A stretch of DNA of 64,000 nt from Bacteroidota bacterium (GTDB taxonomy: Bacteria; Bacteroidota; Bacteroidia; Chitinophagales; Saprospiraceae): the NCBI GenBank assembly GCA_029557915.1, contig JAKQHS010000030.1, positions 186,001 to 250,000 on the forward strand. The letters run 5' to 3'. Both the position numbers and the translations under genes were made by a program. Of the stretch, positions 1-64,000 are shown in pieces. A model generated the notes under the pieces. The model made no database searches and was not told the origin of the DNA. It saw only the letters and a list, made by a program, of their open reading frames with translations. The number at the start of each line of letters is the position of its first letter. Within the stretch, counting starts at the first letter, position 1.

Positions 1-1
1 C

Positions 2-214
2 ATCACGCTGCAAACCATGAAGAGCCTGGAGGAAAAGCTGCCCCAGCCCACTTTCATGCGGATCCACCGCTCCTATATCGTCAACCTGGAGAAAATCAAC
101 GCCGTAGTGGGAAACATGGTCGAAGTCACGGAAAAAGGTCAGCCCAAACTGTTGCCGGTGGGAAAAAACTACCGGGAAGAGTTGGAAAAGGTCATCGATA
201 AGAACAGGCTGTAA
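2..214 (+). CDS. LytTR-type DNA-binding response regulator, C-terminal part
   Basis: The reading frame is open from the window edge and ends at 214, so only the last 70 residues or so are present. The visible stretch has the LytTR signature: an MKSLEEKLP helix, then F-x-R-IHRSYIVNL, then a beta-rich tail containing LPVGKNY. LytTR domains bind DNA through beta-strands and usually sit behind a CheY-like receiver. The receiver is outside the window, so a membrane-linked LytTR protein cannot be excluded. The gene converges on the exbD operon, with a shared hairpin between them. Confidence 0.85.
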   Translation: MTLQTMKSLEEKLPQPTFMRIHRSYIVNLEKINAVVGNMVEVTEKGQPKLLPVGKNYREELEKVIDKNRL

Positions 215-231
215 GGAAATCCATCAAATAA

Positions 232-268
232 AAAAGGCTTCTCCCTTGCGGAAAAAGCCTTATGCATT
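232..268. terminator. Bidirectional hairpin between LytTR gene and exbD
   Basis: AAGGCTT (234-240) pairs with AAGCCTT (255-261). Read leftward the stem is followed by a run of T (revcomp of AAAAAA upstream of the stem), which makes it a good terminator for the exbD operon. The rightward T-tract is weaker. Confidence 0.7.
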
Positions 269-282
269 GCTTTAATTTTTAA

Positions 283-762
283 TTAAAATCCGGAACGCTC
301 GGTCCTTTTCTTAGCTGAATAGTTGACTTTCAGCTGGCCGGCCTTGCGCAATTCCGTTTTTACATCGCTGACAAACCCCATGGTCACATCGCCGTCGATT
401 TTCATGGAAGTCGTGATTCCGGGACGCTGACCTTCGGGCAGTTTTACCTTATGCCTTTCAAGAAACAAAGGGATTTCATTCAGGTCGGCAATCTTGTCAT
501 TCAACTGTAATCTGGGTTTCGTACCGTACTGATTTACAAATTGAGAAAGAGGCCTTCCGATGTACATGGTATTGACCAGGGATTTTTTCTCCAGTTTGGT
601 CAGTTCCGTAGCATAAGGAGTGACGGCTTTTACCTTGAGATTGGATTCCCTCAGCTTCACGACCACCATGAAGAAAAACAGGAGAATAAATATGATATCA
701 GGCAGGGACGAAGTGGAAATCGTCGGCGCCGTATCGGCTCTTTTTGTTGAAAATCTGCTCAT
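283..762 (-). CDS. exbD: ExbD/TolR-family biopolymer transport protein (second copy)
   Basis: A 159-residue protein with one N-terminal transmembrane helix (about residues 20-42) and a periplasmic domain, the ExbD/TolR topology. Asp22 in the SLPDIIF segment lies where the proton-carrying aspartate of ExbD sits. With ExbB it would use the proton gradient to drive TonB. It is the last gene of the four-gene leftward operon, 28 bp after a first exbD. Two unlike ExbD proteins behind one ExbB is a common Bacteroidota arrangement. They may form a mixed complex or serve different TonB partners (inference). Confidence 0.88.
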   Translation of the reverse strand: MSRFSTKRADTAPTISTSSLPDIIFILLFFFMVVVKLRESNLKVKAVTPYATELTKLEKKSLVNTMYIGRPLSQFVNQYGTKPRLQLNDKIADLNEIPLFLERHKVKLPEGQRPGITTSMKIDGDVTMGFVSDVKTELRKAGQLKVNYSAKKRTERSGF

Positions 763-790
763 TTCCTGGCGTTTTTCTATGAATTACCAA

Positions 791-1345
791 TCATTTTTCT
801 TCCCCGAATGCGGTAGGCTCAGCCTCAGACAGCACAAAGGGGATGTCCCTTTTAATTTCATTTTGCTGTTCCTTATTGCATTCTTCTATGGTGTCTTTCC
901 TGAATCGCTTTTTGGCTTCTTCATTCCAAAGTTCGCTGTAAGCGGCCTTCAGTTCATTGTAGACGGCGAGATACTGTTTGAAATGGGTCCCCCGGTCGTT
1001 TTTCAATGAAATGATAGCCTCCTTTGCCGATTCAGCCAGGTCTTCCCGGCGGCCCGGGTTTGAGATAAATTCTTTAGCCCTGGTTTTGAGGTCTTCGATT
1101 TTCACTGGCTCCCCCCTTACCAGGAGTTGATCCTGGGCATTTACCAATACGGTAAACACGTTGCGGGTATTCAGGGTCAGGTCAATCGGCGGCTCCTCCG
1201 ACCATTGCGGGAGGCGCACCAGCACCCCTTTGTCCTCCACAATATTGGTCGTCACCAGGAAGAAGATCAACAGCAGGAAGGCGATATCCGCCATGGAACT
1301 GGCATTGATCTCAGGATTTGCTTTTTTCTTTTTTTTGGCCAGCAT
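791..1345 (-). CDS. exbD: ExbD/TolR-family biopolymer transport protein (first copy)
   Basis: The longest frame opens at 1435, but the ATG at 1345 (MLAKKKKK) is preferred: it gives the lysine-rich cytoplasmic start typical of the family and avoids overlap with the upstream gene. The resulting 184-residue protein has a single TM helix with Asp20 in SMADIAFLLLIFF, the expected proton-relay residue. The periplasmic domain is longer than in the second copy, with a charged helical stretch around residues 85-150. It lies 14 bp downstream of the 4-TM gene and belongs to the ExbB/ExbD energising complex for TonB-dependent receptors. Confidence 0.88.
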   Translation of the reverse strand: MLAKKKKKANPEINASSMADIAFLLLIFFLVTTNIVEDKGVLVRLPQWSEEPPIDLTLNTRNVFTVLVNAQDQLLVRGEPVKIEDLKTRAKEFISNPGRREDLAESAKEAIISLKNDRGTHFKQYLAVYNELKAAYSELWNEEAKKRFRKDTIEECNKEQQNEIKRDIPFVLSEAEPTAFGEEK

Positions 1346-1359
1346 GGATCCTTTTGATT

Positions 1360-1839
1360 TTATTTGAACAAATTCCGTATTTCGGAGAATATAAAGATAG
1401 CCACCGCTCCCAACAACATCAGGAGCATCAGCCATATCCCCCCTCCTAAAAGTTTGCTCATGTTTGCAGAGACCTCATTGGTTTTGAGGTCATCCAGGAT
1501 AGCCTGGTTGTCGGGCGCATTCAAAACAAAATACCCAAGGGCAAACAAGCCCACGATCACAGCCAGCCAGATCAAACCCATTTTGGCTCCGGCTGGATTC
1601 ATGGCGACGTGGATGACGGACCACAATACGGTGATGACCACTGCGACCACCAACATGAGCAACATGATCACGATACCCATGTTGAAAATATTGCTCGTTT
1701 TTTGTTGTTCCGTGGGAAGTGCATTGAAAGAATCAAGCCCGTTCAATACCGGTACGGCAAAAATGATCATGGCCACCAAAGCGAGGGCAAATGCGAAGAA
1801 GGTCCCTTTCCCTGAAAGCAGTTTATATAGATTAACCAT
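1360..1839 (-). CDS. Four-helix membrane protein between exbB and exbD
   Basis: A 159-residue, strongly hydrophobic protein with four predicted membrane segments, near residues 13-32, 51-75, 85-105 and 132-152. No catalytic motif or familiar family signature is visible. Its position between exbB (48 bp upstream) and the first exbD (14 bp downstream), all in one direction, implies that it is cotranscribed with the energy-coupling complex. It could be an accessory or stabilising subunit. That role is inferred only from context. Confidence 0.75.
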   Translation of the reverse strand: MVNLYKLLSGKGTFFAFALALVAMIIFAVPVLNGLDSFNALPTEQQKTSNIFNMGIVIMLLMLVVAVVITVLWSVIHVAMNPAGAKMGLIWLAVIVGLFALGYFVLNAPDNQAILDDLKTNEVSANMSKLLGGGIWLMLLMLLGAVAIFIFSEIRNLFK

Positions 1840-1887
1840 GGTCTGATTTTTATTTTATTTAAAGCCTGTTAAACAAATGGAAGACCC

Positions 1888-2625
1888 TTATTTAAATATC
1901 TTGTTCTTGGTCAGGATATCCACCAGGCCAATGCTGCTCTCCTCCATCTTATGCGTAATGGTATCGATTTTCACCACGATGTAATTGTAAAAGATCTGCA
2001 GGATAATGGCCGAAATCAAACCGAAGATCGTAGTCAACAAGGCCACTTTGATACCCCCGGCAACGATGGTCGGAGAAATATCCCCGGCCGCTTCGATCCG
2101 GTCGAAAGCCTGCACCATCCCGACTACCGTTCCCAAGAACCCGAGCATCGGGGCAAGGGCGATGAACAGGGAGATCCAAACCAGTCCACGCTCGAGCAAG
2201 CTCATCTGCATGCCTCCAAAAGCGGATATAGCCTTTTCCACGGCATCGGGGCCTTTTTCTGCATGCCGCAATCCTTCAAGAAGGGTTGAAGCGGTCGGGC
2301 CCGGGGTGACTTTGCAGACTTCGATAGCTCCTTCAATGTCGTTCGACTGAAGCCGGTCATCTATCTTAGAAAGCAATTTATCCGTATTTATAGTGGCTAC
2401 GTTGAGCGTGATGACCCTTTCAATACAAAAAGCTAATCCCAAAATCAATACAAACAGGATCGGCACCATCCACTGCCAGCCACCTTCAATGAATTTCTCT
2501 TTTAACATCTGGAATCCACCTGAGGGGGCAGCAGCTGCCGCTGCCGGCTCCTGGGCCATCAACTCCAGGCCGCCTGCCAGAAAGGCAACCAAAACAAGAG
2601 TAAAAAGTAAAGCAATCTTACGCAT
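1888..2625 (-). CDS. exbB: ExbB/TolQ/MotA-type proton channel protein
   Basis: A 245-residue protein of the MotA/TolQ/ExbB family. A signal-like hydrophobic start is followed by an Ala/Pro-rich linker (about residues 25-37), a first core helix (WQWMVPILFVLILGLAF) and, after a cytoplasmic domain, a helix pair near residues 150-215 that includes the typical GLVWISLFIALAPMLGFLGTV and GGIKVALLTTIFGL segments. It forms the pentameric channel around ExbD and supplies proton-driven motion to TonB. It heads the operon ExbB, 4-TM protein, ExbD, ExbD. The extended N-terminus is usual for Bacteroidota versions. The five SusC transporters downstream would depend on such a complex, although this need not be the only copy in the genome. 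Confidence 0.92.
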   Translation of the reverse strand: MRKIALLFTLVLVAFLAGGLELMAQEPAAAAAAPSGGFQMLKEKFIEGGWQWMVPILFVLILGLAFCIERVITLNVATINTDKLLSKIDDRLQSNDIEGAIEVCKVTPGPTASTLLEGLRHAEKGPDAVEKAISAFGGMQMSLLERGLVWISLFIALAPMLGFLGTVVGMVQAFDRIEAAGDISPTIVAGGIKVALLTTIFGLISAIILQIFYNYIVVKIDTITHKMEESSIGLVDILTKNKIFK

Positions 2626-2784
2626 AAGTTTAATGTTTTAATTTTTTGAAGGCTTAAAAATAGAAAATATTATCAAAGTCCAAACATTTATAAAAAATTC
2701 TTTTTAGGACTTAGACAACCGGGATTATAGTTGTCGGCTTACCCGGATTTTTAACGAAAATCCGGGGATCAGTAAAAAAAAAAG

Positions 2785-2872
2785 CGGAAGGTTAGGGATT
2801 CGAACCCTAGGTACACTTTTGGTGTACACACACTTTCCAGGCGTGCCAATTAAACCACTCTTGCAACCTTCC
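2785..2872 (-). tRNA. tRNA-Ser (anticodon GGA)
   Basis: An 88-nt leftward tRNA. The acceptor GGAAGGT pairs with ACCTTCC, the discriminator is G, the T-loop contains GGTTCGAATCC, and a long variable arm (GTGTACACC region) marks a class II tRNA. The anticodon loop reads CTGGAAA, giving GGA, which decodes UCC/UCU. CCA is not encoded. Confidence 0.95.
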
Positions 2873-2976
2873 GTAAAGCCTGAATGACTGGTGCAAAATT
2901 GCTAAAAAATCAGTTAGCATCCAAATCCGGGAGGATCTTCACTGCTGCAGGGGCGCGGACAGGGGATTCCTGCCGG

Positions 2977-3768
2977 TCACCCCTCGACTTTTCCGCTCCT
3001 TTCAAAGAGGGCCAGGGCATTTCCGGTAGTGATTTTTTCAATTTCATCCACCGGTAAGCCCAGGGCCCTGCCCAGGGATTCCGCAATGTTTACCAGGAAG
3101 GCCGGTTCGTTGCGCTTGCCGCGAAAAGGAGTGGGCGCCAGGTAGGGAGCATCGGTTTCCAGTACGATCCGGTCCAGGGGAATATTCTTTACGAGGGCGG
3201 CAAGACCGGAGTTCTTATAAGTGATGACCCCGCCGATCCCAAAATAATAATTCCCGAGGGCCTGGATGCGTTCGACCTGGTGCCGGTCCCCGCTGAAACA
3301 ATGAAAGACTCCCCTGGCCGGCCGCGGGTCCATCGGCTCGAGCAGTTCCAGCACCGCCTCCGTCGCTTCCCGGCTATGGATCACCACGGGGAGATCCAGT
3401 TCACAGGCCCAGCCACACTGGACCCGAAATGCTTCTTCCTGGTATGGCCGGGTGGTCTTGTCCCAATGAAGATCAATGCCCATTTCACCGACGGCGTAAT
3501 AAAGCCGGGAATTCCGGTACAGTTCCCCTTTTATTTCAGCCAGGGTTTCGGTGAAGCCGGCTGTCACCTGGCAGGGATGGAGTCCCATCATGGGGTAAAG
3601 GATGTCCGAAAGTGCGCAGGTGCTCAGCAGGGCGGGTATCGTGTCCGCATCCACGTTGGGCAAATAGATCCGGCCGACCCCGGCTTGAATGGCCCGGTGG
3701 ATCATTTCCAACCGGTCTCCATCAAATTCGGAAGCGTACAAATGAGCATGAGTATCAACTAACATCAT
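2977..3768 (-). CDS. tatD: TatD-family metal-dependent DNase
   Basis: About 263 residues from the preferred ATG at 3768 (MMLVDTHAHLY); an in-frame ATG at 3789 exists but would add a tail without family similarity. The TIM-barrel metal sites are recognisable: D-T-H-A-H at the start, GEMGID in the first third, VIHSRE, the FHCFSG motif and LETDAPYL near the C-terminus. TatD enzymes are 3'-5' exo/endonucleases for DNA and RNA in quality control. The gene is divergent from the RNase H gene with only about 25 bp between the starts, so the two probably share an overlapping promoter region. Confidence 0.93.
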   Translation of the reverse strand: MMLVDTHAHLYASEFDGDRLEMIHRAIQAGVGRIYLPNVDADTIPALLSTCALSDILYPMMGLHPCQVTAGFTETLAEIKGELYRNSRLYYAVGEMGIDLHWDKTTRPYQEEAFRVQCGWACELDLPVVIHSREATEAVLELLEPMDPRPARGVFHCFSGDRHQVERIQALGNYYFGIGGVITYKNSGLAALVKNIPLDRIVLETDAPYLAPTPFRGKRNEPAFLVNIAESLGRALGLPVDEIEKITTGNALALFERSGKVEG

Positions 3769-3793
3769 GGACTTATCTTTGAACTGCAAAATA

Positions 3794-4414
3794 ATGGCGA
3801 AGAAACAAAAATACTATGTGGTCTGGGAAGGCCATTCCACCGGGATTTTTGAAGACTGGAAGAAATGTGAAGCCCAGGTAAAAAACTACCCAAACGCCCG
3901 CTACAAATCCTTTGAAAGCCTGGAAGAGGCCAGGCAGGCCTTTTTTGGCGGCCCCTCCGCCAAAAAGCCGGTTTTCGCAAGGGCCCGCAGGAAAAATTAC
4001 GACCACCTGGTCCAGGACAGCATTGTGGTCGATGCCGCCTGTGAAGGCAACCCCGGAATACTGGAATACCAAGGGGTGGACCCTCACAGCGGAGCGAAAC
4101 TGTTCCACAGAGGCCCTTTCCAGGAAGGCACGGTGAATATCGGGGAATTCCTCGCCATCGTACATGCCCTGGCCTGGCTCAAACAAAAAGGTAAACATAC
4201 CACGGCGGTCTATTCCGATTCCGTGACCGGACTCAGCTGGGTCAGAAACCGGCGGATAAGGACCAACCTGGTCAGAAGCGGGAGAAACGAAGAACTGTTT
4301 GTATTGGTGGACCGTGCCCTGGAGTGGCTGGCAAAAAATACCTACCAAAACAAATTGCTTAAATGGGATACCGAAACCTGGGGGGAAAATCCGGCTGATT
4401 TCGGAAGAAAATAA
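3794..4414 (+). CDS. Viroplasmin-domain ribonuclease H
   Basis: About 206 residues from the ATG at 3794 (MAKKQKYYVVWEG); the frame also opens at 3767. The first 50 residues are a caulimovirus-viroplasmin / RNase H1 N-terminal domain (YYVVWEG, GIFEDWKKC, YKSFESLEEA), which binds RNA-DNA hybrids. The remainder is a ribonuclease H fold with the carboxylate set visible as VVDAAC, NIGEFLAIV, YSDSVTG and a terminal PADFGRK. It would remove RNA from RNA-DNA hybrids. A hairpin follows the stop codon. Its start lies back-to-back with tatD. Confidence 0.9.
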   Translation: MAKKQKYYVVWEGHSTGIFEDWKKCEAQVKNYPNARYKSFESLEEARQAFFGGPSAKKPVFARARRKNYDHLVQDSIVVDAACEGNPGILEYQGVDPHSGAKLFHRGPFQEGTVNIGEFLAIVHALAWLKQKGKHTTAVYSDSVTGLSWVRNRRIRTNLVRSGRNEELFVLVDRALEWLAKNTYQNKLLKWDTETWGENPADFGRK

Positions 4415-4449
4415 AAAAAAGGAGACCGTTTCACGGCCTCCCCTTTTAT
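4412..4449. terminator. Bidirectional terminator between RNase H gene and rpoC
   Basis: GGAGACCGT (4421-4429) pairs with ACGGCCTCC (4433-4441) around a TTC loop, with one internal mismatch. An A-tract lies to the left and CTTTT to the right, so it can end both the rightward RNase H transcript and the leftward rpoBC transcript. Confidence 0.8.
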
Positions 4450-4474
4450 AGTAAAACCTCTTGTTATTAACGGT

Positions 4475-7400
4475 CTATTCCTGAACCACGGAATCCAGCT
4501 CAAATCCATCTTCTGCCGTCACCAGCAGGGTCTCAAATTGCCTCAGTCCCGTGCCGGCCGGTATCCGCTTACCGACGATGACATTCTCTTTCAATCCGTT
4601 GAGAATATCCTTGGAAGCCGCGATGGCAGCCTGTGACAGGACTTTGGTGGTTTCCTGGAAGGACGCCGCCGAAATCCAGCTTTCAGTGCCCAGGGAACTC
4701 TTGGTAATACCCAGGAGCAAAGGACTCGAAGTGGCGGGCAGGGCATCCCTGTACTCCACCAGCTTTTTGTCATTGCGTTTCAGGATGCTGTTTTCCTCCC
4801 GGATCTGCCTTAGACTGACCAGGGCACCTGGTTTCAGTTTGGTGCTGTCGCCGGAATCGGTCACAAACTTTTTATCAAAAATCCAGTCGTTATGCTCATT
4901 GAATTCGTGTTTGTCCACCGCTTCACTTTCGAGGAAATGCGTATCGCCCGGATCTTCGATCTGCACCCGGCGCATCATCTGGCGGACAATCACTTCAATG
5001 TGCTTGTCGTTGATGTTGATCCCCTGGGAGCGGTAAACTTCCTGGACCCCATTGACCAGGTGGGACTGGACGGCGTAAGGCCCTTTGATATGCAGGATGT
5101 CCCTGGCCGCGATCGTCCCGTCGGTGATGGGCGTACCGGACCGTACAAAGTCACCCTCCTGTACAAGAAGGTGTTTGGAGAGGCCGATGAGGTACTTGCT
5201 TTTCTGCCCGGTTTTCTCATCCTCGATCATCACCTCCCGGTTTCCGCGTTTGATTTTTCCAAAGCTCACGATACCGTCGATCTCCGCCACGGTGGCCGGG
5301 TTCGAGGGGTTTCTTGCTTCAAATAGTTCGGTAACCCGCGGAAGGCCCCCCGTGATATCCTGGATTTTGCCCAGTTTTCTCGGAATTTTTACGATTTTCT
5401 GGCCTGCATAAACCGAATCTCCGTCGTTGATGGAGATATAAGCGCCCACCGGAAGCGTATATTGTTTTAAGTCCTCCCCGTTTTTGTTGGCGATCCGGAT
5501 GACCGGAACTTTTTTCTTGTTCTTGGCATCGATGATTACTTTTTCAGAATAGCCGGTCTGATCGTCCCTTTCCATCCGGTAGGTAACCCCTTCTTCAATT
5601 TCGCTGAACTGGGCAATCCCGGAAAATTCGGAAACGATGACCGCATTGAACGGATCCCATTCGCAGATCAGGTCGCCTTTTTTCACCTGCTGGCCTTCCT
5701 TCACCTTCAGGGAAGCACCGTAAGGCACGTGGCTGGCGCTGAGCTGCTTCTTGGTTTTAGGATCGACGACCCTGATTTCCCCGGAACGGGACAGAATGAT
5801 ATTGATCTTATGGTCCTCTTCCTTCACCTGGGTGTAAGTAACGTTGTCAAATTCGATGACCCCGTCAAATTTGGCCACCAGTTCGGATTCCGTTTTGGAG
5901 ATGGAGGCGATACCCCCCACGTGGAAGGTCCTCAGGGTAAGCTGGGTTCCCGGTTCCCCGATGGACTGCGCCGCGATGATGCCCACCGCGTCGCCCTGTT
6001 CGGCAATCCTTCCGCTGGCCAGGTTTTTGCCATAACACTTGGTGCAGACCCCTCTGCGGGCTTCGCAGGTCAGTACGGACCGGATGGTTACGGCTTCAAT
6101 CCCCGCTGCTTCAATCTTTTCCGCGGTTTTATCATCGATGTATTCCCCCGGGCCCATGATGACCTCGTCGGTGACCGGGTCGAAAATCGTATGCAGGTTA
6201 AACCTGCCCTGGATCCTCGAAGCCAGGGACTCTATGATTTTTTCATTGTCTTTAAGGGCGGACGTTTCAATGCCGCGGAGGGTACCGCAATCCACTTCGG
6301 TGATGACCACATCCTGGGATACGTCCACCAGCCTCCGGGTGAGGTAACCGGCGTCCGCGGTTTTGAGCGCGGTGTCGGCAAGACCTTTGCGGGCACCGTG
6401 CGTGGAAATAAAGTATTCCAATACGGTCAGTCCGTCCAGGAAGTTGGATAGGATGGGGTTTTCAATGATGGCAGCCCCGGTGTCGCCGGATTTCCGGGGT
6501 TTGGCCATGAGGCCCCGAAGTCCGCACAGCTGTTTGATCTGCTGTTTGGAACCCCTTGCGCCGGAATGGAGCATCATGTACACCGAGTTGAATCCCTGTT
6601 TGTGGTTGGACAGTTCTTTCATCAGGCTGTCCGTGATCCGGTTGTCGGCAAAGGTCCAGCGGTCGATGATCTGATTGTACCTTTCATTGTTGGTGATCAG
6701 ACCCATATTGTAATTGTCCCAGATCTCATCGACTTCCGTCTGTGCCTGTTTGAGGGTGATGTCCTTGATGGAAGGGGTCACCAGATCGCCCAGGTTGAAG
6801 GACAGCCCCCCTTTAAAGGCCCAATAGAATCCCATGTCCTTGATTGAATCCAGGAAATCGGCCGTTTCCGAAAAATCGGTCCGGGTAATCACTTCGCTGA
6901 TGATCCTTTTCAGCCCTTTTTTGGTGGCGAGTTCGTTGATGAAGGGCACTCTTTCCGGCACGGCCTGGTTAAACAACACCCGGCCTACGGTAGTATCAAT
7001 CACTTTGTAAATCAGTTTACCGTCCCCCTGGTCCACCTTGGCCCTCATTTTGATCATGGCATGCAGGTCCAGTTTTCCTTCGTTGAACGCGATGATCACT
7101 TCTTCGGGTGAATAGAATTTGGAACCCTCTCCCCTCACCTTTTCCTTATCGGTGGACCGTTTTTCCTTGGTCAGGTAATATAATCCCAATACCATGTCCT
7201 GGGAAGGAAGGGTGATGGGTGAACCGTCCTGGGGATTGAGCATATTGTGCGAAGACAACATCAGAAGCTGGGCTTCGAGGATGGAGGGCTGGCTCAGCGG
7301 TACATGCACGGCCATCTGGTCCCCGTCAAAGTCCGCATTGAACGCGCCGCAAACCAGGGGATGCAGCTGAATCGCCTTCCCCTCGACCAGCCTGGGCTGG

Positions 7401-8755
7401 AAAGCCTGAATGGAAAGCCTGTGAAGCGTGGGAGCCCGGTTGAGCATTACGGGATGCCCTTTGAGTATGTTTTCAAGTATTTCCCAGATCACCGGATCTT
7501 TCCGGTCTACCAGTTTTTTGGCTGATTTCACGGTCTTCACGATTCCCCTTTCGATCAGCTTGCGGATGATGAAGGGTTTGAAAAGTTCGGCTGCCATATT
7601 TTTGGGCAGACCGCATTCATGAAGCCGGAGCGTGGGCCCCACGACAATGACCGAACGGCCGGAATAATCCACCCGCTTACCGAGCAGGTTTTGCCGGAAG
7701 CGGCCCTGTTTTCCTTTGAGGATATCGCTCAGGGATTTTAAAGCCCTGCCCCCTTCGGCCTTCACCGCATTGGATTTGCGGCTGTTGTCAAAGAGGCTGT
7801 CCACGGCTTCCTGCAACATCCTTTTTTCATTGCGGAGGATGACCTCCGGCGCTTTGATTTCAAGCAGCCGTTTGAGACGGTTGTTCCGGATGATGACCCT
7901 CCGGTACAAGTCGTTCAGGTCCGAGCTGGCAAACCGGCCACCGTCCAGGGGTACCAGGGGCCTGAGTTCGGGCGGGATGACGGGCAAATACTGGATGACG
8001 GTCCATTCCGGTTTATTGATCTGGGATTTCTGACCATCCCGGAACGCCTCGACGACCCGGAGCCTTTTGAGGGCTTCGGATTTACGCTGTTGGGAAGATT
8101 CGGTGGCCGATTTATGCCTCAGGTCGAAAGAAACATCATCGAGGATTACCCTTTCAAGCAGATCTTTCACCGCGGTGGCGCCCATCTTGGCGACAAACTT
8201 GTCCGGATGGGTATCGTCCAGGAACTGGTTTTCCTTGGGAAGACCTTCCAGGATGTCGAGGTATTCTTCCTCCAGCAGGAGGTCGAGGGTATTGACCCCG
8301 TCTTTCGCCTTGATCCCCGGCTGGATCACCACATATCTTTCGTAATAGATGATGGACTCCAGTTTTTTCGAGGAAAGCCCCAGGAGGTATCCGATCTTAT
8401 TGGGAAGGGATTTAAAAAACCAGATGTGGACTACGGGCACGACCAGTTTGATATGCCCCATCCGTTCCCGGCGCACTTTTTTCTCCGTGACTTCCACTCC
8501 GCACCGGTCGCAGACGATGCCTTTGTACCGGATCCTTTTATATTTACCGCAGTAACACTCGTAGTCCTTGACAGGGCCGAAAATCCTTTCGCAGAAGAGC
8601 CCGTCCCGCTCCGGTTTATAGGAACGGTAGTTGATGGTTTCCGGTTTCAGGATCTCTCCATAGGACCTTTCCAGGATATCATCCGGTGAGGAAAGGCTGA
8701 TGGTGATGCTGTCAAAATATTTGGGATGTTTGCTGCTTTTCTTTTTAAATGGCAT
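4475..8755 (-). CDS. rpoC: DNA-directed RNA polymerase subunit beta'
   Basis: 1426 residues, full length for a Bacteroidota beta' subunit. The N-terminal zinc-binding cysteines are present (CYCGKY then CDRCGVEV), as is the magnesium-chelating active-site loop NADFDGD within [15 protein letters not shown]. The trigger-loop/bridge-helix region is seen around [16 protein letters not shown], and the second zinc site as [13 protein letters not shown]. Insertions between the core regions are moderate. It lies 37 bp downstream of rpoB and is the last gene of the long leftward ribosomal-polymerase operon, ending at a strong hairpin. Confidence 0.98.
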
Positions 8756-8792
8756 AAACCAAGTGATTTAAGAATGATTAAACAATTCCTGA

Positions 8793-11700
8793 CTATTCAA
8801 ATTTTACTTCCAGGGCGAGGCCTTGCAATTCGTTGATCAATACGTTGAAGGACTCGGGGATATTGGGTTCCGGCATGTTTTCGCCTTTGACGATCGCTTC
8901 GTAGGCTTTGGCCCGGCCGATGATATCGTCCGATTTCACGGTGAGCAATTCCTGCAGGATATGCGAAGCCCCGTAAGCTTCCAGCGCCCAGACTTCCATT
9001 TCCCCGAAGCGCTGTCCCCCAAACTGGGCTTTCCCGCCCAGAGGTTGCTGGGTAATGAGGCTGTAAGGCCCGATGGACCTGGCGTGCATTTTATCGTCCA
9101 CCATGTGGGACAATTTCAGCATGTAGATCACGCCGACGGTGGCTTGCTGGTGGAACCGGTCACCCGTTTCCCCGTCGTACAGATAAGTCTGGCCATATTG
9201 GGGCAGGTTGGCCTTCTCGATATAAGATTCGATTTCTCCCAGGGTAGCCCCGTCAAAAATCGGAGTGGCAAACTTGACCCCCATTTTCTCACCGGCCCAG
9301 CCGAGTACGGTTTCAAAGATCTGGCCCAGGTTCATCCTGGAAGGCACGCCGAGCGGATTCAGCACGATATCCACCGGGGAGCCGTCTTCCAGGAAGGGCA
9401 TATCCTCCATCCGTACGATCCGTGAGACAATGCCTTTGTTTCCGTGACGGCCGGCCATTTTATCACCCACTTTCAGTTTCCGGCGCTTGGCAATGTAGAC
9501 TTTAGCCAGTTTCTGCACACCGGCCGGCAATTCGTCGCCGATGCTCACATTGAATTTTTCACGCTTGTACCTTCCGACTTCTTCATTGTATTTGATACTG
9601 AAGTTGTGCAGCAGGCGGGTAATGGTATGGTTGATCTTTTTATCGCTCGTCCAGTTGGTATAATCCACGGAAGCATAATCGATTTTCTTGAGCATGTTGG
9701 GCGAAAACTTGGCCCCTTTGGCTACCAGTTGTTCGCCGTAGATGGTGCGGATCCCATCGGTGGCTTCCCCCTTGAGCAAACGCATCAGTTTGTCGATGAG
9801 AATGGTTTTGAGCTGGTTCACAGCCACTTCGTGCTTCTGGTCCAGCTTGTCCAGGACGTCTTTTTCCTGGCCTTTCTGAACCTTGTCCTTTTTGGCTTTG
9901 GCGAAGAGCTGTTTGTCGATCACCACGCCTTCTATGGATGGAGGCGCTTTGAGGGAGGCGTCCTTCACATCGCCTGCCTTGTCTCCGAATATGGCCCGGA
10001 GGAGTTTTTCTTCGGGGGTCGGATCCGATTCCCCTTTGGGGGTGATTTTACCGATCAGGATATCCCCTTCGTTGACCCAGGCGCCGATGCGGATGATCCC
10101 GTTTTCATCGAGGTCCTTGGTGGCTTCCTCGCTGACGTTGGGGATGTCGTTGGTGAGTTCTTCATCCCCCAGTTTGGTCTCCCGGACGTCGAGGTCGAAA
10201 CTTTCAATATGGATGGACGAAAAGACGTCCTGCTGCACCACCCTTTCGGAAATCACGATCGCATCTTCAAAATTGTATCCTTTCCAGGGCATGAAAGCCA
10301 CTTTGAGGTTTTGTCCCAGGGCGAGTTCGCCGCGATCGGTAGCGTAACCATCGCAGAGGATACTTCCCGCGTGCACCCGGTCGCCCTTTTTGACAATGGG
10401 TTTCAGGTTGATGCAGGTCGCCTGGTTGGTGCGCTGGAATTTGGTAAGGTGGTAAGTTTTGAGATTGTCTTCGAAGGAGACCAACTGGTCTTCCTCAGAC
10501 CGGTCGTATTTGATGATGATCTGGTTGGCATCGACATATTCCACGGTCCCATCGCCTTCGGCATTGATCAGCATCCGGCTGTCCATGGCCACCTTGCCTT
10601 CCAGGCCGGTGCCGACGATCGGGGATGCCGGATTGATCAGGGGTACCGCCTGGCGTTGCATGTTGGATCCCATGAGGGCCCTGTTGGCGTCGTCGTTTTC
10701 AAGAAAGGGGATCAGGGATGCGGACACCCCAACGATCTGGTTGGGCGCAATGTCAATATATTCCACTTCTTCCGGCATCAATACGGGGAAGTCCCCGTGC
10801 AAGCGGCATTTGATGCGGTCGGTAAGGAAGGCGCCTTTCTCATCCAGTCCTGAATTGGCCTGGGCGATTTTTTTATTGTCTTCCAGTTCTGCGGATAAAA
10901 ATTCAGCATGGGTCCGGGTGTCGACCATTCCGTTTTTGACCTTGCGGTAAGGGGTTTCCAGGAAGCCCATCTTATTCACTTTGGCGTGAACGCACAACGT
11001 GGAGATCAGACCGATATTGGGCCCTTCCGGGGTCTCAATGGTACAGAGGCGGCCGTAGTGGGAATAATGAACGTCCCTGACTTCGAAGCCGGCCCGCTCC
11101 CTGGAAAGTCCACCAGGCCCGAGTGCGGATATCCGCCGCTTGTGGGTGATCTCCGAAAGGGGGTTGGTCTGGTCCAGGAACTGGGACAACTGACTGGTCC
11201 CGAAAAACGATGAGACGACCGAGGAAAGGGTCCGGGCGTTGATCAGGTCGATCGGCGTGAAGACCTCGTTGTCGCGTACATTCATGCGTTCCCGAATGGT
11301 CCTTGCCATCCTGGCCAGGCCCACTCCAAACTGGGCATAGAGTTGTTCGCCTACGGTCCGTACCCGGCGGTTGCTTAGGTGATCGATGTCGTCCAGTTCC
11401 GCTTTCTGGTTGATGAGAAGGACCAGGTACTTGACGATGTTGATGATGTCTTCATTGGTCAGGATCATCGTACCGAGGTCGATTTCCTGTTCCAGTTTTT
11501 TATTGATTTTATAACGGCCGACTTCGCCCAGGTTGTAGCGCTTGTCGGAGAAAAAGAGTTTGTCGATGATGCCGCGCGCGGTCTCTTCATCTGGCGGATC
11601 GGTGCCCCTCAGCTGGCGGTAGATATGCTGTACCGCTTCCAGTTCGGAACTGGAGGGGTCCTTCTGAAGCGTATTGTAGATGATGGTATAATCATCTTCC

Positions 11701-12602
11701 ACTTCTTCTTTCTGGAGAATGATGGTTTCGGCTTCGGCTTCCAGGATCAACTGGATGTTTTCCTCGTCGAGGATGATGTCGCGCTCGAGGATGATTTCGT
11801 TCCTTTCGATGGTGACGACCTCGCCGGTGTCCTCATCCACAAAGTCTTCGGTCCATTTTTTAAGGACCCGGGCGGCCAGTTTGCGCCCGATGTTCTGCTG
11901 GAGGTGTTTGGGGCTGACTTTCACCTCTTCAGCCAGGCCAAAAAGGTCGAGTATGTCCTTGTCGGAGTCAAAACCGATGGCCCTCAGCAAAGTGGTGACC
12001 GGGAATTTCTTCTTGCGGTCGATGTAGGCGTACATCACGGTATTGATGTCCGTGGAAAATTCCATCCAGGCGCCTTTGAAGGGGATGACCCGGGCCGAAT
12101 AGATTTTGGTGCCGTTGGGGTGGAAGGTCTGGTTGAAAAACACACCCGGGGAGCGGTGCAACTGGCTTACGATCACCCTTTCCGCCCCGTTGATGACAAA
12201 GGTGCCTTTGGGGGTCATGTAGGGAATATTGCCGAGGAATACATCCTGAACGATGGTCTCGAAATCCACGTGTTCTTCGTCGTTGCAGGACAGCCTCAGT
12301 TTTGCCTTTAAGGGGACGCTGTAAGTCAGGCCCCGCTGCATACATTCATCGATGGTATACCGCGGCGGGTCCACGAAATAATCCAGAAACTCGAGTAAAA
12401 ATATATTTCTCGCATCCGTGATGGGGAAATTCTCCTGGAACACTTTATAGAGTCCTTCGTTGCTCCGGTTTTCCGGTGTGGTTTCCAGTTGAAAAAATTC
12501 CTGGAAGGATTTCAGCTGGATTTCGAGCAAATCGGGGGATTCGGTTCCGTGTTTTATTTTGCCAAAATTGATGCGCTTAGAATCTGCTTTCTTGATTGCC
12601 AT
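8793..12602 (-). CDS. rpoB: DNA-directed RNA polymerase subunit beta
   Basis: 1269 residues, complete. The rifampicin-binding region is intact and of the sensitive type: [20 protein letters not shown] followed by [19 protein letters not shown], keeping the Asp, His and Ser residues that commonly mutate to resistance. Other core motifs are [10 protein letters not shown] (active-site lysine region) and the C-terminal [27 protein letters not shown] segment that contacts beta'. An acidic insertion sits around residues 230-340. A 146-bp gap with a hairpin separates it from rplL. Confidence 0.98.
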
Positions 12603-12651
12603 AAGCCACTTGCGAATTTAGATTTTTAATAATTCAGGTTTTCTCAACGGG

Positions 12652-12703
12652 TCTTTACAAAACCGTAAAGGCCTGGCCGAATACAAGGTATTTAGCCAGG
12701 CCG
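12652..12703 (-). promoter_or_regulatory. Double hairpin in the rplL-rpoB gap (attenuator or processing-site candidate)
   Basis: Read leftward, a GGCCTGGC/GCCAGGCC stem (arms 12695-12702 and 12670-12677) is followed directly by CTTTAC-GGTTTT-GTAAAG (12652-12669), a second small hairpin with T-rich flanks. The tract after the first stem is only partly T-rich, so partial read-through fits better than full termination. In E. coli the same gap holds an attenuator and an RNase III site. The equivalence here is inferred from position and fold. Confidence 0.5.
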
Positions 12704-12748
12704 CTACAGGATAATATCTATGCGCGGTGGAAATAAACCGATAGGATT

Positions 12749-13129
12749 TTATTTTACTTCCACTTCTGCACCGACTGCTTCGAGGGCAGTTTTCAGGGTA
12801 TTGGCTTCTTCCTTGGTTGCTTTTTCCTTCAGGGTAGCGGGTGCGCCGTCCACCAGGTCTTTGGCTTCCTTGAGGCCCAGGTTCAGGAGCGTTTTTACTT
12901 CCTTCACCACCTTGAGTTTTTCGGCTCCTCCCGATTTCAGGATCACATCAAACTCGGTCTGTTCAGCAACAGCAGCGGCGGCGGCGCCGCCTCCGGCTGG
13001 GGCAGCGACGGCTACTGCAGCAGCGGCCGGCTCGATGCCGTGTTCTTGTTTTAATATTGCAGCCAACTCATTGACCTCCTTTACGGTCAGGCTTACCAGT
13101 TGATCAGCAAGTGCTTTTAAATCTGCCAT
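12749..13129 (-). CDS. rplL: 50S ribosomal protein L7/L12
   Basis: 126 residues, normal length. An N-terminal dimerisation/L10-binding helix region ([19 protein letters not shown]) is followed by the Ala/Gly/Pro-rich hinge (about residues 35-55) and the C-terminal factor-binding domain containing [23 protein letters not shown], which recruits elongation factors to the ribosome stalk. It lies 62 bp after rplJ and upstream of rpoB. Confidence 0.98.
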
Positions 13130-13191
13130 GATAGGTTACTTTTTTTTGATTTTGATTAAATTTTAATATATATGCGTACTTGGAAGCCGTA

Positions 13192-13719
13192 TTAATTGGC
13201 CCTGTCTTCCAGCGCTTTAACCAGGCCGGCCAGTTTGTGGCCACCGGATTGCAGCGCCCCGAGGACATTGCGGGCGGGAGACTGAAGCAGGGCGATCAGT
13301 TCACCAATCAGTTCATTCTTGGACTTGATAGCGATCAGCACCTCGATCTGGTCGTCCCCTTTAAAAACAGCGCTGTCGATATAGGCAGCTTTCAGGACCG
13401 GCTTATCCCCGGCGCCCCTGAATTCCTTAAGAATCCGGGCGGGCAAATTGCCCTGGTCCGAAAACAGGACCGCGGTGGGGCCATGCAGTGCATCGAACAA
13501 GTCTTTGAACCCCCTGGATTCGGGCAGCGCCTCCATGGCTTTGCGGGCCAGGGTATTTTTGACCACTTTTACTTCGATGCCTTTCTCATAACACAGGCGG
13601 CGGAATTTGGTGATCTGGGCTACAGTCATGGATGAAGCATCGGCCAGGTAAAAGAAGGTGCTGGCGTCGAATTTATCTTTCAGGGCCTCTATGGTCGTCC
13701 CTTTTTCTGTTTTATTCAT
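13192..13719 (-). CDS. rplJ: 50S ribosomal protein L10
   Basis: 175 residues. The N-terminal rRNA-binding domain shows TFFYLADASSMTVAQITKFR and KVVKNTLARKA, typical of L10/P0. The C-terminal helix (ALLQSPARNVLGALQSG) is where L7/L12 dimers dock. It is 24 bp downstream of rplA. That gap is too short for a classical L10 autoregulatory leader, so any such structure would have to overlap the end of rplA. Confidence 0.97.
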   Translation of the reverse strand: MNKTEKGTTIEALKDKFDASTFFYLADASSMTVAQITKFRRLCYEKGIEVKVVKNTLARKAMEALPESRGFKDLFDALHGPTAVLFSDQGNLPARILKEFRGAGDKPVLKAAYIDSAVFKGDDQIEVLIAIKSKNELIGELIALLQSPARNVLGALQSGGHKLAGLVKALEDRAN

Positions 13720-13743
13720 TTTAATTCAGGTTTACCTTGATGA

Positions 13744-14436
13744 TTAATGAATGGATTTAAGATCAAGCCAGATGCCCGGGCTCATGGTACTGGCCACCGA
13801 TATCGACTTGATATAAGTTCCCTTGGCGGACGTGGGTTTGAGTCTGACCACGGTCGTCAGCAGTTCGTTTGCATTCTCGGTAAGTTTTTCAGGGGTAAAG
13901 GACACCCGGCCCACAGTGCTGTGGATGATCGCCTGTTTGTCCACCCGGAATGCGATTTTACCGCCTTTTACTTCTGTGATGGCGGCGCCCACGTCCTGGG
14001 TGACGGTCCCGGTTTTGGGATTGGGCATGAGTCCGCGGGGTCCCAGGATCCGGCCGATTTTTCCAATCTTGGCCATGACGGAAGGAGTAGCGATGATCAC
14101 GTCGATGTCCATCCAGCCTTCGGAAATTTTCTGAATATAATCATCCAGTCCGACATGGTCCGCGCCGGCCGCCTTGGCTTCGGCTTCCTTGTCGGGAGTG
14201 CACAAAACCAGTACCCGTTTGGTTTTCCCGGTTCCATGCGGCAGGGTTACGGTACCCCGGATCGCCTGGTCGGATTTCCTGGGATCAATACCCAGCCTGA
14301 TGTGAATGTCAACGGAGGCGTCAAATTTTGCGGTGTTGACTTCTTTCACCAATGCCATCGCGTCTTTGAGGGCCAGGTATTTTCTCCGGTCCACTTTGGC
14401 GTTGGCCACTTTTCTTTTTTTAGTTTCTTTTGCCAT
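13744..14436 (-). CDS. rplA: 50S ribosomal protein L1
   Basis: About 230 residues from the ATG at 14436 ([10 protein letters not shown]); a longer frame opens at 14457 but adds seven residues unlike L1. Characteristic segments are [30 protein letters not shown] and [15 protein letters not shown], the last being the L1 signature. L1 binds 23S rRNA at the E-site stalk and in many bacteria represses its own operon. An unusual 172-nt space separates it from rplK, whereas most bacteria have only a few bases. Confidence 0.97.
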
Positions 14437-14446
14437 TATGCAGAAT

Positions 14447-14554
14447 TTAGAGGTCATGATCGGGGCAGACAGAACGGGTCCTCACAACGACCTGAAGTCC
14501 ACCAAAGGAAACTATCCAAAGAATAATTTCTCTTTTGCGTTCTTCAAGGTTCAT
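14447..14554 (-). CDS. Possible 35-residue upstream ORF (leader peptide) before rplA
   Basis: In the rplK-rplA gap a leftward frame runs ATG at 14554 to TAA at 14447, ending 10 nt before the rplA start. The predicted peptide begins [13 protein letters not shown] and ends in VCPDHDL. A purine-rich GGGAGGGGAGGA stretch lies about 20 nt upstream of its ATG, farther than an ideal ribosome-binding site. It resembles no protein I know. It may be chance, or a translated leader that influences rplA. Confidence 0.25.
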
Positions 14555-14608
14555 GCGGGAGACCACGTTTAGTCCTCCCCTCCCTCGGTGAAAAAAAATA
14601 ATTTCAAA

Positions 14609-15049
14609 TTAATTCCAGGGCGCCTTACCGCTTACGGTAATGCCCATGCTCCTCGCCGTACCCGCCACCATTTTCATTGCCGATTCCAGGGTAAATGCGT
14701 TCAGGTCGGGCATTTTATCCTCAGCGATCGTTTTGATCTGGTCCCAGGTCACGTCGGCCACTTTGTTCCGGTTAGGCTCTTTCGAGCCGGACTTGATTTT
14801 AGTGGCTTCCATAAGCTGGATCGCAGCGGGAGCGGTTTTGATGATAAATTCAAAGGATTTGTCCTTAAAAACCGTGAGGACCACCGGCAATATTTTGCCT
14901 TGTTTGTCCTGGGTCTGCGCATTGAATCTTTTGCAAAATTCCATGATGTTGACCCCTTTGGAACCTAAGGCGGGTCCGACCGGCGGAGCGGGATTGGCCT
15001 GCCCCCCTTTTACTTGCAATTTGATGAAGGTTTCAATTTCTTTTGCCAT
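14609..15049 (-). CDS. rplK: 50S ribosomal protein L11
   Basis: 146 residues, complete. The proline-rich N-terminal domain ([20 protein letters not shown]) contacts factors and the thiostrepton region of 23S rRNA. The C-terminal rRNA-binding domain carries the L11 signature near the end ([10 protein letters not shown]-like, here [13 protein letters not shown]). It sits between nusG (112 bp upstream) and rplA. Confidence 0.98.
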
Positions 15050-15161
15050 ACTACAATTTCGTTTCTGTTTTTATAAATCGGCCGCTCCATGGAAGCAGAA
15101 TGGAGGCATCCTTATTCTTTAATTATTTAATTCCTTAATTCCTTTCATTTTTTTTAATTCA
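15050..15161 (-). promoter_or_regulatory. nusG-rplK spacer, possible rplK leader
   Basis: A 112-nt A+T-rich spacer. Read leftward, it contains GCCTCCATTCTGC followed by TTCCATGGAGC, which can fold into a short stem about 40 nt before the rplK start. In many bacteria the L1 translational operator lies just before rplK; identity with such an operator is not established here. Confidence 0.25.
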
Positions 15162-15713
15162 TCAAGAGGTTTTTTCCACCTGCATGAAATTCAGTTCCAC
15201 CTCTGTACCTCTTCCGAATATTTTTACAATGACTTTCAGTTTTTTCTTTTCTTCATTGATTTCCTTGATGTCCCCGACAAAGTCGTTGAACGGGCCATCG
15301 ATGATCTTCACGGTTTCTCCGGGCAGGAAGGGTTCGATCATGGACTCCCCGGCCTCCTGGGATTCGTCGACCTTGCCGAGCAAGCGGTTGGCTTCTCCCG
15401 GGCTCATGGGTATCGGGTTTTCCTTGCCCAGGAAGTGGATCACGTTTGGGATATTGGCAATCACCTGGACCACTTCCGGGATCAGTTTGGAAGGATCCGC
15501 TTCGAGCAAAATATACCCGGGCAGGATGTTCCTCTCCAGCACCACTTTTTTGCCGTTCCGGATTTTATACACTTTTTCAGAAGGCACGATGACCTGGCTG
15601 ATGAAGGTATTCCAGCCCTGGCGCTGGATCTCGAGTTCGATCCGCTCCTTGATCTTGCGTTCTTTCCCGCTGATCACGCGCAGGGAGTACAGTTTTTTTT
15701 CCTGGTCAGCCAT
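15162..15713 (-). CDS. nusG: Transcription termination/antitermination protein NusG
   Basis: About 183 residues from the ATG at 15713 (MADQEKKLYSLRV). An ATG at 15722 overlaps the secE stop as TAATG and could allow translational coupling, so the exact start is open. The NGN domain (YSLRVISGKERKIKERIE..., VPSEKVYKIRNGKKV, LPGYILLEADP) is followed by a KOW domain (GETVKIIDGPFNDFVGDIKEI). NusG bridges RNA polymerase to ribosome or Rho. The gene is adjacent to secE, as in most bacteria. Confidence 0.97.
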   Translation of the reverse strand: MADQEKKLYSLRVISGKERKIKERIELEIQRQGWNTFISQVIVPSEKVYKIRNGKKVVLERNILPGYILLEADPSKLIPEVVQVIANIPNVIHFLGKENPIPMSPGEANRLLGKVDESQEAGESMIEPFLPGETVKIIDGPFNDFVGDIKEINEEKKKLKVIVKIFGRGTEVELNFMQVEKTS

Positions 15714-15721
15714 GGTGTTCA

Positions 15722-15910
15722 TTATAATCCGTAGACCACATTCAGAATGGAGTTGGAAAGCAGGTCCATGACAAAGACGATGGCCGTGATGATCACCGTA
15801 GTGACCAGGACCACCTTGGCGCTGTCGACGAGGTTGGCCCAGGAAGGCCAGGTCACCTTGTTTTTCAGCTCTTCGTAGGATTCCTTAAGATATAAACTGA
15901 TTTTGTCCAT
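15722..15910 (-). CDS. secE: Preprotein translocase subunit SecE
   Basis: 62 residues, the short single-helix form. An amphipathic N-terminal part contains the conserved ELKNKVTWPSWANL motif and is followed by one transmembrane helix (VVLVTTVIITAIVFVMDLL). SecE clamps SecY in the translocation channel. Its stop codon overlaps the possible first ATG of nusG. Confidence 0.96.
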   Translation of the reverse strand: MDKISLYLKESYEELKNKVTWPSWANLVDSAKVVLVTTVIITAIVFVMDLLSNSILNVVYGL

Positions 15911-15924
15911 ATATTTTTCGGTTG

Positions 15925-15997
15925 CACGGGCAGCAGGAATCGAACCCGCAGCCTACGGTTTTGGAGACCGTCGCTCTACCAATTGAGCTATGCCCGT
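15925..15997 (-). tRNA. tRNA-Trp (anticodon CCA)
   Basis: 73 nt, leftward. The acceptor ACGGGCA pairs with TGCCCGT, the discriminator is G, the anticodon arm is ACGGTCTCCAAAACCGT with CCA, and the T-loop is GGTTCGATTCC. It lies between tuf and secE, a position conserved in many Bacteroidota. Confidence 0.96.
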
Positions 15998-16080
15998 TAC
16001 TGGTTTTTTTTATGACAAAGAAGCACCTTCCGGATGGAAGATGCTTCCCGAATATCATTATATCAAATTCCGGCCCGCGC

Positions 16081-17277
16081 TTAGTCAAGAATTTCCGTTA
16101 CCTGACCGGCGCCTACCGTACGTCCGCCTTCACGGATCGCAAAGCGCAGATTTTTTTCCATCGCGATGGAGTTGAGCAGGTTGGCTTCGATGGTCACGTT
16201 GTCTCCGGGCATGACCATTTCCACTCCTTCCGGCAATTTAACATCACCGGTTACGTCTGTCGTCCTGAAGTAAAACTGGGGACGGTAGCCGTTGAAGAAC
16301 GGGGTATGACGTCCCCCTTCTTCTTTGCTCAATACATAGATCTCTGCTTTGAATTTTTTATGTGGTTTTACCGAACCGGGCGCACAGATGACCATCCCTC
16401 TGCGAATCTGGTCTTTTTCAACGCCACGAAGCAAGAGCCCTGCATTGTCACCAGCTTCCCCGCGATCGAGGAGTTTGCGGAACATTTCCACACCGGTAAT
16501 GGTGGAAACAATCGGTTTTTCACCGTCTTTCATCATACCGACGATTTCCACGGATTCACCCACTTTGATGATCCCTTTTTCGATACGGCCTGTAGCTACG
16601 GTACCGCGGCCGGTGATGGAGAATACGTCTTCCACGGGCATGAGGAAGGGCTGATCTACCAGGCGGACCGGTTCCGGAATGTCTTTGTCCACGGCAGCCA
16701 TCAGGTCAAGAACCCTTTGTTTATAGGTGGGGTCACCTTCCAGTGCCTTCAGGGCGGAGCCTTTGATCACCGAAGCATGAGCGCCGTCGAAGCCGTACTG
16801 GTCGAGCAATTCGCGTACTTCCATTTCCACCAGGTCGAGCATTTCCTGATCGTCCACGAGGTCCACTTTATTCATAAAGACCACGATTTTGGGCACCCCG
16901 ACCTGTTTGGCCAGGAGGATGTGTTCGCGGGTCTGGGGCATGGGGCCGTCGGTAGCCGCCACCACGAGGATGGCGCCGTCCATCTGGGCAGCCCCCGTAA
17001 CCATATTTTTAACGTAGTCGGCGTGGCCGGGGCAGTCCACGTGGGCATAGTGCCTGTTTTGGGTCTGGTATTCCACGTGCGCGGTATTGATGGTGATCCC
17101 GCGCTCCTTTTCTTCAGGAGCCGCATCGATGGAATCATAAGATCTTTTTTCGGCAAGGCCGGATTCAGCCAGGATTGAGGTGATTGCCGCGGTCAGGGTG
17201 GTTTTACCGTGATCCACGTGACCGATCGTACCAACGTTTAAGTGAGGTTTTGACCTCTGAAATGTTTCTTTTGCCAT
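16081..17277 (-). CDS. tuf: Translation elongation factor Tu
   Basis: 398 residues. The G-domain motifs are all present: [10 protein letters not shown] (P-loop), [12 protein letters not shown] (switch I), [12 protein letters not shown] (DxxG), NKVDLVD and GSALKALEG. Domain 2 and domain 3 follow ([38 protein letters not shown]). The protein delivers aminoacyl-tRNA to the ribosome. It is flanked by tRNA-Thr(GGT) upstream and tRNA-Trp downstream, probably in one transcript. Confidence 0.99.
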
Positions 17278-17341
17278 GGTTAAGAACCGTTTTTATTTAA
17301 AATTAAATGATATAATGATTTTCAAACTGAATTCAAATTTG

Positions 17342-17413
17342 AGCCAACGAAGGGAATTGAACCCTCGACCCCTTCCTTACCAAGGAAGTGCTCTACCTCT
17401 GAGCTACATTGGC
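17342..17413 (-). tRNA. tRNA-Thr (anticodon GGT)
   Basis: 72 nt, leftward. The acceptor GCCAATG pairs with CGTTGGC (one G-T pair), the discriminator is T, the anticodon stem-loop is CTTCCTTGGTAAGGAAG, and the T-arm contains GGTTCAATTCC. It lies 64 bp upstream of tuf. Confidence 0.95.
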
Positions 17414-17508
17414 TTTGCAGCATCGGAGCGTCACTTCCGGACACGTCCAATATTCCTTTGACTACTCCACAAATCCCCATCCCGTCCCCGTGGGCGGGAT
17501 GTTCACAG

Positions 17509-17581
17509 AGCGGGAGACGAGGTTCGAACCCGCGACCTACAGCTTGGAAGGCTGTCGCTCTACCAACTGAGCTACTCCCGC
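17509..17581 (-). tRNA. tRNA-Gly (anticodon TCC)
   Basis: 73 nt, leftward. The acceptor GCGGGAG pairs with CTCCCGC, the discriminator is T, the anticodon stem-loop is ACAGCCTTCCAAGCTGT with TCC, and the T-loop is GGTTCGAACC. It is part of the Thr-Tyr-Gly-Thr cluster upstream of tuf. Confidence 0.96.
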
Positions 17582-17644
17582 TGATCATATTTTTCAGCAT
17601 CCCGAATCAACGACCACGATCTCAAACCCTTAACGGGTATGAAT

Positions 17645-17730
17645 TGGTGGGGGCGATTGGATTCGAACCCATTCAGTCAGCGACACCAGATTTACAGTCT
17701 GGCCCGGCTCTCCCACTCCGGCGCGCCCCC
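17645..17730 (-). tRNA. tRNA-Tyr (anticodon GTA), CCA encoded
   Basis: The mature body is 17648-17730 (83 nt), followed by an encoded CCA (17645-17647), unlike its neighbours. The acceptor is GGGGGCG/CGCCCCC, the anticodon stem-loop is CCAGACTGTAAATCTGG, and a long class II variable arm (TGTCGCTGACTGAA) is present. Confidence 0.95.
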
Positions 17731-17769
17731 AATATAATACCGTCCTAAAATCACATCCAATTTGTTGGG

Positions 17770-17842
17770 AGCCGATGGAGGGACTCGAACCCCCGACCAG
17801 CTGATTACAAGTCAGCTGCTCTACCAGCTGAGCTACATCGGC
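17770..17842 (-). tRNA. tRNA-Thr (anticodon TGT)
   Basis: 73 nt, leftward. The acceptor GCCGATG pairs with CATCGGC, the discriminator is T, the anticodon stem-loop is GCTGACTTGTAATCAGC with TGT, and the T-loop is GGTTCGAGTCC. It is the first tRNA of the cluster transcribed toward tuf. Confidence 0.96.
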
Positions 17843-17928
17843 GGATTTAACATCACAGACAGCTGCTTGTATGTGTTTCTTCACTCCTGATTTTCAAATA
17901 AATAGGCCACTTTCTTTAAAAGCGCGCA

Positions 17929-17936
17929 CAAATTTA
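17929..17936 (-). promoter_or_regulatory. Bacteroidota -7 element (TAAATTTG) upstream of the tRNA-tuf cluster
   Basis: On the minus strand TAAATTTG matches the TAnnTTTG -7 element exactly. It lies 86 bp upstream of tRNA-Thr(TGT) in an A+T-rich stretch. No clear TTG -33 box is seen at the usual 19-21 bp spacing, so only half of the promoter is supported. Confidence 0.5.
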
Positions 17937-18004
17937 CGAACATTTTTTTGTTTGGAAAAAAATATTTTCAATACTTAAAGGGGCCCCGTCTCGAGGGTCC
18001 TGTA

Positions 18005-18038
18005 ATAAAAAAAGGCTGCCGGAGCAGCCTTTTATAAA
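18005..18038 (-). terminator. Terminator downstream of hpf
   Basis: AAAAGGCTGC (18010-18019), a CGGA loop and GCAGCCTTTT (18024-18033) form a perfect stem. Read leftward it ends in a T-rich run, so it closes the rpsU-xerC-hpf run before the tRNA cluster. Confidence 0.85.
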
Positions 18039-18063
18039 AAATTTTTGAAGTGATTTCAGGGGA

Positions 18064-18354
18064 TCAATTGCTCTGGATCTTCCCCTTAAATCGCATGGTT
18101 TGTTTTTTTAAAGAAGCCAGCGCCAGTTCGATGGCGGTCTCAAAATTCCGGCTGCTTTCCCTGGCAAACAGGTTGCCTCCCGGCACATGAATCAGAATTT
18201 CAACAATCTTGTCTTTGATGGTCTGGTGATTTTCCAGTTTCAGCACCACCTTGATGTCAATGATCCGTTCGTACAAGCGCTCCAGTTTTTGGAGCTTCCT
18301 CTCGATCAGGTGCAATAGTTTCTGATCGGCCGTAAAATGAATGCTTTCTGTCAT
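18064..18354 (-). CDS. hpf: Short ribosome hibernation promoting factor / RaiA family
   Basis: About 96 residues from the ATG at 18354 (MTESIHFTADQKL); an ATG three codons upstream is possible. The beta-alpha-beta fold signatures are ESIHFTADQKLLHLIERKLQKLERLYERI and the VEILIHVPGGNLFARESSRNFETAIELALASLKKQ helix that binds the 30S channel. It is the short form, without the dimerising C-terminal extension. It follows xerC by 61 bp and ends at a terminator. Confidence 0.93.
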   Translation of the reverse strand: MTESIHFTADQKLLHLIERKLQKLERLYERIIDIKVVLKLENHQTIKDKIVEILIHVPGGNLFARESSRNFETAIELALASLKKQTMRFKGKIQSN

Positions 18355-18415
18355 GATTTTCATAATTCGGTATTTTTAATTTGTAACGAAATGCTTCAGG
18401 CTTTATTTCCCACCT

Positions 18416-19315
18416 TCAGGATTTTGGGTGGGCTTGTCGGTAGATCTCTTTCAACTTCTCCACGCTGTTGTGCATGTACACCTGGGTAGCCGCCAGGGAA
18501 GCATGGCCCAGCAAGGTTTTCACGGCATTGAGGTCAGCCCCGGCATCGGACAAATGCGTGGCAAAACTGTGCCGGAGAATATGGGGACTTCTTCGGGATA
18601 TGGAGGTGACCAGTCCCAATTGGGCCTTCACGCGGTTGTACACCCATTTTGGATAAAGCGGTTCACCGGCATCCGTGATCAGCAAATAAGTCGGATCAGG
18701 CAATCCCTTTTCAGAAAGGTAATCCCTTCTCAATCTTAGGTATTGGTTTAACTTATCCACCAGGGCGGGCCCCAGGGGCAGCCGTCTTTCTTTTTTACCC
18801 TTGCCCTCCACCCTTAAAAGATTCCGGCCGGCATCGATGTCATCGGTCCTGAGCTGGATCAATTCGCTGCGCCGCAACCCGCAACCATAGAGGATTTCCG
18901 TCACCAGGGCATCGCGGAACGTGTGGAAATCCGGATCGCCGGTTTGTTCCAGGACCATCAGGCGCTCCATTTGTTCGGTACGCACGACCAGGGGCAATCT
19001 TTTTTCGGTTTTAGGGCTCACCAGTTTTCGCACGGGATTCCGGTCCAGTCCATGCCGTTTCCGGAGAAATTGAAAATAGGATTTCAGGGTGGAGATTTTC
19101 CGGTTGATGGACCGGTTGGACAAGCCCTGTTCATGCAAGGCGACCAGCCAGGCGCGCAGGTGGAGGGCCTGCACTTCTTTCAGGTCTTCGAGCTGGTAGG
19201 TATGGCTGAGAAAATCCTGCAATTGGAGGAGGTCGTTTTGATAAGCCTCCAGGGTATGCGGCGAATATCTTTTCTCAAATTCCAGATAGTTCAGAAATGA
19301 CCTTAATCCGTTCAA
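18416..19315 (-). CDS. xerC: Site-specific tyrosine recombinase, XerC/XerD type
   Basis: 299 residues, normal for Xer proteins. An N-terminal core-binding domain (FLNYLEFEKRYSPHTLEAYQNDL) is followed by a catalytic domain with the conserved set: Arg in GCGLRRSEL, Lys in GKGKKERRLP, His-Arg in HILRHSFATHL, His in LLGHASLAATQVYMHN and the Tyr in that segment. Xer recombinases resolve chromosome dimers at dif. Its place between rpsU and hpf is a known Bacteroidota synteny, so this is a core chromosomal enzyme and not a phage integrase. C versus D assignment is uncertain. Confidence 0.93.
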   Translation of the reverse strand: MNGLRSFLNYLEFEKRYSPHTLEAYQNDLLQLQDFLSHTYQLEDLKEVQALHLRAWLVALHEQGLSNRSINRKISTLKSYFQFLRKRHGLDRNPVRKLVSPKTEKRLPLVVRTEQMERLMVLEQTGDPDFHTFRDALVTEILYGCGLRRSELIQLRTDDIDAGRNLLRVEGKGKKERRLPLGPALVDKLNQYLRLRRDYLSEKGLPDPTYLLITDAGEPLYPKWVYNRVKAQLGLVTSISRRSPHILRHSFATHLSDAGADLNAVKTLLGHASLAATQVYMHNSVEKLKEIYRQAHPKS

Positions 19316-19438
19316 TGGAAATCTATTATAACTGCAATATATACAGTTGTACCATTAAAATCAAGAAGGCGGCAGGCAATGAAGGGTGTTCGTCGTACTG
19401 CGCCCGGGGCTTCGGGCGCGTGCGGTGGGAATACCGGC

Positions 19439-19636
19439 TTATATTTCGGCAGGCTTGCTCAGGATCTGCTGGCGGTATGCGGCCTTCAGCACCTGGTTGC
19501 GGCGTTCGACAGATTTCTTAGTGAAATGTTTACGCGCCCTCAACTGCTTGAGCATCTGGGATTTTTCGTACTTCTTTTTGTACTTCTTCAGTGCTTTGTC
19601 GATGGACTCGCTGTCTTTTACATCAATGATTAACAT
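19439..19636 (-). CDS. rpsU: 30S ribosomal protein S21
   Basis: 65 residues from the ATG at 19636 (MLIIDVKDSESIDKALKKYK). The longer frame from 19660 would run into the promoter element. The basic helical body (KKKYEKSQMLKQLRARKHFTKKSVERRNQVLKAAYRQ) matches S21. It is the first gene of rpsU-xerC-hpf, with a 123-bp gap to xerC. Confidence 0.95.
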   Translation of the reverse strand: MLIIDVKDSESIDKALKKYKKKYEKSQMLKQLRARKHFTKKSVERRNQVLKAAYRQQILSKPAEI

Positions 19637-19657
19637 AAATCGTTTTGAATTGGGATG

Positions 19658-19665
19658 CAAAGTTA
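19658..19665 (-). promoter_or_regulatory. Bacteroidota -7 element (TAACTTTG) upstream of rpsU
   Basis: Minus-strand TAACTTTG is an exact TAnnTTTG match 22 bp before the rpsU ATG, implying a short leader. A T-rich tract occupies the -33 zone, but no exact TTTG is present there. Confidence 0.5.
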
Positions 19666-19793
19666 AGAGAAATCCATAAAAAACTAAGAAAAAATTACAG
19701 TTTATCTGAAGAAGATTTCCGGCCTGATGAGCCTAAGGCGACCGTCGCTTTGCGTAAATGATCCATTAAAATTCAAGCCGGCCGCTGCCGGGC

Positions 19794-19824
19794 AAAAAAA
19801 AGCCCCGGGGTTTTCCCGGGGCTT
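19794..19824 (-). terminator. Terminator of the first Sus-like operon
   Basis: AGCCCCGGG (19801-19809) pairs with CCCGGGGCT (19815-19823). Leftward the stem is followed by TTTTTTT, a strong intrinsic terminator 11 bp after the lipoprotein stop codon. Confidence 0.9.
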
Positions 19825-19834
19825 AAGCCGAAGG

Positions 19835-20389
19835 TCATTTGATGTTCAACCGGTAATAAAAAGGCGAATTGTAAAAAGCGCCTCCCAGAATATCTGGATC
19901 GGTATTCTTATCGCTGAATTTACGCCCGTCTTTAGTCACCAGGGTGGAAAAGACGTCAAAAGAATCGCCCACACTCACCTTGTCGGCGGTCACACCCAGG
20001 GCAGTCATGATCTCTGCAGAAGAAATGGTAAAAGTCCCCCTGAGATAACCCGAGGTAGGGTCCGTCGTAAAGCCGGTGGGAGCAATGCTTTTCAGGTTTT
20101 TGAGCGCGACGGAATTATTGCCGTTGGAGGCCGTTCGGTCACGGAATTCAACAGCGAGGTCATAACTCCCAAATTGAGCTCCCCGGTCCGGATCCACGGC
20201 TTCCACGGTAAAAGTCAGGCTGGCCGTACCCAGTTCCGTTTTCAAGAAAGCCATATTGGCTGCTGTCGGAGAAATGGTACGCATATAGGCCCCATTGTCC
20301 AGGTTAAGCAGGTCGATTTTATTAAGATCATCGATCTCGCAGCTTCCGAACAAAACAAAACCTAAGGATAATATCAACATTTTTTTCAT
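19835..20389 (-). CDS. Lipoprotein of Sus-like operon 1
   Basis: 184 residues. A lipoprotein signal is clear (MKKMLILSLGFVLFGSC, Cys17), so the mature protein should be lipid-anchored, probably in the outer membrane. The body is rich in beta-favouring residues, with a segment LTFTVEAVDPDRGAQFGSYDLAVEFRD suggesting an Ig/fibronectin-like sandwich. I do not recognise the family. It is third in the operon, 28 bp after the SusD gene, where SusE/F-like surface lipoproteins often lie, so a role in surface ligand binding is an inference. Confidence 0.8.
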   Translation of the reverse strand: MKKMLILSLGFVLFGSCEIDDLNKIDLLNLDNGAYMRTISPTAANMAFLKTELGTASLTFTVEAVDPDRGAQFGSYDLAVEFRDRTASNGNNSVALKNLKSIAPTGFTTDPTSGYLRGTFTISSAEIMTALGVTADKVSVGDSFDVFSTLVTKDGRKFSDKNTDPDILGGAFYNSPFYYRLNIK

Positions 20390-20417
20390 AGTTCAATCTC
20401 ATTTTTCATTTAAGAAA

Positions 20418-22073
20418 TTACTTTACAAATCCCACGGGATTGGTGTCCCAGAATACTTTGGTGGTCACATTTTGTTTCTGAACCGCATTGGAATTCCGCG
20501 TGACATAGGCAATCGGGTAATAACAGGAATAAACAAATTCCCCGGGATTTGGATCCAAAGCAGGTTGCAGGCCTGCAGGCTTCCCGGTCCTTCTGTAGAA
20601 ATTATAAGGTTCGATCCCATTTCCCCAGGCTGCCAGCCAGTATTCCGTAAGGATGATATTCAACCGGTCTCCATCGTTGGTTGCGGCATCATAACGGGAT
20701 TTGACCTCATTGATGTACTTGGTCACTTCATCATTGTACACATAACCCTTGCTGGATTCAAATGCAGAGATTACCGAACCCTGTGAGGTAGCCATGGAAA
20801 TATTCCGGACATCATCCATCGATTTCTTAATCCCGGATTCCAACAAGGCTTTGGGATCGCCGGTAGTCTTGAGCACCAGGGCTGCCTCCGCCAACATAAA
20901 ATCAACAAAGGAGGCCATCATAATAGGCTGAATACCGGCACCGCCGGCACCTGCACCCAGAGATACGGCACGACCAGCATCGTTGTCAAACGAACCTCCT
21001 GCAGGATATAATCCCCAGGCTGTGCGTTTAACTCCATCGGGCGGGATCCCTTCGTTGTTCAGGTGGTCTCTTCCCCAGTACCCATTGTTGCCGCCACTGT
21101 TGCTGCCGGCGACACAGAATACCATGCCATCCGGGTAATGCCGCGGCGCCTGGTTGGTTATGCACCTCAGTTCATTCGCATTTTTTGTATCCTCCAAAAC
21201 CTGGCGATAGAAATAATAGCGCAACCTGGGATCTGCAAACCCTTTGGCATCCACAAACTGACGCATATAATAATTGGATTGGTAATCCCCTCCTCCGGTG
21301 ACCGTATACTGTCCCTGGTAACGGGGATGCCTCGCATCCGGGTTGGCCAGGTTGGTGCCATACTTGAAATAAAAACTTTGGGAGGTATTTTCAATGAGGT
21401 TTTTTGCTGCGATCAACGTGTTTATGCCCCCGGCAGCATTGGCATCGACCAGCCGGCGGTTGAGCAGGATCCTCAATTTCAGGGTATTTGCCAAACGTAT
21501 CCACTTTGCTTTATCGCCACGGTAGAAAAAATCGTTGACCGTGCCTTTTGCGGATTTACCAAAATCTTCCAGGGCTTTATCCAGGTCTGCGAGCGCGGCA
21601 TTGTATACGTCCGCGCCTTTATCCACCGAAGGATTGAACTCGTTTGGATCCAGGGCCTTGGAATAAGGGACATCCCCGAAATGGTCCACCAGCATGGTCA
21701 GCAGATGCGACCGGATGACCCGGGCGATTCCGGTATGGAAATAAAATTCCTGGGCTTCGGCGAGGGGCAAAAGGGTATTGACATCCGCCAGGGTGACCGC
21801 ATAAGTGTTTTCCCATACTCCGTTGACCCCACCAGGAGTCACGGCATTGTCGTAGATCACCGCACCCTGATTGAGCATCCGGGTCAGACGCAATCCGATG
21901 TCGGAAAAACCGTTGAATGCGTTGCGGTATCCGATCTGGATGTTGTTCAGCAGAAAATTGAGGTTGGTGCTGCTGGTGGTCACCGCATTCGGGTTGTCCA
22001 ACAAATCCAGGCTGCATGAACTGGCGGCCAGGAACCCGAAGGATAATAAAAAGATTTTTATATAGTTTTTCAT
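20418..22073 (-). CDS. SusD/RagB-family outer-membrane lipoprotein (operon 1)
   Basis: 551 residues, with a lipoprotein signal ending at Cys20 (LAASSC). SusD-type features are the NPNAVTTSSTNLNFLLNNI start, an alpha-helical TPR-like half with VDHFGDVPYSKAL and KWIRLANTLKLRILLNRRLVD, and the C-terminal EYWLAAWGNGIEPYNFYRRTGKP and TTKVFWDTNP segments. SusD proteins form the lid of the SusC barrel and capture ligand at the cell surface. The gene is 21 bp downstream of its SusC partner. Substrate cannot be read from the sequence. Confidence 0.93.
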   Translation of the reverse strand: MKNYIKIFLLSFGFLAASSCSLDLLDNPNAVTTSSTNLNFLLNNIQIGYRNAFNGFSDIGLRLTRMLNQGAVIYDNAVTPGGVNGVWENTYAVTLADVNTLLPLAEAQEFYFHTGIARVIRSHLLTMLVDHFGDVPYSKALDPNEFNPSVDKGADVYNAALADLDKALEDFGKSAKGTVNDFFYRGDKAKWIRLANTLKLRILLNRRLVDANAAGGINTLIAAKNLIENTSQSFYFKYGTNLANPDARHPRYQGQYTVTGGGDYQSNYYMRQFVDAKGFADPRLRYYFYRQVLEDTKNANELRCITNQAPRHYPDGMVFCVAGSNSGGNNGYWGRDHLNNEGIPPDGVKRTAWGLYPAGGSFDNDAGRAVSLGAGAGGAGIQPIMMASFVDFMLAEAALVLKTTGDPKALLESGIKKSMDDVRNISMATSQGSVISAFESSKGYVYNDEVTKYINEVKSRYDAATNDGDRLNIILTEYWLAAWGNGIEPYNFYRRTGKPAGLQPALDPNPGEFVYSCYYPIAYVTRNSNAVQKQNVTTKVFWDTNPVGFVK

Positions 22074-22094
22074 TTTACTTACAGTTTGGAGTGA

Positions 22095-25000
22095 TTAAAA
22101 GGTCAGTTTGAGTGAACCCCCAAACCTTTTGGAAGTGGGACTGACCAACATGTCAAAACCTATTCCATTGCCCACACCCAATCCGGCCATATCGGCGTCG
22201 AAATTCATGTATTTCGGGAAATTGAAAGCTTTGTTCCAGAGGTTATTCCCCGAAAGCGTGAGGCTTGCTCCTTTGATGGTTTTACCCAGCAATTTGGCAG
22301 GAACGGTATAGGAGAGCGAAACTTCACGGAGTTTCAGCTGGGTCCCGTCGTACATCGATCCCTCATCCCCAAAGAAGAATACATTGTTGAAATAAACGTC
22401 CGAAGCCGTAATCTGCACATCGTTGGGAGTACCGTCGCTGGCTTTTACCCCCGGAAGGATGAAGGTCTGATCCCGGTCGAATTCCGTGTCCCTGGAAGTA
22501 CCCCGTCCGAGCGTGGCTTTGGCCATCGAACTGTAGATCACACCACCGTGCCGGTATTCCAGCATGGCGCTCAGGGCCAGGTTTTTATAAACCAGGGTAT
22601 TGCCAAAACTGGTCAGGAATTTGGGATTGGGATCCCCCATCACTTCAGGGGTTGCTGTGACGAGGAAGTTACCTCCTGCGTCGATCAAACGCTGGCCCTG
22701 CTCATTGGTCCGCCATTTGGTGCCTTTGATCACATTGAAAGGCTGCCCAACCTCGGCATAGTTACCGAGTGCGGAACCAAAACCTGCTATTTGAATGGAG
22801 GTAAGGCTGTTGCTCAATTCTTCAATGAGAGGCTGGTTGCGGGAATAGTTTATAAAGGTTTCCCATTCAAAATTACCCACCTTGACCGGAGACCCGCTCA
22901 ATCCCAGTTCGATCCCCTTATTCCTCAATTTTCCAATGTTGATGGTGGTATTGGTAAACCCGGTCGACGGATCCAACAAGGCGGAAGTGATGAGGTCTTT
23001 GGTGGTGCGGTTGTAAACGGTAAGGTCAATGCTGACCCGGTTGCGGAGCATCCGCGCCTCCACACCGAATTCCAGTTCACTGTGCAATTCAGGTTTCAGA
23101 TTAGGGTTCCCCAGGTTGTTGGCCACGGAGTGGGTGGTGTGCAAGGTCCCGCTTGCATCCGTGAAGGCCCTCGCGTTTTGCGCCAGCACATTCCGGGTGT
23201 TGTAGGGGTTGGGGAAGCCCGCGGACTGCCCTACCCCAAAACGGAGTTTGAGGTATCCCAGGGTGGTAGATTCCAATCCTTTGAACAGGGAGGTGGGAAT
23301 GAAGGAAACGCTGGCCGAGGGATAAAAAATAGTCCGGTTTTCCTTTTCAACGGTGGAAGTCCAGTCGTAACGGCCGGCGAGGTCCAGGTAAACCCATTCC
23401 TTATAATCCACGATGGCGTTCCCGAAAATTCCCATACGGGTTTGTTCGATGGTAAAATCGTTGGCTGCCACAGCCAGGAAATTGCTGTGACGGTTAAGAT
23501 TGAATGCAAGCTGTTGGGTGCTGATGATGGCGTCCTGGCGGAAAAAATCGTTCCGCATGTTTCCTCCCACTTTGACGGTGTAACCGAAAGACTTGGAGAA
23601 TGGTTTTTGATAGGTCAGGGCCACGGTATGGTCCCAGATGGTGTTGTCGATATTGGCCGTGCGGTAAAGGCCGGTGTTGATGCTGGGAAGGGGATCTCCT
23701 TTAGGCACGATCAGTTCCTGGAGTTCCCCGTAAGTATCCAGACCCACTTTATACGAAAGGTCCAACCTTGGGGTTATTTTATAATTTATGATGCTTGAAC
23801 TGAACAGACGGTTTACCTGGTCCGTTACCCTTTCATATTTCCTGATCCAATATGGGTTGGGGATATCATTCCCGGCCCGGTAGTATACGCTCCGGTTGTC
23901 CACCGGACTTTCAAAGGGCCAGCCGGTCAGGTCATTGCTCCGGTTTGTAAAAAACAAATTGGCAAAGATGGACGGATAATCCAGGGCATTATTGGCCTGG
24001 CCTCCCGAAATCGGAGGGGTTTTCTGATCGAAACTTGAAAACTGGAGCGAGGTGGAAAAGCTTATTTTATCACTGATCGCTACGTTTGTCCCCAAACCAA
24101 TATTCAGTTTATTCAGATCATTATTTTCAATATATCCTTCTTCGTTCGCATAGCCCAGGGAGGCGCTGTAATTGAATTTATCGGTTCCTCCATTGACCAC
24201 GAGCGAATTGTTGGTTACCAGGCCCGTGCGGAAGAAGTCGCTGACATTGTTCTTGTAACCGGTATAGGCCACATTTTTACCCTGGAATTCAGGAAAAGCG
24301 GCCCGCAATTCGGCGCTCGAGAACAAACTGTAAGGATGAGGAGTCTCCTTCAACTGATGGAAACCCGCGCCCCAGTTGGAGAAAAAGGCCGGTCCCCCAA
24401 CCTGCTGGAAGCCGCCGCCATAAAGGTTTTGATATTCCGGTAAGGCGGCCACCTGGTTTCCAAAAAGAGAGGTAGACAAAGAAATGGACGGCGCCTTAAA
24501 TTTCTTATTACCTGTTTTCGTGGTGATCAGGATTACCCCGTTGCGGCCCTGGTCACCATATAAGACCGTGGCGGCAAGCCCTTTGAGAACAGATACGTTT
24601 TCAATATTGTTAGGGTCAATATCGATAAACCGGCTTGGGGTGGATTGACCGCCGGTGGTAAAATTCTGGGTTGCCGAACCCCCTCCTGTACTGACGGCGT
24701 TGGTATTTGAATTATAAGGTACCCCGTCCACCACGAATAAAGGCTGGGTGTTGCCGGAAATCGAGGTATAACCCCGGATGTTGATGTTGGTACCCGTCCC
24801 CGAAATACCGGAAACTCCATTGATATTGACCCCCGGTACCTTGCCTTGCAGGATCCTGCCGACGTCGGTTTGAGGCCGCTCTTCGATCAGTTTTTTATCT
24901 ACCGTAGTCACGGAATAACCCAGGGCCCGTTTCTCACGCTGGATACCCAGCGCGGTCACCACCACTTCCTGGATGGCTACCCCTTCTTCCATGATTACGT

Positions 25001-25265
25001 TGAGCTCGGAGGCATTTCCAATCACCACATCCTTGGGTGTAAAACCCGTGTACGTAAATGTAAGTATTGTCACTTCACCAGGGACATTGATGGAATAAGA
25101 TCCGTCAATGTCAGTAACTGTACCGATCTCGGTACCCTTGGCCACCACGTTGGCGCCAATCAATGCTTCGCCGCCCGAGTCGGTGACCTTCCCGCTGATG
25201 GTCCTCTGCCCAAAAGCTGAAATTGCACTGCCCAGGAGGCATACGAATAGAAAGAGTCTTTTCAT
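22095..25265 (-). CDS. SusC/RagA-family TonB-linked outer-membrane transporter (operon 1)
   Basis: 1056 residues. The order is signal peptide (cut near QRTISG), a carboxypeptidase-D regulatory-like domain at about residues 22-100 (SGKVTDSGGEALIGANVVAKGTEIG...), the SusC hallmark EVVVTALGIQREKRALGYSV, a plug domain with NINIRGYTSISG and LFVVDGVPYN, and a 22-strand barrel ending in an aromatic outer-membrane signature (RFGGSLKLTF). Transport would use TonB/ExbBD energy. Its N-terminal 120 residues resemble those of the operon 2 SusC more than those of the other three, pointing to an older duplication of the 1/2 pair (inference). Confidence 0.95.
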   Translation of the reverse strand: MKRLFLFVCLLGSAISAFGQRTISGKVTDSGGEALIGANVVAKGTEIGTVTDIDGSYSINVPGEVTILTFTYTGFTPKDVVIGNASELNVIMEEGVAIQEVVVTALGIQREKRALGYSVTTVDKKLIEERPQTDVGRILQGKVPGVNINGVSGISGTGTNINIRGYTSISGNTQPLFVVDGVPYNSNTNAVSTGGGSATQNFTTGGQSTPSRFIDIDPNNIENVSVLKGLAATVLYGDQGRNGVILITTKTGNKKFKAPSISLSTSLFGNQVAALPEYQNLYGGGFQQVGGPAFFSNWGAGFHQLKETPHPYSLFSSAELRAAFPEFQGKNVAYTGYKNNVSDFFRTGLVTNNSLVVNGGTDKFNYSASLGYANEEGYIENNDLNKLNIGLGTNVAISDKISFSTSLQFSSFDQKTPPISGGQANNALDYPSIFANLFFTNRSNDLTGWPFESPVDNRSVYYRAGNDIPNPYWIRKYERVTDQVNRLFSSSIINYKITPRLDLSYKVGLDTYGELQELIVPKGDPLPSINTGLYRTANIDNTIWDHTVALTYQKPFSKSFGYTVKVGGNMRNDFFRQDAIISTQQLAFNLNRHSNFLAVAANDFTIEQTRMGIFGNAIVDYKEWVYLDLAGRYDWTSTVEKENRTIFYPSASVSFIPTSLFKGLESTTLGYLKLRFGVGQSAGFPNPYNTRNVLAQNARAFTDASGTLHTTHSVANNLGNPNLKPELHSELEFGVEARMLRNRVSIDLTVYNRTTKDLITSALLDPSTGFTNTTINIGKLRNKGIELGLSGSPVKVGNFEWETFINYSRNQPLIEELSNSLTSIQIAGFGSALGNYAEVGQPFNVIKGTKWRTNEQGQRLIDAGGNFLVTATPEVMGDPNPKFLTSFGNTLVYKNLALSAMLEYRHGGVIYSSMAKATLGRGTSRDTEFDRDQTFILPGVKASDGTPNDVQITASDVYFNNVFFFGDEGSMYDGTQLKLREVSLSYTVPAKLLGKTIKGASLTLSGNNLWNKAFNFPKYMNFDADMAGLGVGNGIGFDMLVSPTSKRFGGSLKLTF

Positions 25266-25577
25266 ATAACCCTGATTTAAATAGATTTAATGAGTGAGTA
25301 TCCCAGTTAAAGGTTTTACCAATCCTTTAACGTTTCGGTAACCTTTATTGTGGATTGAAGGTAATAAAAATCAATATCTCGATTAAAATTTCCTTAAAAT
25401 TTAGAAAAAACAATTTTAGGCCGGGAAATTGCCAATTTTCCAAGCTAAAATCCCCCCTTTTGGCAAAGGATCCCCTGATTTGGGCAGAAATAAAAGTGGA
25501 TGGGTTTGTTTTAAAATAAAAAGCCGGAAACCCTTACCAGGCTTCCGGCTTTTTTCAGTGGACTTTGATCCTAAACC
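25266..25577 (-). promoter_or_regulatory. Intergenic region between Sus-like operons 2 and 1 (312 bp)
   Basis: This gap holds the operon 2 terminator (25516-25556) and, nearer 25266-25420, an A+T-rich leader/promoter zone for SusC 1. I find no exact TAnnTTTG on the minus strand. A small GGTTTTACC-AATCC-type partial symmetry is the only other structure seen. No coding signal. Confidence 0.4.
25516..25556. terminator. Terminator downstream of SusD 2
   Basis: AAAAAGCCGGAA (25518-25529) pairs with TTCCGGCTTTTT (25543-25554) around a 13-nt loop. Leftward it is followed by TTTTTATTTTA, ending the operon 2 transcript 20 bp after its stop. The symmetric tails could also stop rightward transcription. 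Confidence 0.88.
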
Positions 25578-27095
25578 TTATTTATCCCAAAACACCCTTT
25601 CCACCATATTGACTTTTTGTGGAGGAGCATTCGGGTTCAGATCGATTTCAGACTGAGGGTAAAAAAAGGAACGGGGAACGTCAGGGCTGCTGGTGACCAC
25701 GGCGTTCGGCACTTTGACTATTTGAGACGGATATCCCGTTCTCCGCCAGTCCGCCCAGGGCTCATTGATTACCCCGAAATTTCCTACATATTTCTCCTCG
25801 ATGATCTTCTTCACATTTTCCGCTTCAGTTCCCGGTAAACTGCCTTGTTGTGCGATATAAGCTTCGGCTTGCGCCGTGGACACCCCGGCGGCGCTCATGG
25901 ACATCCGGATACCCTGGCGGAACAAGGAATCGGCAGACAGCCCCCCCAGGTTGCCTCCGCTGAGGACGGCCGCTTCAGCCCGGATAAAAAAGGATTCGGC
26001 GGCGGTCAAAAAACGGACGGGAGCAGTGCCGGAATAGGTGTATGCATTGAAAGCAATCGAACCGTTGCTTGCCGCCGTGGCGGTATTGAGGGTATCCCCG
26101 CGCAAATATATATGGGTGCGGGAGTATTGCTGGGAAGAGGGATCGCCGCTTTTGGCCCCTTTGAAATTGCCGCTGTGCAGGGGGAAACTCGTAAAATAAC
26201 GCCAGCGCCTGGGATCTTCCTTGGCATTCATCATATCCACCAAGGTGGCATTTGCAAACAGGTAGTTCGAACGGAAAATTTCAAATTGCTGAATGGGATT
26301 CTGGGCATTGGTCGCGTTGACGAAAGCCATTTGAAAATTGTCGGCTACGGCATTGATGACCGGTCCCGTCGCAGCGATGGCTGCAATTTCCGATACCGCT
26401 TTTGCCCGGTCCACTTTGGTGGTATGGAGCCACAACCTCATCCGGAGGGTATTGGCCGCGGCAATCCATTTGGCCCGGGAAGCGGACCAGGAACCCGAAT
26501 AGATCGTCGAATTGGTCCCCGGGCTTTTCTGGGAAGCGGCATTCATGTCTGAGACCGCTTCGGTCAGCATAGCGATGAGGGCGGGATAGATGACCGAAGC
26601 ATCGTCGTAATTCGGTTGTGAATTTGCGGTAAATTTCAAGGCCTCTGTAAAAGGGGCCTTACCCCAGGTGTCGGCGATATTGGCAAAGACATAAGCCTTC
26701 AATACCTTGGCAACCCCCGCATAATGCGGACTGCCTTCTTCGCCGGCTTTCTGAATGACCAGTTCAAGGTCGCTTAAAATGGTGGCATACATCAGATTCC
26801 AGACATTGTTTACATCGGACCCGGTAATCAGGTATTTCTCATAGTCCTGGGTCTGGACCGTTGCCCCGGCGGTTTGACCGGACCATTGCTGCGCGATCAG
26901 GGCTCCATAACGGTTCATATCGCTGCCCGCCCAAAACCCGAAAGCGACCGTGGCGGAGGTCAGCACTTGTTCGATGGGCGCATTGAGCACCGCATTGGGG
27001 TCCTGGTTGATATCCAGGTAATCCTTACAGGACACGGTTGAAAACAGCATCACCGCAAGGAGGAGACTCAGTTTTATATATTTATTTGTTTTCAT
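25578..27095 (-). CDS. SusD-like lipoprotein (SusD-like_2 type, operon 2)
   Basis: 505 residues, signal with Cys23 (LFSTVSC) followed by KDYLDINQDPNAVLNAP, the typical SusD-like start. Helical repeats include YAGVAKVLKAYVFANIADTWGKAPFTEAL and AKWIAAANTLRMRLWLHTTKVDRAKA. The C-terminal part has NEPWADWRRTGYPSQI, PRSFFYPQSEIDLNPNAPPQ and ends MVERVFWDK. The protein should be the surface-exposed ligand-binding partner of the SusC gene 45 bp upstream. The operon ends here, without a third lipoprotein. Confidence 0.93.
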   Translation of the reverse strand: MKTNKYIKLSLLLAVMLFSTVSCKDYLDINQDPNAVLNAPIEQVLTSATVAFGFWAGSDMNRYGALIAQQWSGQTAGATVQTQDYEKYLITGSDVNNVWNLMYATILSDLELVIQKAGEEGSPHYAGVAKVLKAYVFANIADTWGKAPFTEALKFTANSQPNYDDASVIYPALIAMLTEAVSDMNAASQKSPGTNSTIYSGSWSASRAKWIAAANTLRMRLWLHTTKVDRAKAVSEIAAIAATGPVINAVADNFQMAFVNATNAQNPIQQFEIFRSNYLFANATLVDMMNAKEDPRRWRYFTSFPLHSGNFKGAKSGDPSSQQYSRTHIYLRGDTLNTATAASNGSIAFNAYTYSGTAPVRFLTAAESFFIRAEAAVLSGGNLGGLSADSLFRQGIRMSMSAAGVSTAQAEAYIAQQGSLPGTEAENVKKIIEEKYVGNFGVINEPWADWRRTGYPSQIVKVPNAVVTSSPDVPRSFFYPQSEIDLNPNAPPQKVNMVERVFWDK

Positions 27096-27140
27096 TTCTC
27101 TTTCTAATTAAATAAATAATATGATTTCAACAGGTGATCA

Positions 27141-30100
27141 TCAAAAGGTCACCGACAGGTTAACTCCCAGGGACCGGGCCTGAGGCAGGGCATTGAATTC
27201 CAATCCCTGGGCATTGCTCACCCCAAGGGCATTCTGCTCCGGATCCAGGTGCGGATAATCGGGTGCCGATAAGAAAAGATTGCGTCCAAAAACCCCGACG
27301 ATGAGGCTGCCGAACGGTGTCCGGTCCAGCAAGCCCCGTGAAAAGGTATAGCTTAAAGCCGCTTCCCGGACACGGAACCAGGAAGTATTGTAAATAAATC
27401 CCTTGGCTGCGACGAATTTCCCGGAATTGCCCCAATATTGCTCGGCAGTGACCGCAACATTATTGGGAGTTCCGTCTGCTTTAACTCCTTCAAAGATATA
27501 AGGCTTGGCAAGGGTTCCATCGGAATTGAACCGGTCGAATTCTGCCGTTTCGATCCCCACACCGTTGCGCTGAATGTCCGCCAGGTTGCGGGAATACTGG
27601 TCGCCTCCCTCTTTGATATCGAGTAATACGCTCAGGGATAATCCTTTATACTTCAGTTCATTGTTGATGCCCATCAGGAATTTTGGATTGGGGTTCCCGA
27701 TTTTTTGAACTCCCGAGGTCGCAGAAGGAAGCCCGTTGGCCCCGATGACCACCGTTCCGTTGGGATTGTACGGCAGCCTGGGGTCAAACAACTTGCCGGT
27801 TGGATCGTTGGTCCGGTTATAATCCGATCCATAGATCTGCCCGTATTCATCTCCGACCACCAGGCGTATATTGGGGGTAGTGAACCCTCCCAGGAAAATG
27901 TTCTGAACTCCGGGAGCCAGCTGGTCGACCGTAGATTTGAATTGAGTATAGTTGACCGAAGCATTCCATTGAAAATCCTTGCTCCGGATCGGTGAAATAT
28001 TCAGGATGCCCTCAAAACCTTTGGTTTTCAGTACCCCGGCATTGCGGATAATGCTCGAAATCCCTGCTGCCGATGAATTGGGCACCGACAGGATGATATC
28101 GGTTGATTTTTGCTGATAAGCGCTGACTTCGATCCCGATACGGTCTTCCCAAAAGCCCAGGTTTACGCCGATTTCACTCGAACGGGTAAACTCCGGTTTC
28201 AGATCGGGATTGCCCGCCCCATTCTGCAAGGTAAAACCAGACAAGCTATTGAAAGGGAAAGCAATATTGGGCCCGAATCCGTCCGCGGCGCCCGCTCCGC
28301 CGTAATAACTGTCTGTAGCATACCGGAATTCAGGTTTGGCATTCCCGATCAAACCGGTGTTGGCCAGGATGGCAAAATCGGATAAAAACTGCGAATTCAA
28401 AGCGAACATCTTCATGATGTTCAGCTTGATGGCTGCCGAATAATAATAATAGCTGTTATTGGATTGCGGAAGGATGGAGTTCTGGTCATTCCGTGCGGAC
28501 AGATCGATCGAACCCCAATTCTTATAACCCGCCGTAAAGTTGGCAAAATTACCTACCAAGCGGTAATTCCATTTATTAAAGACCGGGAAATAAGTGGTCG
28601 TGTTGGCATTGAGGTTTCTGAAATTCCGTACCGTCACGCCATAGCCGGTGACCTGGGCATCGCTGCGGAACTGATCCAGGATTTCATTTCCCAATACGAG
28701 GGTCAGGTCAAAATCGCCGATATCTTTTTGAGCGGTGAGGAGGGTGGTCGTATTGAGTATGCGTGATACGGTGCGGATATCCCTGATGGCTCCGCGGCCC
28801 CCCGCGCTGGTACCGGCTCCACCCGTGGACCCGATTTGATCGTACAGGCTGGCCGAATAAGTGAAGTTGTCCGTTCCCACCTTTACGCTGGCGGAAAGCA
28901 TTTTGCTGATGTCATACCGTAAATTAAAATTTCCAAAGATCCGGTCGACCTCGTCGTTGTAAAGGTTATTCTTAATGGTCCAATAGGGATTATCGTGCGC
29001 CCCGCTTCCCCAATCGAGATTGTTGAGGGTCACCGGGTGCTCAAAAGGACGACCAGTAAGATCCCAACTGCGGGGGGTAAACCAGGCACGGAAGAGGGGA
29101 TTCGCCAACTGATTTCCCTGTGGTGTCCTGACCGAGGTGTTCCGGATATAATTGGCGGAAACCCCTGCGGTCAATTTTTTTGTAATGCTGTTATTGGCAT
29201 TCACGCCGATATTGTAACGCTTCAGGCGGTTCTGGTCCATGATCCACTTATCATCCAGGTATCCGGCGGACAAGCGGTAGCTGTAATTCTCCTTCCCGCC
29301 CTGGAAACTGAGGTTGTGCTGCATATTGGGGGCGGACCGGAAAAGGTCCTTCACGTTATTGGGATAAGCCTGCAGGGTCATCGAGGTATCCCCGGGGCCG
29401 TTCAGGCCACGGTAAACGGTGGGAAGCAAGACCTGGCGGCCGTCAATCCTTGGGCCCCAGGAAGAAAGGCCGTTAGGATTGTATGCGCCTGCATTGCCGG
29501 CCGCGTATTCATTCTGATAGTCCGGCAAGCGGTTGATTTCCTGGTTGGCATAAGTCAAATTATAAGAGATGTTTTGCTTCGTCCTGACCTTGCCGCTCTT
29601 GGTGGTGATCAGGATGATGCCGTTGGCTCCCCTTGAGCCGTAGAGGGAAGTGGCTGCGGCCCCTTTCAGGACGCTGATGCTTTCGATATCGTCCTGGTTG
29701 AGGTCAATGGCGCGACTCGAATTGGTCACCCCATTCTGTAAGGCGGAGCCCCCTCCCGTATTGTCAATGGCAATCCCATCAACCACAAACAGTGGTTGAT
29801 TGGAGCCGGTGAAGGAGGTAAATCCCCTGATGATAATGCTGGAACTCGCGAAAGAGCCCCCGGCGCCAGAAGTGCGGACTCCGGGCACCTTTGCTGAAAT
29901 CGCATTGGTGATGTTGGTCGTATGCGCCATCGTGAGTTCCTCGCTGTTCAGTTGTGATACGTTGTACCCGAGGTTGCTTTTATCCTTTTTAATACCAAAG
30001 GAGGTGACCACCACCTCCTGGATGCTCACCCCTTCTTCCAGGATGACATTGATTTCGGATAAAGTGCCAATAGATACATCCTTGGGATTGAACCCGGTGT

Positions 30101-30314
30101 AAGAAAAGGTCAGTTCCGTCACATTTTCAGGGACGATGATGGAATAGGCGCCATCCACATCCGTAACGGTGCCGATGGAGGATCCTTTGGCCACCACATT
30201 GGCCCCGATGAGCGCTTCGCCGGCTTCATCCGTGACCATACCTTTGATGGTCCGCTGCGTGAAGGCCGTCGAAACGGTAATCAACAAAATGAATAGTAGA
30301 ATAAGTCTTTTCAT
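27141..30314 (-). CDS. SusC/RagA-family TonB-linked outer-membrane transporter (operon 2)
   Basis: 1057 residues, with signal peptide, CarboxypepD_reg-like domain (KGMVTDEAGEALIGANVVAKGSSIG), VVVTSFGIKKDKSNLGYNV boundary, plug (SIIIRGFTSFTGS, LFVVDGIAIDN, VLKGAAATSLYGSRGANG) and a barrel ending GVNLSVTF. The plug carries the usual SusC patterns. Its N-terminal domain is the closest in the array to that of SusC 1, while the barrel (ligand-contacting loops) diverges, which suggests different substrates (inference). Confidence 0.95.
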   Translation of the reverse strand: MKRLILLFILLITVSTAFTQRTIKGMVTDEAGEALIGANVVAKGSSIGTVTDVDGAYSIIVPENVTELTFSYTGFNPKDVSIGTLSEINVILEEGVSIQEVVVTSFGIKKDKSNLGYNVSQLNSEELTMAHTTNITNAISAKVPGVRTSGAGGSFASSSIIIRGFTSFTGSNQPLFVVDGIAIDNTGGGSALQNGVTNSSRAIDLNQDDIESISVLKGAAATSLYGSRGANGIILITTKSGKVRTKQNISYNLTYANQEINRLPDYQNEYAAGNAGAYNPNGLSSWGPRIDGRQVLLPTVYRGLNGPGDTSMTLQAYPNNVKDLFRSAPNMQHNLSFQGGKENYSYRLSAGYLDDKWIMDQNRLKRYNIGVNANNSITKKLTAGVSANYIRNTSVRTPQGNQLANPLFRAWFTPRSWDLTGRPFEHPVTLNNLDWGSGAHDNPYWTIKNNLYNDEVDRIFGNFNLRYDISKMLSASVKVGTDNFTYSASLYDQIGSTGGAGTSAGGRGAIRDIRTVSRILNTTTLLTAQKDIGDFDLTLVLGNEILDQFRSDAQVTGYGVTVRNFRNLNANTTTYFPVFNKWNYRLVGNFANFTAGYKNWGSIDLSARNDQNSILPQSNNSYYYYSAAIKLNIMKMFALNSQFLSDFAILANTGLIGNAKPEFRYATDSYYGGAGAADGFGPNIAFPFNSLSGFTLQNGAGNPDLKPEFTRSSEIGVNLGFWEDRIGIEVSAYQQKSTDIILSVPNSSAAGISSIIRNAGVLKTKGFEGILNISPIRSKDFQWNASVNYTQFKSTVDQLAPGVQNIFLGGFTTPNIRLVVGDEYGQIYGSDYNRTNDPTGKLFDPRLPYNPNGTVVIGANGLPSATSGVQKIGNPNPKFLMGINNELKYKGLSLSVLLDIKEGGDQYSRNLADIQRNGVGIETAEFDRFNSDGTLAKPYIFEGVKADGTPNNVAVTAEQYWGNSGKFVAAKGFIYNTSWFRVREAALSYTFSRGLLDRTPFGSLIVGVFGRNLFLSAPDYPHLDPEQNALGVSNAQGLEFNALPQARSLGVNLSVTF

Positions 30315-30538
30315 ATGCTTGTTTTAAAAAAAATTAATAAAAACGATTGGCCTTATCCAGCCAACCGATATCCTTAAAAGTTTAAGGTCCACAGGAACCG
30401 TAAACTCGTTGTTTTCTGAATGATCAAACCGTGAGCCACCCCGAAACTTTCAGGGTGCCGATTCTCGCACAATGGGGGCCTGAACTGTAAAACCGGGTAC
30501 TCCGCCTCAGACCTGCAGCAGAATTCCTCCTCACCAGA
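30315..30538 (-). promoter_or_regulatory. Intergenic region between Sus-like operons 3 and 2
   Basis: A 224-bp spacer. Read leftward, CACCCTGAA-AGT-TTCGGGGTG (30437-30457) forms a 9-bp stem with one T-G pair but without a following T-run, so it is a weak terminator at best. A CCTTAA-AAGT-TTAAGG palindrome lies at 30371-30386. The last 60 bp before SusC 2 are A-rich. No exact -7 element was found. Confidence 0.35.
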
Positions 30539-31882
30539 TCAATAGCCGCTGTTTTGGACCAGGCTCTTATTGGTATCGATCTCCCTCTGGGGAATGGGCA
30601 GCACCATCTTAGGATCGGAAAACGGGAGCGTTCCTACATTCTTTTTAAGCCGCCTGACATCCTGCAGCAACTGGCCTTCAAACATCAGCTCCAGTTTTCG
30701 ATCCAGCAGGATCCGGTCCAGGTTGATCTGGTCCAGGGTCAACAGTCCGGCTCCGGCCCTGTCCCTTATGGCGTTGAGGTCCTCCAGGGGGCTGGCACCT
30801 ACCACCGTACCCAGCCTGAAATTGGTCTCGGCCCTGATCAGGTACATTTCAGCTAACCGGATGATGCTGATATCTCCAAACTGATCCAGATGTTTTCCGG
30901 TAAATACCCCACGGGATGTGGTCACTGTAAATTGCCCCCTTGGGTCATTGGGACCGTAAAGGTCAGTATGTTTGGTTTGAATAACGATATCCCCTCTTCC
31001 CGCAAAAGTCGCCGGGGCAAAATAAGTATTCATACTATTCACCCCATCCTGTTCGGTGATAATCACTTTGAATATGCTTTCTCCGTCAAAACTGCCGGAC
31101 TTATCGTAAAAAACATCCACATAAGATTCGGCCAAGGCATGCGAACCTGAGGCAATGACTTTGTGGGCCGCATCCCGCGCAGCGGCAAAATTACCCTGGA
31201 TCAGGTAAGTCCTGGCCAGAAGGGCGGTCGCGGCATTGCGGGTGCCGAATCCATTTTGGTCCGCCGATTCGGGAATCAGGGTTTCCGCCTTGGTAAAGTC
31301 TTCCAGGATCTGGGCATAGACGGCTGCCACAGTAGCCCTTGGACGATTGTCTTCATCGGTGACTACCCGGGTGGGAGTGGTCACCAGGGGTACTCCGGGA
31401 TTATTGTTTTGATCTCCATCGCCCCAGGCTTTGGCAAAAAGGTTAATCAACCCAAGATAGGTGGCACCCCGGATCAGTCGGGCCTCTCCCTCAACCTGGC
31501 TTTTATCGGCGGCATCCAGTTTGTCCAGGGCCGACAGTACATTGTTGGCCCGGTTGATGGCCACATAAGCGTCTCTCCAGGTAGCCAGAACCTGGGCATT
31601 TCCCGTCGTCATGGCTTTGCGCCACATTTCATCCTGTCCGGCGAAAGTCCCTATGAACCGCACCTCCCGGTCATCTGCCACCAATTCACTGGTAAATTGA
31701 AATCCCCCACCGTAAACATCTCCATCCGCAAGCCCGTCATAGGCCCCGGTCAGGGTGACCTTTACATCCTGGGCGGTCGCCAGGGCATTCGTTTCATCAA
31801 TGGATTGGGTGGGCTTGACATCCAGTTCCTTGTCGCAGGCCGCGAAGATGAAAATCAGAAATATATAGATTGACTTTTTCAT
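30539..31882 (-). CDS. RagB/SusD-family lipoprotein (operon 3)
   Basis: 447 residues, Cys16 lipobox (IFAAC) then DKELDVKPTQSIDETNAL, the classic RagB/SusD start, which differs from the SusD-like_2 start of the other operons. The TPR-like region is seen in ALDKLDAADKSQVEGEARLIRGATYLGLINLFAKAWGD and NAATALLARTYLIQGNFAAARDAAHKVIASG. The C-terminal part has DISIIRLAEMYLIRAETNFRLG and LEDLNAIRDRAGAG, ending with a segment around LPIPQREIDTNKSLVQN. It pairs with the SusC 22 bp upstream. It is the shortest SusD of the array and the only one lacking a terminal VFWD-like motif. Confidence 0.94.
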   Translation of the reverse strand: MKKSIYIFLIFIFAACDKELDVKPTQSIDETNALATAQDVKVTLTGAYDGLADGDVYGGGFQFTSELVADDREVRFIGTFAGQDEMWRKAMTTGNAQVLATWRDAYVAINRANNVLSALDKLDAADKSQVEGEARLIRGATYLGLINLFAKAWGDGDQNNNPGVPLVTTPTRVVTDEDNRPRATVAAVYAQILEDFTKAETLIPESADQNGFGTRNAATALLARTYLIQGNFAAARDAAHKVIASGSHALAESYVDVFYDKSGSFDGESIFKVIITEQDGVNSMNTYFAPATFAGRGDIVIQTKHTDLYGPNDPRGQFTVTTSRGVFTGKHLDQFGDISIIRLAEMYLIRAETNFRLGTVVGASPLEDLNAIRDRAGAGLLTLDQINLDRILLDRKLELMFEGQLLQDVRRLKKNVGTLPFSDPKMVLPIPQREIDTNKSLVQNSGY

Positions 31883-31904
31883 GATTCCTGAGGATTTGAT
31901 TGAA

Positions 31905-34900
31905 TTAAAATTTAATGTTTAAACCGCCGACAATGGTCCGCGGGAGCGGGGGTGAATAAAAATCATAACCTTGCGCGACATTCGTAACGAAATCATCTGA
32001 ATTGACTTCCGGGTCCCAGCCGGTATAATCGGTAATGGTCAAAAGATTCAATCCGGTGACATAAACCCTGGCGCTCTGGATGCCCACATTTTTAAGCCAA
32101 ACCGCGGGAAGACTGTACCCGAGGGTTGCATTTCTCAGGCGGACAAATGAGCCGTCCTGGATAAAGCGGCTGGACGCCTGGGCCCCGTTATTGTAAAACA
32201 GACGGGCTTCCGGAATATTCGTGTTGGTATTTTGAGGGGTCCAGGAATTCAGCTGATCTACTGTCTGGTTGTCTTCAAAACGGCCATTGGCAGAACTGAA
32301 CCGGCCGGCTCCATAGAAGTTGACCAGGTTGCCTTGTACGGTATTCCATAACATATTAAAATCCAGTCCTTTAAAACTGATGCTGGTAGTCAGGCCCCCA
32401 ACCCACTTTGGAAGTCCGTTACCTATCACAACCCGCTGAGCCTGGTTGTACCGGTTGGTAGTGCCGCGATCGATCGTGCCATCTGTATTTTTTGAATTTT
32501 TATACCAAAGCGCGTCGCCATTCGCAGGATCCACCCCTGCATATTCTACCGTAAAAAAGGTACTCAGGGGCTGGCCTTCCATGGCCCGGCTCATATTGGA
32601 AAGGCCACCTTCGATGATCTGACCCTGGAGGTCATTGATCAGATTTTTATTCCTGGCATAATTGACCCCGATGTTCCATTTGAAGTCCCGACCGTTGACC
32701 ACCGTGCCGTTAAGTGCAAATTCAATACCTGAGTTTTCCAGTTTTCCCACGTTTTTGGTCTGGGTGCTAAATCCAGTGCTGGCAGGTACATTTACATTCA
32801 GCAACAAGCCATCCGTCTGCTTATTGTAATAGTCGATTTCTCCATTCAGGCGGTCATTAAACAATCCAAAATCAAGCCCGATATCCATCTGGTCGGTGGT
32901 CTCCCATTTGAGATTGGGATTACCCAACTGGGCGGGCCGCTGACCTGGCTGGTTCCCATATCCGGCATCTCCCTGGAACAAACCCAGTTGCGGGAAATTG
33001 CCGATCTCGGCGTTTCCGGTGCGTCCATAACTGGCCCTTAACTTCAGGAAACTGACGAGCCTGCTGTCGCTCAGAAAGTCTTCTTCCGAGAGGATCCAGC
33101 CCGCGGAAACAGCCGGGAAAAATCCATATCGGCTGTCTGAACCGAACCGCGAAGAGCCATCCACGCGGGCGCTGAGCCCGATCAGGTATTTATCGGAAAG
33201 CTTGTAATTGGCCCTGGCGAAATAAGACACGAATCTGAAATTCGTCTCCGTGGAAGTCCCTGCCGTGATTTTTGCAGCGCTTGCAATTTTTTTGTAAGAA
33301 TCCGACGGGTAATCGGTCCCGGTCACGGAATTAAAATCCTGTTCCGATTGCTGGTAGGACATGCCCAGCGTGAAGTCGATCTTGTGGGATCCGAATTCCT
33401 TGAGATAATTAAAATAGTTGTTCGTATTCAGGTTTTCCACGCGGGTAAAATAATTGGAGCCCGTCCCAAGCGGGAAACCGGTATTCCTCTGGCTGAGGCT
33501 GCTGTTGTAAGATTCTTCCTGCTGATTGAGGAAATCAATACCGAGTTCAGACCGGAACACCAGTCCGGGTATGATTCTGAGGGCACCGTAGACATTGCTC
33601 AGGTTGCGGTGGACATTGGTATTGAATAGGGCGCCGTCCACATTGAGGAGGCCATTATAGTACAGGGGTTGGCCGATATCACCGGGAGGAGAACCGATCA
33701 GCAAACCTGTGGTCGGGTCAAATTGGGGGGATAGCGGGGTGAGGGCTACAAGCTGCAACGGATTGGAAAAGGCATTGTCCCCGTCCAGACGCTCGTTTAT
33801 GGTACGGCTCAGGCCGAGATTGAATCCGAGGTTGAAGATATCGCTGACCTGGTGGTCGAGGTTGATCCTTCCGGTCATTCTCTTGAGTTTATTGTCTACC
33901 ATGATCCCTTTCTGGTCGAGGAACTGGCCGGAAACAAAGAAGCGGGTCTTGGCATTTCCGCCATCGATGCTCAGGTCGATCTGGGTCTGGGGCGCATCCT
34001 GGAAGGCGAGATCATCCCAGCGGGTATCCGCCTGGTTAGGGGTACCATAGGTGCCCAGGCTCACCCCTTCGAAGAATCCTTCCATATAAGTGGTGTAGGA
34101 ATCGGGATCGGAAGGATCGATGCTTTCAATCCGGTCGGAATTGGCGGCTGCCTTGCGGTAATAGTCTATAAACTGGGCGGAATTGAAAAAGTCGACTTTA
34201 CGGGTTGGTTTGCTGTTACCATACTGCATTCCTACATTCACGTTGGTGCGACCCTCCCTTCCTTTTTTGGTGGTGATCAGGACCACCCCGTTCGAAGCCC
34301 TTGAACCATAGATGGCGGCCGCGGAGGCGTCCTTTAAAATTTCGATGGATTCGATATCCTGGGGGTTGATGTCCACGATGGAATTGGTGGAGCCCCCGCC
34401 GTTGTTGGAAAGATCGGCAGTGGTAATGGGAATGCCGTCCACTACGAACAAAGGCTCATTGGAAGCGGAAACCGAGGAATTGCCACGAATGCGGATCTGC
34501 TGGGCCTGACCCAGTTTTCCCGTGCCTGCATTGATTTGTACACCGGCGGCTTTGCCCTGGAGCACCGCCTCCACGGAATTTACGGGCACATCGCGGATCT
34601 CGCTGGCTTTGATCTTCGCAATATTGCCGGTGAGGTCGCGTTTGATCTGGGTGCCATATCCCGTGACGATCACTTCTTCAATGGTTTTCACATCTTCGCT
34701 GAGAATGACGTCTACGACAGCCTGGCCGTTGACGGCCACTTCCGCTGTAGCAAAACCGATATAAGTGAAGACCAGGACATCGTTTGGACCGGCTGCGATT
34801 TCATAGGCGCCATCGATATCGGTCACGGTGCCGGTATTGGTACCTTTCACACTGATAGACACGCCGATCAAAGGCTGATTGTCGGCTTTGGCGCGAACAA

Positions 34901-34985
34901 GGCCTTTAACCGACTGGGCATGCAGACCGGTAAATGCAAATAGAAATAAAAAGGCTGAAAGCCCAAGTTGGCAAAGTCTTTTCAT
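31905..34985 (-). CDS. SusC/RagA-family TonB-linked outer-membrane transporter (operon 3)
   Basis: 1026 residues. A signal peptide (SAFLFLFAFTGLHAQ) precedes KGLVRAKADNQPLIGVSISVKGTNTG, the carboxypeptidase-D-like domain. Next come the EEVIVTGYGTQIKRDLTGNIAKI box typical of classical SusC proteins, a plug with QIRIRGNSSVSASNEPLFVVDG and a barrel ending GGLNIKF. The VTGYGTQ signature and its RagB-type partner place this pair in a different SusCD subfamily from the VVVTALGI type of the other operons. So the array is not a simple serial duplication of one unit. Confidence 0.95.
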   Translation of the reverse strand: MKRLCQLGLSAFLFLFAFTGLHAQSVKGLVRAKADNQPLIGVSISVKGTNTGTVTDIDGAYEIAAGPNDVLVFTYIGFATAEVAVNGQAVVDVILSEDVKTIEEVIVTGYGTQIKRDLTGNIAKIKASEIRDVPVNSVEAVLQGKAAGVQINAGTGKLGQAQQIRIRGNSSVSASNEPLFVVDGIPITTADLSNNGGGSTNSIVDINPQDIESIEILKDASAAAIYGSRASNGVVLITTKKGREGRTNVNVGMQYGNSKPTRKVDFFNSAQFIDYYRKAAANSDRIESIDPSDPDSYTTYMEGFFEGVSLGTYGTPNQADTRWDDLAFQDAPQTQIDLSIDGGNAKTRFFVSGQFLDQKGIMVDNKLKRMTGRINLDHQVSDIFNLGFNLGLSRTINERLDGDNAFSNPLQLVALTPLSPQFDPTTGLLIGSPPGDIGQPLYYNGLLNVDGALFNTNVHRNLSNVYGALRIIPGLVFRSELGIDFLNQQEESYNSSLSQRNTGFPLGTGSNYFTRVENLNTNNYFNYLKEFGSHKIDFTLGMSYQQSEQDFNSVTGTDYPSDSYKKIASAAKITAGTSTETNFRFVSYFARANYKLSDKYLIGLSARVDGSSRFGSDSRYGFFPAVSAGWILSEEDFLSDSRLVSFLKLRASYGRTGNAEIGNFPQLGLFQGDAGYGNQPGQRPAQLGNPNLKWETTDQMDIGLDFGLFNDRLNGEIDYYNKQTDGLLLNVNVPASTGFSTQTKNVGKLENSGIEFALNGTVVNGRDFKWNIGVNYARNKNLINDLQGQIIEGGLSNMSRAMEGQPLSTFFTVEYAGVDPANGDALWYKNSKNTDGTIDRGTTNRYNQAQRVVIGNGLPKWVGGLTTSISFKGLDFNMLWNTVQGNLVNFYGAGRFSSANGRFEDNQTVDQLNSWTPQNTNTNIPEARLFYNNGAQASSRFIQDGSFVRLRNATLGYSLPAVWLKNVGIQSARVYVTGLNLLTITDYTGWDPEVNSDDFVTNVAQGYDFYSPPLPRTIVGGLNIKF

Positions 34986-35079
34986 ATAAATAGCTTAAAA
35001 AATGATTTAGTGACTATACACGAATACTGCAATATAACGAATACCACCGTATCCCCGTCCCCTTTCTCACTGTAAAAAA

Positions 35080-35118
35080 ATAAAAAAAGCCCCTGGAGTG
35101 TTCCAGGAGCTTTTTTCA
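35080..35118 (-). terminator. Terminator downstream of the DUF1735 lipoprotein
   Basis: AGCCCCTGGA (35089-35098) pairs with TCCAGGAGCT (35103-35112), GTGT loop, one internal mismatch. Leftward it is followed by a long T-rich run (revcomp of AAAAAAATAAAAAAA), closing operon 4 about 20 bp after the stop. Confidence 0.9.
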
Positions 35119-35134
35119 TAAAAGGCCTTCCGGA

Positions 35135-36076
35135 TTACCTGGGGCCTAAATATTCCATATGCCAGTCGAAAGCCACCCGGATATGGGGTGGGGCCGCAAC
35201 GGCATTGGTTTGTGTCATAAAAAATTTGACATCGATGCTGTGATCGTCCGCATTAAATTTATTGATGCCCGAAGGGTCGATTACTGCCGCACGGGTATTC
35301 CCCGCCGGTTGACCATAATAATTGGTGACACTGATGATCTTATTAGTTGCAGGATCAAAAGTGAAAACAGGGCAGAATGAACCATAACCGGATACGGCGG
35401 TACCGCTGTAAATAGGAACGAAAGGCGCATGCCAGACATCCGGATCGTAGCCATCTACAGTCACCGCTCCCGAAGTCACCAGGTGGTAATTCATGGGGAA
35501 ATAACCGGTTAATGCTGAAGACACATAATCCGTCATGGTCCCGGTCACCTTATAAATTCCGTCGTAGTCGTTTTTAACCAGGATGTTGAAAAGGCCGCTT
35601 TTAGCCGATTCCACAATGGTATATCCATTCGATACGGAAGCCACTTTGATCCCTATCGCGTAAGCCTTGCTCAGGTCGAAAGTGGACGGATCCACGGTAA
35701 TGGTCACCTTCTTGGCAAACTCCCCGGGGGCAAAGGCCAGGTTCAGGGATTTCAAGTTATAAAGATTGGCCGGCATGTCCACGAACTCGGTACCATTGGC
35801 ATCGTTGTAAGCTGCGATCATGGCCGGGTCAAGCGCCAGGGTCACTTCAGCCGAAGTATTGAGGTTGGCTTCAGAATTGGCGTCCCGTTGAACGGTAAAC
35901 AATGGAAGGGTGGCGGAGCCAGGCCGGGCACTGAAGCCGATGGCTTTGACTTCATCTCCTCCTCCCGCAATCCTGACAAAATTGCCACCGATCCCTTCGA
36001 TGGCGTTTTCCCCTTCCTCGATACAGGAAGTGAAGGAGGCCAGGACCAGAAGACCCATTATATATTTTAATTTCAT
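35135..36076 (-). CDS. DUF1735-like surface lipoprotein (operon 4)
   Basis: 313 residues. Lipobox LASFTSC gives Cys18, followed by an acidic EEGEN stretch, a context often linked to surface export of Bacteroidota lipoproteins. The segment VTLALDPAMIAAYNDANGTEFVDMPANLYNL with the following APGEFAKKVTITVDPSTFDLSKAYAIGIKV is the DUF1735 pattern, an Ig-like domain common in lipoproteins of Sus-like loci. The C-terminal half (YDGIYKVTGTMTDYVS...) looks like a second beta-domain. It is third in the operon, 35 bp after SusD 4. Ligand or matrix binding at the surface is inferred. Confidence 0.85.
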   Translation of the reverse strand: MKLKYIMGLLVLASFTSCIEEGENAIEGIGGNFVRIAGGGDEVKAIGFSARPGSATLPLFTVQRDANSEANLNTSAEVTLALDPAMIAAYNDANGTEFVDMPANLYNLKSLNLAFAPGEFAKKVTITVDPSTFDLSKAYAIGIKVASVSNGYTIVESAKSGLFNILVKNDYDGIYKVTGTMTDYVSSALTGYFPMNYHLVTSGAVTVDGYDPDVWHAPFVPIYSGTAVSGYGSFCPVFTFDPATNKIISVTNYYGQPAGNTRAAVIDPSGINKFNADDHSIDVKFFMTQTNAVAAPPHIRVAFDWHMEYLGPR

Positions 36077-36111
36077 ACGATTTGTGTTAATTGTAATTTA
36101 AATAAATAGGT

Positions 36112-37569
36112 TTATTTATCCCACCAGACGCGTCCGTCCTGGTTGTCCGGGCCACCCAGGCGTCCGAGGGCTGCATCCAGGTTTTCCCGGTTGAGGTTGT
36201 ATTCCACGGAGGGATAAGTGAATCGGCGGGGGATTTGTTTGGAATTGCTCACGGCAGCAGGGGTTGGGGTCAGGACCGGGGTGTTGGTCCTTCTCCATTC
36301 GGTCCAGCCGCTTCTTCCGTCCGGATAGATGGCCACCCATTTCTGTAAATTGATTTTTTCGAGGTCGCTGGGGCCACCGGTCAGGGCAATGAGTTCGGTA
36401 CCGATTCCGGTGGGCTGAATATAACCCAGGAAACGCTGTTCATTGTAAACTTCCCATCTTTCCCAGGAAGCTTTGATGCCATTGGCGTAGAATGCGGCTT
36501 TGTCACCGGTTACCCAGCCCAGGTGAATAGCTTCCGCAATGGTCAGGAGGACCTGGGAAGCGGATAAGACCACCAGGGGTGAATTCTGGGCACGCCATTT
36601 GGGAGCCAGGATCTGAGACCAGTCGGCATTGGCATTGGTAAATGCAATCGCGGCGTCACGCGTCAATCCATAAGGAACCCCTTTGACTGCGCCCTGTGCA
36701 TTGGGATTGCCCAATACCGGCAGGCGCGGGTCATTCCAGGACTTCAGGCGCTCCACCATCACATCGCTGATCGAATAATCCTTACGGCCATCATAGAGGG
36801 TAAACCAGGGATTTTTAAAGGCAGCCCCGGGATAATGAACGACCACATCTTCCGATGCGGAAGAAAGGTAACCTGCAGGGTCTGAGAAGGCCGCTGCAAA
36901 TTCAGCCTTACCCAGGTTTGCATCGGCTTTGGAAAGCCTCATGGCGAGGATCAATCTCAGAGAGTTGGCAAATTTTTTCCATTTGTTTTTATCCCCATCA
37001 AATAGAATATCCCCCTGGGCGGCAAGTCCATTGTCAAACTGGGCAATGGCCTCTTTCAGTTCCTTGTAGAACCCTTTGTAGATATCCAACTGGGTATCGT
37101 AAGCGGGTTGGGCATCCCCTTTCAGGGCTTCGCTGTAAGGCACATCGCCGAAGCGGTCCGTCTGATGCATAAAATGATAGACCAGGAGGATCCGGGCCAC
37201 GGCGATCTGGTTGGCATTGGAACCATTGGCCAGCACCTCATCTTTGGTATCCGGATTGGTATTGTTGTCGATGATGTTCTGCAGGTCATACATCGCCCCG
37301 GAATAATTGCCGGTGAAATTGACCTGGATCAGTGAATAGAGCGAGGCATCGGTGTATTGCGTTTCAGAAAAATACTGGCAATACAAGGCTTCGTTCATTC
37401 CCTGGGTCCAGCCACCCAACCCGGCCAAAGCATTGGTCAGGAGGGCGGAGGTGACGGGCACGGTGGTCGCATTAGGATTTCGGTTCAGGTCTCCGAAATC
37501 GGATAGCGAACAGGTGCTGAACAGCAGCGCTGCTGCAACGATTAATATTGATTTAAATGAATTTTTCAT
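36112..37569 (-). CDS. SusD-like lipoprotein (SusD-like_2 type, operon 4)
   Basis: 485 residues, Cys20 (LLFSTC) then SLSDFGDLNRNPNATTVPVTSALLTNALAGL. Helical segments NQIAVARILLVYHFMHQTDRFGDVPYSEALKGD and KWKKFANSLRLILAMRLSKAD are typical of the family. The C-terminus has YPDGRSGWTEWRRTNTPVLTP, RRFTYPSVEYNLN and ends GRVWWDK. It is the partner of the SusC only 11 bp upstream. The shared TYP/FYP...LN and terminal (V/R)(F/W)WDK segments tie it to the SusD proteins of operons 2 and 5. Confidence 0.93.
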   Translation of the reverse strand: MKNSFKSILIVAAALLFSTCSLSDFGDLNRNPNATTVPVTSALLTNALAGLGGWTQGMNEALYCQYFSETQYTDASLYSLIQVNFTGNYSGAMYDLQNIIDNNTNPDTKDEVLANGSNANQIAVARILLVYHFMHQTDRFGDVPYSEALKGDAQPAYDTQLDIYKGFYKELKEAIAQFDNGLAAQGDILFDGDKNKWKKFANSLRLILAMRLSKADANLGKAEFAAAFSDPAGYLSSASEDVVVHYPGAAFKNPWFTLYDGRKDYSISDVMVERLKSWNDPRLPVLGNPNAQGAVKGVPYGLTRDAAIAFTNANADWSQILAPKWRAQNSPLVVLSASQVLLTIAEAIHLGWVTGDKAAFYANGIKASWERWEVYNEQRFLGYIQPTGIGTELIALTGGPSDLEKINLQKWVAIYPDGRSGWTEWRRTNTPVLTPTPAAVSNSKQIPRRFTYPSVEYNLNRENLDAALGRLGGPDNQDGRVWWDK

Positions 37570-37580
37570 GTTTTATTTTT

Positions 37581-40500
37581 TTAGAATCCAACCTTTACGT
37601 TAAAGCCGAAGGAACGGGTTCCGGGGAACTGTCCGTTTTCTCCATAGGATTGAGAAATCTCTGAAGGATCAAAATCCTTGGTCTTGGAGGAAATCAGCCA
37701 GGGATTGCGGGCAATAAAGGAAACCACCAGGTTTTTCACCGCGGGGATTCCGAGTTTATTGGTATTGACTTTGTATCCGATGTTCACCTCGCGGAGTTTT
37801 ACAAAATCCAGCGGATGAATGTTGTCTTCAGCAATACTCTTGTTGCGGAACTGATGCCAATAGGTTTGGGCATCTACGTAAGTGTCGACAGGTTTGCCTT
37901 CGGCATCTACGCCGACCACATGCACACCGCCGCCGACAGCCACAGGGTCGCGGCTTGGGTTACCCTTGTCGTTCAGGGCAGCCGTTTCTTCGAACAAACC
38001 GGAGAATTTGCCCCAATGGTCTGAGAGAGAATAGAACACCCCGCCTTTGGAGAAGTCGATATTAAAATTGGCGAACAAATTGCCGACGCTGATCTCATTG
38101 AGGATACCACCGGTAAAGTCAGGAAGCACAGATCCGAAATAAGTATCCGGTACGTTGATGAACTGGCCGGAAGCGTCCAGAACAGGAACTCCTGCGTCAT
38201 TGCGTTTGATACCTCCGCCGCGTACCTGGCCCCAGAGTTCACCGACCTGGTGCACCAGGCGGGCGCCTGAACTGGTCCCGAAGGTACCGGTTTCGCGGAT
38301 GATCGAGTTGATGCCTTCAGCCAGTTCGATGATCTTGGTCCGGTTGCGGGCCCAGTTGAAGGTCATGTTCCAGTTTACGTTACGGTTTGAAACCGGGGTG
38401 ACTTCAAGGGTGAGTTCCACCCCGCTGCGGTCCACCCGGCCGGCATTGATGTTTTTAGATGCAAAACCGCTGGTTGCGGATACCGGTACATTGAGGATCT
38501 CATCGATCTTTTTCTCCTTGTAATAAGTACCGGAAAGGCCGAGACGGTTGCTGAAGAATTTCAGGTCAAGCCCTCCTTCATAAGCGGATGAAAGGGAGGG
38601 TTTGATGTTCGGGTCCACCAGGGCATCCGGGGTACCCATGAGGAAAGCCCCGTTCCACTGGTTGGAATTTACCCCATAATTGAGGGCAAGCTGGTAGGCA
38701 CCCAGGTCAGAACCCACCTGGGCCCAGCTTCCTCTCAATTTACCGAAGGAAAGGTCATGAATCCCCAACAATTCGCTGAAGAGGAAACTTACTCCCACGG
38801 AAGGATAGAAATAGGAGTTGGCATCTTTGGGCAATGCGGAACTCCAGTCGTTACGGGCGGCAAAATCGACATAGAGGAAGTCTTTGTAGCCCAGGGTACC
38901 GGTTCCATATAAACTGTTGACCCGTTTGAAGGAACGGCCGCTGCCGAAAGTGATCGGAGTCGTCCTGGAATTCGCCAGGGTAAAGAGATCAGGAACCGAG
39001 AGGCCGTCCACGGTAGATCCTGATATTTGGGAGAACTGTACCTTCCGGATATTTCCACCGGCTTTCACGTCCAGGGAAAGATCTCCGAAACGTTTGTGAT
39101 AAGAAGCCAGGGCCTCGTAGTTATCTTCTTTACCTGGTGAACCATCGCTCGGTTCATAATAACCCTGGTTGTAGAAATAATAAGATTTGAAACCGGTCTG
39201 GGTGGCGCTGTTCTCCAGGATTGCCCGTCCAAAACCTTCATTGACCACCTCGATCTGGTTCCTTCTCACCCATCCCTGGACGGTCAAGTCCTTGAAGGGT
39301 TTGAAGGTCAGGCTGACGTCCCCGAACAAACGGGTCCGTCTGGAAGACTGGTCGATGTTTTCAAAAAAGTCATAAAAATTGTACCAGTAGTTGCCACCAT
39401 AGAAGGAGAGCGGGCTGGTCAGGTAATTTCCGGGATTGTTGTGGTTCCAGGAAGACAGGATGCCTTCCGGAGATTTCATACCCTTGTATTCTTTGATCTT
39501 ATTCAGGTCCAGGTGGCGGTGGAACCACTGGTTGAAAGAGCCCGAAGACTGGTTGGCATATCCGTCGTCAAACACCCCGTTGACGATCCAGTTGGATACG
39601 TTGATATTGGTGCTTGCAGTCAGATATTTACCCAGGTCGAAGCTGGCGCTGGTATTGATGGTATTCTTATTTGCAGAGGAAGAGGGCAATAAACCCTTGA
39701 CGTTTTGATTGGTATAGGAAAGGCGGACATTATACCCTTCTCCCCCTTTACTCAGGCTCACGTTGTTGTTGAGGGTTACCCCCGTCTGGTAGAAGTCCCG
39801 GATATTGTTGGGTTGCGGAACCAGTTTAGCGGTCTGGCCGAAGGCCGGAGTACCGACATACCAGGCATACCAGGGAATGTATTCCTGTCCGACCATCCTG
39901 GGTCCCCAGGAAGCATCATCGGAATAGTCATGGTGGTATTTGCCTTCAAAAATTTTCCATTCATCGGGCATGCCTTCCTTCCAGTTGAATTCAATCAGGT
40001 CGGCTGCGCCCCCTCCTGCATAGGAGTTTTGATAACGGGGCAGGACATAGACCTGGTCGAAGAAGGTACCGGAATTGATTTCAATACCCAGGGCCTGTTT
40101 ATTGTTGGCCTTCTTGGTTTGAATCACGATGACCCCGGCATCCCCACGCTGGCCATAGAGGGCCGTGGCGCTGGGGCCTTTGAGCACGGTCATGGCCGCA
40201 ATATCGTCCACAGAGATATCCTGGGCGCTGGCCACCGGAGTTCCATCTACTACATATAATGGTTGTTTGTCATTGAGGGAACCGGCGCCGCGGATGCGGA
40301 TCGCAGCATCGCGACCGAGAGCTACCGTCGATTGGCTCCGGACCTGGATCCCGGCTACTTTCCCACTCAGGGCATTGTTGACCGAAGTGGCTGGAATCTG
40401 CCGGAGTTGGTCTCCATCCACCTGTTGGGCGGAATAGGTTAATGACTTCTGGGAACGGCTGATCCCCAAGGCGGTCACCACGGTTTCCTGGAGCGTGATC

Positions 40501-40790
40501 CCTTCAGCGAGGGTCACATCAATGGTGGACTGATTACCAACGGTCACTTCCTGGTCGGTGTAACCGATATAGGAAAAAACCAAAATGGATGCATCGGACG
40601 GGACTTCCAGAGAATAGGTTCCGTCGATGTCGGTAGTGGTACCCGTAGTAGTACCTTTTACATAGACGTTAGCACCGATCAAGGGCTCTCCGGAGACCTC
40701 CTTGACCGTGCCGGTAATTGTTCGCTGGGCCAAGCCAATGGCCACTGCAAACAAAAACGTTGCAAAGGTTAGAGTAAGTTTTTTCATCAT
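37581..40790 (-). CDS. SusC/RagA-family TonB-linked outer-membrane transporter (operon 4)
   Basis: 1069 residues. The order is signal peptide (FAVAIGLAQ), carboxypeptidase-D-like domain (TGTVKEVSGEPLIGANVYVKGTTTG), ETVVTALGISRSQKSLTYSAQQVDG boundary, plug (AAIRIRGAGSLNDKQPLYVVDGTPV, VLKGPSATALYGQRGDAG) and barrel ending FGFNVKVGF. Plug and barrel are intact, so it should be functional. A TACGTTTG -7 element lies about 68 bp upstream, the only exact promoter match found for a SusC gene here. Confidence 0.95.
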   Translation of the reverse strand: MMKKLTLTFATFLFAVAIGLAQRTITGTVKEVSGEPLIGANVYVKGTTTGTTTDIDGTYSLEVPSDASILVFSYIGYTDQEVTVGNQSTIDVTLAEGITLQETVVTALGISRSQKSLTYSAQQVDGDQLRQIPATSVNNALSGKVAGIQVRSQSTVALGRDAAIRIRGAGSLNDKQPLYVVDGTPVASAQDISVDDIAAMTVLKGPSATALYGQRGDAGVIVIQTKKANNKQALGIEINSGTFFDQVYVLPRYQNSYAGGGAADLIEFNWKEGMPDEWKIFEGKYHHDYSDDASWGPRMVGQEYIPWYAWYVGTPAFGQTAKLVPQPNNIRDFYQTGVTLNNNVSLSKGGEGYNVRLSYTNQNVKGLLPSSSANKNTINTSASFDLGKYLTASTNINVSNWIVNGVFDDGYANQSSGSFNQWFHRHLDLNKIKEYKGMKSPEGILSSWNHNNPGNYLTSPLSFYGGNYWYNFYDFFENIDQSSRRTRLFGDVSLTFKPFKDLTVQGWVRRNQIEVVNEGFGRAILENSATQTGFKSYYFYNQGYYEPSDGSPGKEDNYEALASYHKRFGDLSLDVKAGGNIRKVQFSQISGSTVDGLSVPDLFTLANSRTTPITFGSGRSFKRVNSLYGTGTLGYKDFLYVDFAARNDWSSALPKDANSYFYPSVGVSFLFSELLGIHDLSFGKLRGSWAQVGSDLGAYQLALNYGVNSNQWNGAFLMGTPDALVDPNIKPSLSSAYEGGLDLKFFSNRLGLSGTYYKEKKIDEILNVPVSATSGFASKNINAGRVDRSGVELTLEVTPVSNRNVNWNMTFNWARNRTKIIELAEGINSIIRETGTFGTSSGARLVHQVGELWGQVRGGGIKRNDAGVPVLDASGQFINVPDTYFGSVLPDFTGGILNEISVGNLFANFNIDFSKGGVFYSLSDHWGKFSGLFEETAALNDKGNPSRDPVAVGGGVHVVGVDAEGKPVDTYVDAQTYWHQFRNKSIAEDNIHPLDFVKLREVNIGYKVNTNKLGIPAVKNLVVSFIARNPWLISSKTKDFDPSEISQSYGENGQFPGTRSFGFNVKVGF

Positions 40791-40857
40791 TTAGATTTAA
40801 AATTTAGCGCGAAAATAAAAAATAAATTAAGAAATGGTTAATTTCTTAACTTCAGGT

Positions 40858-40865
40858 CAAACGTA
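40858..40865 (-). promoter_or_regulatory. Bacteroidota -7 element (TACGTTTG) upstream of SusC 4
   Basis: Minus-strand TACGTTTG is an exact TAnnTTTG match in the 180-bp divergent space between SusC 4 and the MORN gene. A clear -33 TTG is not seen at 19-21 bp, so the promoter is half supported. Confidence 0.4.
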
Positions 40866-40970
40866 CTTTAGTTTGAAAGCGCTGTCACTTTGAGTCAATT
40901 TCAATCAAAAAACTGTTATTTTTCGACAAACTGATCTTAAAATTCGTTCTTTTGTTAAAGAATTTCTAAA

Positions 40971-41660
40971 ATGTTAAAATTTACTAAAATCGGTGTACTG
41001 GGGCTGATGCTCCTGACCATCCCCCTATCGGGGCAGCAACAAACCGCCAATTGCCGGGTCCTTTCGGCAAAATTACAGGGCACCTACCAGGGGGAATGCA
41101 AAAACCGCCTGGCTCATGGGGAGGGCACAGCCCAGGGTACGGATACCTACCAGGGACATTTTAAAGAAGGGGTCCCTCACGGCAAGGGGAAATATGTCTA
41201 TTCGGACGGCTCCTATTATATCGGTGAATTCAAAAACGGGCTCCGTCATGGAGAAGGCACCCTCCATACCATGGATAAGGAAACCAGTACCACCCAATCC
41301 GGAAAACTGAGCCTGTGGAAAGATGATGAGTTTATCGAAGAGATCCTGGAAAAAAAATACAAGATCATCCAGTCGCTGAATACCCTGTCGACCCAGTTTG
41401 ACAAACCCAACGAGATCCAGGACCGCGTCGAAATATTCCTCGGTACCCGGTCCATGATCAACGGGATCAATATCTTTGCATCCACCGGCAATCATTATGT
41501 CCAGGGTAAAAACCGGATCATCATCGAAAACGTCAGTTTCCCCCTTTTAGTCAGGTTGAATTATACTTCCCAAAAAGGAGTCAGCGAAGTCCTGCCGGTC
41601 AGAGTGGAATTCGAATTGGAATCAAAGGGGCACTGGAAGATTAATGTGAATAGTCAGTAA
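40971..41660 (+). CDS. MORN-repeat secreted protein
   Basis: 229 residues. A signal peptide-like start (MLKFTKIGVLGLMLLTIPLSGQQ) is followed by about three MORN repeats at residues 35-100: YQGECKNRLAHGEGTA, YQGHFKEGVPHGKGKYVY and YIGEFKNGLRHGEGTLHT. The C-terminal 110 residues have no repeats, with a coiled-coil-like stretch (EEILEKKYKIIQSLNTLSTQF) and a beta-rich end. Function is unknown; MORN repeats often bind lipids or proteins. It is the only rightward gene between two leftward Sus-like operons, divergent from SusC 4 and convergent with operon 5. Confidence 0.85.
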   Translation: MLKFTKIGVLGLMLLTIPLSGQQQTANCRVLSAKLQGTYQGECKNRLAHGEGTAQGTDTYQGHFKEGVPHGKGKYVYSDGSYYIGEFKNGLRHGEGTLHTMDKETSTTQSGKLSLWKDDEFIEEILEKKYKIIQSLNTLSTQFDKPNEIQDRVEIFLGTRSMINGINIFASTGNHYVQGKNRIIIENVSFPLLVRLNYTSQKGVSEVLPVRVEFELESKGHWKINVNSQ

Positions 41661-41664
41661 TAAT

Positions 41665-41733
41665 GAGGATTGAGGTTTGAGGTTTGAGGATTGAAGATGG
41701 ATTCGATCAATCCTCAATCCTCACCCCTCACCC
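41665..41733. repeat. Inverted heptamer array (GAGGTTT/GAGGATT) after the MORN stop codon
   Basis: Starting 4 bp after the stop codon, units of GAGGATT or GAGGTTT repeat four times with a fifth variant (41665-41699). Then the complement AATCCTC appears twice, followed by ACCCCTC (41709-41729). The two halves can pair, GAGGATT/AATCCTC being perfect, forming a long imperfect hairpin with a short loop. Period 7. Confidence 0.8.
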
Positions 41734-41740
41734 CAAATAA

Positions 41741-41785
41741 AAAAAGCAGCCGTCATATCTTTATACGTCCAGCTGCTTTAAAAAA
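41741..41785. terminator. Bidirectional hairpin between MORN gene and operon 5
   Basis: AAAGCAGC and GCTGCTTT are separated by a loop of about 21 nt with an inner CGT/ACG pairing. A-tract on the left and T-run on the right (TTTAAAAAA) support termination, best for the leftward operon 5 transcript read into AAAAAA/TTTTTT. Confidence 0.65.
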
Positions 41786-41830
41786 CTTACTCTAAGTCCC
41801 CGCATGGTAGTAGAGCGGAGCGGGAAATTC

Positions 41831-41882
41831 GAGTAGCGAGATACGAGATACGAGATACGAGCAGTGAGAAGCGAGCGGTGAG
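41831..41882. repeat. GAGNNNC heptamer tandem array
   Basis: Seven contiguous 7-bp units: GAGTAGC, GAGATAC three times, GAGCAGT, GAGAAGC, GAGCGGT. It lies between the terminator hairpin and the 3' end of the operon 5 lipoprotein gene. The GAG positions are nearly invariant while the inner three bases vary. Confidence 0.88.
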
Positions 41883-41908
41883 ACCATTGACCACCCACTG
41901 GCCCCTGG

Positions 41909-42811
41909 TTACTGTTTCACCAACTTCACCGTCCCTTCATCCCCATACCCATTCACCCAATGGTACACCAGGGTCTTTGTGGCGGGGTCGTAGTCGCCGC
42001 TTCCGGATACATTTTCCCCAAAGGGTTCCTTGGTATTCTGGAAAAAGACTTCATTGCAACTGAAAGCAATTTCACCCGGGGAGTCTTCCGGTTTTGTAAT
42101 CCCATAGACGTCATACCATTCAAAATAAAGCCCCCCGCTGAAATCGCTGAGTTTGAAAGAGGACGCCGTAAGTTTGGTAATCTTGACCACGATGCCCTTC
42201 ACGGTGGTTTCAGTGGGACAACATCCGTCAGTAGAACTGCCGGTGGCATCCTCTACTTTATAATCTCCTGAAATATCCACCGCCGGGCAGGTGATAAAGG
42301 ACTGAAACTGCAGGGTAAAGGAGGAAGCCGCAGCTCCGTTGATGGATGGGGCAAGGTTCAGGACCGAATCCGTCGCACTCAGTTTTACGTAGGAGGGATA
42401 TACCCGGCCGTCGTTGAGCGTGACCTGCGGATTGAAGGTAAAGTTTGCCACTTTGGAACCATCCCCATACCCAGGCTCCCCAAACAGGGTGGCAAAATCC
42501 GACGCTTTCAATTCCATCCGGACCTTTCCCTGTCCCTGGTCAAAATCGGACTGGGTCAGGGATTTGGCGAGCTTTCTCACGCCCCCGGTGGCCGCAAAAA
42601 TTTGTACGGAGGCCAGGTCTTTGTTTTCCGAGTACAGGTCGAAAGCCAGGAAATCCGTGGCAATTTTATCGGTAAAGATCCCGGTATGCGCCGGATCGAC
42701 GACAATACGCAGGTTTACCCCATTAGCGATCTCCGGGATGCGGATCTTGCTCTCATCCGTACACCTTACCAGAAGGAGTAAGGCCGGTATATAAATAAGA
42801 ATTTTTTTCAT
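41909..42811 (-). CDS. Lipoprotein of Sus-like operon 5
   Basis: 300 residues with an N-terminal hydrophobic helix ending at Cys16 (LLLVRC); the Arg just before the Cys is atypical for a lipobox, so lipidation is likely but not certain. No enzymatic motif is visible. Two regions are beta-rich: residues about 20-150 and a C-terminal domain beginning DISGDYKVEDATGSSTDGCCPTETTVKG, with an unusual Cys-Cys pair, and ending in GSGDYDPATKTLVYHWVNGYGDEGTVKLVK. It lies 42 bp after SusD 5, in the third-gene position. A SusE/F-like surface role is inferred. Confidence 0.78.
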   Translation of the reverse strand: MKKILIYIPALLLLVRCTDESKIRIPEIANGVNLRIVVDPAHTGIFTDKIATDFLAFDLYSENKDLASVQIFAATGGVRKLAKSLTQSDFDQGQGKVRMELKASDFATLFGEPGYGDGSKVANFTFNPQVTLNDGRVYPSYVKLSATDSVLNLAPSINGAAASSFTLQFQSFITCPAVDISGDYKVEDATGSSTDGCCPTETTVKGIVVKITKLTASSFKLSDFSGGLYFEWYDVYGITKPEDSPGEIAFSCNEVFFQNTKEPFGENVSGSGDYDPATKTLVYHWVNGYGDEGTVKLVKQ

Positions 42812-42853
42812 TTTTAGATTTTTTATAAATGATCGTTAAATCGTACCATCCGG

Positions 42854-44461
42854 TTAATCCACATCCCAGAATACCTTGTCCGTATACTGATTGTGCTGTT
42901 TTGCGTTGGGATTGGTCTGCAGGTCATCCCCATTGTACGGAAGGGTGACCGGATAAGGCCGGGACTGTGAGGAATGTACATTTGGATCTTTCGCCGGATC
43001 GCAAATTTTGGGGAACCCGGTTCTGCGGATATCATTATAAGACTCCAGCCCGTTGCCGAAAGAATGGATCCATTTTTGCGTAAGGATCAATTCCAGTTTG
43101 CGGGCATTGTCCGCCGCATCAAACAAGGCCAGGACCTTATCCACATAAGTGGTGATGGCCGCATCCGGGATCACCGGTGCTCCGGCCAGTCTGGCCACGG
43201 CATTGACCTTGGCAAAAGACGAACGGATACCCGTGTTCAGCAAAGCTTTGGCATCTTCGCCCGTATTTTTGGTCAAGGCCAGTTCCGCACGGATAAAGTT
43301 TACATCCGAGGCAGTAAGCAGACGCTGGGCGCCGGCTCCCTTCAGCCCTGAATTGAGGTCCCCATTGGCCCCGCTGCCATTGTCATAGGCTCCCCCGACC
43401 GGCCACAAGCCAAGCAGGGTTTGCGATTTGCCCTGGTCGAAACCTTCATTGGGATCCTTGTCGTAAGAACCAAACCAGATGGAGAGGAAAGATCCGTCCT
43501 GGTAAGAAACCGGGTTTTCGGCCTGCTCGTTGGGCCCAAGCTGATTATAAAAGAAATAAGGGATCCTTGGGTCCGCAATCCCTTCGAGCAAGGTGTTTTC
43601 ACAGGCGGCTTCCCCTTTCATCATCAGGTAGAAATAGGGGCTGATGTAATAGGTGGGATTGCCGAGGGTGTATTCCCTGACAAAACCAGGGTTCCTGTTT
43701 TCAGGGGTGATGGAGGTCGTATAAGCCAGTTCAAAATCTTCACTGGTCCCGGAGATATGGCTTAATTTGAGTAATTCAGCCACTTTGGCGGCGTCGTAAA
43801 GGTCCGTCAGCCGGGCTTTGTTGTACATATTCAACAAGAGGGACCTCCCATACTTTTTCCATTTGTCCATATTTCCCTTGTACACCAGGTCATCGGTGGT
43901 GGGTTTCAGCGTACTGGGTTTATCCAGGTCAGCCAGGGCTTCAAATCCCAGGCGAAACAGATCGCGGTAGATTTCCTTATCGTCGTCGTATTTGGGAAAG
44001 GGCGCTTCGGCCCCCAGGGCGGCTTCGCTGTAAGGCATGTCCCCCCAGAGGTCCACGACCGAACTGAATATCTGCACCTTCAGCAACTTGGCCATGCCCA
44101 CATAGGCGAAGTTGTTGGCCTCCGTTGCTTTTTGAATGATGATGTCGAGGTCAGGCAGGGCCACGGCATACATCTTTTCCCAGGCCTGGGTGAGGGCAAA
44201 TTCATTGGCGGTGATCTTATAATCATCGTGATTGCCCCGTTGCACGGTATGGTGGCTGTACACCGAAACCAACTCTGAAATGCCCGCCGTACCAATACCC
44301 AGTGAACCGAAAACGACGGCCTGGCTGAAGGGCATCAGGTTGTTTACTCTGGCGTCCGTGGGATTATTGGGATCGTCGTTGATATCCAGGTAATCGTCAC
44401 AGGAGGAGATGGAGATCAGACTGAACCCGCATATTAAAAAAATCAATCTGTAAAATTTCAT
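42854..44461 (-). CDS. SusD-like lipoprotein (SusD-like_2 type, operon 5)
   Basis: 535 residues, Cys21 (SLISISSC) then DDYLDINDDPNNPTDARVNNLMP. The usual helical segments are present (YVGMAKLLKVQIFSSVVDLWGDMPYSEAALG; MDKWKKYGRSLLLNMYNKARL), as is the C-terminal QKWIHSFGNGLESYNDIRRTGFP followed by a terminal TDKVFWDVD. It pairs with the SusC gene 17 bp upstream to form a pedal-bin type importer. No substrate-specific feature can be read. Confidence 0.93.
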   Translation of the reverse strand: MKFYRLIFLICGFSLISISSCDDYLDINDDPNNPTDARVNNLMPFSQAVVFGSLGIGTAGISELVSVYSHHTVQRGNHDDYKITANEFALTQAWEKMYAVALPDLDIIIQKATEANNFAYVGMAKLLKVQIFSSVVDLWGDMPYSEAALGAEAPFPKYDDDKEIYRDLFRLGFEALADLDKPSTLKPTTDDLVYKGNMDKWKKYGRSLLLNMYNKARLTDLYDAAKVAELLKLSHISGTSEDFELAYTTSITPENRNPGFVREYTLGNPTYYISPYFYLMMKGEAACENTLLEGIADPRIPYFFYNQLGPNEQAENPVSYQDGSFLSIWFGSYDKDPNEGFDQGKSQTLLGLWPVGGAYDNGSGANGDLNSGLKGAGAQRLLTASDVNFIRAELALTKNTGEDAKALLNTGIRSSFAKVNAVARLAGAPVIPDAAITTYVDKVLALFDAADNARKLELILTQKWIHSFGNGLESYNDIRRTGFPKICDPAKDPNVHSSQSRPYPVTLPYNGDDLQTNPNAKQHNQYTDKVFWDVD

Positions 44462-44478
44462 GACTTTGATTTTAATGG

Positions 44479-47400
44479 TTAAAACTTGAGATTGATGCTG
44501 GCGCCAAACCGTTTGATCGACGGCAGGTTCTGGAATTCAAATCCCTGGTAATTGGAGTCGCCGAAGGTGCTGGTTTCCGGATCCAGGTTGGTGCCTTCGG
44601 GGAAATGCGGCGCCTTATACCAAAGGTTTCTTCCGATCAGTGAAAGAGTAACTCCCCGGATTCCTTTTTTAAACAGGCTGGAAGGAAGGCTGTAGCTCAG
44701 GGACAATTCCCTCAGCCGGTATACCGTAGCGTCAAATACGGACCACTCATCCTGGCTGTTGGTGCCAAAAGTACTGCCAAACCAGAGGTCATTGGTTTCC
44801 ACCATCGTCTGGTTCCGGATGCTGCGTCCGGCTTCATCAAGTATGGGTTTCAGGGTCACCGGATCCCCATAGACGCCGGGGATCACGGCATTTTTTTCTC
44901 GGTCTGCCTGGAAGTTCAAAACCCCGCGTCCCAGCAAAGCGTTCACGGTCTCAGAATAAAGATCCCCACCCTGTCTCCAATCGAAAACGGCGCCGAGGGA
45001 TAATCCTTTCCAGCTTATTGAATTTACAATGCCTACGGTAAAGTCCGGGTTGGGATCTCCCACGATGGCATCATCGATGCCGTTGATGATCTGTCCATTG
45101 GCTTTATCGATCAATAAATTGCCCTCATCGTCCCGGGCGCTTACCGTCCCTTTTAAAATGCCATAAGGCTGACCCACTCTCAAAACCGGGGTAATCCCGC
45201 CGGCGAACAGGGGGCGGATGACCATTTCTTCCGTACCTTCCCGGAGTTCGGTCACGATGGTTTTATACCGTGTAAAATTGGTGATGATGTTCCAGTTAAA
45301 ATTTTTCTTGGATATGGGGTTCAGCCTGAGCGATACTTCCGATCCTTTGGTTTGCAGTGCCCCGAAATTGGTAAGCAACTGGTCGTAACCCGATACGGTC
45401 GGCAAGGCCAACTGGGAGATCTGGTCCACGGAAGTACTCTTGAAAACAGAGACATTGAGCTCTATCCTGCCCTTCAGGAATTCGAGGTCCAAACCGGCTT
45501 CAAGATCGGTGGTAAACTCCGGTTTGAGGTCGGGGTCAAACAAGGTATTGGACAAGGTGGAACTGGCTATGCCTGCAAAAGGAAAATCAATATCCCGGAT
45601 ACCCGCAGTGAGGTTGTCGGGCTCGCCCAGGTTGAGCAGGTATATGGGTTTCAGGGAATAGGGAGCTGCCGGGCTTCCCACTTTAGACCAATTCATCCTG
45701 ATCTTACCGAAATTGAGGATCGGGTTGTTGATCATATTGAAAGCCTCTGAAAAAATAAAGGCTACGCTGGCCGACGGATAGAAATAATTGTTGTTTTTGA
45801 CAGGCAGGGTGGATGACCAGTCATTCCGTCCCGATAGCGTGAGAAAAAGATATTGTTTGTAATCGGTAGTGAACTCACCAAAAAGACCAAACAGCCTTTG
45901 TTTGGAGAAGTTGCCGCCGGCTGAAACCTGGTTGACGGTATTGTCTACATCAAGGATATTGAAATCGAGCATCTGGGTGCCGGAAATACCCTGGGCCTTG
46001 CTGGTCCTTTCATTGAGGTTGTGGCCGGCCCTTGCTTCGATGGCCCAACTGTCATTAAACCGGTGCTTGGCTGTAAAGATTAAGGTCGATTCTATTTCTC
46101 TGAAATTGGTATTCAGGTCGGTTACGCTGCCGAGTCCCCCAGCTCCCCGGGAGCCTGGCCTGAACCATTCGAGATCACCCTGGTTATACTGGTTCAATCC
46201 TGCCCGGTAATCCACATCCAGCCATTTAGATAAGGTATACCCCGCATTCACATTGACCACGAAACGGTTCACATTGGACTCAAATCCGTTATACCTGGCA
46301 GACCAATAGGGATTGTCGGCCTGGCCCCTGGCGACCATAAACAGGCTCTCCCGGGTCAAGGGATCCTCATAGGGCTGGCCCTGGAGATCCCAGTTTCTGC
46401 CCTGGTAAAGGGTCCTGGCCATAAAGGAAGAAGTACTGACGGACCCGATCGCTCCGCCTTGGAGGCCTTCCTGGATTGAATTTACATAAGATAAGTTGGC
46501 GCCCATCCTCAGGCCCGATTCAAAATTGCTGTTTGCACCAAGGGAAAGAGAGGTTTTATCAAAATTGCTGTTGGGGAAGATGCCCGCGTGATCGACCCTT
46601 GAAAAAGTCAGGGCCATATTGGTGTTTTGATTGCCTCCGCTGATGGTGATCGAATTGTCCATAAGCCTGCCGGTCTCGAAGACGTCTTTTACATTATTGG
46701 GATAAGCCTGGTAAGGAACTTTCTGGGTGACTCTCGGGTCTCCGGATTGCACCAACCGGTTGAAACTCGCCGCATAACCGGCGCCCAGATACCAATGGTT
46801 GATGGAATCAATGGTGGGATAAGGGACGGTCCCTTTAAATGGGGCTCCCCAGGACCCGTTGGCTTGCTGATAGAGAAAACCGGTGCCGGTTCCGTACTTG
46901 TTTTGAAAATCGGGAAGGGAAGCGATTTTTTCAAAGTTAAGGCCAGAGGTCAATTCAACCTTCATCCTGTTTTCCCCCTTTTTAATAGTTCCGGTTTTGG
47001 TGGTGATCACCACTACCCCCCTGGAAGCTCTTGAGCCATAAAGGGCGGCGGCCGTAGCGCCTTTCAATACGCTGACGCTTTCGATGTTATTTGGGTCCAG
47101 GTCGGCCAGCCTGTTGGCATAGGCGCCTCCGCCGGTCAGCTGAAAGGAAACCCCATTGGTGGTGGCATCAAACGGGATCCCGTCCACCACATAGAGGGCC
47201 TGATTGTTACCGAAGAATGATTTGAGGCCGCGGATGGTCAACCGCGTGGCGCTGCCCGGCTGGGAACTGGAGGCGTTGATGTTGACGCCTGCAATTTTGC
47301 CCTGCATGGCCCTCAGGGGGTCTGTTTCCCCAACGCGCTGGATCTCCTCCCCTTTGATTTCCTCGATGGCATAACCGATTTCTTTTTTCTCCCGGGTAAT

Positions 47401-47721
47401 CCCCAGGGCGGTGACTACCATTTCATCCAGGAGCACCCCTTCGGTGAGGGTGACGTCCAGGGTACTGGCCGTTCCGATTTCAATTTCCCGGGAGGTAAAG
47501 CCGGTGTAACTGAATACCAAGACCCGGTTTTCCGGCCGGACCTCAATGCTGTACGCTCCATTCTCATCAGAAACCGTTCCGTTGTTGGTGCCCTGAACCA
47601 GGATGTTTACACCGATCAGGGGATCTCCGTTCTGATCCGAAATGATACCGCTGATCCTGCGTTGGGCTTGAGCCGTAAAGCCCAGGCCAATACACAGGAT
47701 CCACATAAGATACACTTTCAT
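44479..47721 (-). CDS. SusC/RagA-family TonB-linked outer-membrane transporter (operon 5)
   Basis: 1080 residues, the longest of the five. The order is signal peptide, carboxypeptidase-D-like domain (SGIISDQNGDPLIGVNILVQGTNNG), DEMVVTALGITREKKEIGYAIEEI box, plug (RLTIRGLKSFFGNNQALYVVDGIPFD; VLKGATAAALYGSRASRG) and barrel ending FGASINLKF. It is the first gene of operon 5 and the upstream end of the whole array. A 706-bp gap separates it from pdxJ and probably contains its promoter. Confidence 0.95.
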   Translation of the reverse strand: MKVYLMWILCIGLGFTAQAQRRISGIISDQNGDPLIGVNILVQGTNNGTVSDENGAYSIEVRPENRVLVFSYTGFTSREIEIGTASTLDVTLTEGVLLDEMVVTALGITREKKEIGYAIEEIKGEEIQRVGETDPLRAMQGKIAGVNINASSSQPGSATRLTIRGLKSFFGNNQALYVVDGIPFDATTNGVSFQLTGGGAYANRLADLDPNNIESVSVLKGATAAALYGSRASRGVVVITTKTGTIKKGENRMKVELTSGLNFEKIASLPDFQNKYGTGTGFLYQQANGSWGAPFKGTVPYPTIDSINHWYLGAGYAASFNRLVQSGDPRVTQKVPYQAYPNNVKDVFETGRLMDNSITISGGNQNTNMALTFSRVDHAGIFPNSNFDKTSLSLGANSNFESGLRMGANLSYVNSIQEGLQGGAIGSVSTSSFMARTLYQGRNWDLQGQPYEDPLTRESLFMVARGQADNPYWSARYNGFESNVNRFVVNVNAGYTLSKWLDVDYRAGLNQYNQGDLEWFRPGSRGAGGLGSVTDLNTNFREIESTLIFTAKHRFNDSWAIEARAGHNLNERTSKAQGISGTQMLDFNILDVDNTVNQVSAGGNFSKQRLFGLFGEFTTDYKQYLFLTLSGRNDWSSTLPVKNNNYFYPSASVAFIFSEAFNMINNPILNFGKIRMNWSKVGSPAAPYSLKPIYLLNLGEPDNLTAGIRDIDFPFAGIASSTLSNTLFDPDLKPEFTTDLEAGLDLEFLKGRIELNVSVFKSTSVDQISQLALPTVSGYDQLLTNFGALQTKGSEVSLRLNPISKKNFNWNIITNFTRYKTIVTELREGTEEMVIRPLFAGGITPVLRVGQPYGILKGTVSARDDEGNLLIDKANGQIINGIDDAIVGDPNPDFTVGIVNSISWKGLSLGAVFDWRQGGDLYSETVNALLGRGVLNFQADREKNAVIPGVYGDPVTLKPILDEAGRSIRNQTMVETNDLWFGSTFGTNSQDEWSVFDATVYRLRELSLSYSLPSSLFKKGIRGVTLSLIGRNLWYKAPHFPEGTNLDPETSTFGDSNYQGFEFQNLPSIKRFGASINLKF

Positions 47722-48125
47722 ATCAATGCATTTAAGAGTTAACAGGAAATAAAACCCAGGGCCTGATGAATGCAGTTGGCATTCACAGACAATTAAAAAT
47801 GCCTTATAAGGCCCGGTAGAGTAAGGTTTTTAAAAAGATTGAAATCACGCGCCCCTGAAACCAAAAGCCATTGACTTCAATGTAATTATTTAGAAGAGTC
47901 TGATTCAGGGAGTCCGGATGTTCAGCAGGTATTCTTGAACCCCTCAAAAATAAATGCGGTTCCGGTTTTTTAATATCTTTTCACAAGTCTTAACGAAAAT
48001 AAAATATTTACCGCTGCTTTCACCCTTTGTTGATGTGATGAAAAAACCCGGCTTATTTTTTTATAAATATGGAAATCCCCCATTTGGGGTTAGCAGGAGT
48101 GAAAGCATCCACCTCAGCAAGGTAA

Positions 48126-48153
48126 GGTTAAAGGTTAATGGTTAAAGGTTAAA
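48126..48153. repeat. GGTTAAA heptamer array (4 units)
   Basis: GGTTAAA, GGTTAAT, GGTTAAA, GGTTAAA in direct succession, with partial units on both sides (GGTAA before, GG after). Period 7, inside the SusC 5-pdxJ gap. Confidence 0.8.
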
Positions 48154-48332
48154 GGAAGATAAGTACAAGGCGGATGGCTTTCTATCATGATGGTGGATTG
48201 CTCAATAATCCGGGAGTGGCAAGATGGACAGCTTCCCACTGAAAATTATTTGCGAATTGCTGCAGGCTGATGGCCCCTTGCCCTGAAGGATGAATTTTGA
48301 GTACCAAATGGAAATTACAGGGACTTGCCAAC

Positions 48333-48416
48333 TGACTACTGACTATTGACTATTGACTACTGACTACTGACTACTGACTACTGACTACTGACTACTGACT
48401 ACTGACTACTGACTAC
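48333..48416. repeat. TGACTAC heptamer array (12 units) after pdxJ
   Basis: Twelve back-to-back 7-bp units over 84 bp. Ten are identical TGACTAC, while units 2 and 3 are TGACTAT. A degenerate continuation (CCGACTACTAC) runs into the pdxJ stop codon at 48428-48430. The near-perfect uniformity indicates recent expansion by strand slippage. It is not a CRISPR array: there are no spacers. Confidence 0.95.
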
Positions 48417-48427
48417 TGAACCGACTA

Positions 48428-49141
48428 CTACTTCAATTCCTGAAGATAAAGTCCTATTGTCTTTTCCAGTCCCATATACAAGGCATCGCAGATCAGGGCA
48501 TGCCCGATGGATACCTCGAGCAATCCAGGGACCTGATCTTTATAAAACTTCAGATTGTGGAGGTTGAGATCATGACCCGCATTGAGCCCCAGACCGCATT
48601 CGGCGGCCACAAGGGCGGCTTCGCGGTGCGGCTTTACCGAGGCCTCGGGATCATCCGGAAACCGGTGCGCGTAAGGCCCGGTGTATAATTCAATGCGGTC
48701 GGTCCCGCTCCGGGCGGCTCCTTCCACCATCCTTGGATTTGCATCCACAAAAAGGGAAGTCCGGATCCCTTTGGATTTTAATGCCTTCACCACATCCTCC
48801 AGGAAGGCCGAATGAAGGACGGTATCCCATCCGTGATCGGAAGTCAATGCGCCGGGCGGATCGGGTACAAGGGTCACCTGGTCCGGCCGGTGGCTGAGTA
48901 CCCGGTCCATGAACTCCTGGGAGGGATAACCTTCAATATTCAGTTCTGTCGCCACGGCTTCTTTCAATGGCTGGATATCGCTGTAGCGAATATGGCGCTG
49001 GTCCGGCCTGGGGTGAATCGTGATCCCTTCGGCACCAAACCGTTCACAGTCGCGGGCCACCTGGATCAGGTCTGGCATATTGCCCCCTCTTGAATTGCGG
49101 ATCAGGGCGATTTTATTGATATTGACGCTGAGTCGGGTCAT
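48428..49141 (-). CDS. pdxJ: Pyridoxine 5'-phosphate synthase
   Basis: 237 residues, the normal size. TIM-barrel with the PdxJ hallmarks: LSVNINKIALIRNSRGG near the start, GAEGITIHPRPDQRHIR, NIEGYPS, LVPDPPGALTSDHGWD and the C-terminal GLGLNAGHDLNLHNL and EVSIGHALICDAL. It condenses 1-deoxyxylulose 5-phosphate with 3-amino-2-oxopropyl phosphate, giving pyridoxine 5'-phosphate in the DXP-dependent vitamin B6 route. It is divergent from the CPBP protease gene, with 81 bp between starts. Confidence 0.97.
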   Translation of the reverse strand: MTRLSVNINKIALIRNSRGGNMPDLIQVARDCERFGAEGITIHPRPDQRHIRYSDIQPLKEAVATELNIEGYPSQEFMDRVLSHRPDQVTLVPDPPGALTSDHGWDTVLHSAFLEDVVKALKSKGIRTSLFVDANPRMVEGAARSGTDRIELYTGPYAHRFPDDPEASVKPHREAALVAAECGLGLNAGHDLNLHNLKFYKDQVPGLLEVSIGHALICDALYMGLEKTIGLYLQELK

Positions 49142-49222
49142 GGCGGGGACAGGTTTAGAATCTCATTTCAGCCCGGAACATCAACCCGGGGTTTGAAAAA
49201 CCAAATATACTATCTTCGCCCG

Positions 49223-50128
49223 ATGCGAATCCTCGTGTTGTTGGCCCTGGTGCTTACCGGCCTGTTTGCAGGCATGATCCTCATGATCGCGGTCTTGATG
49301 ATTTCCGGGACCAGTATGCAACAGATTCTCGACGGGGGTTATATCAATAGTGAAAAGGTCAACCTTGCCCGCTTGGTCCTCCTGATCAACCACCTGACCA
49401 TGTTTTTGTTGCCTGCCCTGGCCTGGGCCTGGATCTATTATCGCAAAAAATGGCTTTCCGGGCTGAGTCTGGACCGGGGTCTCAGCGGGCTTCAGGCCCT
49501 CGCAGGGATCTTCTTCCTGATCATGGCCTATCCCATCGTATCCAAATCCTTTGAGATCAACCAGTCCTGGGACCTGCCGGCCTGGATGGGGGAAATGGAA
49601 GGACAGACGGCCGAAATGCTGAAAATCCTGTTGAAGATGGACCATGGCGGAGAGTTGTTATTCAACCTGCTGATCATAGCCCTCATTCCGGGGATTGGCG
49701 AAGAATTGATCTTCCGGGGCATCATTCAGCAGGAGATCGACCGTGCCCTGAAAAAACCCTGGCTGGCTGTGGTTTTTTCCTCCCTGATCTTCAGCGCCAT
49801 TCATTTTCAGTTTGAAGGTTTTCTTCCTCGGTTTCTCCTGGGCATAATCCTCGGCCTCTTGCTCATGTGGACCCGCAATCTATGGCTGCCCATCCTCGTT
49901 CATGCCTTCAACAACGGGATGCAGGTGGTGCTCGCCTATTTTATTCCTGAGATGTCAGATCAGGAACTGGAAGAATCGGTACCGGTGACCTGGCTGGCCC
50001 TGGTGGCATCGGTCATCGTGACCGCACTGCTCGGATATTGGTTTCATCGCCGGAGGGCCCTGCCTGAAATCCGGGAAGAGCCTGAAATCGCCGCGCCCGG
50101 AGCATCGGATCAAAACGATACGGTATGA
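49223..50128 (+). CDS. CPBP-family intramembrane metalloprotease (Abi)
   Basis: About 301 residues from the ATG at 49223 (MRILVLLALVLTG); a TTG at 49193 would extend it without benefit. There are seven or eight membrane segments. The CPBP motifs are present: GEELIFRGIIQ (EExxxR), FSAIHFQFEGF (His) and ILVHAFNNGMQ (HxxxN). The family includes the type II CAAX-prenyl endopeptidases and bacteriocin-immunity proteins; the substrate here is unknown. Its last four bases overlap the cdsA start (ATGA), so the two are translationally coupled. Confidence 0.9.
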   Translation: MRILVLLALVLTGLFAGMILMIAVLMISGTSMQQILDGGYINSEKVNLARLVLLINHLTMFLLPALAWAWIYYRKKWLSGLSLDRGLSGLQALAGIFFLIMAYPIVSKSFEINQSWDLPAWMGEMEGQTAEMLKILLKMDHGGELLFNLLIIALIPGIGEELIFRGIIQQEIDRALKKPWLAVVFSSLIFSAIHFQFEGFLPRFLLGIILGLLLMWTRNLWLPILVHAFNNGMQVVLAYFIPEMSDQELEESVPVTWLALVASVIVTALLGYWFHRRRALPEIREEPEIAAPGASDQNDTV

Positions 50129-50961
50129 AAGACCTTCCTCTGCGTTTCCTTACAGCCATGGTTTTGGGGATAGTAGTCATCGGCAGCATCTATTATTCCT
50201 ACCTCAGCTTCAGCTTGCTCCTGCTTTTGATCTCCGTACTCTCCGGGTATGAATACCTGCGGCTGGCGGCTTTCGGGGCGGAAATCTCAAACCCGGAAGG
50301 GATTAAACGATTGGGGGCGGCGCTCACGGGATTGCCCCTGGCCCTTTCAATACTTCCCGGGTCATCGGATGTTCAGGGTTCCGCATTCATTATTTTGATG
50401 GTCACCTTGTTGGCCATGAGTTTCCTGTTCAGTTATTTTTTGTTTAAAAATGAAGCCGGGGACTGGAGGCTTTACCAGGCGGTGTGCATGGCGCTGATCT
50501 ATATCGGACTGCCCCTGTTGTTATTCCGGTGGGTCGCTGCCGGGTCGGGGCAATACGAGTGGCTCAAACCCATGACCCTCCTGCTGCTGATCTGGTGCAA
50601 CGACATCGGCGCCTATTTTACCGGGCGGACTTTTGGAAAACGAAAATTGTATGTCCTGGTATCGCCCAACAAAACCCTGGAAGGATTTTTTGGAGGGCTC
50701 ATTTTGACCATCACCTGCGGCCTGGTCCTGTCGATTTATGTGCATCCGCTCAGCCCGGTGCAATGGGTTTTCTATGCCTTTATCATATCCATCCTCTCCA
50801 CCATCGGGGACCTGTTTGAATCCCTGATCAAAAGGCGATATGGAGTCAAGGATTCGGGTAGCCTGCTCCCGGGGCACGGGGGATTCCTGGACCGTTTTGA
50901 CGCGTTTATCTTTGTACTTCCGGCCTCCGGCCTCTTTTTATATTTGTTCTGGAATTCCTGA
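50125..50961 (+). CDS. cdsA: Phosphatidate cytidylyltransferase
   Basis: 278 residues with about seven transmembrane helices. The C-terminal CDP-diglyceride synthetase signature is complete: STIGDLFESLIKRRYGVKDSG followed by LLPGHGGFLDRFDAFIF. The helix before it has WCNDIGAYFTGRTFGKRKL and SPNKTLEGFFGG. It makes CDP-diacylglycerol from phosphatidate and CTP in the inner membrane, the precursor used for phosphatidylserine. The phosphatidylserine decarboxylase gene follows 23 bp downstream. Confidence 0.96.
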   Translation: MKDLPLRFLTAMVLGIVVIGSIYYSYLSFSLLLLLISVLSGYEYLRLAAFGAEISNPEGIKRLGAALTGLPLALSILPGSSDVQGSAFIILMVTLLAMSFLFSYFLFKNEAGDWRLYQAVCMALIYIGLPLLLFRWVAAGSGQYEWLKPMTLLLLIWCNDIGAYFTGRTFGKRKLYVLVSPNKTLEGFFGGLILTITCGLVLSIYVHPLSPVQWVFYAFIISILSTIGDLFESLIKRRYGVKDSGSLLPGHGGFLDRFDAFIFVLPASGLFLYLFWNS

Positions 50962-50984
50962 ACGGATTCCGTAAAAACCCAACC

Positions 50985-51638
50985 ATGAATATTCATAAAG
51001 AAGGATTTATCATCATTCCCGTCTGTGCCCTGGTTTTTGGGTTGCTGGCGACCCTGGTGATCAATTTTGTTCACGTGCTTACGGTGCCGGTGATCATCCT
51101 TTTTTCCCTGCTTTTTGCCTGGGTGCTTTGGTTTTTCAGGGATCCGGTGCGCATCATCCCCCTGCCCGGGGACGATATGGTCTACGCACCCTGTGACGGC
51201 AAAGTGGTGGTCATTGAAAACGTATTCGAGCCTGTCTTTTTCAAGGAACAGCGCCTGTTGGTATCCATCTTCATGTCCCCGCTCAATGTGCACGTCAACC
51301 GCGTGCCTGTTGCCGGACAGGTTAAATACAACCAGTATTTTCCGGGAAAGTATTTGGTGGCCTGGCACCCCAAATCATCGACCGAAAATGAACGTAACTA
51401 CAGCGTGATCGACCAGGGCCAATACCAGGTCGGCGTGATGCAGATCGCGGGAGCCCTGGCCCGGCGAATCGTCAATTATCTCAAGACCGGGGAGGAAGTG
51501 AAACAGGGACAGGAACTGGGATTCATCCGTTTCGGTTCCCGCGTGGACCTCTATCTGCCGCTTTCCGCCAAGGTTGAAGTCAAAATCGATGAACTGGTAA
51601 AGGGCAATCTCACCTGCATAGCCCGAATGGAAGTTTAA
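50985..51638 (+). CDS. psd: Phosphatidylserine decarboxylase family protein
   Basis: 217 residues, the short class. Two N-terminal helices anchor it in the membrane. Motifs include DDMVYAPCDGKVVVIE, FMSPLNVHVNRVPVAG (His-bearing region) and the autocleavage site at Gly184-Ser185 in FIRFGSRVDLYLP, where Ser becomes the pyruvoyl cofactor. It converts phosphatidylserine into phosphatidylethanolamine. It is in an operon with cdsA, two steps of the same lipid pathway; phosphatidylserine synthase is not in the window. Confidence 0.95.
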   Translation: MNIHKEGFIIIPVCALVFGLLATLVINFVHVLTVPVIILFSLLFAWVLWFFRDPVRIIPLPGDDMVYAPCDGKVVVIENVFEPVFFKEQRLLVSIFMSPLNVHVNRVPVAGQVKYNQYFPGKYLVAWHPKSSTENERNYSVIDQGQYQVGVMQIAGALARRIVNYLKTGEEVKQGQELGFIRFGSRVDLYLPLSAKVEVKIDELVKGNLTCIARMEV

Positions 51639-52346
51639 TTGAACGATCCCAAACCATACCGGCACCTCTTCTTTGACCTGGACCATACGCTCTGGGATTT
51701 TGACCGAAATTCGAAGGCCACCCTGGAAAGGGTATTTGAACAAAACCGGCTGGAGGAGCTCACCTCCGTGCCCTTCAACGAGTTTCATGCCCGTTATTCC
51801 ATTCACAATCATTTTTACTGGGGCCAGTACGGCAAAGGCCTGATCGGCCAGGAAGAATTGCGGTGGAAAAGGATGCACAGCACCCTCCTAGAATTTGAGC
51901 TGGATGATCCCCGTCTGGCCAGGCATCTCAGCCATACCTACCTGGACCGTTTGCCGGAAAGCACCCTGCTTTTCCCGCATGCCCGCGAAGTCCTGCAGTA
52001 TTTGAAAGATAAGGGATACCATCTGCATATCCTTTCCAATGGATTTGAAGAAGTCCAGCATAAAAAACTGAAATATTCCGGGATCCAAGGCTTTTTCGAG
52101 CAGGTGATCACTTCCGAAGCCAGTTCCTTCGTAAAACCGGATAAGGAAATCTTTCTTTTTGCCCTAAGACGTTCCCGAGCCGAGGCTTCCGACAGTATTA
52201 TGATCGGGGACAATCCGGAAGCGGATATCCAGGGGGCCGCCAATGCAGACCTGCACAGTGTCTATGTGGACCACCTGGGGAAACCCAGCCCCGTGCTGCC
52301 GACTTATACGGTGAGGCACTTGAGGGATTTAGAAGAGTTATTTTGA
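51639..52346 (+). CDS. YjjG-like HAD-family nucleotidase
   Basis: 235 residues. The start is a TTG directly after the TAA of psd (TAATTG); no ATG precedes the first motif, so translation probably restarts by coupling. HAD motifs: I HLFFDLDHTLWDFD, II LSNGF, III around SSFVKPDKEIF and IV MIGDNPEADIQGA. The helical cap matches the YjjG/pyrimidine 5'-nucleotidase group, which removes phosphate from non-canonical pyrimidine nucleotides. Substrate preference is inferred from family similarity. A repeat element follows the stop codon. Confidence 0.88.
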   Translation: MNDPKPYRHLFFDLDHTLWDFDRNSKATLERVFEQNRLEELTSVPFNEFHARYSIHNHFYWGQYGKGLIGQEELRWKRMHSTLLEFELDDPRLARHLSHTYLDRLPESTLLFPHAREVLQYLKDKGYHLHILSNGFEEVQHKKLKYSGIQGFFEQVITSEASSFVKPDKEIFLFALRRSRAEASDSIMIGDNPEADIQGAANADLHSVYVDHLGKPSPVLPTYTVRHLRDLEELF

Positions 52347-52352
52347 GGTCCG

Positions 52353-52507
52353 GGGCTAAAGCCCAATCTTCACCCTGCTCCTCCAACCCCAGCCTAAAGG
52401 CCGGGGTTGATTCACTTACTAAGGCTTGATCGCAAAAGTTTTTTACAGTTAAACCCCATGGCGTTAGCCTGCGGTAGTGAAGATGAGAAAGAGTCTAGGC
52501 TTTAGCC
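52353..52507. repeat. 155-bp palindromic interspersed-repeat-like element
   Basis: The left end GGGCTAAAGCCC (52353-52364) is mirrored by GGCTTTAGCCC at the right end (52497-52507). Just inside both ends an ATCTTCAC/GTGAAGAT pair is also inverted. The interior holds a strong hairpin, AACCCC-A-GCC-TAAA-GGC-C-GGGGTT (52385-52408), and an ACCCCATGGCG...GCCTGCGG stretch. It fills the space between two convergent genes. The build resembles REP/MITE-type elements. No transposase is nearby. Confidence 0.7.
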
Positions 52508-52515
52508 CACTTATC

Positions 52516-53142
52516 TCATTTCTCCTTCAAGTCCAGGTCCTCTAAATCCTCCAGGATTTCATCCGAAATAATGTCTTTGAGTTTTTCGATCGTGACCTGG
52601 TCTGCTTCGGCATTCAGGACCAGACGGTTTTTAAAAATCAGGGCCAGGGAACTGGTATGGTCTTTCCGGTTGGACTTCTCAAAAACCTTGTATCCTTTCC
52701 AGGTGGCGGATTTTTCATATCCGTCGTCGTCCTCGTGGTATATATCGGTGAGGGACCAGGCGGCGATGCCAAGGAGCGCGGCGCTAAAACCCCCGAAATC
52801 GATCAGGCTGAGCTTTATGGATTTATCCCCTTTTTCGTACCGGGCTTCGGCTTTGTTCATTTTGAAGCCCATCACCCCGACGCCTTCTCCGGTCAGGTCT
52901 TGACGGTCCATGCCGTCCAGGTCCTTTGGGAGGAGGGCTTTCAGATCGGCCAGATCAACCAGCCGGACCTCCTTACCCCCCGGGTCCACCATGTTTTTAA
53001 TATCCTCCGCAAACTTATCGGCGCTGGATTCAATGCTTTCAGCCAGCTCCTCTTCGCGGTTGGCTTCTTCCTTTTCCTGCCTGGATTTACAGGAAGCGCC
53101 CAGGATCAGGAGGGCAAAAGCTAATAGAAACAGATTTTTCAT
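52516..53142 (-). CDS. Lipoprotein of unknown function, coiled-coil N-terminus
   Basis: 208 residues from the ATG at 53142 (MKNLFLLAFALLILGASC; Cys18 lipobox LGAS-C). A charged helical stretch follows (KSRQEKEEANREEELAESIESSADKFAEDIKNMV), then an alpha/beta region (RLVDLADLKALLPKDLDGMDRQDLTGEGVGVMGFKMNKAEARYEKGDKSIKLSLIDFGG). A YEKSATWKGYKVFEKSNRKDHTSSLALIFKNRLVLNAEAD segment and an acidic C-terminus complete it. I do not recognise the family. It is convergent with the YjjG-like gene and divergent from the S9 peptidase, so it is probably a single-gene unit. Confidence 0.82.
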   Translation of the reverse strand: MKNLFLLAFALLILGASCKSRQEKEEANREEELAESIESSADKFAEDIKNMVDPGGKEVRLVDLADLKALLPKDLDGMDRQDLTGEGVGVMGFKMNKAEARYEKGDKSIKLSLIDFGGFSAALLGIAAWSLTDIYHEDDDGYEKSATWKGYKVFEKSNRKDHTSSLALIFKNRLVLNAEADQVTIEKLKDIISDEILEDLEDLDLKEK

Positions 53143-53289
53143 GGTTTGTAATTTATATTTAAGAAAACTGGCTGCCGCCCCATAAAATTCCATCCATATG
53201 AAAATATCGGATCAACTTCAACTAGACGAAGACCAATAACACCTATTATCGGAAAATATTATAATTTTCGTTCAAACCATTGAATAAAA

Positions 53290-55734
53290 ATGATCCGTAT
53301 CCTCAACCACAACCACAACCTCAACCTCAACCTCAACCTCAACCTTAACCTTAACCTTAACCTCATCCTCATCCTTAACCTCCTCTTCCTCCTATCCTTT
53401 ACTTCTCCCGCTTTCACCCAAAACACCCTCAGCCCGCTGACCATCGAAAAGATCATGCGCGACCCCAGGTGGATCGGAACCTCCCCCACCAATATCCGCT
53501 GGAGTCCTGACAGCCGTTTTATCTATTTCCACTGGAACCCCGGCGCGGGTCCCGTGGACTCTCTGTACCGCTATTCCCTATCGGAATCGAAGTTGGAAAA
53601 AGTGGATGAAAGATCGGCGGCGCAATTAGTCACTGCGGATGAAATCAGCTATACCAGTGATCGCAGCGCCTGGACCTGGTCCCAAAGAGGCAATGTCTAT
53701 TACCAGTCCGATTCGATGGCCCAGCCGGTAAAAATCACCCATACCCTCGGCCGGGAATGGAATCCCCGTTTTTCGTTTAATGACCGGAAAATTGTATTTA
53801 CCCTGGATGACAATTTGTATAGCTGGGAGATCGCATCCGGCTCGCTGAGCCAACTTACCCATTTTATTAAAAGCGCCGCTCCGCGGGAATCGCGGCCCAG
53901 CCAGCAGGAGGCCTGGTTGAAAAATGACCAGTTGCGGGAGTTTGAGATCCTCCGCCAACGCCGGGAAAGACAGGACAGTCTGCAATCCTTAAATAAAAGG
54001 CTTGAAGCTTCTGATCTCATCAAACCCATCTACCTCGGAGATAAGAACCTGGGCGGACTCCAGATCAGTCCCGACGGGCGTTTTGTATTTTATGTGTTGT
54101 CCAGGGTCAACCGGGCCAAGGCCACCGTGGTTCCGTCTTTTGTCACGGAAAGCGGCTTTACCGACAACCTTCCTGCCCGTGCCAAAGTGGGGGATCCCGC
54201 CGATCCACAGGAACTCATGATCCTGGACTTGCACCGGGATTCCACCTATGGGGTTTCCGTCAAAAACCTTTCGGGCATAAAAGATATCCCAACTTTTATA
54301 GGTGAATACCTGGAACTGATGAAGTCCTATCAGAAAGATTCCGCGGAAAGGGCTTTGCGTTTTTCAAACCTTCAGTGGTCGCCGGAGGGCCGGAAGGCCG
54401 TCGTGGATATCCGGGCCCAGGATAATAAAGACCGCTGGATTTGCAGCCTTGACCCAGCCACGGGGAGACTGAGCCTGCTGGACCGTCAGCATGACGAGGC
54501 CTGGATCGGGGGTCCCGGCATCGGGGGCGGTTTTGGCGGTGGCAACTCCGGTTGGCTGAATGAAGAAGAATTCTGGTTTCAAAGTGAACGGACCGGCTAT
54601 TCCCATCTTTACAAAATCCATATTTCCAGCCTGGCCATGACCCCGCTCACCATGGGCAATTTCGAAATTCTGAGAGCGACCTTGTCCCCCGACCGAAATC
54701 TTTTTACCCTTACGACCAATGAAGTTCATCCCGGCGAACAACAGGTATACCATCTCCCGGTCCAGGGCGGCCAGGCTCTCAGGATCACCCATAAGACCGG
54801 AGGACACCAGGCTTTTCCTTCCCCGGACGGCAAACATCTGGCCTTTCTCTATTCATACAGCAACATTCCCTGGGAATTGTACGTGCAGGAAAACAAACCA
54901 GACGCCCCCCCGAAACAAATCACGGATAAAGCCTCCAGCCCTGAATTTAAAACCTATTCCTGGCGCATTCCCGAAGGAATCACCTTCACTGCGAGGGATG
55001 AGGCCCAAGTCCATGCCCGGCTCTACCGACCGGCCAAAAAAACAAATAATAAAGCCGCTGTGATCTTCGTACACGGAGCCGGCTATCTGCAAAACGCCCA
55101 TCGATGGTGGTCCAGTTATTTCCGGGAATACCTCTTCCACAACCTGCTTGCGGACCAGGGGTATACCGTGTTGGACATGGATTATCGCGGAAGCGCAGGA
55201 TATGGTCGCGACTGGCGCACCGGTATATACCGCCACATGGGAGGCAAGGACCTGACCGATCATGTGGACGGGGCCAGGTATCTCGCGGAGCAGCATGGGG
55301 TAAATCCGAAAAAAATCGGGATTTATGGAGGCTCCTACGGCGGATTCATTACCCTGATGGGCCTGTTCACCACCCCTGACGTTTTTGCGGCAGGCGCCGC
55401 CCTCCGCCCTGTGACGGACTGGGCCCAATACAATCATGGTTATACTTCAAACATTCTCAACGAACCCTTCACGGACAGCCTGGCCTACCGCAGGTCTTCG
55501 CCGTTTTATTACGCGGAGGGGCTTAAAAACCCGCTGCTCATCTGCCACGGGATGGTCGACGTCAATGTGCATTACCAGGATGCGGTGAAACTGGCCCAGC
55601 GCCTGATCGAACTAAAAAAAGAAAACTGGGAGCTTGCTTCCTACCCCATGGAAGACCACGGTTTCGTGGAGCCGACGAGCTGGATGGATGAGTATAAGAG
55701 GATTCTCAACTTGTTTAATAAATGGTTGAGGTGA
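53290..55734 (+). CDS. S9-family (prolyl oligopeptidase / DPP-IV-like) serine peptidase, repeat-encoded signal peptide
   Basis: 814 residues. Catalytic triad: Ser682 in IYGGSYGGF, Asp757 in HGMVDVNVHY and His790 in MEDHGF. The N-terminal two thirds form a beta-propeller of the DPP-IV/WD40 type (WSPDSRFIYF, ISPDGRFVFYV, LSPDRNLFTL repeats), which gates peptide access. The N-terminus is odd: residues 6-31 are encoded by 13 tandem 6-bp units (AACCTC-like, 53305-53382), giving alternating Asn/His and Leu before LLFLLSFTSPAFTQ, a plausible signal-peptide end. The next Met (near 53452) would delete the export signal, so 53290 is favoured. Likely periplasmic or secreted. Confidence 0.9.
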   Translation: MIRILNHNHNLNLNLNLNLNLNLNLILILNLLFLLSFTSPAFTQNTLSPLTIEKIMRDPRWIGTSPTNIRWSPDSRFIYFHWNPGAGPVDSLYRYSLSESKLEKVDERSAAQLVTADEISYTSDRSAWTWSQRGNVYYQSDSMAQPVKITHTLGREWNPRFSFNDRKIVFTLDDNLYSWEIASGSLSQLTHFIKSAAPRESRPSQQEAWLKNDQLREFEILRQRRERQDSLQSLNKRLEASDLIKPIYLGDKNLGGLQISPDGRFVFYVLSRVNRAKATVVPSFVTESGFTDNLPARAKVGDPADPQELMILDLHRDSTYGVSVKNLSGIKDIPTFIGEYLELMKSYQKDSAERALRFSNLQWSPEGRKAVVDIRAQDNKDRWICSLDPATGRLSLLDRQHDEAWIGGPGIGGGFGGGNSGWLNEEEFWFQSERTGYSHLYKIHISSLAMTPLTMGNFEILRATLSPDRNLFTLTTNEVHPGEQQVYHLPVQGGQALRITHKTGGHQAFPSPDGKHLAFLYSYSNIPWELYVQENKPDAPPKQITDKASSPEFKTYSWRIPEGITFTARDEAQVHARLYRPAKKTNNKAAVIFVHGAGYLQNAHRWWSSYFREYLFHNLLADQGYTVLDMDYRGSAGYGRDWRTGIYRHMGGKDLTDHVDGARYLAEQHGVNPKKIGIYGGSYGGFITLMGLFTTPDVFAAGAALRPVTDWAQYNHGYTSNILNEPFTDSLAYRRSSPFYYAEGLKNPLLICHGMVDVNVHYQDAVKLAQRLIELKKENWELASYPMEDHGFVEPTSWMDEYKRILNLFNKWLR
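53305..53382. repeat. Hexanucleotide microsatellite inside the S9 peptidase signal peptide
   Basis: Thirteen consecutive 6-bp units: AACCAC twice, AACCTC four times, AACCTT three times, AACCTC, ATCCTC, ATCCTT, AACCTC. Because 6 is a multiple of 3, length changes keep frame but alter the number of Asn-Leu pairs in the n/h-region. Confidence 0.95.
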
Positions 55735-55740
55735 GTTACT

Positions 55741-55788
55741 CAGTTAGCCAGTTTGTCAGTTAGCTAGTTTGTCAGTTTGAAAGTTTGA
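55741..55788. repeat. Octamer tandem array (CAGTTTGT-type) after the S9 peptidase gene
   Basis: Six units of 8 bp: CAGTTAGC, CAGTTTGT, CAGTTAGC, TAGTTTGT, CAGTTTGA, AAGTTTGA, starting 6 bp after the TGA stop codon. This is the only period-8 array; the others are period 7. Confidence 0.85.
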
Positions 55789-55848
55789 AAATCCACTTTC
55801 TATTCCCAGGCAGCCAACCACTAATCACCATCCACCATCCACCATAAA

Positions 55849-56442
55849 ATGCCAAACCCTCATATCGAAATCATCGACAGCCAAATCCTCTCGGACCAAT
55901 GGTATGTATTGAAAAAAATAACCTTTCGCCAGGAAGACCGGCATGGCCATTGGCATACGGTAAGCCGGGAAGCTTATGACCGGGGGAACGGGGCGGTGAT
56001 CCTGCTTTACCATAAAGCAAAAAAAACCGTGGTCCTGACCCGCCAATTCCGGATGCCCACCTATTTAAACGGCAATGACAGCGGCATGCTGATCGAAGCC
56101 TGCGCCGGCCTGCTGGACCATGACGAACCGGAGGACTGCATCCGCAAGGAAACCGAAGAAGAAACCGGATTTGTCGTAAGGGAGGTGCGCAAGATCTTTG
56201 AAGCCTACATGTCGCCGGGCTCGGTCACCGAGGTCCTTCATTTTTTTGTGGCAGAATACGACGATGCCATGAAAAAAACGCAAGGGGGCGGGCTTGCCCG
56301 GGACCATGAACTCATCGAGGTGCTTGAGATCCCTTTTGATCAAAGCCTGGGGATGATCGCGAGCGGTGAAATCCGGGATGCAAAAACCATTCTGTTGCTG
56401 CAATATGCCGCCCTGAATAATTTGTTTGAAAACGATAAATAA
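55849..56442 (+). CDS. Nudix hydrolase, GDP-mannose pyrophosphatase NudK-like
   Basis: 197 residues. A Nudix-box-like stretch is visible (CAGLLDHDEPEDCIRKETEEETGF), with the usual box Arg replaced by Lys. YMSPGSVTEVLHFFVAEYD after the box is the NudK/ADP-ribose pyrophosphatase-type specificity loop. Such enzymes cleave nucleoside-diphosphate sugars to NMP and sugar phosphate, with divalent metals held by the Glu cluster. The gene begins 114 bp after the S9 peptidase and is followed by the DUF1593 gene. Confidence 0.88.
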   Translation: MPNPHIEIIDSQILSDQWYVLKKITFRQEDRHGHWHTVSREAYDRGNGAVILLYHKAKKTVVLTRQFRMPTYLNGNDSGMLIEACAGLLDHDEPEDCIRKETEEETGFVVREVRKIFEAYMSPGSVTEVLHFFVAEYDDAMKKTQGGGLARDHELIEVLEIPFDQSLGMIASGEIRDAKTILLLQYAALNNLFENDK

Positions 56443-56452
56443 ATCCTCTGTC

Positions 56453-57877
56453 ATGAGCGCTGGTTGCAGACTTTTACTTTCACTTTTCCTTTTCATTTTC
56501 GGTGTTCCCCTGGCCCTGCTTGGCGAGAAGGAATCCAAAACCCGGGTGGTGGTGCTTACCGACATCGAAGCCGACCCGGATGACCATCAGTCCCTGATCC
56601 GCCTGTTATTGTATTCCAATCAGCTTAAAGTGGAGGGACTGATCGCCACTACCTCCATTCATCAGAAAAACAGGGTCTCTCCGGAAAGCATTCACGAAGT
56701 CCTGATGGCCTACCAAAAAGTTCAGCCCAACCTGCTCAGGCATGAAAGCGGCTTTCCTTCCTATGCCTACCTGAAATCGAAGGTAAAGAGCGGCTTAGCC
56801 GTTTACGGGATGGAGGGCGTGGGGCCTGGAAGGGATTCGGAAGGCTCGGAATGGATCATCCGGGTGCTTGAAAAACCGGATCCCGGTCCGGTTTGGTTTT
56901 CGGTCTGGGGCGGGCCCAATTGCCTGGCCCAGGCCCTCTGGAAGATCCGCAATACCCGGAAGCCGGAAGAAGCGGTAAAGTTGTACGACAAAATCAGGAT
57001 CTATACTATTTCCGACCAGGATGATTCCGGTCCCTGGATCCGGAATGAATTCAAGAACCTGTTTTTTATCGTGAGCCCGGGATACAATTATTCAAATGCA
57101 AGCTGGACAGGCATTACCAGGGTTTACCCGGGATCGGAGGCGGTCACGACCAACCGGCAATGGCTTGCGGAACATATCCAGCAGGGCCATGGTCCATTGG
57201 GGGCGGCTTATCCGGATGTGGCCTATGGCATGGAGGGGGACACCCCCGCTTTTCTGGGCCTCCTCCCGAATGGGCTCAACGACCCGGAACAGCCGGCTTT
57301 CGGAGGATGGGGAGGGCGGTATGAGCTGAAGATACCGGTGTTCAGGGATTCCAACTCGGGCCCTTTTCGGAGAGAAAACTGGCCCCAGGACCAACCGGAA
57401 ACCAGGCCCATCTGGACCAATGCGGCGGACTCGGTGTATGCCCCATCCGAACAAAAAGGGTATAAAAGCGACCAGGCTACGATCTGGCGATGGAGGACGG
57501 AGTTTCAGCATGATTTCGCGGCGCGGATGGACTGGTGCTTCAAACCCTTTCACCAGGCCAATCACCCTCCCCGTCCCGCACTGGCCCACGCGGACCGGCT
57601 TACCGTGAAATCCGGTGAGCTTTTCCACCTCAATGCCAAAGGCACGGAAGATCCGGACGGGGATTCCATGAGTTTTCTGTGGTTTCAGTATAAGGAAGCG
57701 GGCACCTTTGACGGGTATATCCCTTTCAGGCCGTATTCCCCGAACCTCTATGATCTTCCGGTAAAAGCCCCTGACGTGACCAGTCCACAAACGGTCCATT
57801 TTATACTCAAGGTCACCGATAAAGGCAGCCCGGCCCTGACCCGCTATAAACGGGTGATTGTGACCATTAATCCCTGA
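56453..57877 (+). CDS. DUF1593 / Sde182-type nucleoside-hydrolase-like secreted protein
   Basis: About 474 residues from the ATG at 56453 (MSAGCRLLLSLFLFIFGVPLALLG, signal peptide). A TTG 27 bp upstream lies inside the Nudix gene and is not needed. The N-terminal domain has VVVLTDIEADPDDHQSLIRLLLYSN, an aspartate-rich Ca-site motif like that of nucleoside hydrolases, and continues through VWFSVWGGPNCLAQAL. The last 100 residues (LTVKSGELFHLNAKGTEDPDGDSMSFLW...) form an Ig-like beta-domain as in Sde182 proteins linked to polysaccharide use. Substrate is not known. Confidence 0.85.
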   Translation: MSAGCRLLLSLFLFIFGVPLALLGEKESKTRVVVLTDIEADPDDHQSLIRLLLYSNQLKVEGLIATTSIHQKNRVSPESIHEVLMAYQKVQPNLLRHESGFPSYAYLKSKVKSGLAVYGMEGVGPGRDSEGSEWIIRVLEKPDPGPVWFSVWGGPNCLAQALWKIRNTRKPEEAVKLYDKIRIYTISDQDDSGPWIRNEFKNLFFIVSPGYNYSNASWTGITRVYPGSEAVTTNRQWLAEHIQQGHGPLGAAYPDVAYGMEGDTPAFLGLLPNGLNDPEQPAFGGWGGRYELKIPVFRDSNSGPFRRENWPQDQPETRPIWTNAADSVYAPSEQKGYKSDQATIWRWRTEFQHDFAARMDWCFKPFHQANHPPRPALAHADRLTVKSGELFHLNAKGTEDPDGDSMSFLWFQYKEAGTFDGYIPFRPYSPNLYDLPVKAPDVTSPQTVHFILKVTDKGSPALTRYKRVIVTINP

Positions 57878-57927
57878 AACCGGTAAACCATTTTCGTCCG
57901 GGTTTGTTTATTGATTTATTTTAGCCG

Positions 57928-58548
57928 ATGAAGTATTTCCTGCTGATCATAGCCCTCTTATTAATCCTTATGTTGACAAAAGTTATCCGCCTGAGCACCC
58001 TGATCACCCTGATGAATGTGCCTTTCACCCGCTACGCTTCCGCCCAAAAGCCCCAGGAGGCAAAGGCAGGTACCCAGACCTTGTATGATTTTAAACTAAA
58101 AAAACTGGAAGACGGGTCCGTGCTCGACTTGTCCCGGTACAAAGGCAAAAAAGTAGTCCTGCTCAATGTGGCTTCCGAATGCGGCTACACCCCCCAATAT
58201 GCCGATTGGCAAAAATTTTATGAAGCTTACGGCAAAAAAACAGTGGTGATCGGCATTCCCTCCAATGAATTCGGAGGGCAGGAGCCGGGTTCAAACCAGG
58301 ACATTTCCACCTTTTGCCAGAAAAATTACGGGGTCACCTTCCCTATGGCTGAGAAGGCCGTGGTGAAAGGCGAAGGCAAACATCCGTTGTATCAATGGCT
58401 TACCACCAAATCCCTCAACGGATGGAACGACAAGGAACCCGGTTGGAATTTCTGCAAATACGTCATCAACGAAAAAGGCCAGCTCACCCATTTTTTCGGT
58501 TCCAAGATCTTACCCACGGATTCCGAATTCCTTGAAGCGGTGAAATGA
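57928..58548 (+). CDS. Glutathione peroxidase-family thiol peroxidase with N-terminal anchor
   Basis: 206 residues. A hydrophobic N-terminal segment (FLLIIALLLILMLTKVI) indicates export or a membrane anchor, not usual in cytosolic versions. Core motifs: LLNVASECGYTPQY with Cys85 as the peroxidatic residue, IPSNEFGGQEPGS with the Gln, and PGWNFCKYVIN. It reduces peroxides, more likely with thioredoxin-like partners than with glutathione in Bacteroidota (inference). The stop codon overlaps the first unit of a heptamer array. Confidence 0.92.
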   Translation: MKYFLLIIALLLILMLTKVIRLSTLITLMNVPFTRYASAQKPQEAKAGTQTLYDFKLKKLEDGSVLDLSRYKGKKVVLLNVASECGYTPQYADWQKFYEAYGKKTVVIGIPSNEFGGQEPGSNQDISTFCQKNYGVTFPMAEKAVVKGEGKHPLYQWLTTKSLNGWNDKEPGWNFCKYVINEKGQLTHFFGSKILPTDSEFLEAVK

Positions 58549-58609
58549 GACTCGAGTGGCGAGCAACGAGTGGCGAGCAACGAGTTGCGAGTAGCGAGCA
58601 ACGAGCAGC
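58547..58609. repeat. GAGNNNC heptamer tandem array (9 units) at the glutathione peroxidase stop
   Basis: Nine contiguous 7-bp units: GAGACTC, GAGTGGC, GAGCAAC, GAGTGGC, GAGCAAC, GAGTTGC, GAGTAGC, GAGCAAC, GAGCAGC. The first shares two bases with the TGA stop. The same consensus is seen at 41831, and inverted at 61288. Downstream, 58617-58645 is C/A-rich (CCAACCACCAATCAC) and resembles 55815-55830. Confidence 0.9.
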
Positions 58610-58641
58610 CAGCTTACCCAACACCACCCACCAACCACCAA

Positions 58642-59841
58642 TCACTCATACAAAAGATACTTCTCCCTCACCTTCTTAAAGGCATCCAGGTCCGCTTTCC
58701 AGCTTGCCCTGATTTCTTCCTCCGTTTTTCCGGCTTTGATCTGGGCCATGAGGACATCGTTGCCCGCGAGCCGGTTGAAAAAATTATTGGCGAGGAAAAA
58801 AGGGTCCTTGTCTTTCATATCCGCATAGAATTGGATCAGCCATTTCAGGTTGATCCTTTTCCAGGACATGATCTCCTCAATGGAAAGGTTGCTGAGGTTG
58901 TGCCCGTTACAAAGCTGGTGGAGCAGCTTGGGATTTTTTGCGCCTGGCCTGCTTACCGGGGTGAACTGGTAGTCTCCTTTGCTGTATTTGGGGTGGCCAA
59001 AAATGACAAATGGCGCTTCCGTACCCCTCCCTTCGCTGCAATTGGTCCCCTCGAAAAAACAGATGGAAGGATACAGCAGGGTGGACCTGAGCGAGGGGAT
59101 ATTGGGAGAAGGCCGGACCGGCAAGTCATAAGTCATGGTATGGTCATAATTTGCGCAGGGGATGACTTTTAAAGCGCACTGCGCCCCGTTGGACAACCAT
59201 TTTTCCCCGTTCACCATGAGGGCATATTCCCCGATGGACATGCCATAGACCACGGGTACGGGATGCATGCCGATAAATGATTTGAATTCCGGCCGGAGCA
59301 CCGGGCCATCGACAAAATAACCATTGGGATTGGGCCGGTCCAGAATGATCAGGGGTTTGTTGTTTTCCGCGCAGGCTTCCATGAGCAGGGTCATCGTGGA
59401 GATATAAGTATAGAAGCGCACGCCGATGTCCTGGATATCAAAAACAAGAAGGTCAAGGCCGGCCAGGTCTTCCGGAGCTGGTTTTCTTTTCTCCCCATAG
59501 AGCGAGACCAGGAGAATTCCGGTCCGGGGGTCCGTCGTGGTGGCCACTTTTTCTCCCGCATCCGCTTCGCCCCGGAATCCATGTTCCGGTGAGAAAATTT
59601 TTTCAATCCGGACTCCCTGCTTCAATAGCGTATCGACGAGGTGGACGGCGCCCACCATGGAAGTCTGGTTGACTACCAGGCCCACTTTTTTGCCTTTTAA
59701 TTCCCGGATATAGGATTGAAAGGAATGGGCGGCAGGCAGGGGATTCGAATTTCCTTGCGGAAACCCCTCTCCTTTCCTGGAAGCGCCGCAGGCAATCCAG
59801 ACCAGGGCCAGCAAGAGGCTTAATTTTATGGATGGATTCAT
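58642..59841 (-). CDS. namZ: Exo-beta-N-acetylmuramidase, NamZ/DUF1343 family lipoprotein
   Basis: 399 residues. The hydrophobic start ends at a possible lipid-bearing Cys18 (LVWIAC). DUF1343 signatures: KKVGLVVNQTSMVG, IFSPEHGFRGEADAGEKV, LLVSLYGEKRKP, DLLVFDIQDIGVRFYTYISTM, ILDRPNPNGYFVDGPVL, the MHPVPVVYGMSIGEYA segment and LRSTLLYPSICFFEGTNCSEGRGT. NamZ proteins release N-acetylmuramic acid from the non-reducing ends of peptidoglycan, so a cell-wall salvage role is inferred. It is divergent from the exonuclease gene. Confidence 0.9.
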   Translation of the reverse strand: MNPSIKLSLLLALVWIACGASRKGEGFPQGNSNPLPAAHSFQSYIRELKGKKVGLVVNQTSMVGAVHLVDTLLKQGVRIEKIFSPEHGFRGEADAGEKVATTTDPRTGILLVSLYGEKRKPAPEDLAGLDLLVFDIQDIGVRFYTYISTMTLLMEACAENNKPLIILDRPNPNGYFVDGPVLRPEFKSFIGMHPVPVVYGMSIGEYALMVNGEKWLSNGAQCALKVIPCANYDHTMTYDLPVRPSPNIPSLRSTLLYPSICFFEGTNCSEGRGTEAPFVIFGHPKYSKGDYQFTPVSRPGAKNPKLLHQLCNGHNLSNLSIEEIMSWKRINLKWLIQFYADMKDKDPFFLANNFFNRLAGNDVLMAQIKAGKTEEEIRASWKADLDAFKKVREKYLLYE

Positions 59842-59856
59842 CTGGTTGTATTACGT

Positions 59857-59864
59857 TAATTTTG
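59857..59864 (+). promoter_or_regulatory. Bacteroidota -7 element (TAATTTTG) upstream of the exonuclease-GIY-YIG gene
   Basis: TAATTTTG matches TAnnTTTG exactly, 29 bp before the ATG at 59894, in the 52-bp gap divergent from namZ. No clear -33 TTG at the expected spacing. Confidence 0.4.
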
Positions 59865-59893
59865 AATGCGTAATATAATGCCTTAATTCTAAA

Positions 59894-61288
59894 ATGGAGA
59901 CGAAATACGCGGTCATTGATATTGAAACCACCGGAGGCTTGCCCCAACGGGACCGCATCATCGAGATCGGCATCATCCTTTATGACGGGGAAAAAGAAAC
60001 CGGCCGGTTCGGGAGCCTGATCGACCCCGGCATTTCCATTCCTCCCCAGATCACCCGGTTGACGGGAATCACCACCGAAATGGTATCCGGCCAGCCCAAA
60101 TTTTACGAGGTCGCGAAAGAAATCGTTCAGTTCACCCAGGGGGCGGTCTTTGTAGCCCATAACGTCCGTTTTGATTACAATTTTATCCGGGAAGAATTTT
60201 CCCGCCTGGGGTATACCTATACCCGCAAACAGTTGTGCACAAAAAGACTGGCCAGGCTCAGCCTCCCCGGCCTCGGATCCTACAGTCTCGAATCGTTGAT
60301 CCGCCACCTGGATATCCAGGTGAAACACAGACACCGGGCGCTCGATGACGCCTATGCCGCCTGTGCCGTGATGGATCATGTTTTCCGCCTGGAAGAAAAC
60401 CGCGAAAAAGCCATCGAACTCATCCACCAGGGTGTAAAGGAATCCCGACTCCCCGCCTCCATCAGCCTGGACTACCTGCACAGCCTGCCCGAAGCCTGCG
60501 GAATCTATTATTTCCACAACCGCAGCGGCGACGTGATCTATGTGGGTAAAAGCAAAAACATCAAGGACCGGGTCCTTCAGCATTTTGCCGACCATACCCA
60601 GAAAGCGGTCCACCTTCAACAACAGGTGGACAGCATCACTTACGAGATCACGGGCAGCGAACTTCTGGCCCTCCTGAGGGAAAATGAAGAAATAAAAAAA
60701 ATAAAACCTGAAATCAACCGGGCGCTCCGGAAAAAAGAACTTCCATACGGCATCTATGCCACGGTCGATGAAAAAGGCTTTATCCGTTTTGAAGTCGACA
60801 AAGCCAGGCCTGTAAATGAAAACACGGTTTTGATAAAAAAATTCAGCACCCCGGCCAATGCCAGGGCCTTTCTTTCCGCCGCGGTGGAAAGGTATGGGCT
60901 CTGTCAAAAACTGACCAGCCTTGAACGTTCCGGGGGCTCTTGTTTCCATTACCAGATCGGTAAATGCCGTGGGGCCTGCCAGGGCCTGGAACCACCGGAA
61001 TCCTATAATGAGAGGGCCCTGCTGCTGCAGGAAAAACTGGTCTTTCCCCAAAAAACATTCCTGGTCACCGAATCCGGACGAAGCCAGGGGGAAACGACGG
61101 TTTTATGTTTTCGCCAGGGCATCTGTATCGGTTACCAGTATAAGGATGAATACAGCGGGTCTTTCCTGAGTGAAGAGGACCTGATCCCCTTGCCGGCCGA
61201 TGAGGACACTCCCTCGATCCTGAGGAATTATTTTTCCAAAAATCCGAGGGCGGTGTGGAAGGAGTGGAGGGTGGAGGCTGGAAATTAG
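59894..61288 (+). CDS. DnaQ-like 3'-5' exonuclease fused to a GIY-YIG nuclease
   Basis: 464 residues in two catalytic parts. Residues about 5-165 are a DEDDh exonuclease: VIDIETTGG, VAHNVRFDYNFI and the HRALDDAYAA box. Residues about 190-280 are a UvrC/Cho-type GIY-YIG endonuclease: ACGIYYFHNRSGDVIYVGKSKNIKDRVLQHF. A C-terminal region has CHYQIG/CRGAC-like cysteines (CFHYQIGKCRGACQGLEPPESY), as in UvrC proteins. The pairing suggests incision followed by trimming in DNA repair (inference). The stop codon is embedded in the first unit of a heptamer array. Confidence 0.9.
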   Translation: METKYAVIDIETTGGLPQRDRIIEIGIILYDGEKETGRFGSLIDPGISIPPQITRLTGITTEMVSGQPKFYEVAKEIVQFTQGAVFVAHNVRFDYNFIREEFSRLGYTYTRKQLCTKRLARLSLPGLGSYSLESLIRHLDIQVKHRHRALDDAYAACAVMDHVFRLEENREKAIELIHQGVKESRLPASISLDYLHSLPEACGIYYFHNRSGDVIYVGKSKNIKDRVLQHFADHTQKAVHLQQQVDSITYEITGSELLALLRENEEIKKIKPEINRALRKKELPYGIYATVDEKGFIRFEVDKARPVNENTVLIKKFSTPANARAFLSAAVERYGLCQKLTSLERSGGSCFHYQIGKCRGACQGLEPPESYNERALLLQEKLVFPQKTFLVTESGRSQGETTVLCFRQGICIGYQYKDEYSGSFLSEEDLIPLPADEDTPSILRNYFSKNPRAVWKEWRVEAGN

Positions 61289-61343
61289 AAGCTCGAAGCT
61301 CGAAGCTGGAAGCTCGTAGCTGGTATCTCGTATCTCGTATCTA
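61288..61343. repeat. Heptamer array spanning exactly from one stop codon to the opposite one
   Basis: Eight 7-bp units: GAAGCTC twice, GAAGCTG, GAAGCTC, GTAGCTG, GTATCTC twice, GTATCTA. The reverse complement reads GAGATAC, CAGCTAC, GAGCTTC, i.e. the same GAGNNNC family in inverted orientation. It begins at the last base of the exonuclease TAG and ends on the photolyase stop (61341-61343). Confidence 0.92.
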
Positions 61344-62780
61344 ACCAAACGGAATGATCGGCCTTGGATAGTTTTTACCCGGGGTAAATCCATACTTCAC
61401 CTGCTCCTCTTTGCTCAGGGATTCCGGGTGGAGTATTTTTGAATCGGGAAGAGGATCCAGTTCTTTTAGCCATTTTCGGATAAAATGACCGGAAGGGTCG
61501 TATTTTTTTGCGAGGTAGGCCAGGCTGACTGCCCTTTCTTCCCCGGATTCCGGCATCTGGCCCGCAAGGAATAACCAGTTGACCCAATTGCTGGCGGCGT
61601 CGTAATCCACCAGGTTAGCTTCAAACCAGTCGGCTCCCAGTTGCCAGTTGACCTTCAGGGAGGAAACCAGGAAACGGCCTACCGCTTCGCGCAGGGGATG
61701 GGGCAGGTAGCCTGTGGCCCTGAGCGCTTTCATGGCCGCATCCACCAGAGGAACGCCGGTCCGGCCCTCTTTCCATAAATTAAAAAGATAGGTTTCATCC
61801 CGAACGTGAGGCACCGGCTTTTTCAAGATGCCTCCGCGCTGGAATACCCGGTCCCCGTATTTATTGGTGATCAGGCGGCAGTAATCCCTGCGGACCAGTT
61901 CGGTCAACAGGTTTTGCGAAGCTTCCCCGGGGCGGAAAATCGATTCGTAGGATTTTACTTCATGATAAACCATTTTCGGCGAAAGGCATCCCTGGGCCAG
62001 CCAGGGCGAAAGGGAAGAGGAAAACAAGGCATTGTTTAAAAAATTGTCTTTCGCCCGGTATCGTTTGAGTCCGCCATCGGACCAGATATATTCCTTCAGT
62101 TTACGGATCCCTTCCTTTTCCCCGCCGTTGAACAAAGGTTCCAGGCCCCGTTCCAGGCCCAGTCTGAAATCTTCCGGTTCAGGGATTTCACCCGCATCGG
62201 CAGGACGGATTGGAACAGGGGTGGTATCCGGGATATCAAGCATTGGCCTCACCGGGATGACCCGTTCCAATTCCTTCCGGAAGGCCGGAAAATGATCGGG
62301 AGTATGCGGGACGGGGAAGGGCAGGTCCTGGGTATAATAAAGCATTTTGCCCCGGGTGCAGCGCATTTCCTGGCCTATGCTCCAGAGATTGCGCTCCAGT
62401 TTGTCCTGGACCCGGACTTCGTCGCGGGTCCTTTCCCGGTTGCAATAAACCATGGATGTTTTGAATTCCCCTGCGAGGGAAAAAATGATTTCCTCCGGTT
62501 TGCCCGCCCGTACAATCAGGTCCCCACCCATATCGCGCCAGGACTGCCGCAGGGCTTTGACCGATTCGACGATAAAGCGGGCCCTCAGCGGATGCATCCT
62601 TGGGTGGCCAAACCGGGAAATCCCCTGAAAAATCCTGGCATCAAAAACATAGACGGGAATCACCTGATGTCCAAAACGGGCGGCTTCATGAAGCGCTTCG
62701 TTGTCGTGCATCCTCAGGTCCTGGCGGTACCAGAGGATAGACCGGTTTTTCAGGCCGCCCATCCGAAAGAGTTTAAACAT
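61341..62780 (-). CDS. DASH-type cryptochrome / DNA photolyase
   Basis: About 479 residues from the ATG at 62780 (MFKLFRMGGLKNRS); 62762 is also possible, and the longest frame (62828) would overlap the next gene. The N-terminal alpha/beta domain begins SILWYRQDLRMHDNEALHEA and contains PVYVFDARIF. The C-terminal FAD domain shows YRAKDNFLNNALFSSSLSPWLAQGCLSP, RTGVPLVDAAMKALRATGYLPHPLREAVGRFLVSSLKVNWQLGADWFE and DYDAASNWVNWLFLAGQ. DASH proteins use blue light and FAD to repair cyclobutane dimers, mainly in single-stranded DNA. It is divergent from the lipoprotein gene. Confidence 0.92.
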   Translation of the reverse strand: MFKLFRMGGLKNRSILWYRQDLRMHDNEALHEAARFGHQVIPVYVFDARIFQGISRFGHPRMHPLRARFIVESVKALRQSWRDMGGDLIVRAGKPEEIIFSLAGEFKTSMVYCNRERTRDEVRVQDKLERNLWSIGQEMRCTRGKMLYYTQDLPFPVPHTPDHFPAFRKELERVIPVRPMLDIPDTTPVPIRPADAGEIPEPEDFRLGLERGLEPLFNGGEKEGIRKLKEYIWSDGGLKRYRAKDNFLNNALFSSSLSPWLAQGCLSPKMVYHEVKSYESIFRPGEASQNLLTELVRRDYCRLITNKYGDRVFQRGGILKKPVPHVRDETYLFNLWKEGRTGVPLVDAAMKALRATGYLPHPLREAVGRFLVSSLKVNWQLGADWFEANLVDYDAASNWVNWLFLAGQMPESGEERAVSLAYLAKKYDPSGHFIRKWLKELDPLPDSKILHPESLSKEEQVKYGFTPGKNYPRPIIPFG

Positions 62781-62812
62781 CCAGCCATTATCTTTGCAAA
62801 AATATACGGTTG

Positions 62813-63235
62813 ATGAATGCAAAACCATTATTGATTATTTCCCTGGCCCTGCTCCTGTTTGCCTGCGCCTCCGGCGGATCCGGAAAAGAAATAGCCGGCG
62901 AGGTCAGGATGCTCCACGATTCTCTCATGAAACTGCATGACGAAACCATGGCCAGTCACAGCAGCTGCCTCAGCCTGATCGACGAATTGAAAGACCTCAG
63001 CGCGGCGGCCCCTGATGCGGGAAAAGTACAGATTGATTCCGTCCGCACCGAATTGGACTACACGAGCGAGATCATGATGGATTGGATGGCCGCTTACCAG
63101 GACCCGGTTACGGAAGATACTGTCGCTGCCGGCTATTTAAAGGAACAAATCAAAGCCGTCCGGGAAATCGCCCGAATCCAGGAACTCAACCTGGGTGCCG
63201 CCCGGGTCTTGTTGAAGAAAGAAAACCCCGAATGA
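62813..63235 (+). CDS. Small helical lipoprotein of unknown function
   Basis: 140 residues from the ATG at 62813. The signal MNAKPLLIISLALLLFAC ends at Cys18 in a good lipobox. The mature part is helical and charged, with two long amphipathic stretches (EVRMLHDSLMKLHDETMASHSSCLSLIDELKDL; LKEQIKAVREIARIQELNLGAARVLLKKE), consistent with a coiled coil. I do not recognise a family. Its stop overlaps the ATG of the SCO gene (ATGA), so the two are coupled and likely cotranscribed with the cytochrome gene. Confidence 0.82.
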   Translation: MNAKPLLIISLALLLFACASGGSGKEIAGEVRMLHDSLMKLHDETMASHSSCLSLIDELKDLSAAAPDAGKVQIDSVRTELDYTSEIMMDWMAAYQDPVTEDTVAAGYLKEQIKAVREIARIQELNLGAARVLLKKENPE

Positions 63236-63846
63236 AGATCCGGATACTATTCCTGATGGTCCCGGTGCTTTGGTCCTGCATCCACCGGCCCGCCCGGTTG
63301 CCCATCCTAGGGGAGATGGACATTTCCGGTGGCGATACGGTTTTTCACCAGATCCCCGATTTTTCCTTCATCAATCAGTATGGAGAAGAATACAACAAGG
63401 ATTCGATCCGCGGAAAGATTTACGTGAGTGATTTTTTCTTCACCAAATGTCCGACCATCTGTCCCAAAATGGCCCAGCAATTGCTCCGTATTCATGAGCG
63501 GTTCGCGGATGATCCGGATTTCAGGATCCTTTCCCATTCCATTGACCCCAAATACGACACCACGGAAGCCCTGCGGAAATATGCAGAAAAGCTGGGGGTC
63601 GGTCAAACCAGAACCTGGCATTTTCTGTCCCTTCCCAAGGACCAGATCAATGAGACCGCCCGGCAATACCTGGCCGCTGTGCAGGAAGACTCTACGGCTG
63701 CCGGAGGATTTACCCATACCGGGCATTTCCTTTTGGTGGACGGCGAGCGCCACATCCGTTCATTTTGCGATGGCACCAAAGCGGAAGAGGTGGACCGGCT
63801 GATGAAAGAAATCTCAATCCTGCTGGATGAAAGGCGCCTGCAATAG
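63232..63846 (+). CDS. SCO1/SenC-family copper/redox protein
   Basis: 204 residues from the ATG at 63232; the longer frame from 63082 is rejected as out of family. The signal ends near Cys16 (VLWSC), so it is possibly a lipoprotein. The thioredoxin-like core has the SCO copper site: Cys73 and Cys77 in FFTKCPTICPKM and a His at about 162 in THTGHFLLVD. SCO proteins deliver copper to cytochrome oxidase CuA or act as thiol reductants. It is coupled to the upstream lipoprotein and overlaps the downstream cytochrome c gene by 20 bp. Confidence 0.92.
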   Translation: MKIRILFLMVPVLWSCIHRPARLPILGEMDISGGDTVFHQIPDFSFINQYGEEYNKDSIRGKIYVSDFFFTKCPTICPKMAQQLLRIHERFADDPDFRILSHSIDPKYDTTEALRKYAEKLGVGQTRTWHFLSLPKDQINETARQYLAAVQEDSTAAGGFTHTGHFLLVDGERHIRSFCDGTKAEEVDRLMKEISILLDERRLQ

Positions 63847-64000
63847 CCTTTTATTCGCGTTTCTGCTTTCTGCCGGCTTAGCGGCCTGCGACTTCAGGTC
63901 GCAGGGGGAAGTCATCTATCAACATTCCTGCAACTATTGTCATATGGAGGATGGCAACGGGCTGGCCCGGCTGATCCTTCCATTTGAAGAGCATCGTTTT
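63827..64000 (+). CDS. Cytochrome c-type lipoprotein, N-terminal part (cut by window end)
   Basis: The frame starts at ATG 63827 inside the end of the SCO gene and stays open to the window edge (58 codons). A signal ends at Cys21 (SAGLAAC lipobox), and a c-type haem site CNYCH lies at residues 35-39, followed by MEDGNGLA, as in small cytochrome c domains of respiratory complexes. With the SCO neighbour it points to an electron-transfer or oxidase-assembly cluster continuing beyond 64 kb. Confidence 0.82.
   Translation, partial: MKGACNSLLFAFLLSAGLAACDFRSQGEVIYQHSCNYCHMEDGNGLARLILPFEEHRF

Follow-up and report, generated by a model that had tools for sequence, protein, structure and literature searches.

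Tandem arrays of 7–9 nt units at gene ends and stop codons of a Saprospiraceae-like Bacteroidota genome

Heptamer arrays are over-represented in bacteria and have no known origin or function. In the window, that is, the whole 64,000-nt stretch of DNA analyzed here, the gene ends at five loci (MORN, pdxJ, S9 peptidase, glutathione peroxidase, and exonuclease/photolyase) adjoin short tandem arrays (table 1).

Arrays at Gene Ends in the Window

The sequence-only reading of this DNA had singled out these five ends, and all five are confirmed here. Its remark that the units differ from locus to locus while period and position agree is also borne out, with the addition that the units belong to families recurring across contigs. 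The arrays carry stop codons and sometimes the last codons of genes: that between the exonuclease and photolyase genes overlaps their two TAG stops by 1 and 2 nt, respectively, and the last ~8 codons of the exonuclease have a period-7 character (TRF row 61264–61282). At pdxJ, the units become increasingly degenerate toward the TAG stop. That heptamers yield frame-independent peptide repeats, as also proposed, is to be expected because 7 and 3 have no common factor, and is a minor point.

Table 1. Genes and arrays at the window loci (positions within the window).
Feature	Position	Strand	Remarks
MORN-repeat gene	40971..41660	+	ORF; Pfam MORN 3.9e-14; stop TAA 41658–41660, arrays 3' of stop
TTGAGGN heptamer array	41664..41694	+	3 nt separate it from MORN gene TAA
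Inverted partner array (TCCTCAA on +)	41707..41734	-	head-to-head, 12 nt from TTGAGGN array
CGAGATA heptamer array	41837..41861	+	beyond MORN-gene arrays
AAGGTTA heptamer array	48124..48155	+	downstream of pdxJ
AGTCAGT/AGTCAAT array (ACTGACT on +)	48331..48419	-	12.7 copies; 8 nt past pdxJ TAG
pdxJ	48428..49141	-	Pfam PdxJ 5.7e-89; stop TAG
S9 peptidase gene	53290..55734	+	Pfam Peptidase_S9 1.8e-47; stop TGA
TCAGTTAG/CAGTTTG array, period 8/16	55740..55790	+	5 nt past S9 peptidase TGA
CACCATC heptamer array	55826..55845	+	3 nt upstream of NUDIX gene start; C-rich on coding strand
Glutathione peroxidase gene	57928..58548	+	Pfam GSHPx 2.2e-31; stop TGA
CGAGNNN heptamer array, period 7/14/21	58553..58607	+	4 nt past glutathione peroxidase TGA
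Exonuclease/GIY-YIG gene	59894..61288	+	Pfam RNase_T 1.9e-35; stop TAG at array edge
Stop-to-stop heptamer array, unit GAAGCTC to GTATCTC	61288..61342	.	between exonuclease and photolyase
Photolyase gene	61341..62828	-	Pfam FAD_binding_7 1.8e-45; stop TAG at array's other edge; start possibly 62780

The reading had further described the 0–41 kb part as free of arrays of this period. This stands at a score of at least 12, where our own detector found none of period 6, 7, 8, 9, 14, 16, or 21 in positions 1–41663, but not at the lowest TRF score, which lists a degenerate period-8 row (15114–15153, 75% matches) and two-copy rows of periods 7 and 8. The array-poor part belongs to a longer stretch of contig C36 (~95.8–227.7 kb) with one period-8 array.

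Periods and Unit Families in the Host Genome

The survey covered 1.417 Mb (including 9,917 N bases), or 28%, of the host genome (G000), with genes called by our own hexamer-based finder. At a score of at least 12, intergenic arrays of period 7 numbered 80, those of period 8, 34, and those of period 9, 13, and none of periods 2–5 or 11 was found between genes; coding DNA, which makes up 87% of the sample, contained three arrays of each of periods 7, 8, and 9. The original claim of a period of 7 is thus right in that heptamers prevail and too narrow in that periods 8 and 9 are present as well. In the first 1.02 Mb, the real sequence held 41, 17, and 9 arrays of period 7, 8, and 9 at a score of at least 14, and five replicates of an order-3 Markov model of intergenic DNA, submitted to the identical detector, gave zero arrays of any period from 2 to 30, so that chance or base composition was rejected as their source. 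Densities per Mb may be inflated because some contigs, and likewise several stretches of the comparison genomes G004 and G075, were picked from array match lists.

Under a strict consensus, the period-7 arrays comprise 49 different units, which form families with a fixed core and few variable positions; 17 cores, chosen post hoc, account for 87 of the first sample's 99 arrays. The commonest period-7 units on either strand (AATAGTC, ACTACTG, AATCCTC, and ACCATCC) all lack GGG, and units that contain it are rarer (AACCCTC 5, ACCACCC 2, AAGGGTG 2); TAACTGA is not among the 25 commonest of the 49. The main family is lineage-specific, with 141+149 overlapping pattern matches in G000 and none in the sequence of G001, a genome of the same genus. 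We found no support for a privileged AGTCANN word across the phylum, because AGTCARTAGTCARTAGTCA had matches in 15 of 395 genomes, G000 being one of them, and its reversed control in 24.

Position, Stop Codons, and Polarity

Placement was analyzed in 751 intergenic regions of at least 20 bp, lying between two called genes and free of N, which retained 155 of the 167 intergenic arrays of period 7, 8, 9, or multiples (12 fell outside these limits). Of the 155, 67 have a stop codon no more than 15 nt away, compared with 15.6 ± 3.7 expected from random placement over all regions and 33.9 ± 3.8 from random placement inside each array's own region. Starts show no excess by the same distance (11/155 vs. 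18.3 ± 4.0 expected). Arrays occur in 38/115 convergent, 54/473 co-directional, and 12/163 divergent regions (convergent vs. divergent, p = 6e-8), and 33 of these 104 array-bearing regions have more than one. The sequence-only reading had called for such a scan and named an even spread over intergenic positions as the contrary outcome; on this 28% of the genome, the excess is found at stops and in convergent regions, and none at starts. Moreover, in 8 of the 13 array-bearing co-directional regions of at least 300 bp, an array lies within 8 nt of the stop, where 0.55–1.0 would be expected; avoidance of starts does not account for this, so that arrays may have to nucleate at gene ends or be selected for there. 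We also compared 13 long regions with the sample's own proteins for gene remnants behind arrays: one matched, and the match lay in the array-encoded tail of another ORF, which led us to discard broken genes.

At gene ends, 23 arrays overlap the gene by 1–23 nt. Arrays abut 56 of 1,045 ends (about 5%), and 35 of these 56 use TAG, which is the rarest stop of the sample overall (169/1,045; Fisher p = 6e-16). Among 182 arrays, coding ones included, TAG triplets occupy 4.5% of positions on the G-rich strand and 0.8% on the C-rich strand, and TAG stops are raised even next to arrays without TAG (10/27 rows). For 54 of the 68 arrays no more than 20 nt from a stop, the G-rich strand is directed away from the gene, compared with 133/285 array-free ends, and this sense-strand polarity reaches 73/87 when three genomes are pooled. 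Upstream of starts, polarity in G000 is 26/30 for arrays and 324/450 for array-free DNA (p = 0.09), and pooling over genomes gives 43/48 arrays (p = 0.009); because array-free upstream DNA has the same sign, in G004 too (142/202), the case for one rule of polarity covering both starts and stops is weakened. Neighboring arrays separated by at most 60 nt are head-to-head in 15 cases, tail-to-tail in 3, and in the same direction in 13, and some belong to two different families only 0–9 nt apart.

The near-stop excess recurs in G004 (12/52 arrays vs. 4.6 ± 2.1 expected) and in G075 (7/13 vs. 1.1 ± 1.0). TAG is found at 0/6 array-abutted ends in G004, that is, no TAG effect, and at 1/6 in G075, and G004 shows no convergent excess (arrays in 4/44 convergent and 7/47 divergent regions). 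In G001, the exonuclease ends with TAA (TAG and a different tail in G000) and the photolyase with TGA (TAG in G000); glutathione peroxidase has TGA in both genomes, and the S9 peptidase, with TGA and an array in G000, has TAG and no array in G001. This comparison is mixed, as two of four array-abutted window genes appear to have changed to TAG. Gene order relative to G001 is kept at 0/3 testable array junctions and 9/10 others in or near the window, at 2/2 and 5/6 in three other tiles, and at 2/5 and 14/16 in total; these are small numbers, contig ends hide cases, and we do not take the association as proof. Order is in general less conserved in convergent gene pairs.

Origin of the Arrays and Relation to Known Repeats

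We give about an even chance to a scenario in which arrays specific to the lineage occupy DNA free of constraint as far as gene ends or into them, often supplying the stop codon. The period spectrum, the distribution over region types, the near-stop and TAG excesses, the polarity and overlaps at gene ends, the TAG stops of the exonuclease and photolyase, and the absence of the main family from G001 speak for it. Arrays of 7–9 nt units would grow and turn over neutrally in such DNA, probably through replication slippage, and would fill convergent regions and the DNA just past stops because purifying selection would exclude them from coding sequence and, in G000, largely from divergent promoter regions. 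An array reaching or overrunning a gene end could take the place of the former stop and of a few final codons; the array's first in-frame stop would then become that of the gene, and the TAG-rich strand orientation would therefore be favored. Several observations run against this scenario. Slippage alone predicts locally invented units, which the recurrence of families common to contigs rules out as a full account, and the arrays close to the stop in long co-directional regions, the TAG increase next to arrays without TAG, the G004 data, and the 1/6 of G075 are not explained by it. Glutathione peroxidase and the S9 peptidase do not fit a change to TAG either.

That the arrays are instead functional 3'-end elements, with transcribed G-rich repeats that serve termination, the protection of mRNA 3' ends, or the release of ribosomes and are kept at stops by selection, appears rather unlikely to us. 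It would account for arrays that start at the stop in long regions too, for the sense-strand polarity, and for the near-stop excess shared with G004 and G075; on the other hand, about 5% of gene ends bear an array, the units are diverse, and 37 kb of G001 contain a single repeat reaching the score, which is A/T-rich. Terminator-like hairpins, as seen by a crude detector, are also about equally frequent at array-bearing and other ends (convergent, 6/56 vs. 10/80; co-directional, 4/53 vs. 27/249), a result that likewise gives no support to arrays replacing terminators. A terminator role for inverted array pairs that form the two arms of a large hairpin in RNA or DNA is barely credible, since the inverted same-family pairs seen in some regions (e.g., window 41664–41734) are 6 of 51 neighboring pairs in G000, the others being direct (20) or unrelated (25), and 33/104 array-bearing regions have more than one array.

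Other readings invoke an active process. A mobile or recombination-based process that spreads the arrays and prefers gene ends or TAG as targets would explain the families common to several contigs, the abundance of the main family in one lineage and its absence from a same-genus genome, and the TAG of the array-free S9 peptidase of G001; we regard it as improbable because the G001 exonuclease and photolyase homologs do not end with TAG and 80 pdxJ orthologs end with TAA (48), TGA (17), or TAG (15). A shade less probable still would be that gene ends are active birth sites, where a boundary-tied process, which may be break healing or a replication–transcription conflict, lays G-rich 7–9 nt repeats outward in the 5' to 3' direction, erasing the previous intergenic sequence along with the stop and giving the gene a new one. 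If so, outward polarity in three Bacteroidota, Xanthomonas, and Nostoc would be one general rule. Telomere-like addition, in which G-rich repeats would be added to the 3' strand at each end of a break and the ends then joined into head-to-head arrays, is very doubtful. The frequency of head-to-head pairs, the close junctions of different families, the direction of the G-rich strand, which at stops and starts alike leads from the gene boundary into intergenic DNA, and the differing G001 gene content at 3/5 testable array sites all agree with it; against it, gene order is kept at the other 2/5 and start-side polarity is mostly background. We found no match to the reverse transcriptase domain PF00078 (E ≤ 0.001) in the G000 draft (98.8% complete), which distinguishes these arrays from telomerase-type repeats and made us reject telomerase-like addition. 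Ku is present in G000 and was not found in array-bearing G004, which led us to reject nonhomologous end joining as a common cause.

Our preferred scenario, the filling of unconstrained DNA up to gene ends, suggests a possible route for repeats to rewrite stop codons and protein tails. Biases of heptamers in position and strand have been reported before in Xanthomonas and Nostoc; the signature of G000 consists of TAG stops at array edges, fixed gene-end polarity, and head-to-head junctions of different families, and the tie of repeats to stop codons is unusually clear compared with known bacterial repeats. With well over a hundred arrays and many families in one genome, array birth and growth can be tested in close strains. 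Annotation calls for caution, as arrays give rise to open frames and encode protein tails.

STRR, reportedly described by Mazel and colleagues in 1990, are heptanucleotide tandem repeats of cyanobacteria. Like them, the G000 arrays form several 7-bp tandem families within one genome; unlike them, their host belongs, judging by the relatives of its pdxJ, to the Bacteroidota. Passages of Rehm et al. 2015 (PMC4692102) mention STRR for Calothrix and cite Mrazek et al. 2007 for an over-representation of heptameric simple sequence repeats in bacteria, and short tandem repeats of 6–9 bp are enriched in prokaryotic phyla according to parts of PMC12699852; both cover the unit lengths found here, are statistics over genomes, and say nothing about stop codons in these excerpts. 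Excerpts of MacGregor 2015 (PMC4679880) describe TAACTGA heptamers in Beggiatoaceae, Cyanobacteria, and five Bacteroidetes as mainly intergenic direct repeats, interspersed with other heptamers, unevenly distributed among lineages, and absent from matching sites in some close relatives; in the main genome, most of them immediately precede starts. The G000 arrays share all of these traits except the last, as they have other units and lie at stops (11/155 near starts). A close parallel is given by the G-rich heptamers GGGNATC of Xanthomonas and GGGGA(C/T)T of Nostoc, which the same passages of Rehm et al. 2015 (PMC4692102) report as over-represented in noncoding DNA, under-represented in ORFs and between divergent genes, located at most 50 bp from stops when on the coding strand (some overlapping the stop) and from starts when on the noncoding strand, variable in copy number with a preference for four units, and of no known function. 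The G000 arrays share with them the over-representation of 7-nt tandem units between genes, to which they add periods 8 and 9, the location near stops on the coding strand, including overlap with the stop, the rarity in ORFs and between divergent genes, the variable copy number, and the lack of a known function; in G004, the near-stop excess holds and divergent regions are not avoided. They differ in that one genome holds numerous families side by side, with units of 7, 8, and 9 nt, in that the commonest units lack the GGG of the published type, which is able to form a G-quadruplex, and in the measured TAG excess and array-like last codons at the gene ends that they abut.

Arrays at gene ends in the window and in the host genome

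The host assembly (G000) comprises 209 contigs and 5.04 Mb, the window being positions 186001-250000 of contig C36; almost all of the 80 best named relatives of its pdxJ, at 59-68% identity, carry Bacteroidota titles, with Saprospiraceae for the top three. The genome-scale sample was 1.417 Mb of G000 taken as stretches, window included, in which a hexamer-based finder called 1058 genes; in the 40-64 kb part of the window, its calls match long ORFs. Tandem arrays were detected as self-match runs at lag p and counted at a score of at least 12. At this score, intergenic DNA of the sample contained 8 arrays of period 6, 80 of period 7, 34 of period 8, 13 of period 9, 4 of period 10, 21 of period 14, 10 of period 16 and 9 of period 21, and none of periods 2-5, 11 or 13; coding DNA contained 7 of period 6 and 3 each of periods 7, 8 and 9. 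A Markov model of G000 intergenic DNA produced no arrays.

In the window, where Pfam identified the flanking genes as MORN, pdxJ, S9 peptidase, NUDIX, glutathione peroxidase (GPx), NamZ, exonuclease/GIY-YIG and photolyase, tandem arrays were found at all five gene ends at which the sequence-only reading had placed them. The predicted S9 peptidase ORF contains a CCTCAA/CCTTAA array within its first codons, and several of the recurrent period-6 arrays of G000 lie close to gene starts. Because the homologue in the same-genus genome G001 aligns only from residue 41, the true S9 peptidase start may be 3' of this array.

Coordinates of individual features
Feature	Genome	Sequence	Positions
Period-6 array, S9 peptidase ORF	G000	window	53304-53375
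TRF row, exonuclease end	G000	window	61264-61282
ORF ending within CGAGNNN array	G000	C36	263067-264785
558-bp intergenic region	G000	C25	213526-214084
867-bp region	G000	C28	63435-64302
Two adjacent small ORFs	G001	L195	3108-4041

Position and orientation of the arrays

The proposed excess of arrays near stops over random placement holds in the 1.417 Mb sample. Among 155 arrays of periods 7, 8, 9, 14, 16 or 21 in 751 intergenic regions of at least 20 bp, 67 lie within 15 nt of a stop, versus 15.6 +/- 3.7 when placed at random over all regions and 33.9 +/- 3.8 when randomized inside their own region; 11 lie within 15 nt of a start (18.3 +/- 4.0 at random). In the first 1.02 Mb, with co-directional regions pooled, a clearance of 100-150 nt from starts explained most of the closeness to stops. 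Such avoidance is insufficient in long co-directional regions: of the 13 array-bearing ones of at least 300 bp, 8 carry an array no more than 8 nt from the stop (0.55-1.0 expected), and no array comes that close to the start. The near-stop excess recurs in two other Bacteroidota genomes, G004 (12/52 arrays, 4.6 +/- 2.1 expected) and G075 (7/13, 1.1 +/- 1.0 expected). In G004, whose repeat units differ from those of G000, arrays occur near starts as well (9 vs 4.8 +/- 2.1), and there is no convergent bias (arrays in 4/44 convergent, 28/208 co-directional and 7/47 divergent regions).

Within 20 nt of stops, the G-rich strand runs outward from the gene in 54/68 cases in G000, 12/12 in G004 and 7/7 in G075, and at array-free G000 gene ends in 133/285; between 21 and 80 nt, the G000 tendency is reversed (5 vs 13). 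Within 80 nt of starts, it runs from the gene edge into intergenic DNA in 26/30, 16/17 and 1/1 cases, respectively, a polarity that mostly reflects ordinary leader composition, since array-free upstream DNA of G000 has the same sign (324/450). Adjacent arrays are head-to-head in 15 pairs versus tail-to-tail in 3 (p 0.008), with 13 in the same direction. Several pairs combine different families across gaps of 0-9 nt, for which a simple hairpin as the cause of head-to-head arrays fails to account. The layout of the C25 region is unusually regular: a TAGGATT array lies at the stop, and five AATCCTA arrays, spaced 9-42 nt, are in inverted orientation. The C28 region consists mostly of intermixed GAGGATT, AAGTTAG and AAGCTCG arrays, as if families derived stepwise from each other.

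Stop codons and related genomes

In G000, TAG terminates 35/56 array-abutted genes vs 169/1045 genes overall. Among 60 array-edge rows, the stop is TAG in 26/33 with TAG inside the array and 10/27 without; over 182 arrays, TAG occupies 4.5% of positions on the G-rich strand vs 0.8% on the C-rich strand, and 23 arrays overlap a gene end by 1-23 nt. This TAG excess was not seen at abutted ends in G004 (0/6) or G075 (1/6). Near the end of C36, a CGAGNNN array covers the last ~21 codons of a called ORF and thereby encodes the predicted C-terminus of that ORF.

The comparison of array-abutted stops with G001 is mixed. The exonuclease ends in ILRNYFSKNPRAVWKEWRVEAGN plus TAG in G000, its last 8 or so codons having period-7 character, vs ILRNYLAKNQVKKKEIALFV plus TAA in G001, and the photolyase stop is TAG in G000 and TGA in G001. 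Array-supplied stops fit only these two of four comparable abutted genes, because GPx ends in TGA in both genomes and the S9 peptidase in TGA in G000, with the array 5 nt downstream, and in TAG without array in G001. The neighbouring NamZ gene has its stop ~50 nt from the array (TGA in G000, TAG in G001). The argument for array-supplied stops rests on the genome-wide TAG excess, and the result for these four genes lowers our confidence to an even chance.

G001 matches G000 at 63-75% over hits of at least 300 bases. In 37 kb of G001, a single A/T-rich repeat reached the score, 4 being expected at G000 density. AGTCARTAGTCARTAGTCA gave 141+149 overlapping matches in G000 and none in G001; it was matched in 2/19 other relatives searched and 14/394 other genomes of the phylum sample. 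Two array sites of G000 hold other sequence in G001: the GPx-NamZ interval, with three ORFs uncalled by the hexamer-based finder, and the exonuclease-photolyase interval, with one called gene. S9 and NUDIX are not adjacent in G001; at two further array sites gene order is the same. Two adjacent small G001 ORFs (L195), which by eye resemble duplicates, are flanked by GPx and a further ORF; at this place G000 has the array alone. Three stretches of the same-family genome G004 (L178, L179, L235) carry dense period-8 arrays of CGTGTTGT/TGTGTTGA type; one G004 period-8 array, of 124 bp, starts at a contig end.

Overall reading and known heptamer repeats

Selection together with array-supplied stops may account for much, not all, of the array pattern, a reading to which we give equal odds for and against; it leaves over the tendency of arrays to begin at the stop when regions are long, the mixed G001 result and the spread of families. 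By titles and beginnings of abstracts, with subscription journals mostly outside coverage, the literature searched yielded no report on stop-codon usage at such arrays. Heptamer repeats of Xanthomonas and Nostoc are described as scarce between divergent genes and as lying near stops on the coding strand, some overlapping them, and a polymerase-size hypothesis for period 7 is credited to Mrazek 2007 (Rehm et al. 2015; PMC4692102). TAACTGA heptamers, described also from Bacteroidetes, are intermixed with other heptamers and absent from some close relatives (MacGregor 2015; PMC4679880), and a subset of 6-9 bp repeats is reported as strongly enriched in prokaryotic phyla (PMC12699852). The array pattern is real and strong, and heptamer repeats of a similar kind are already known.
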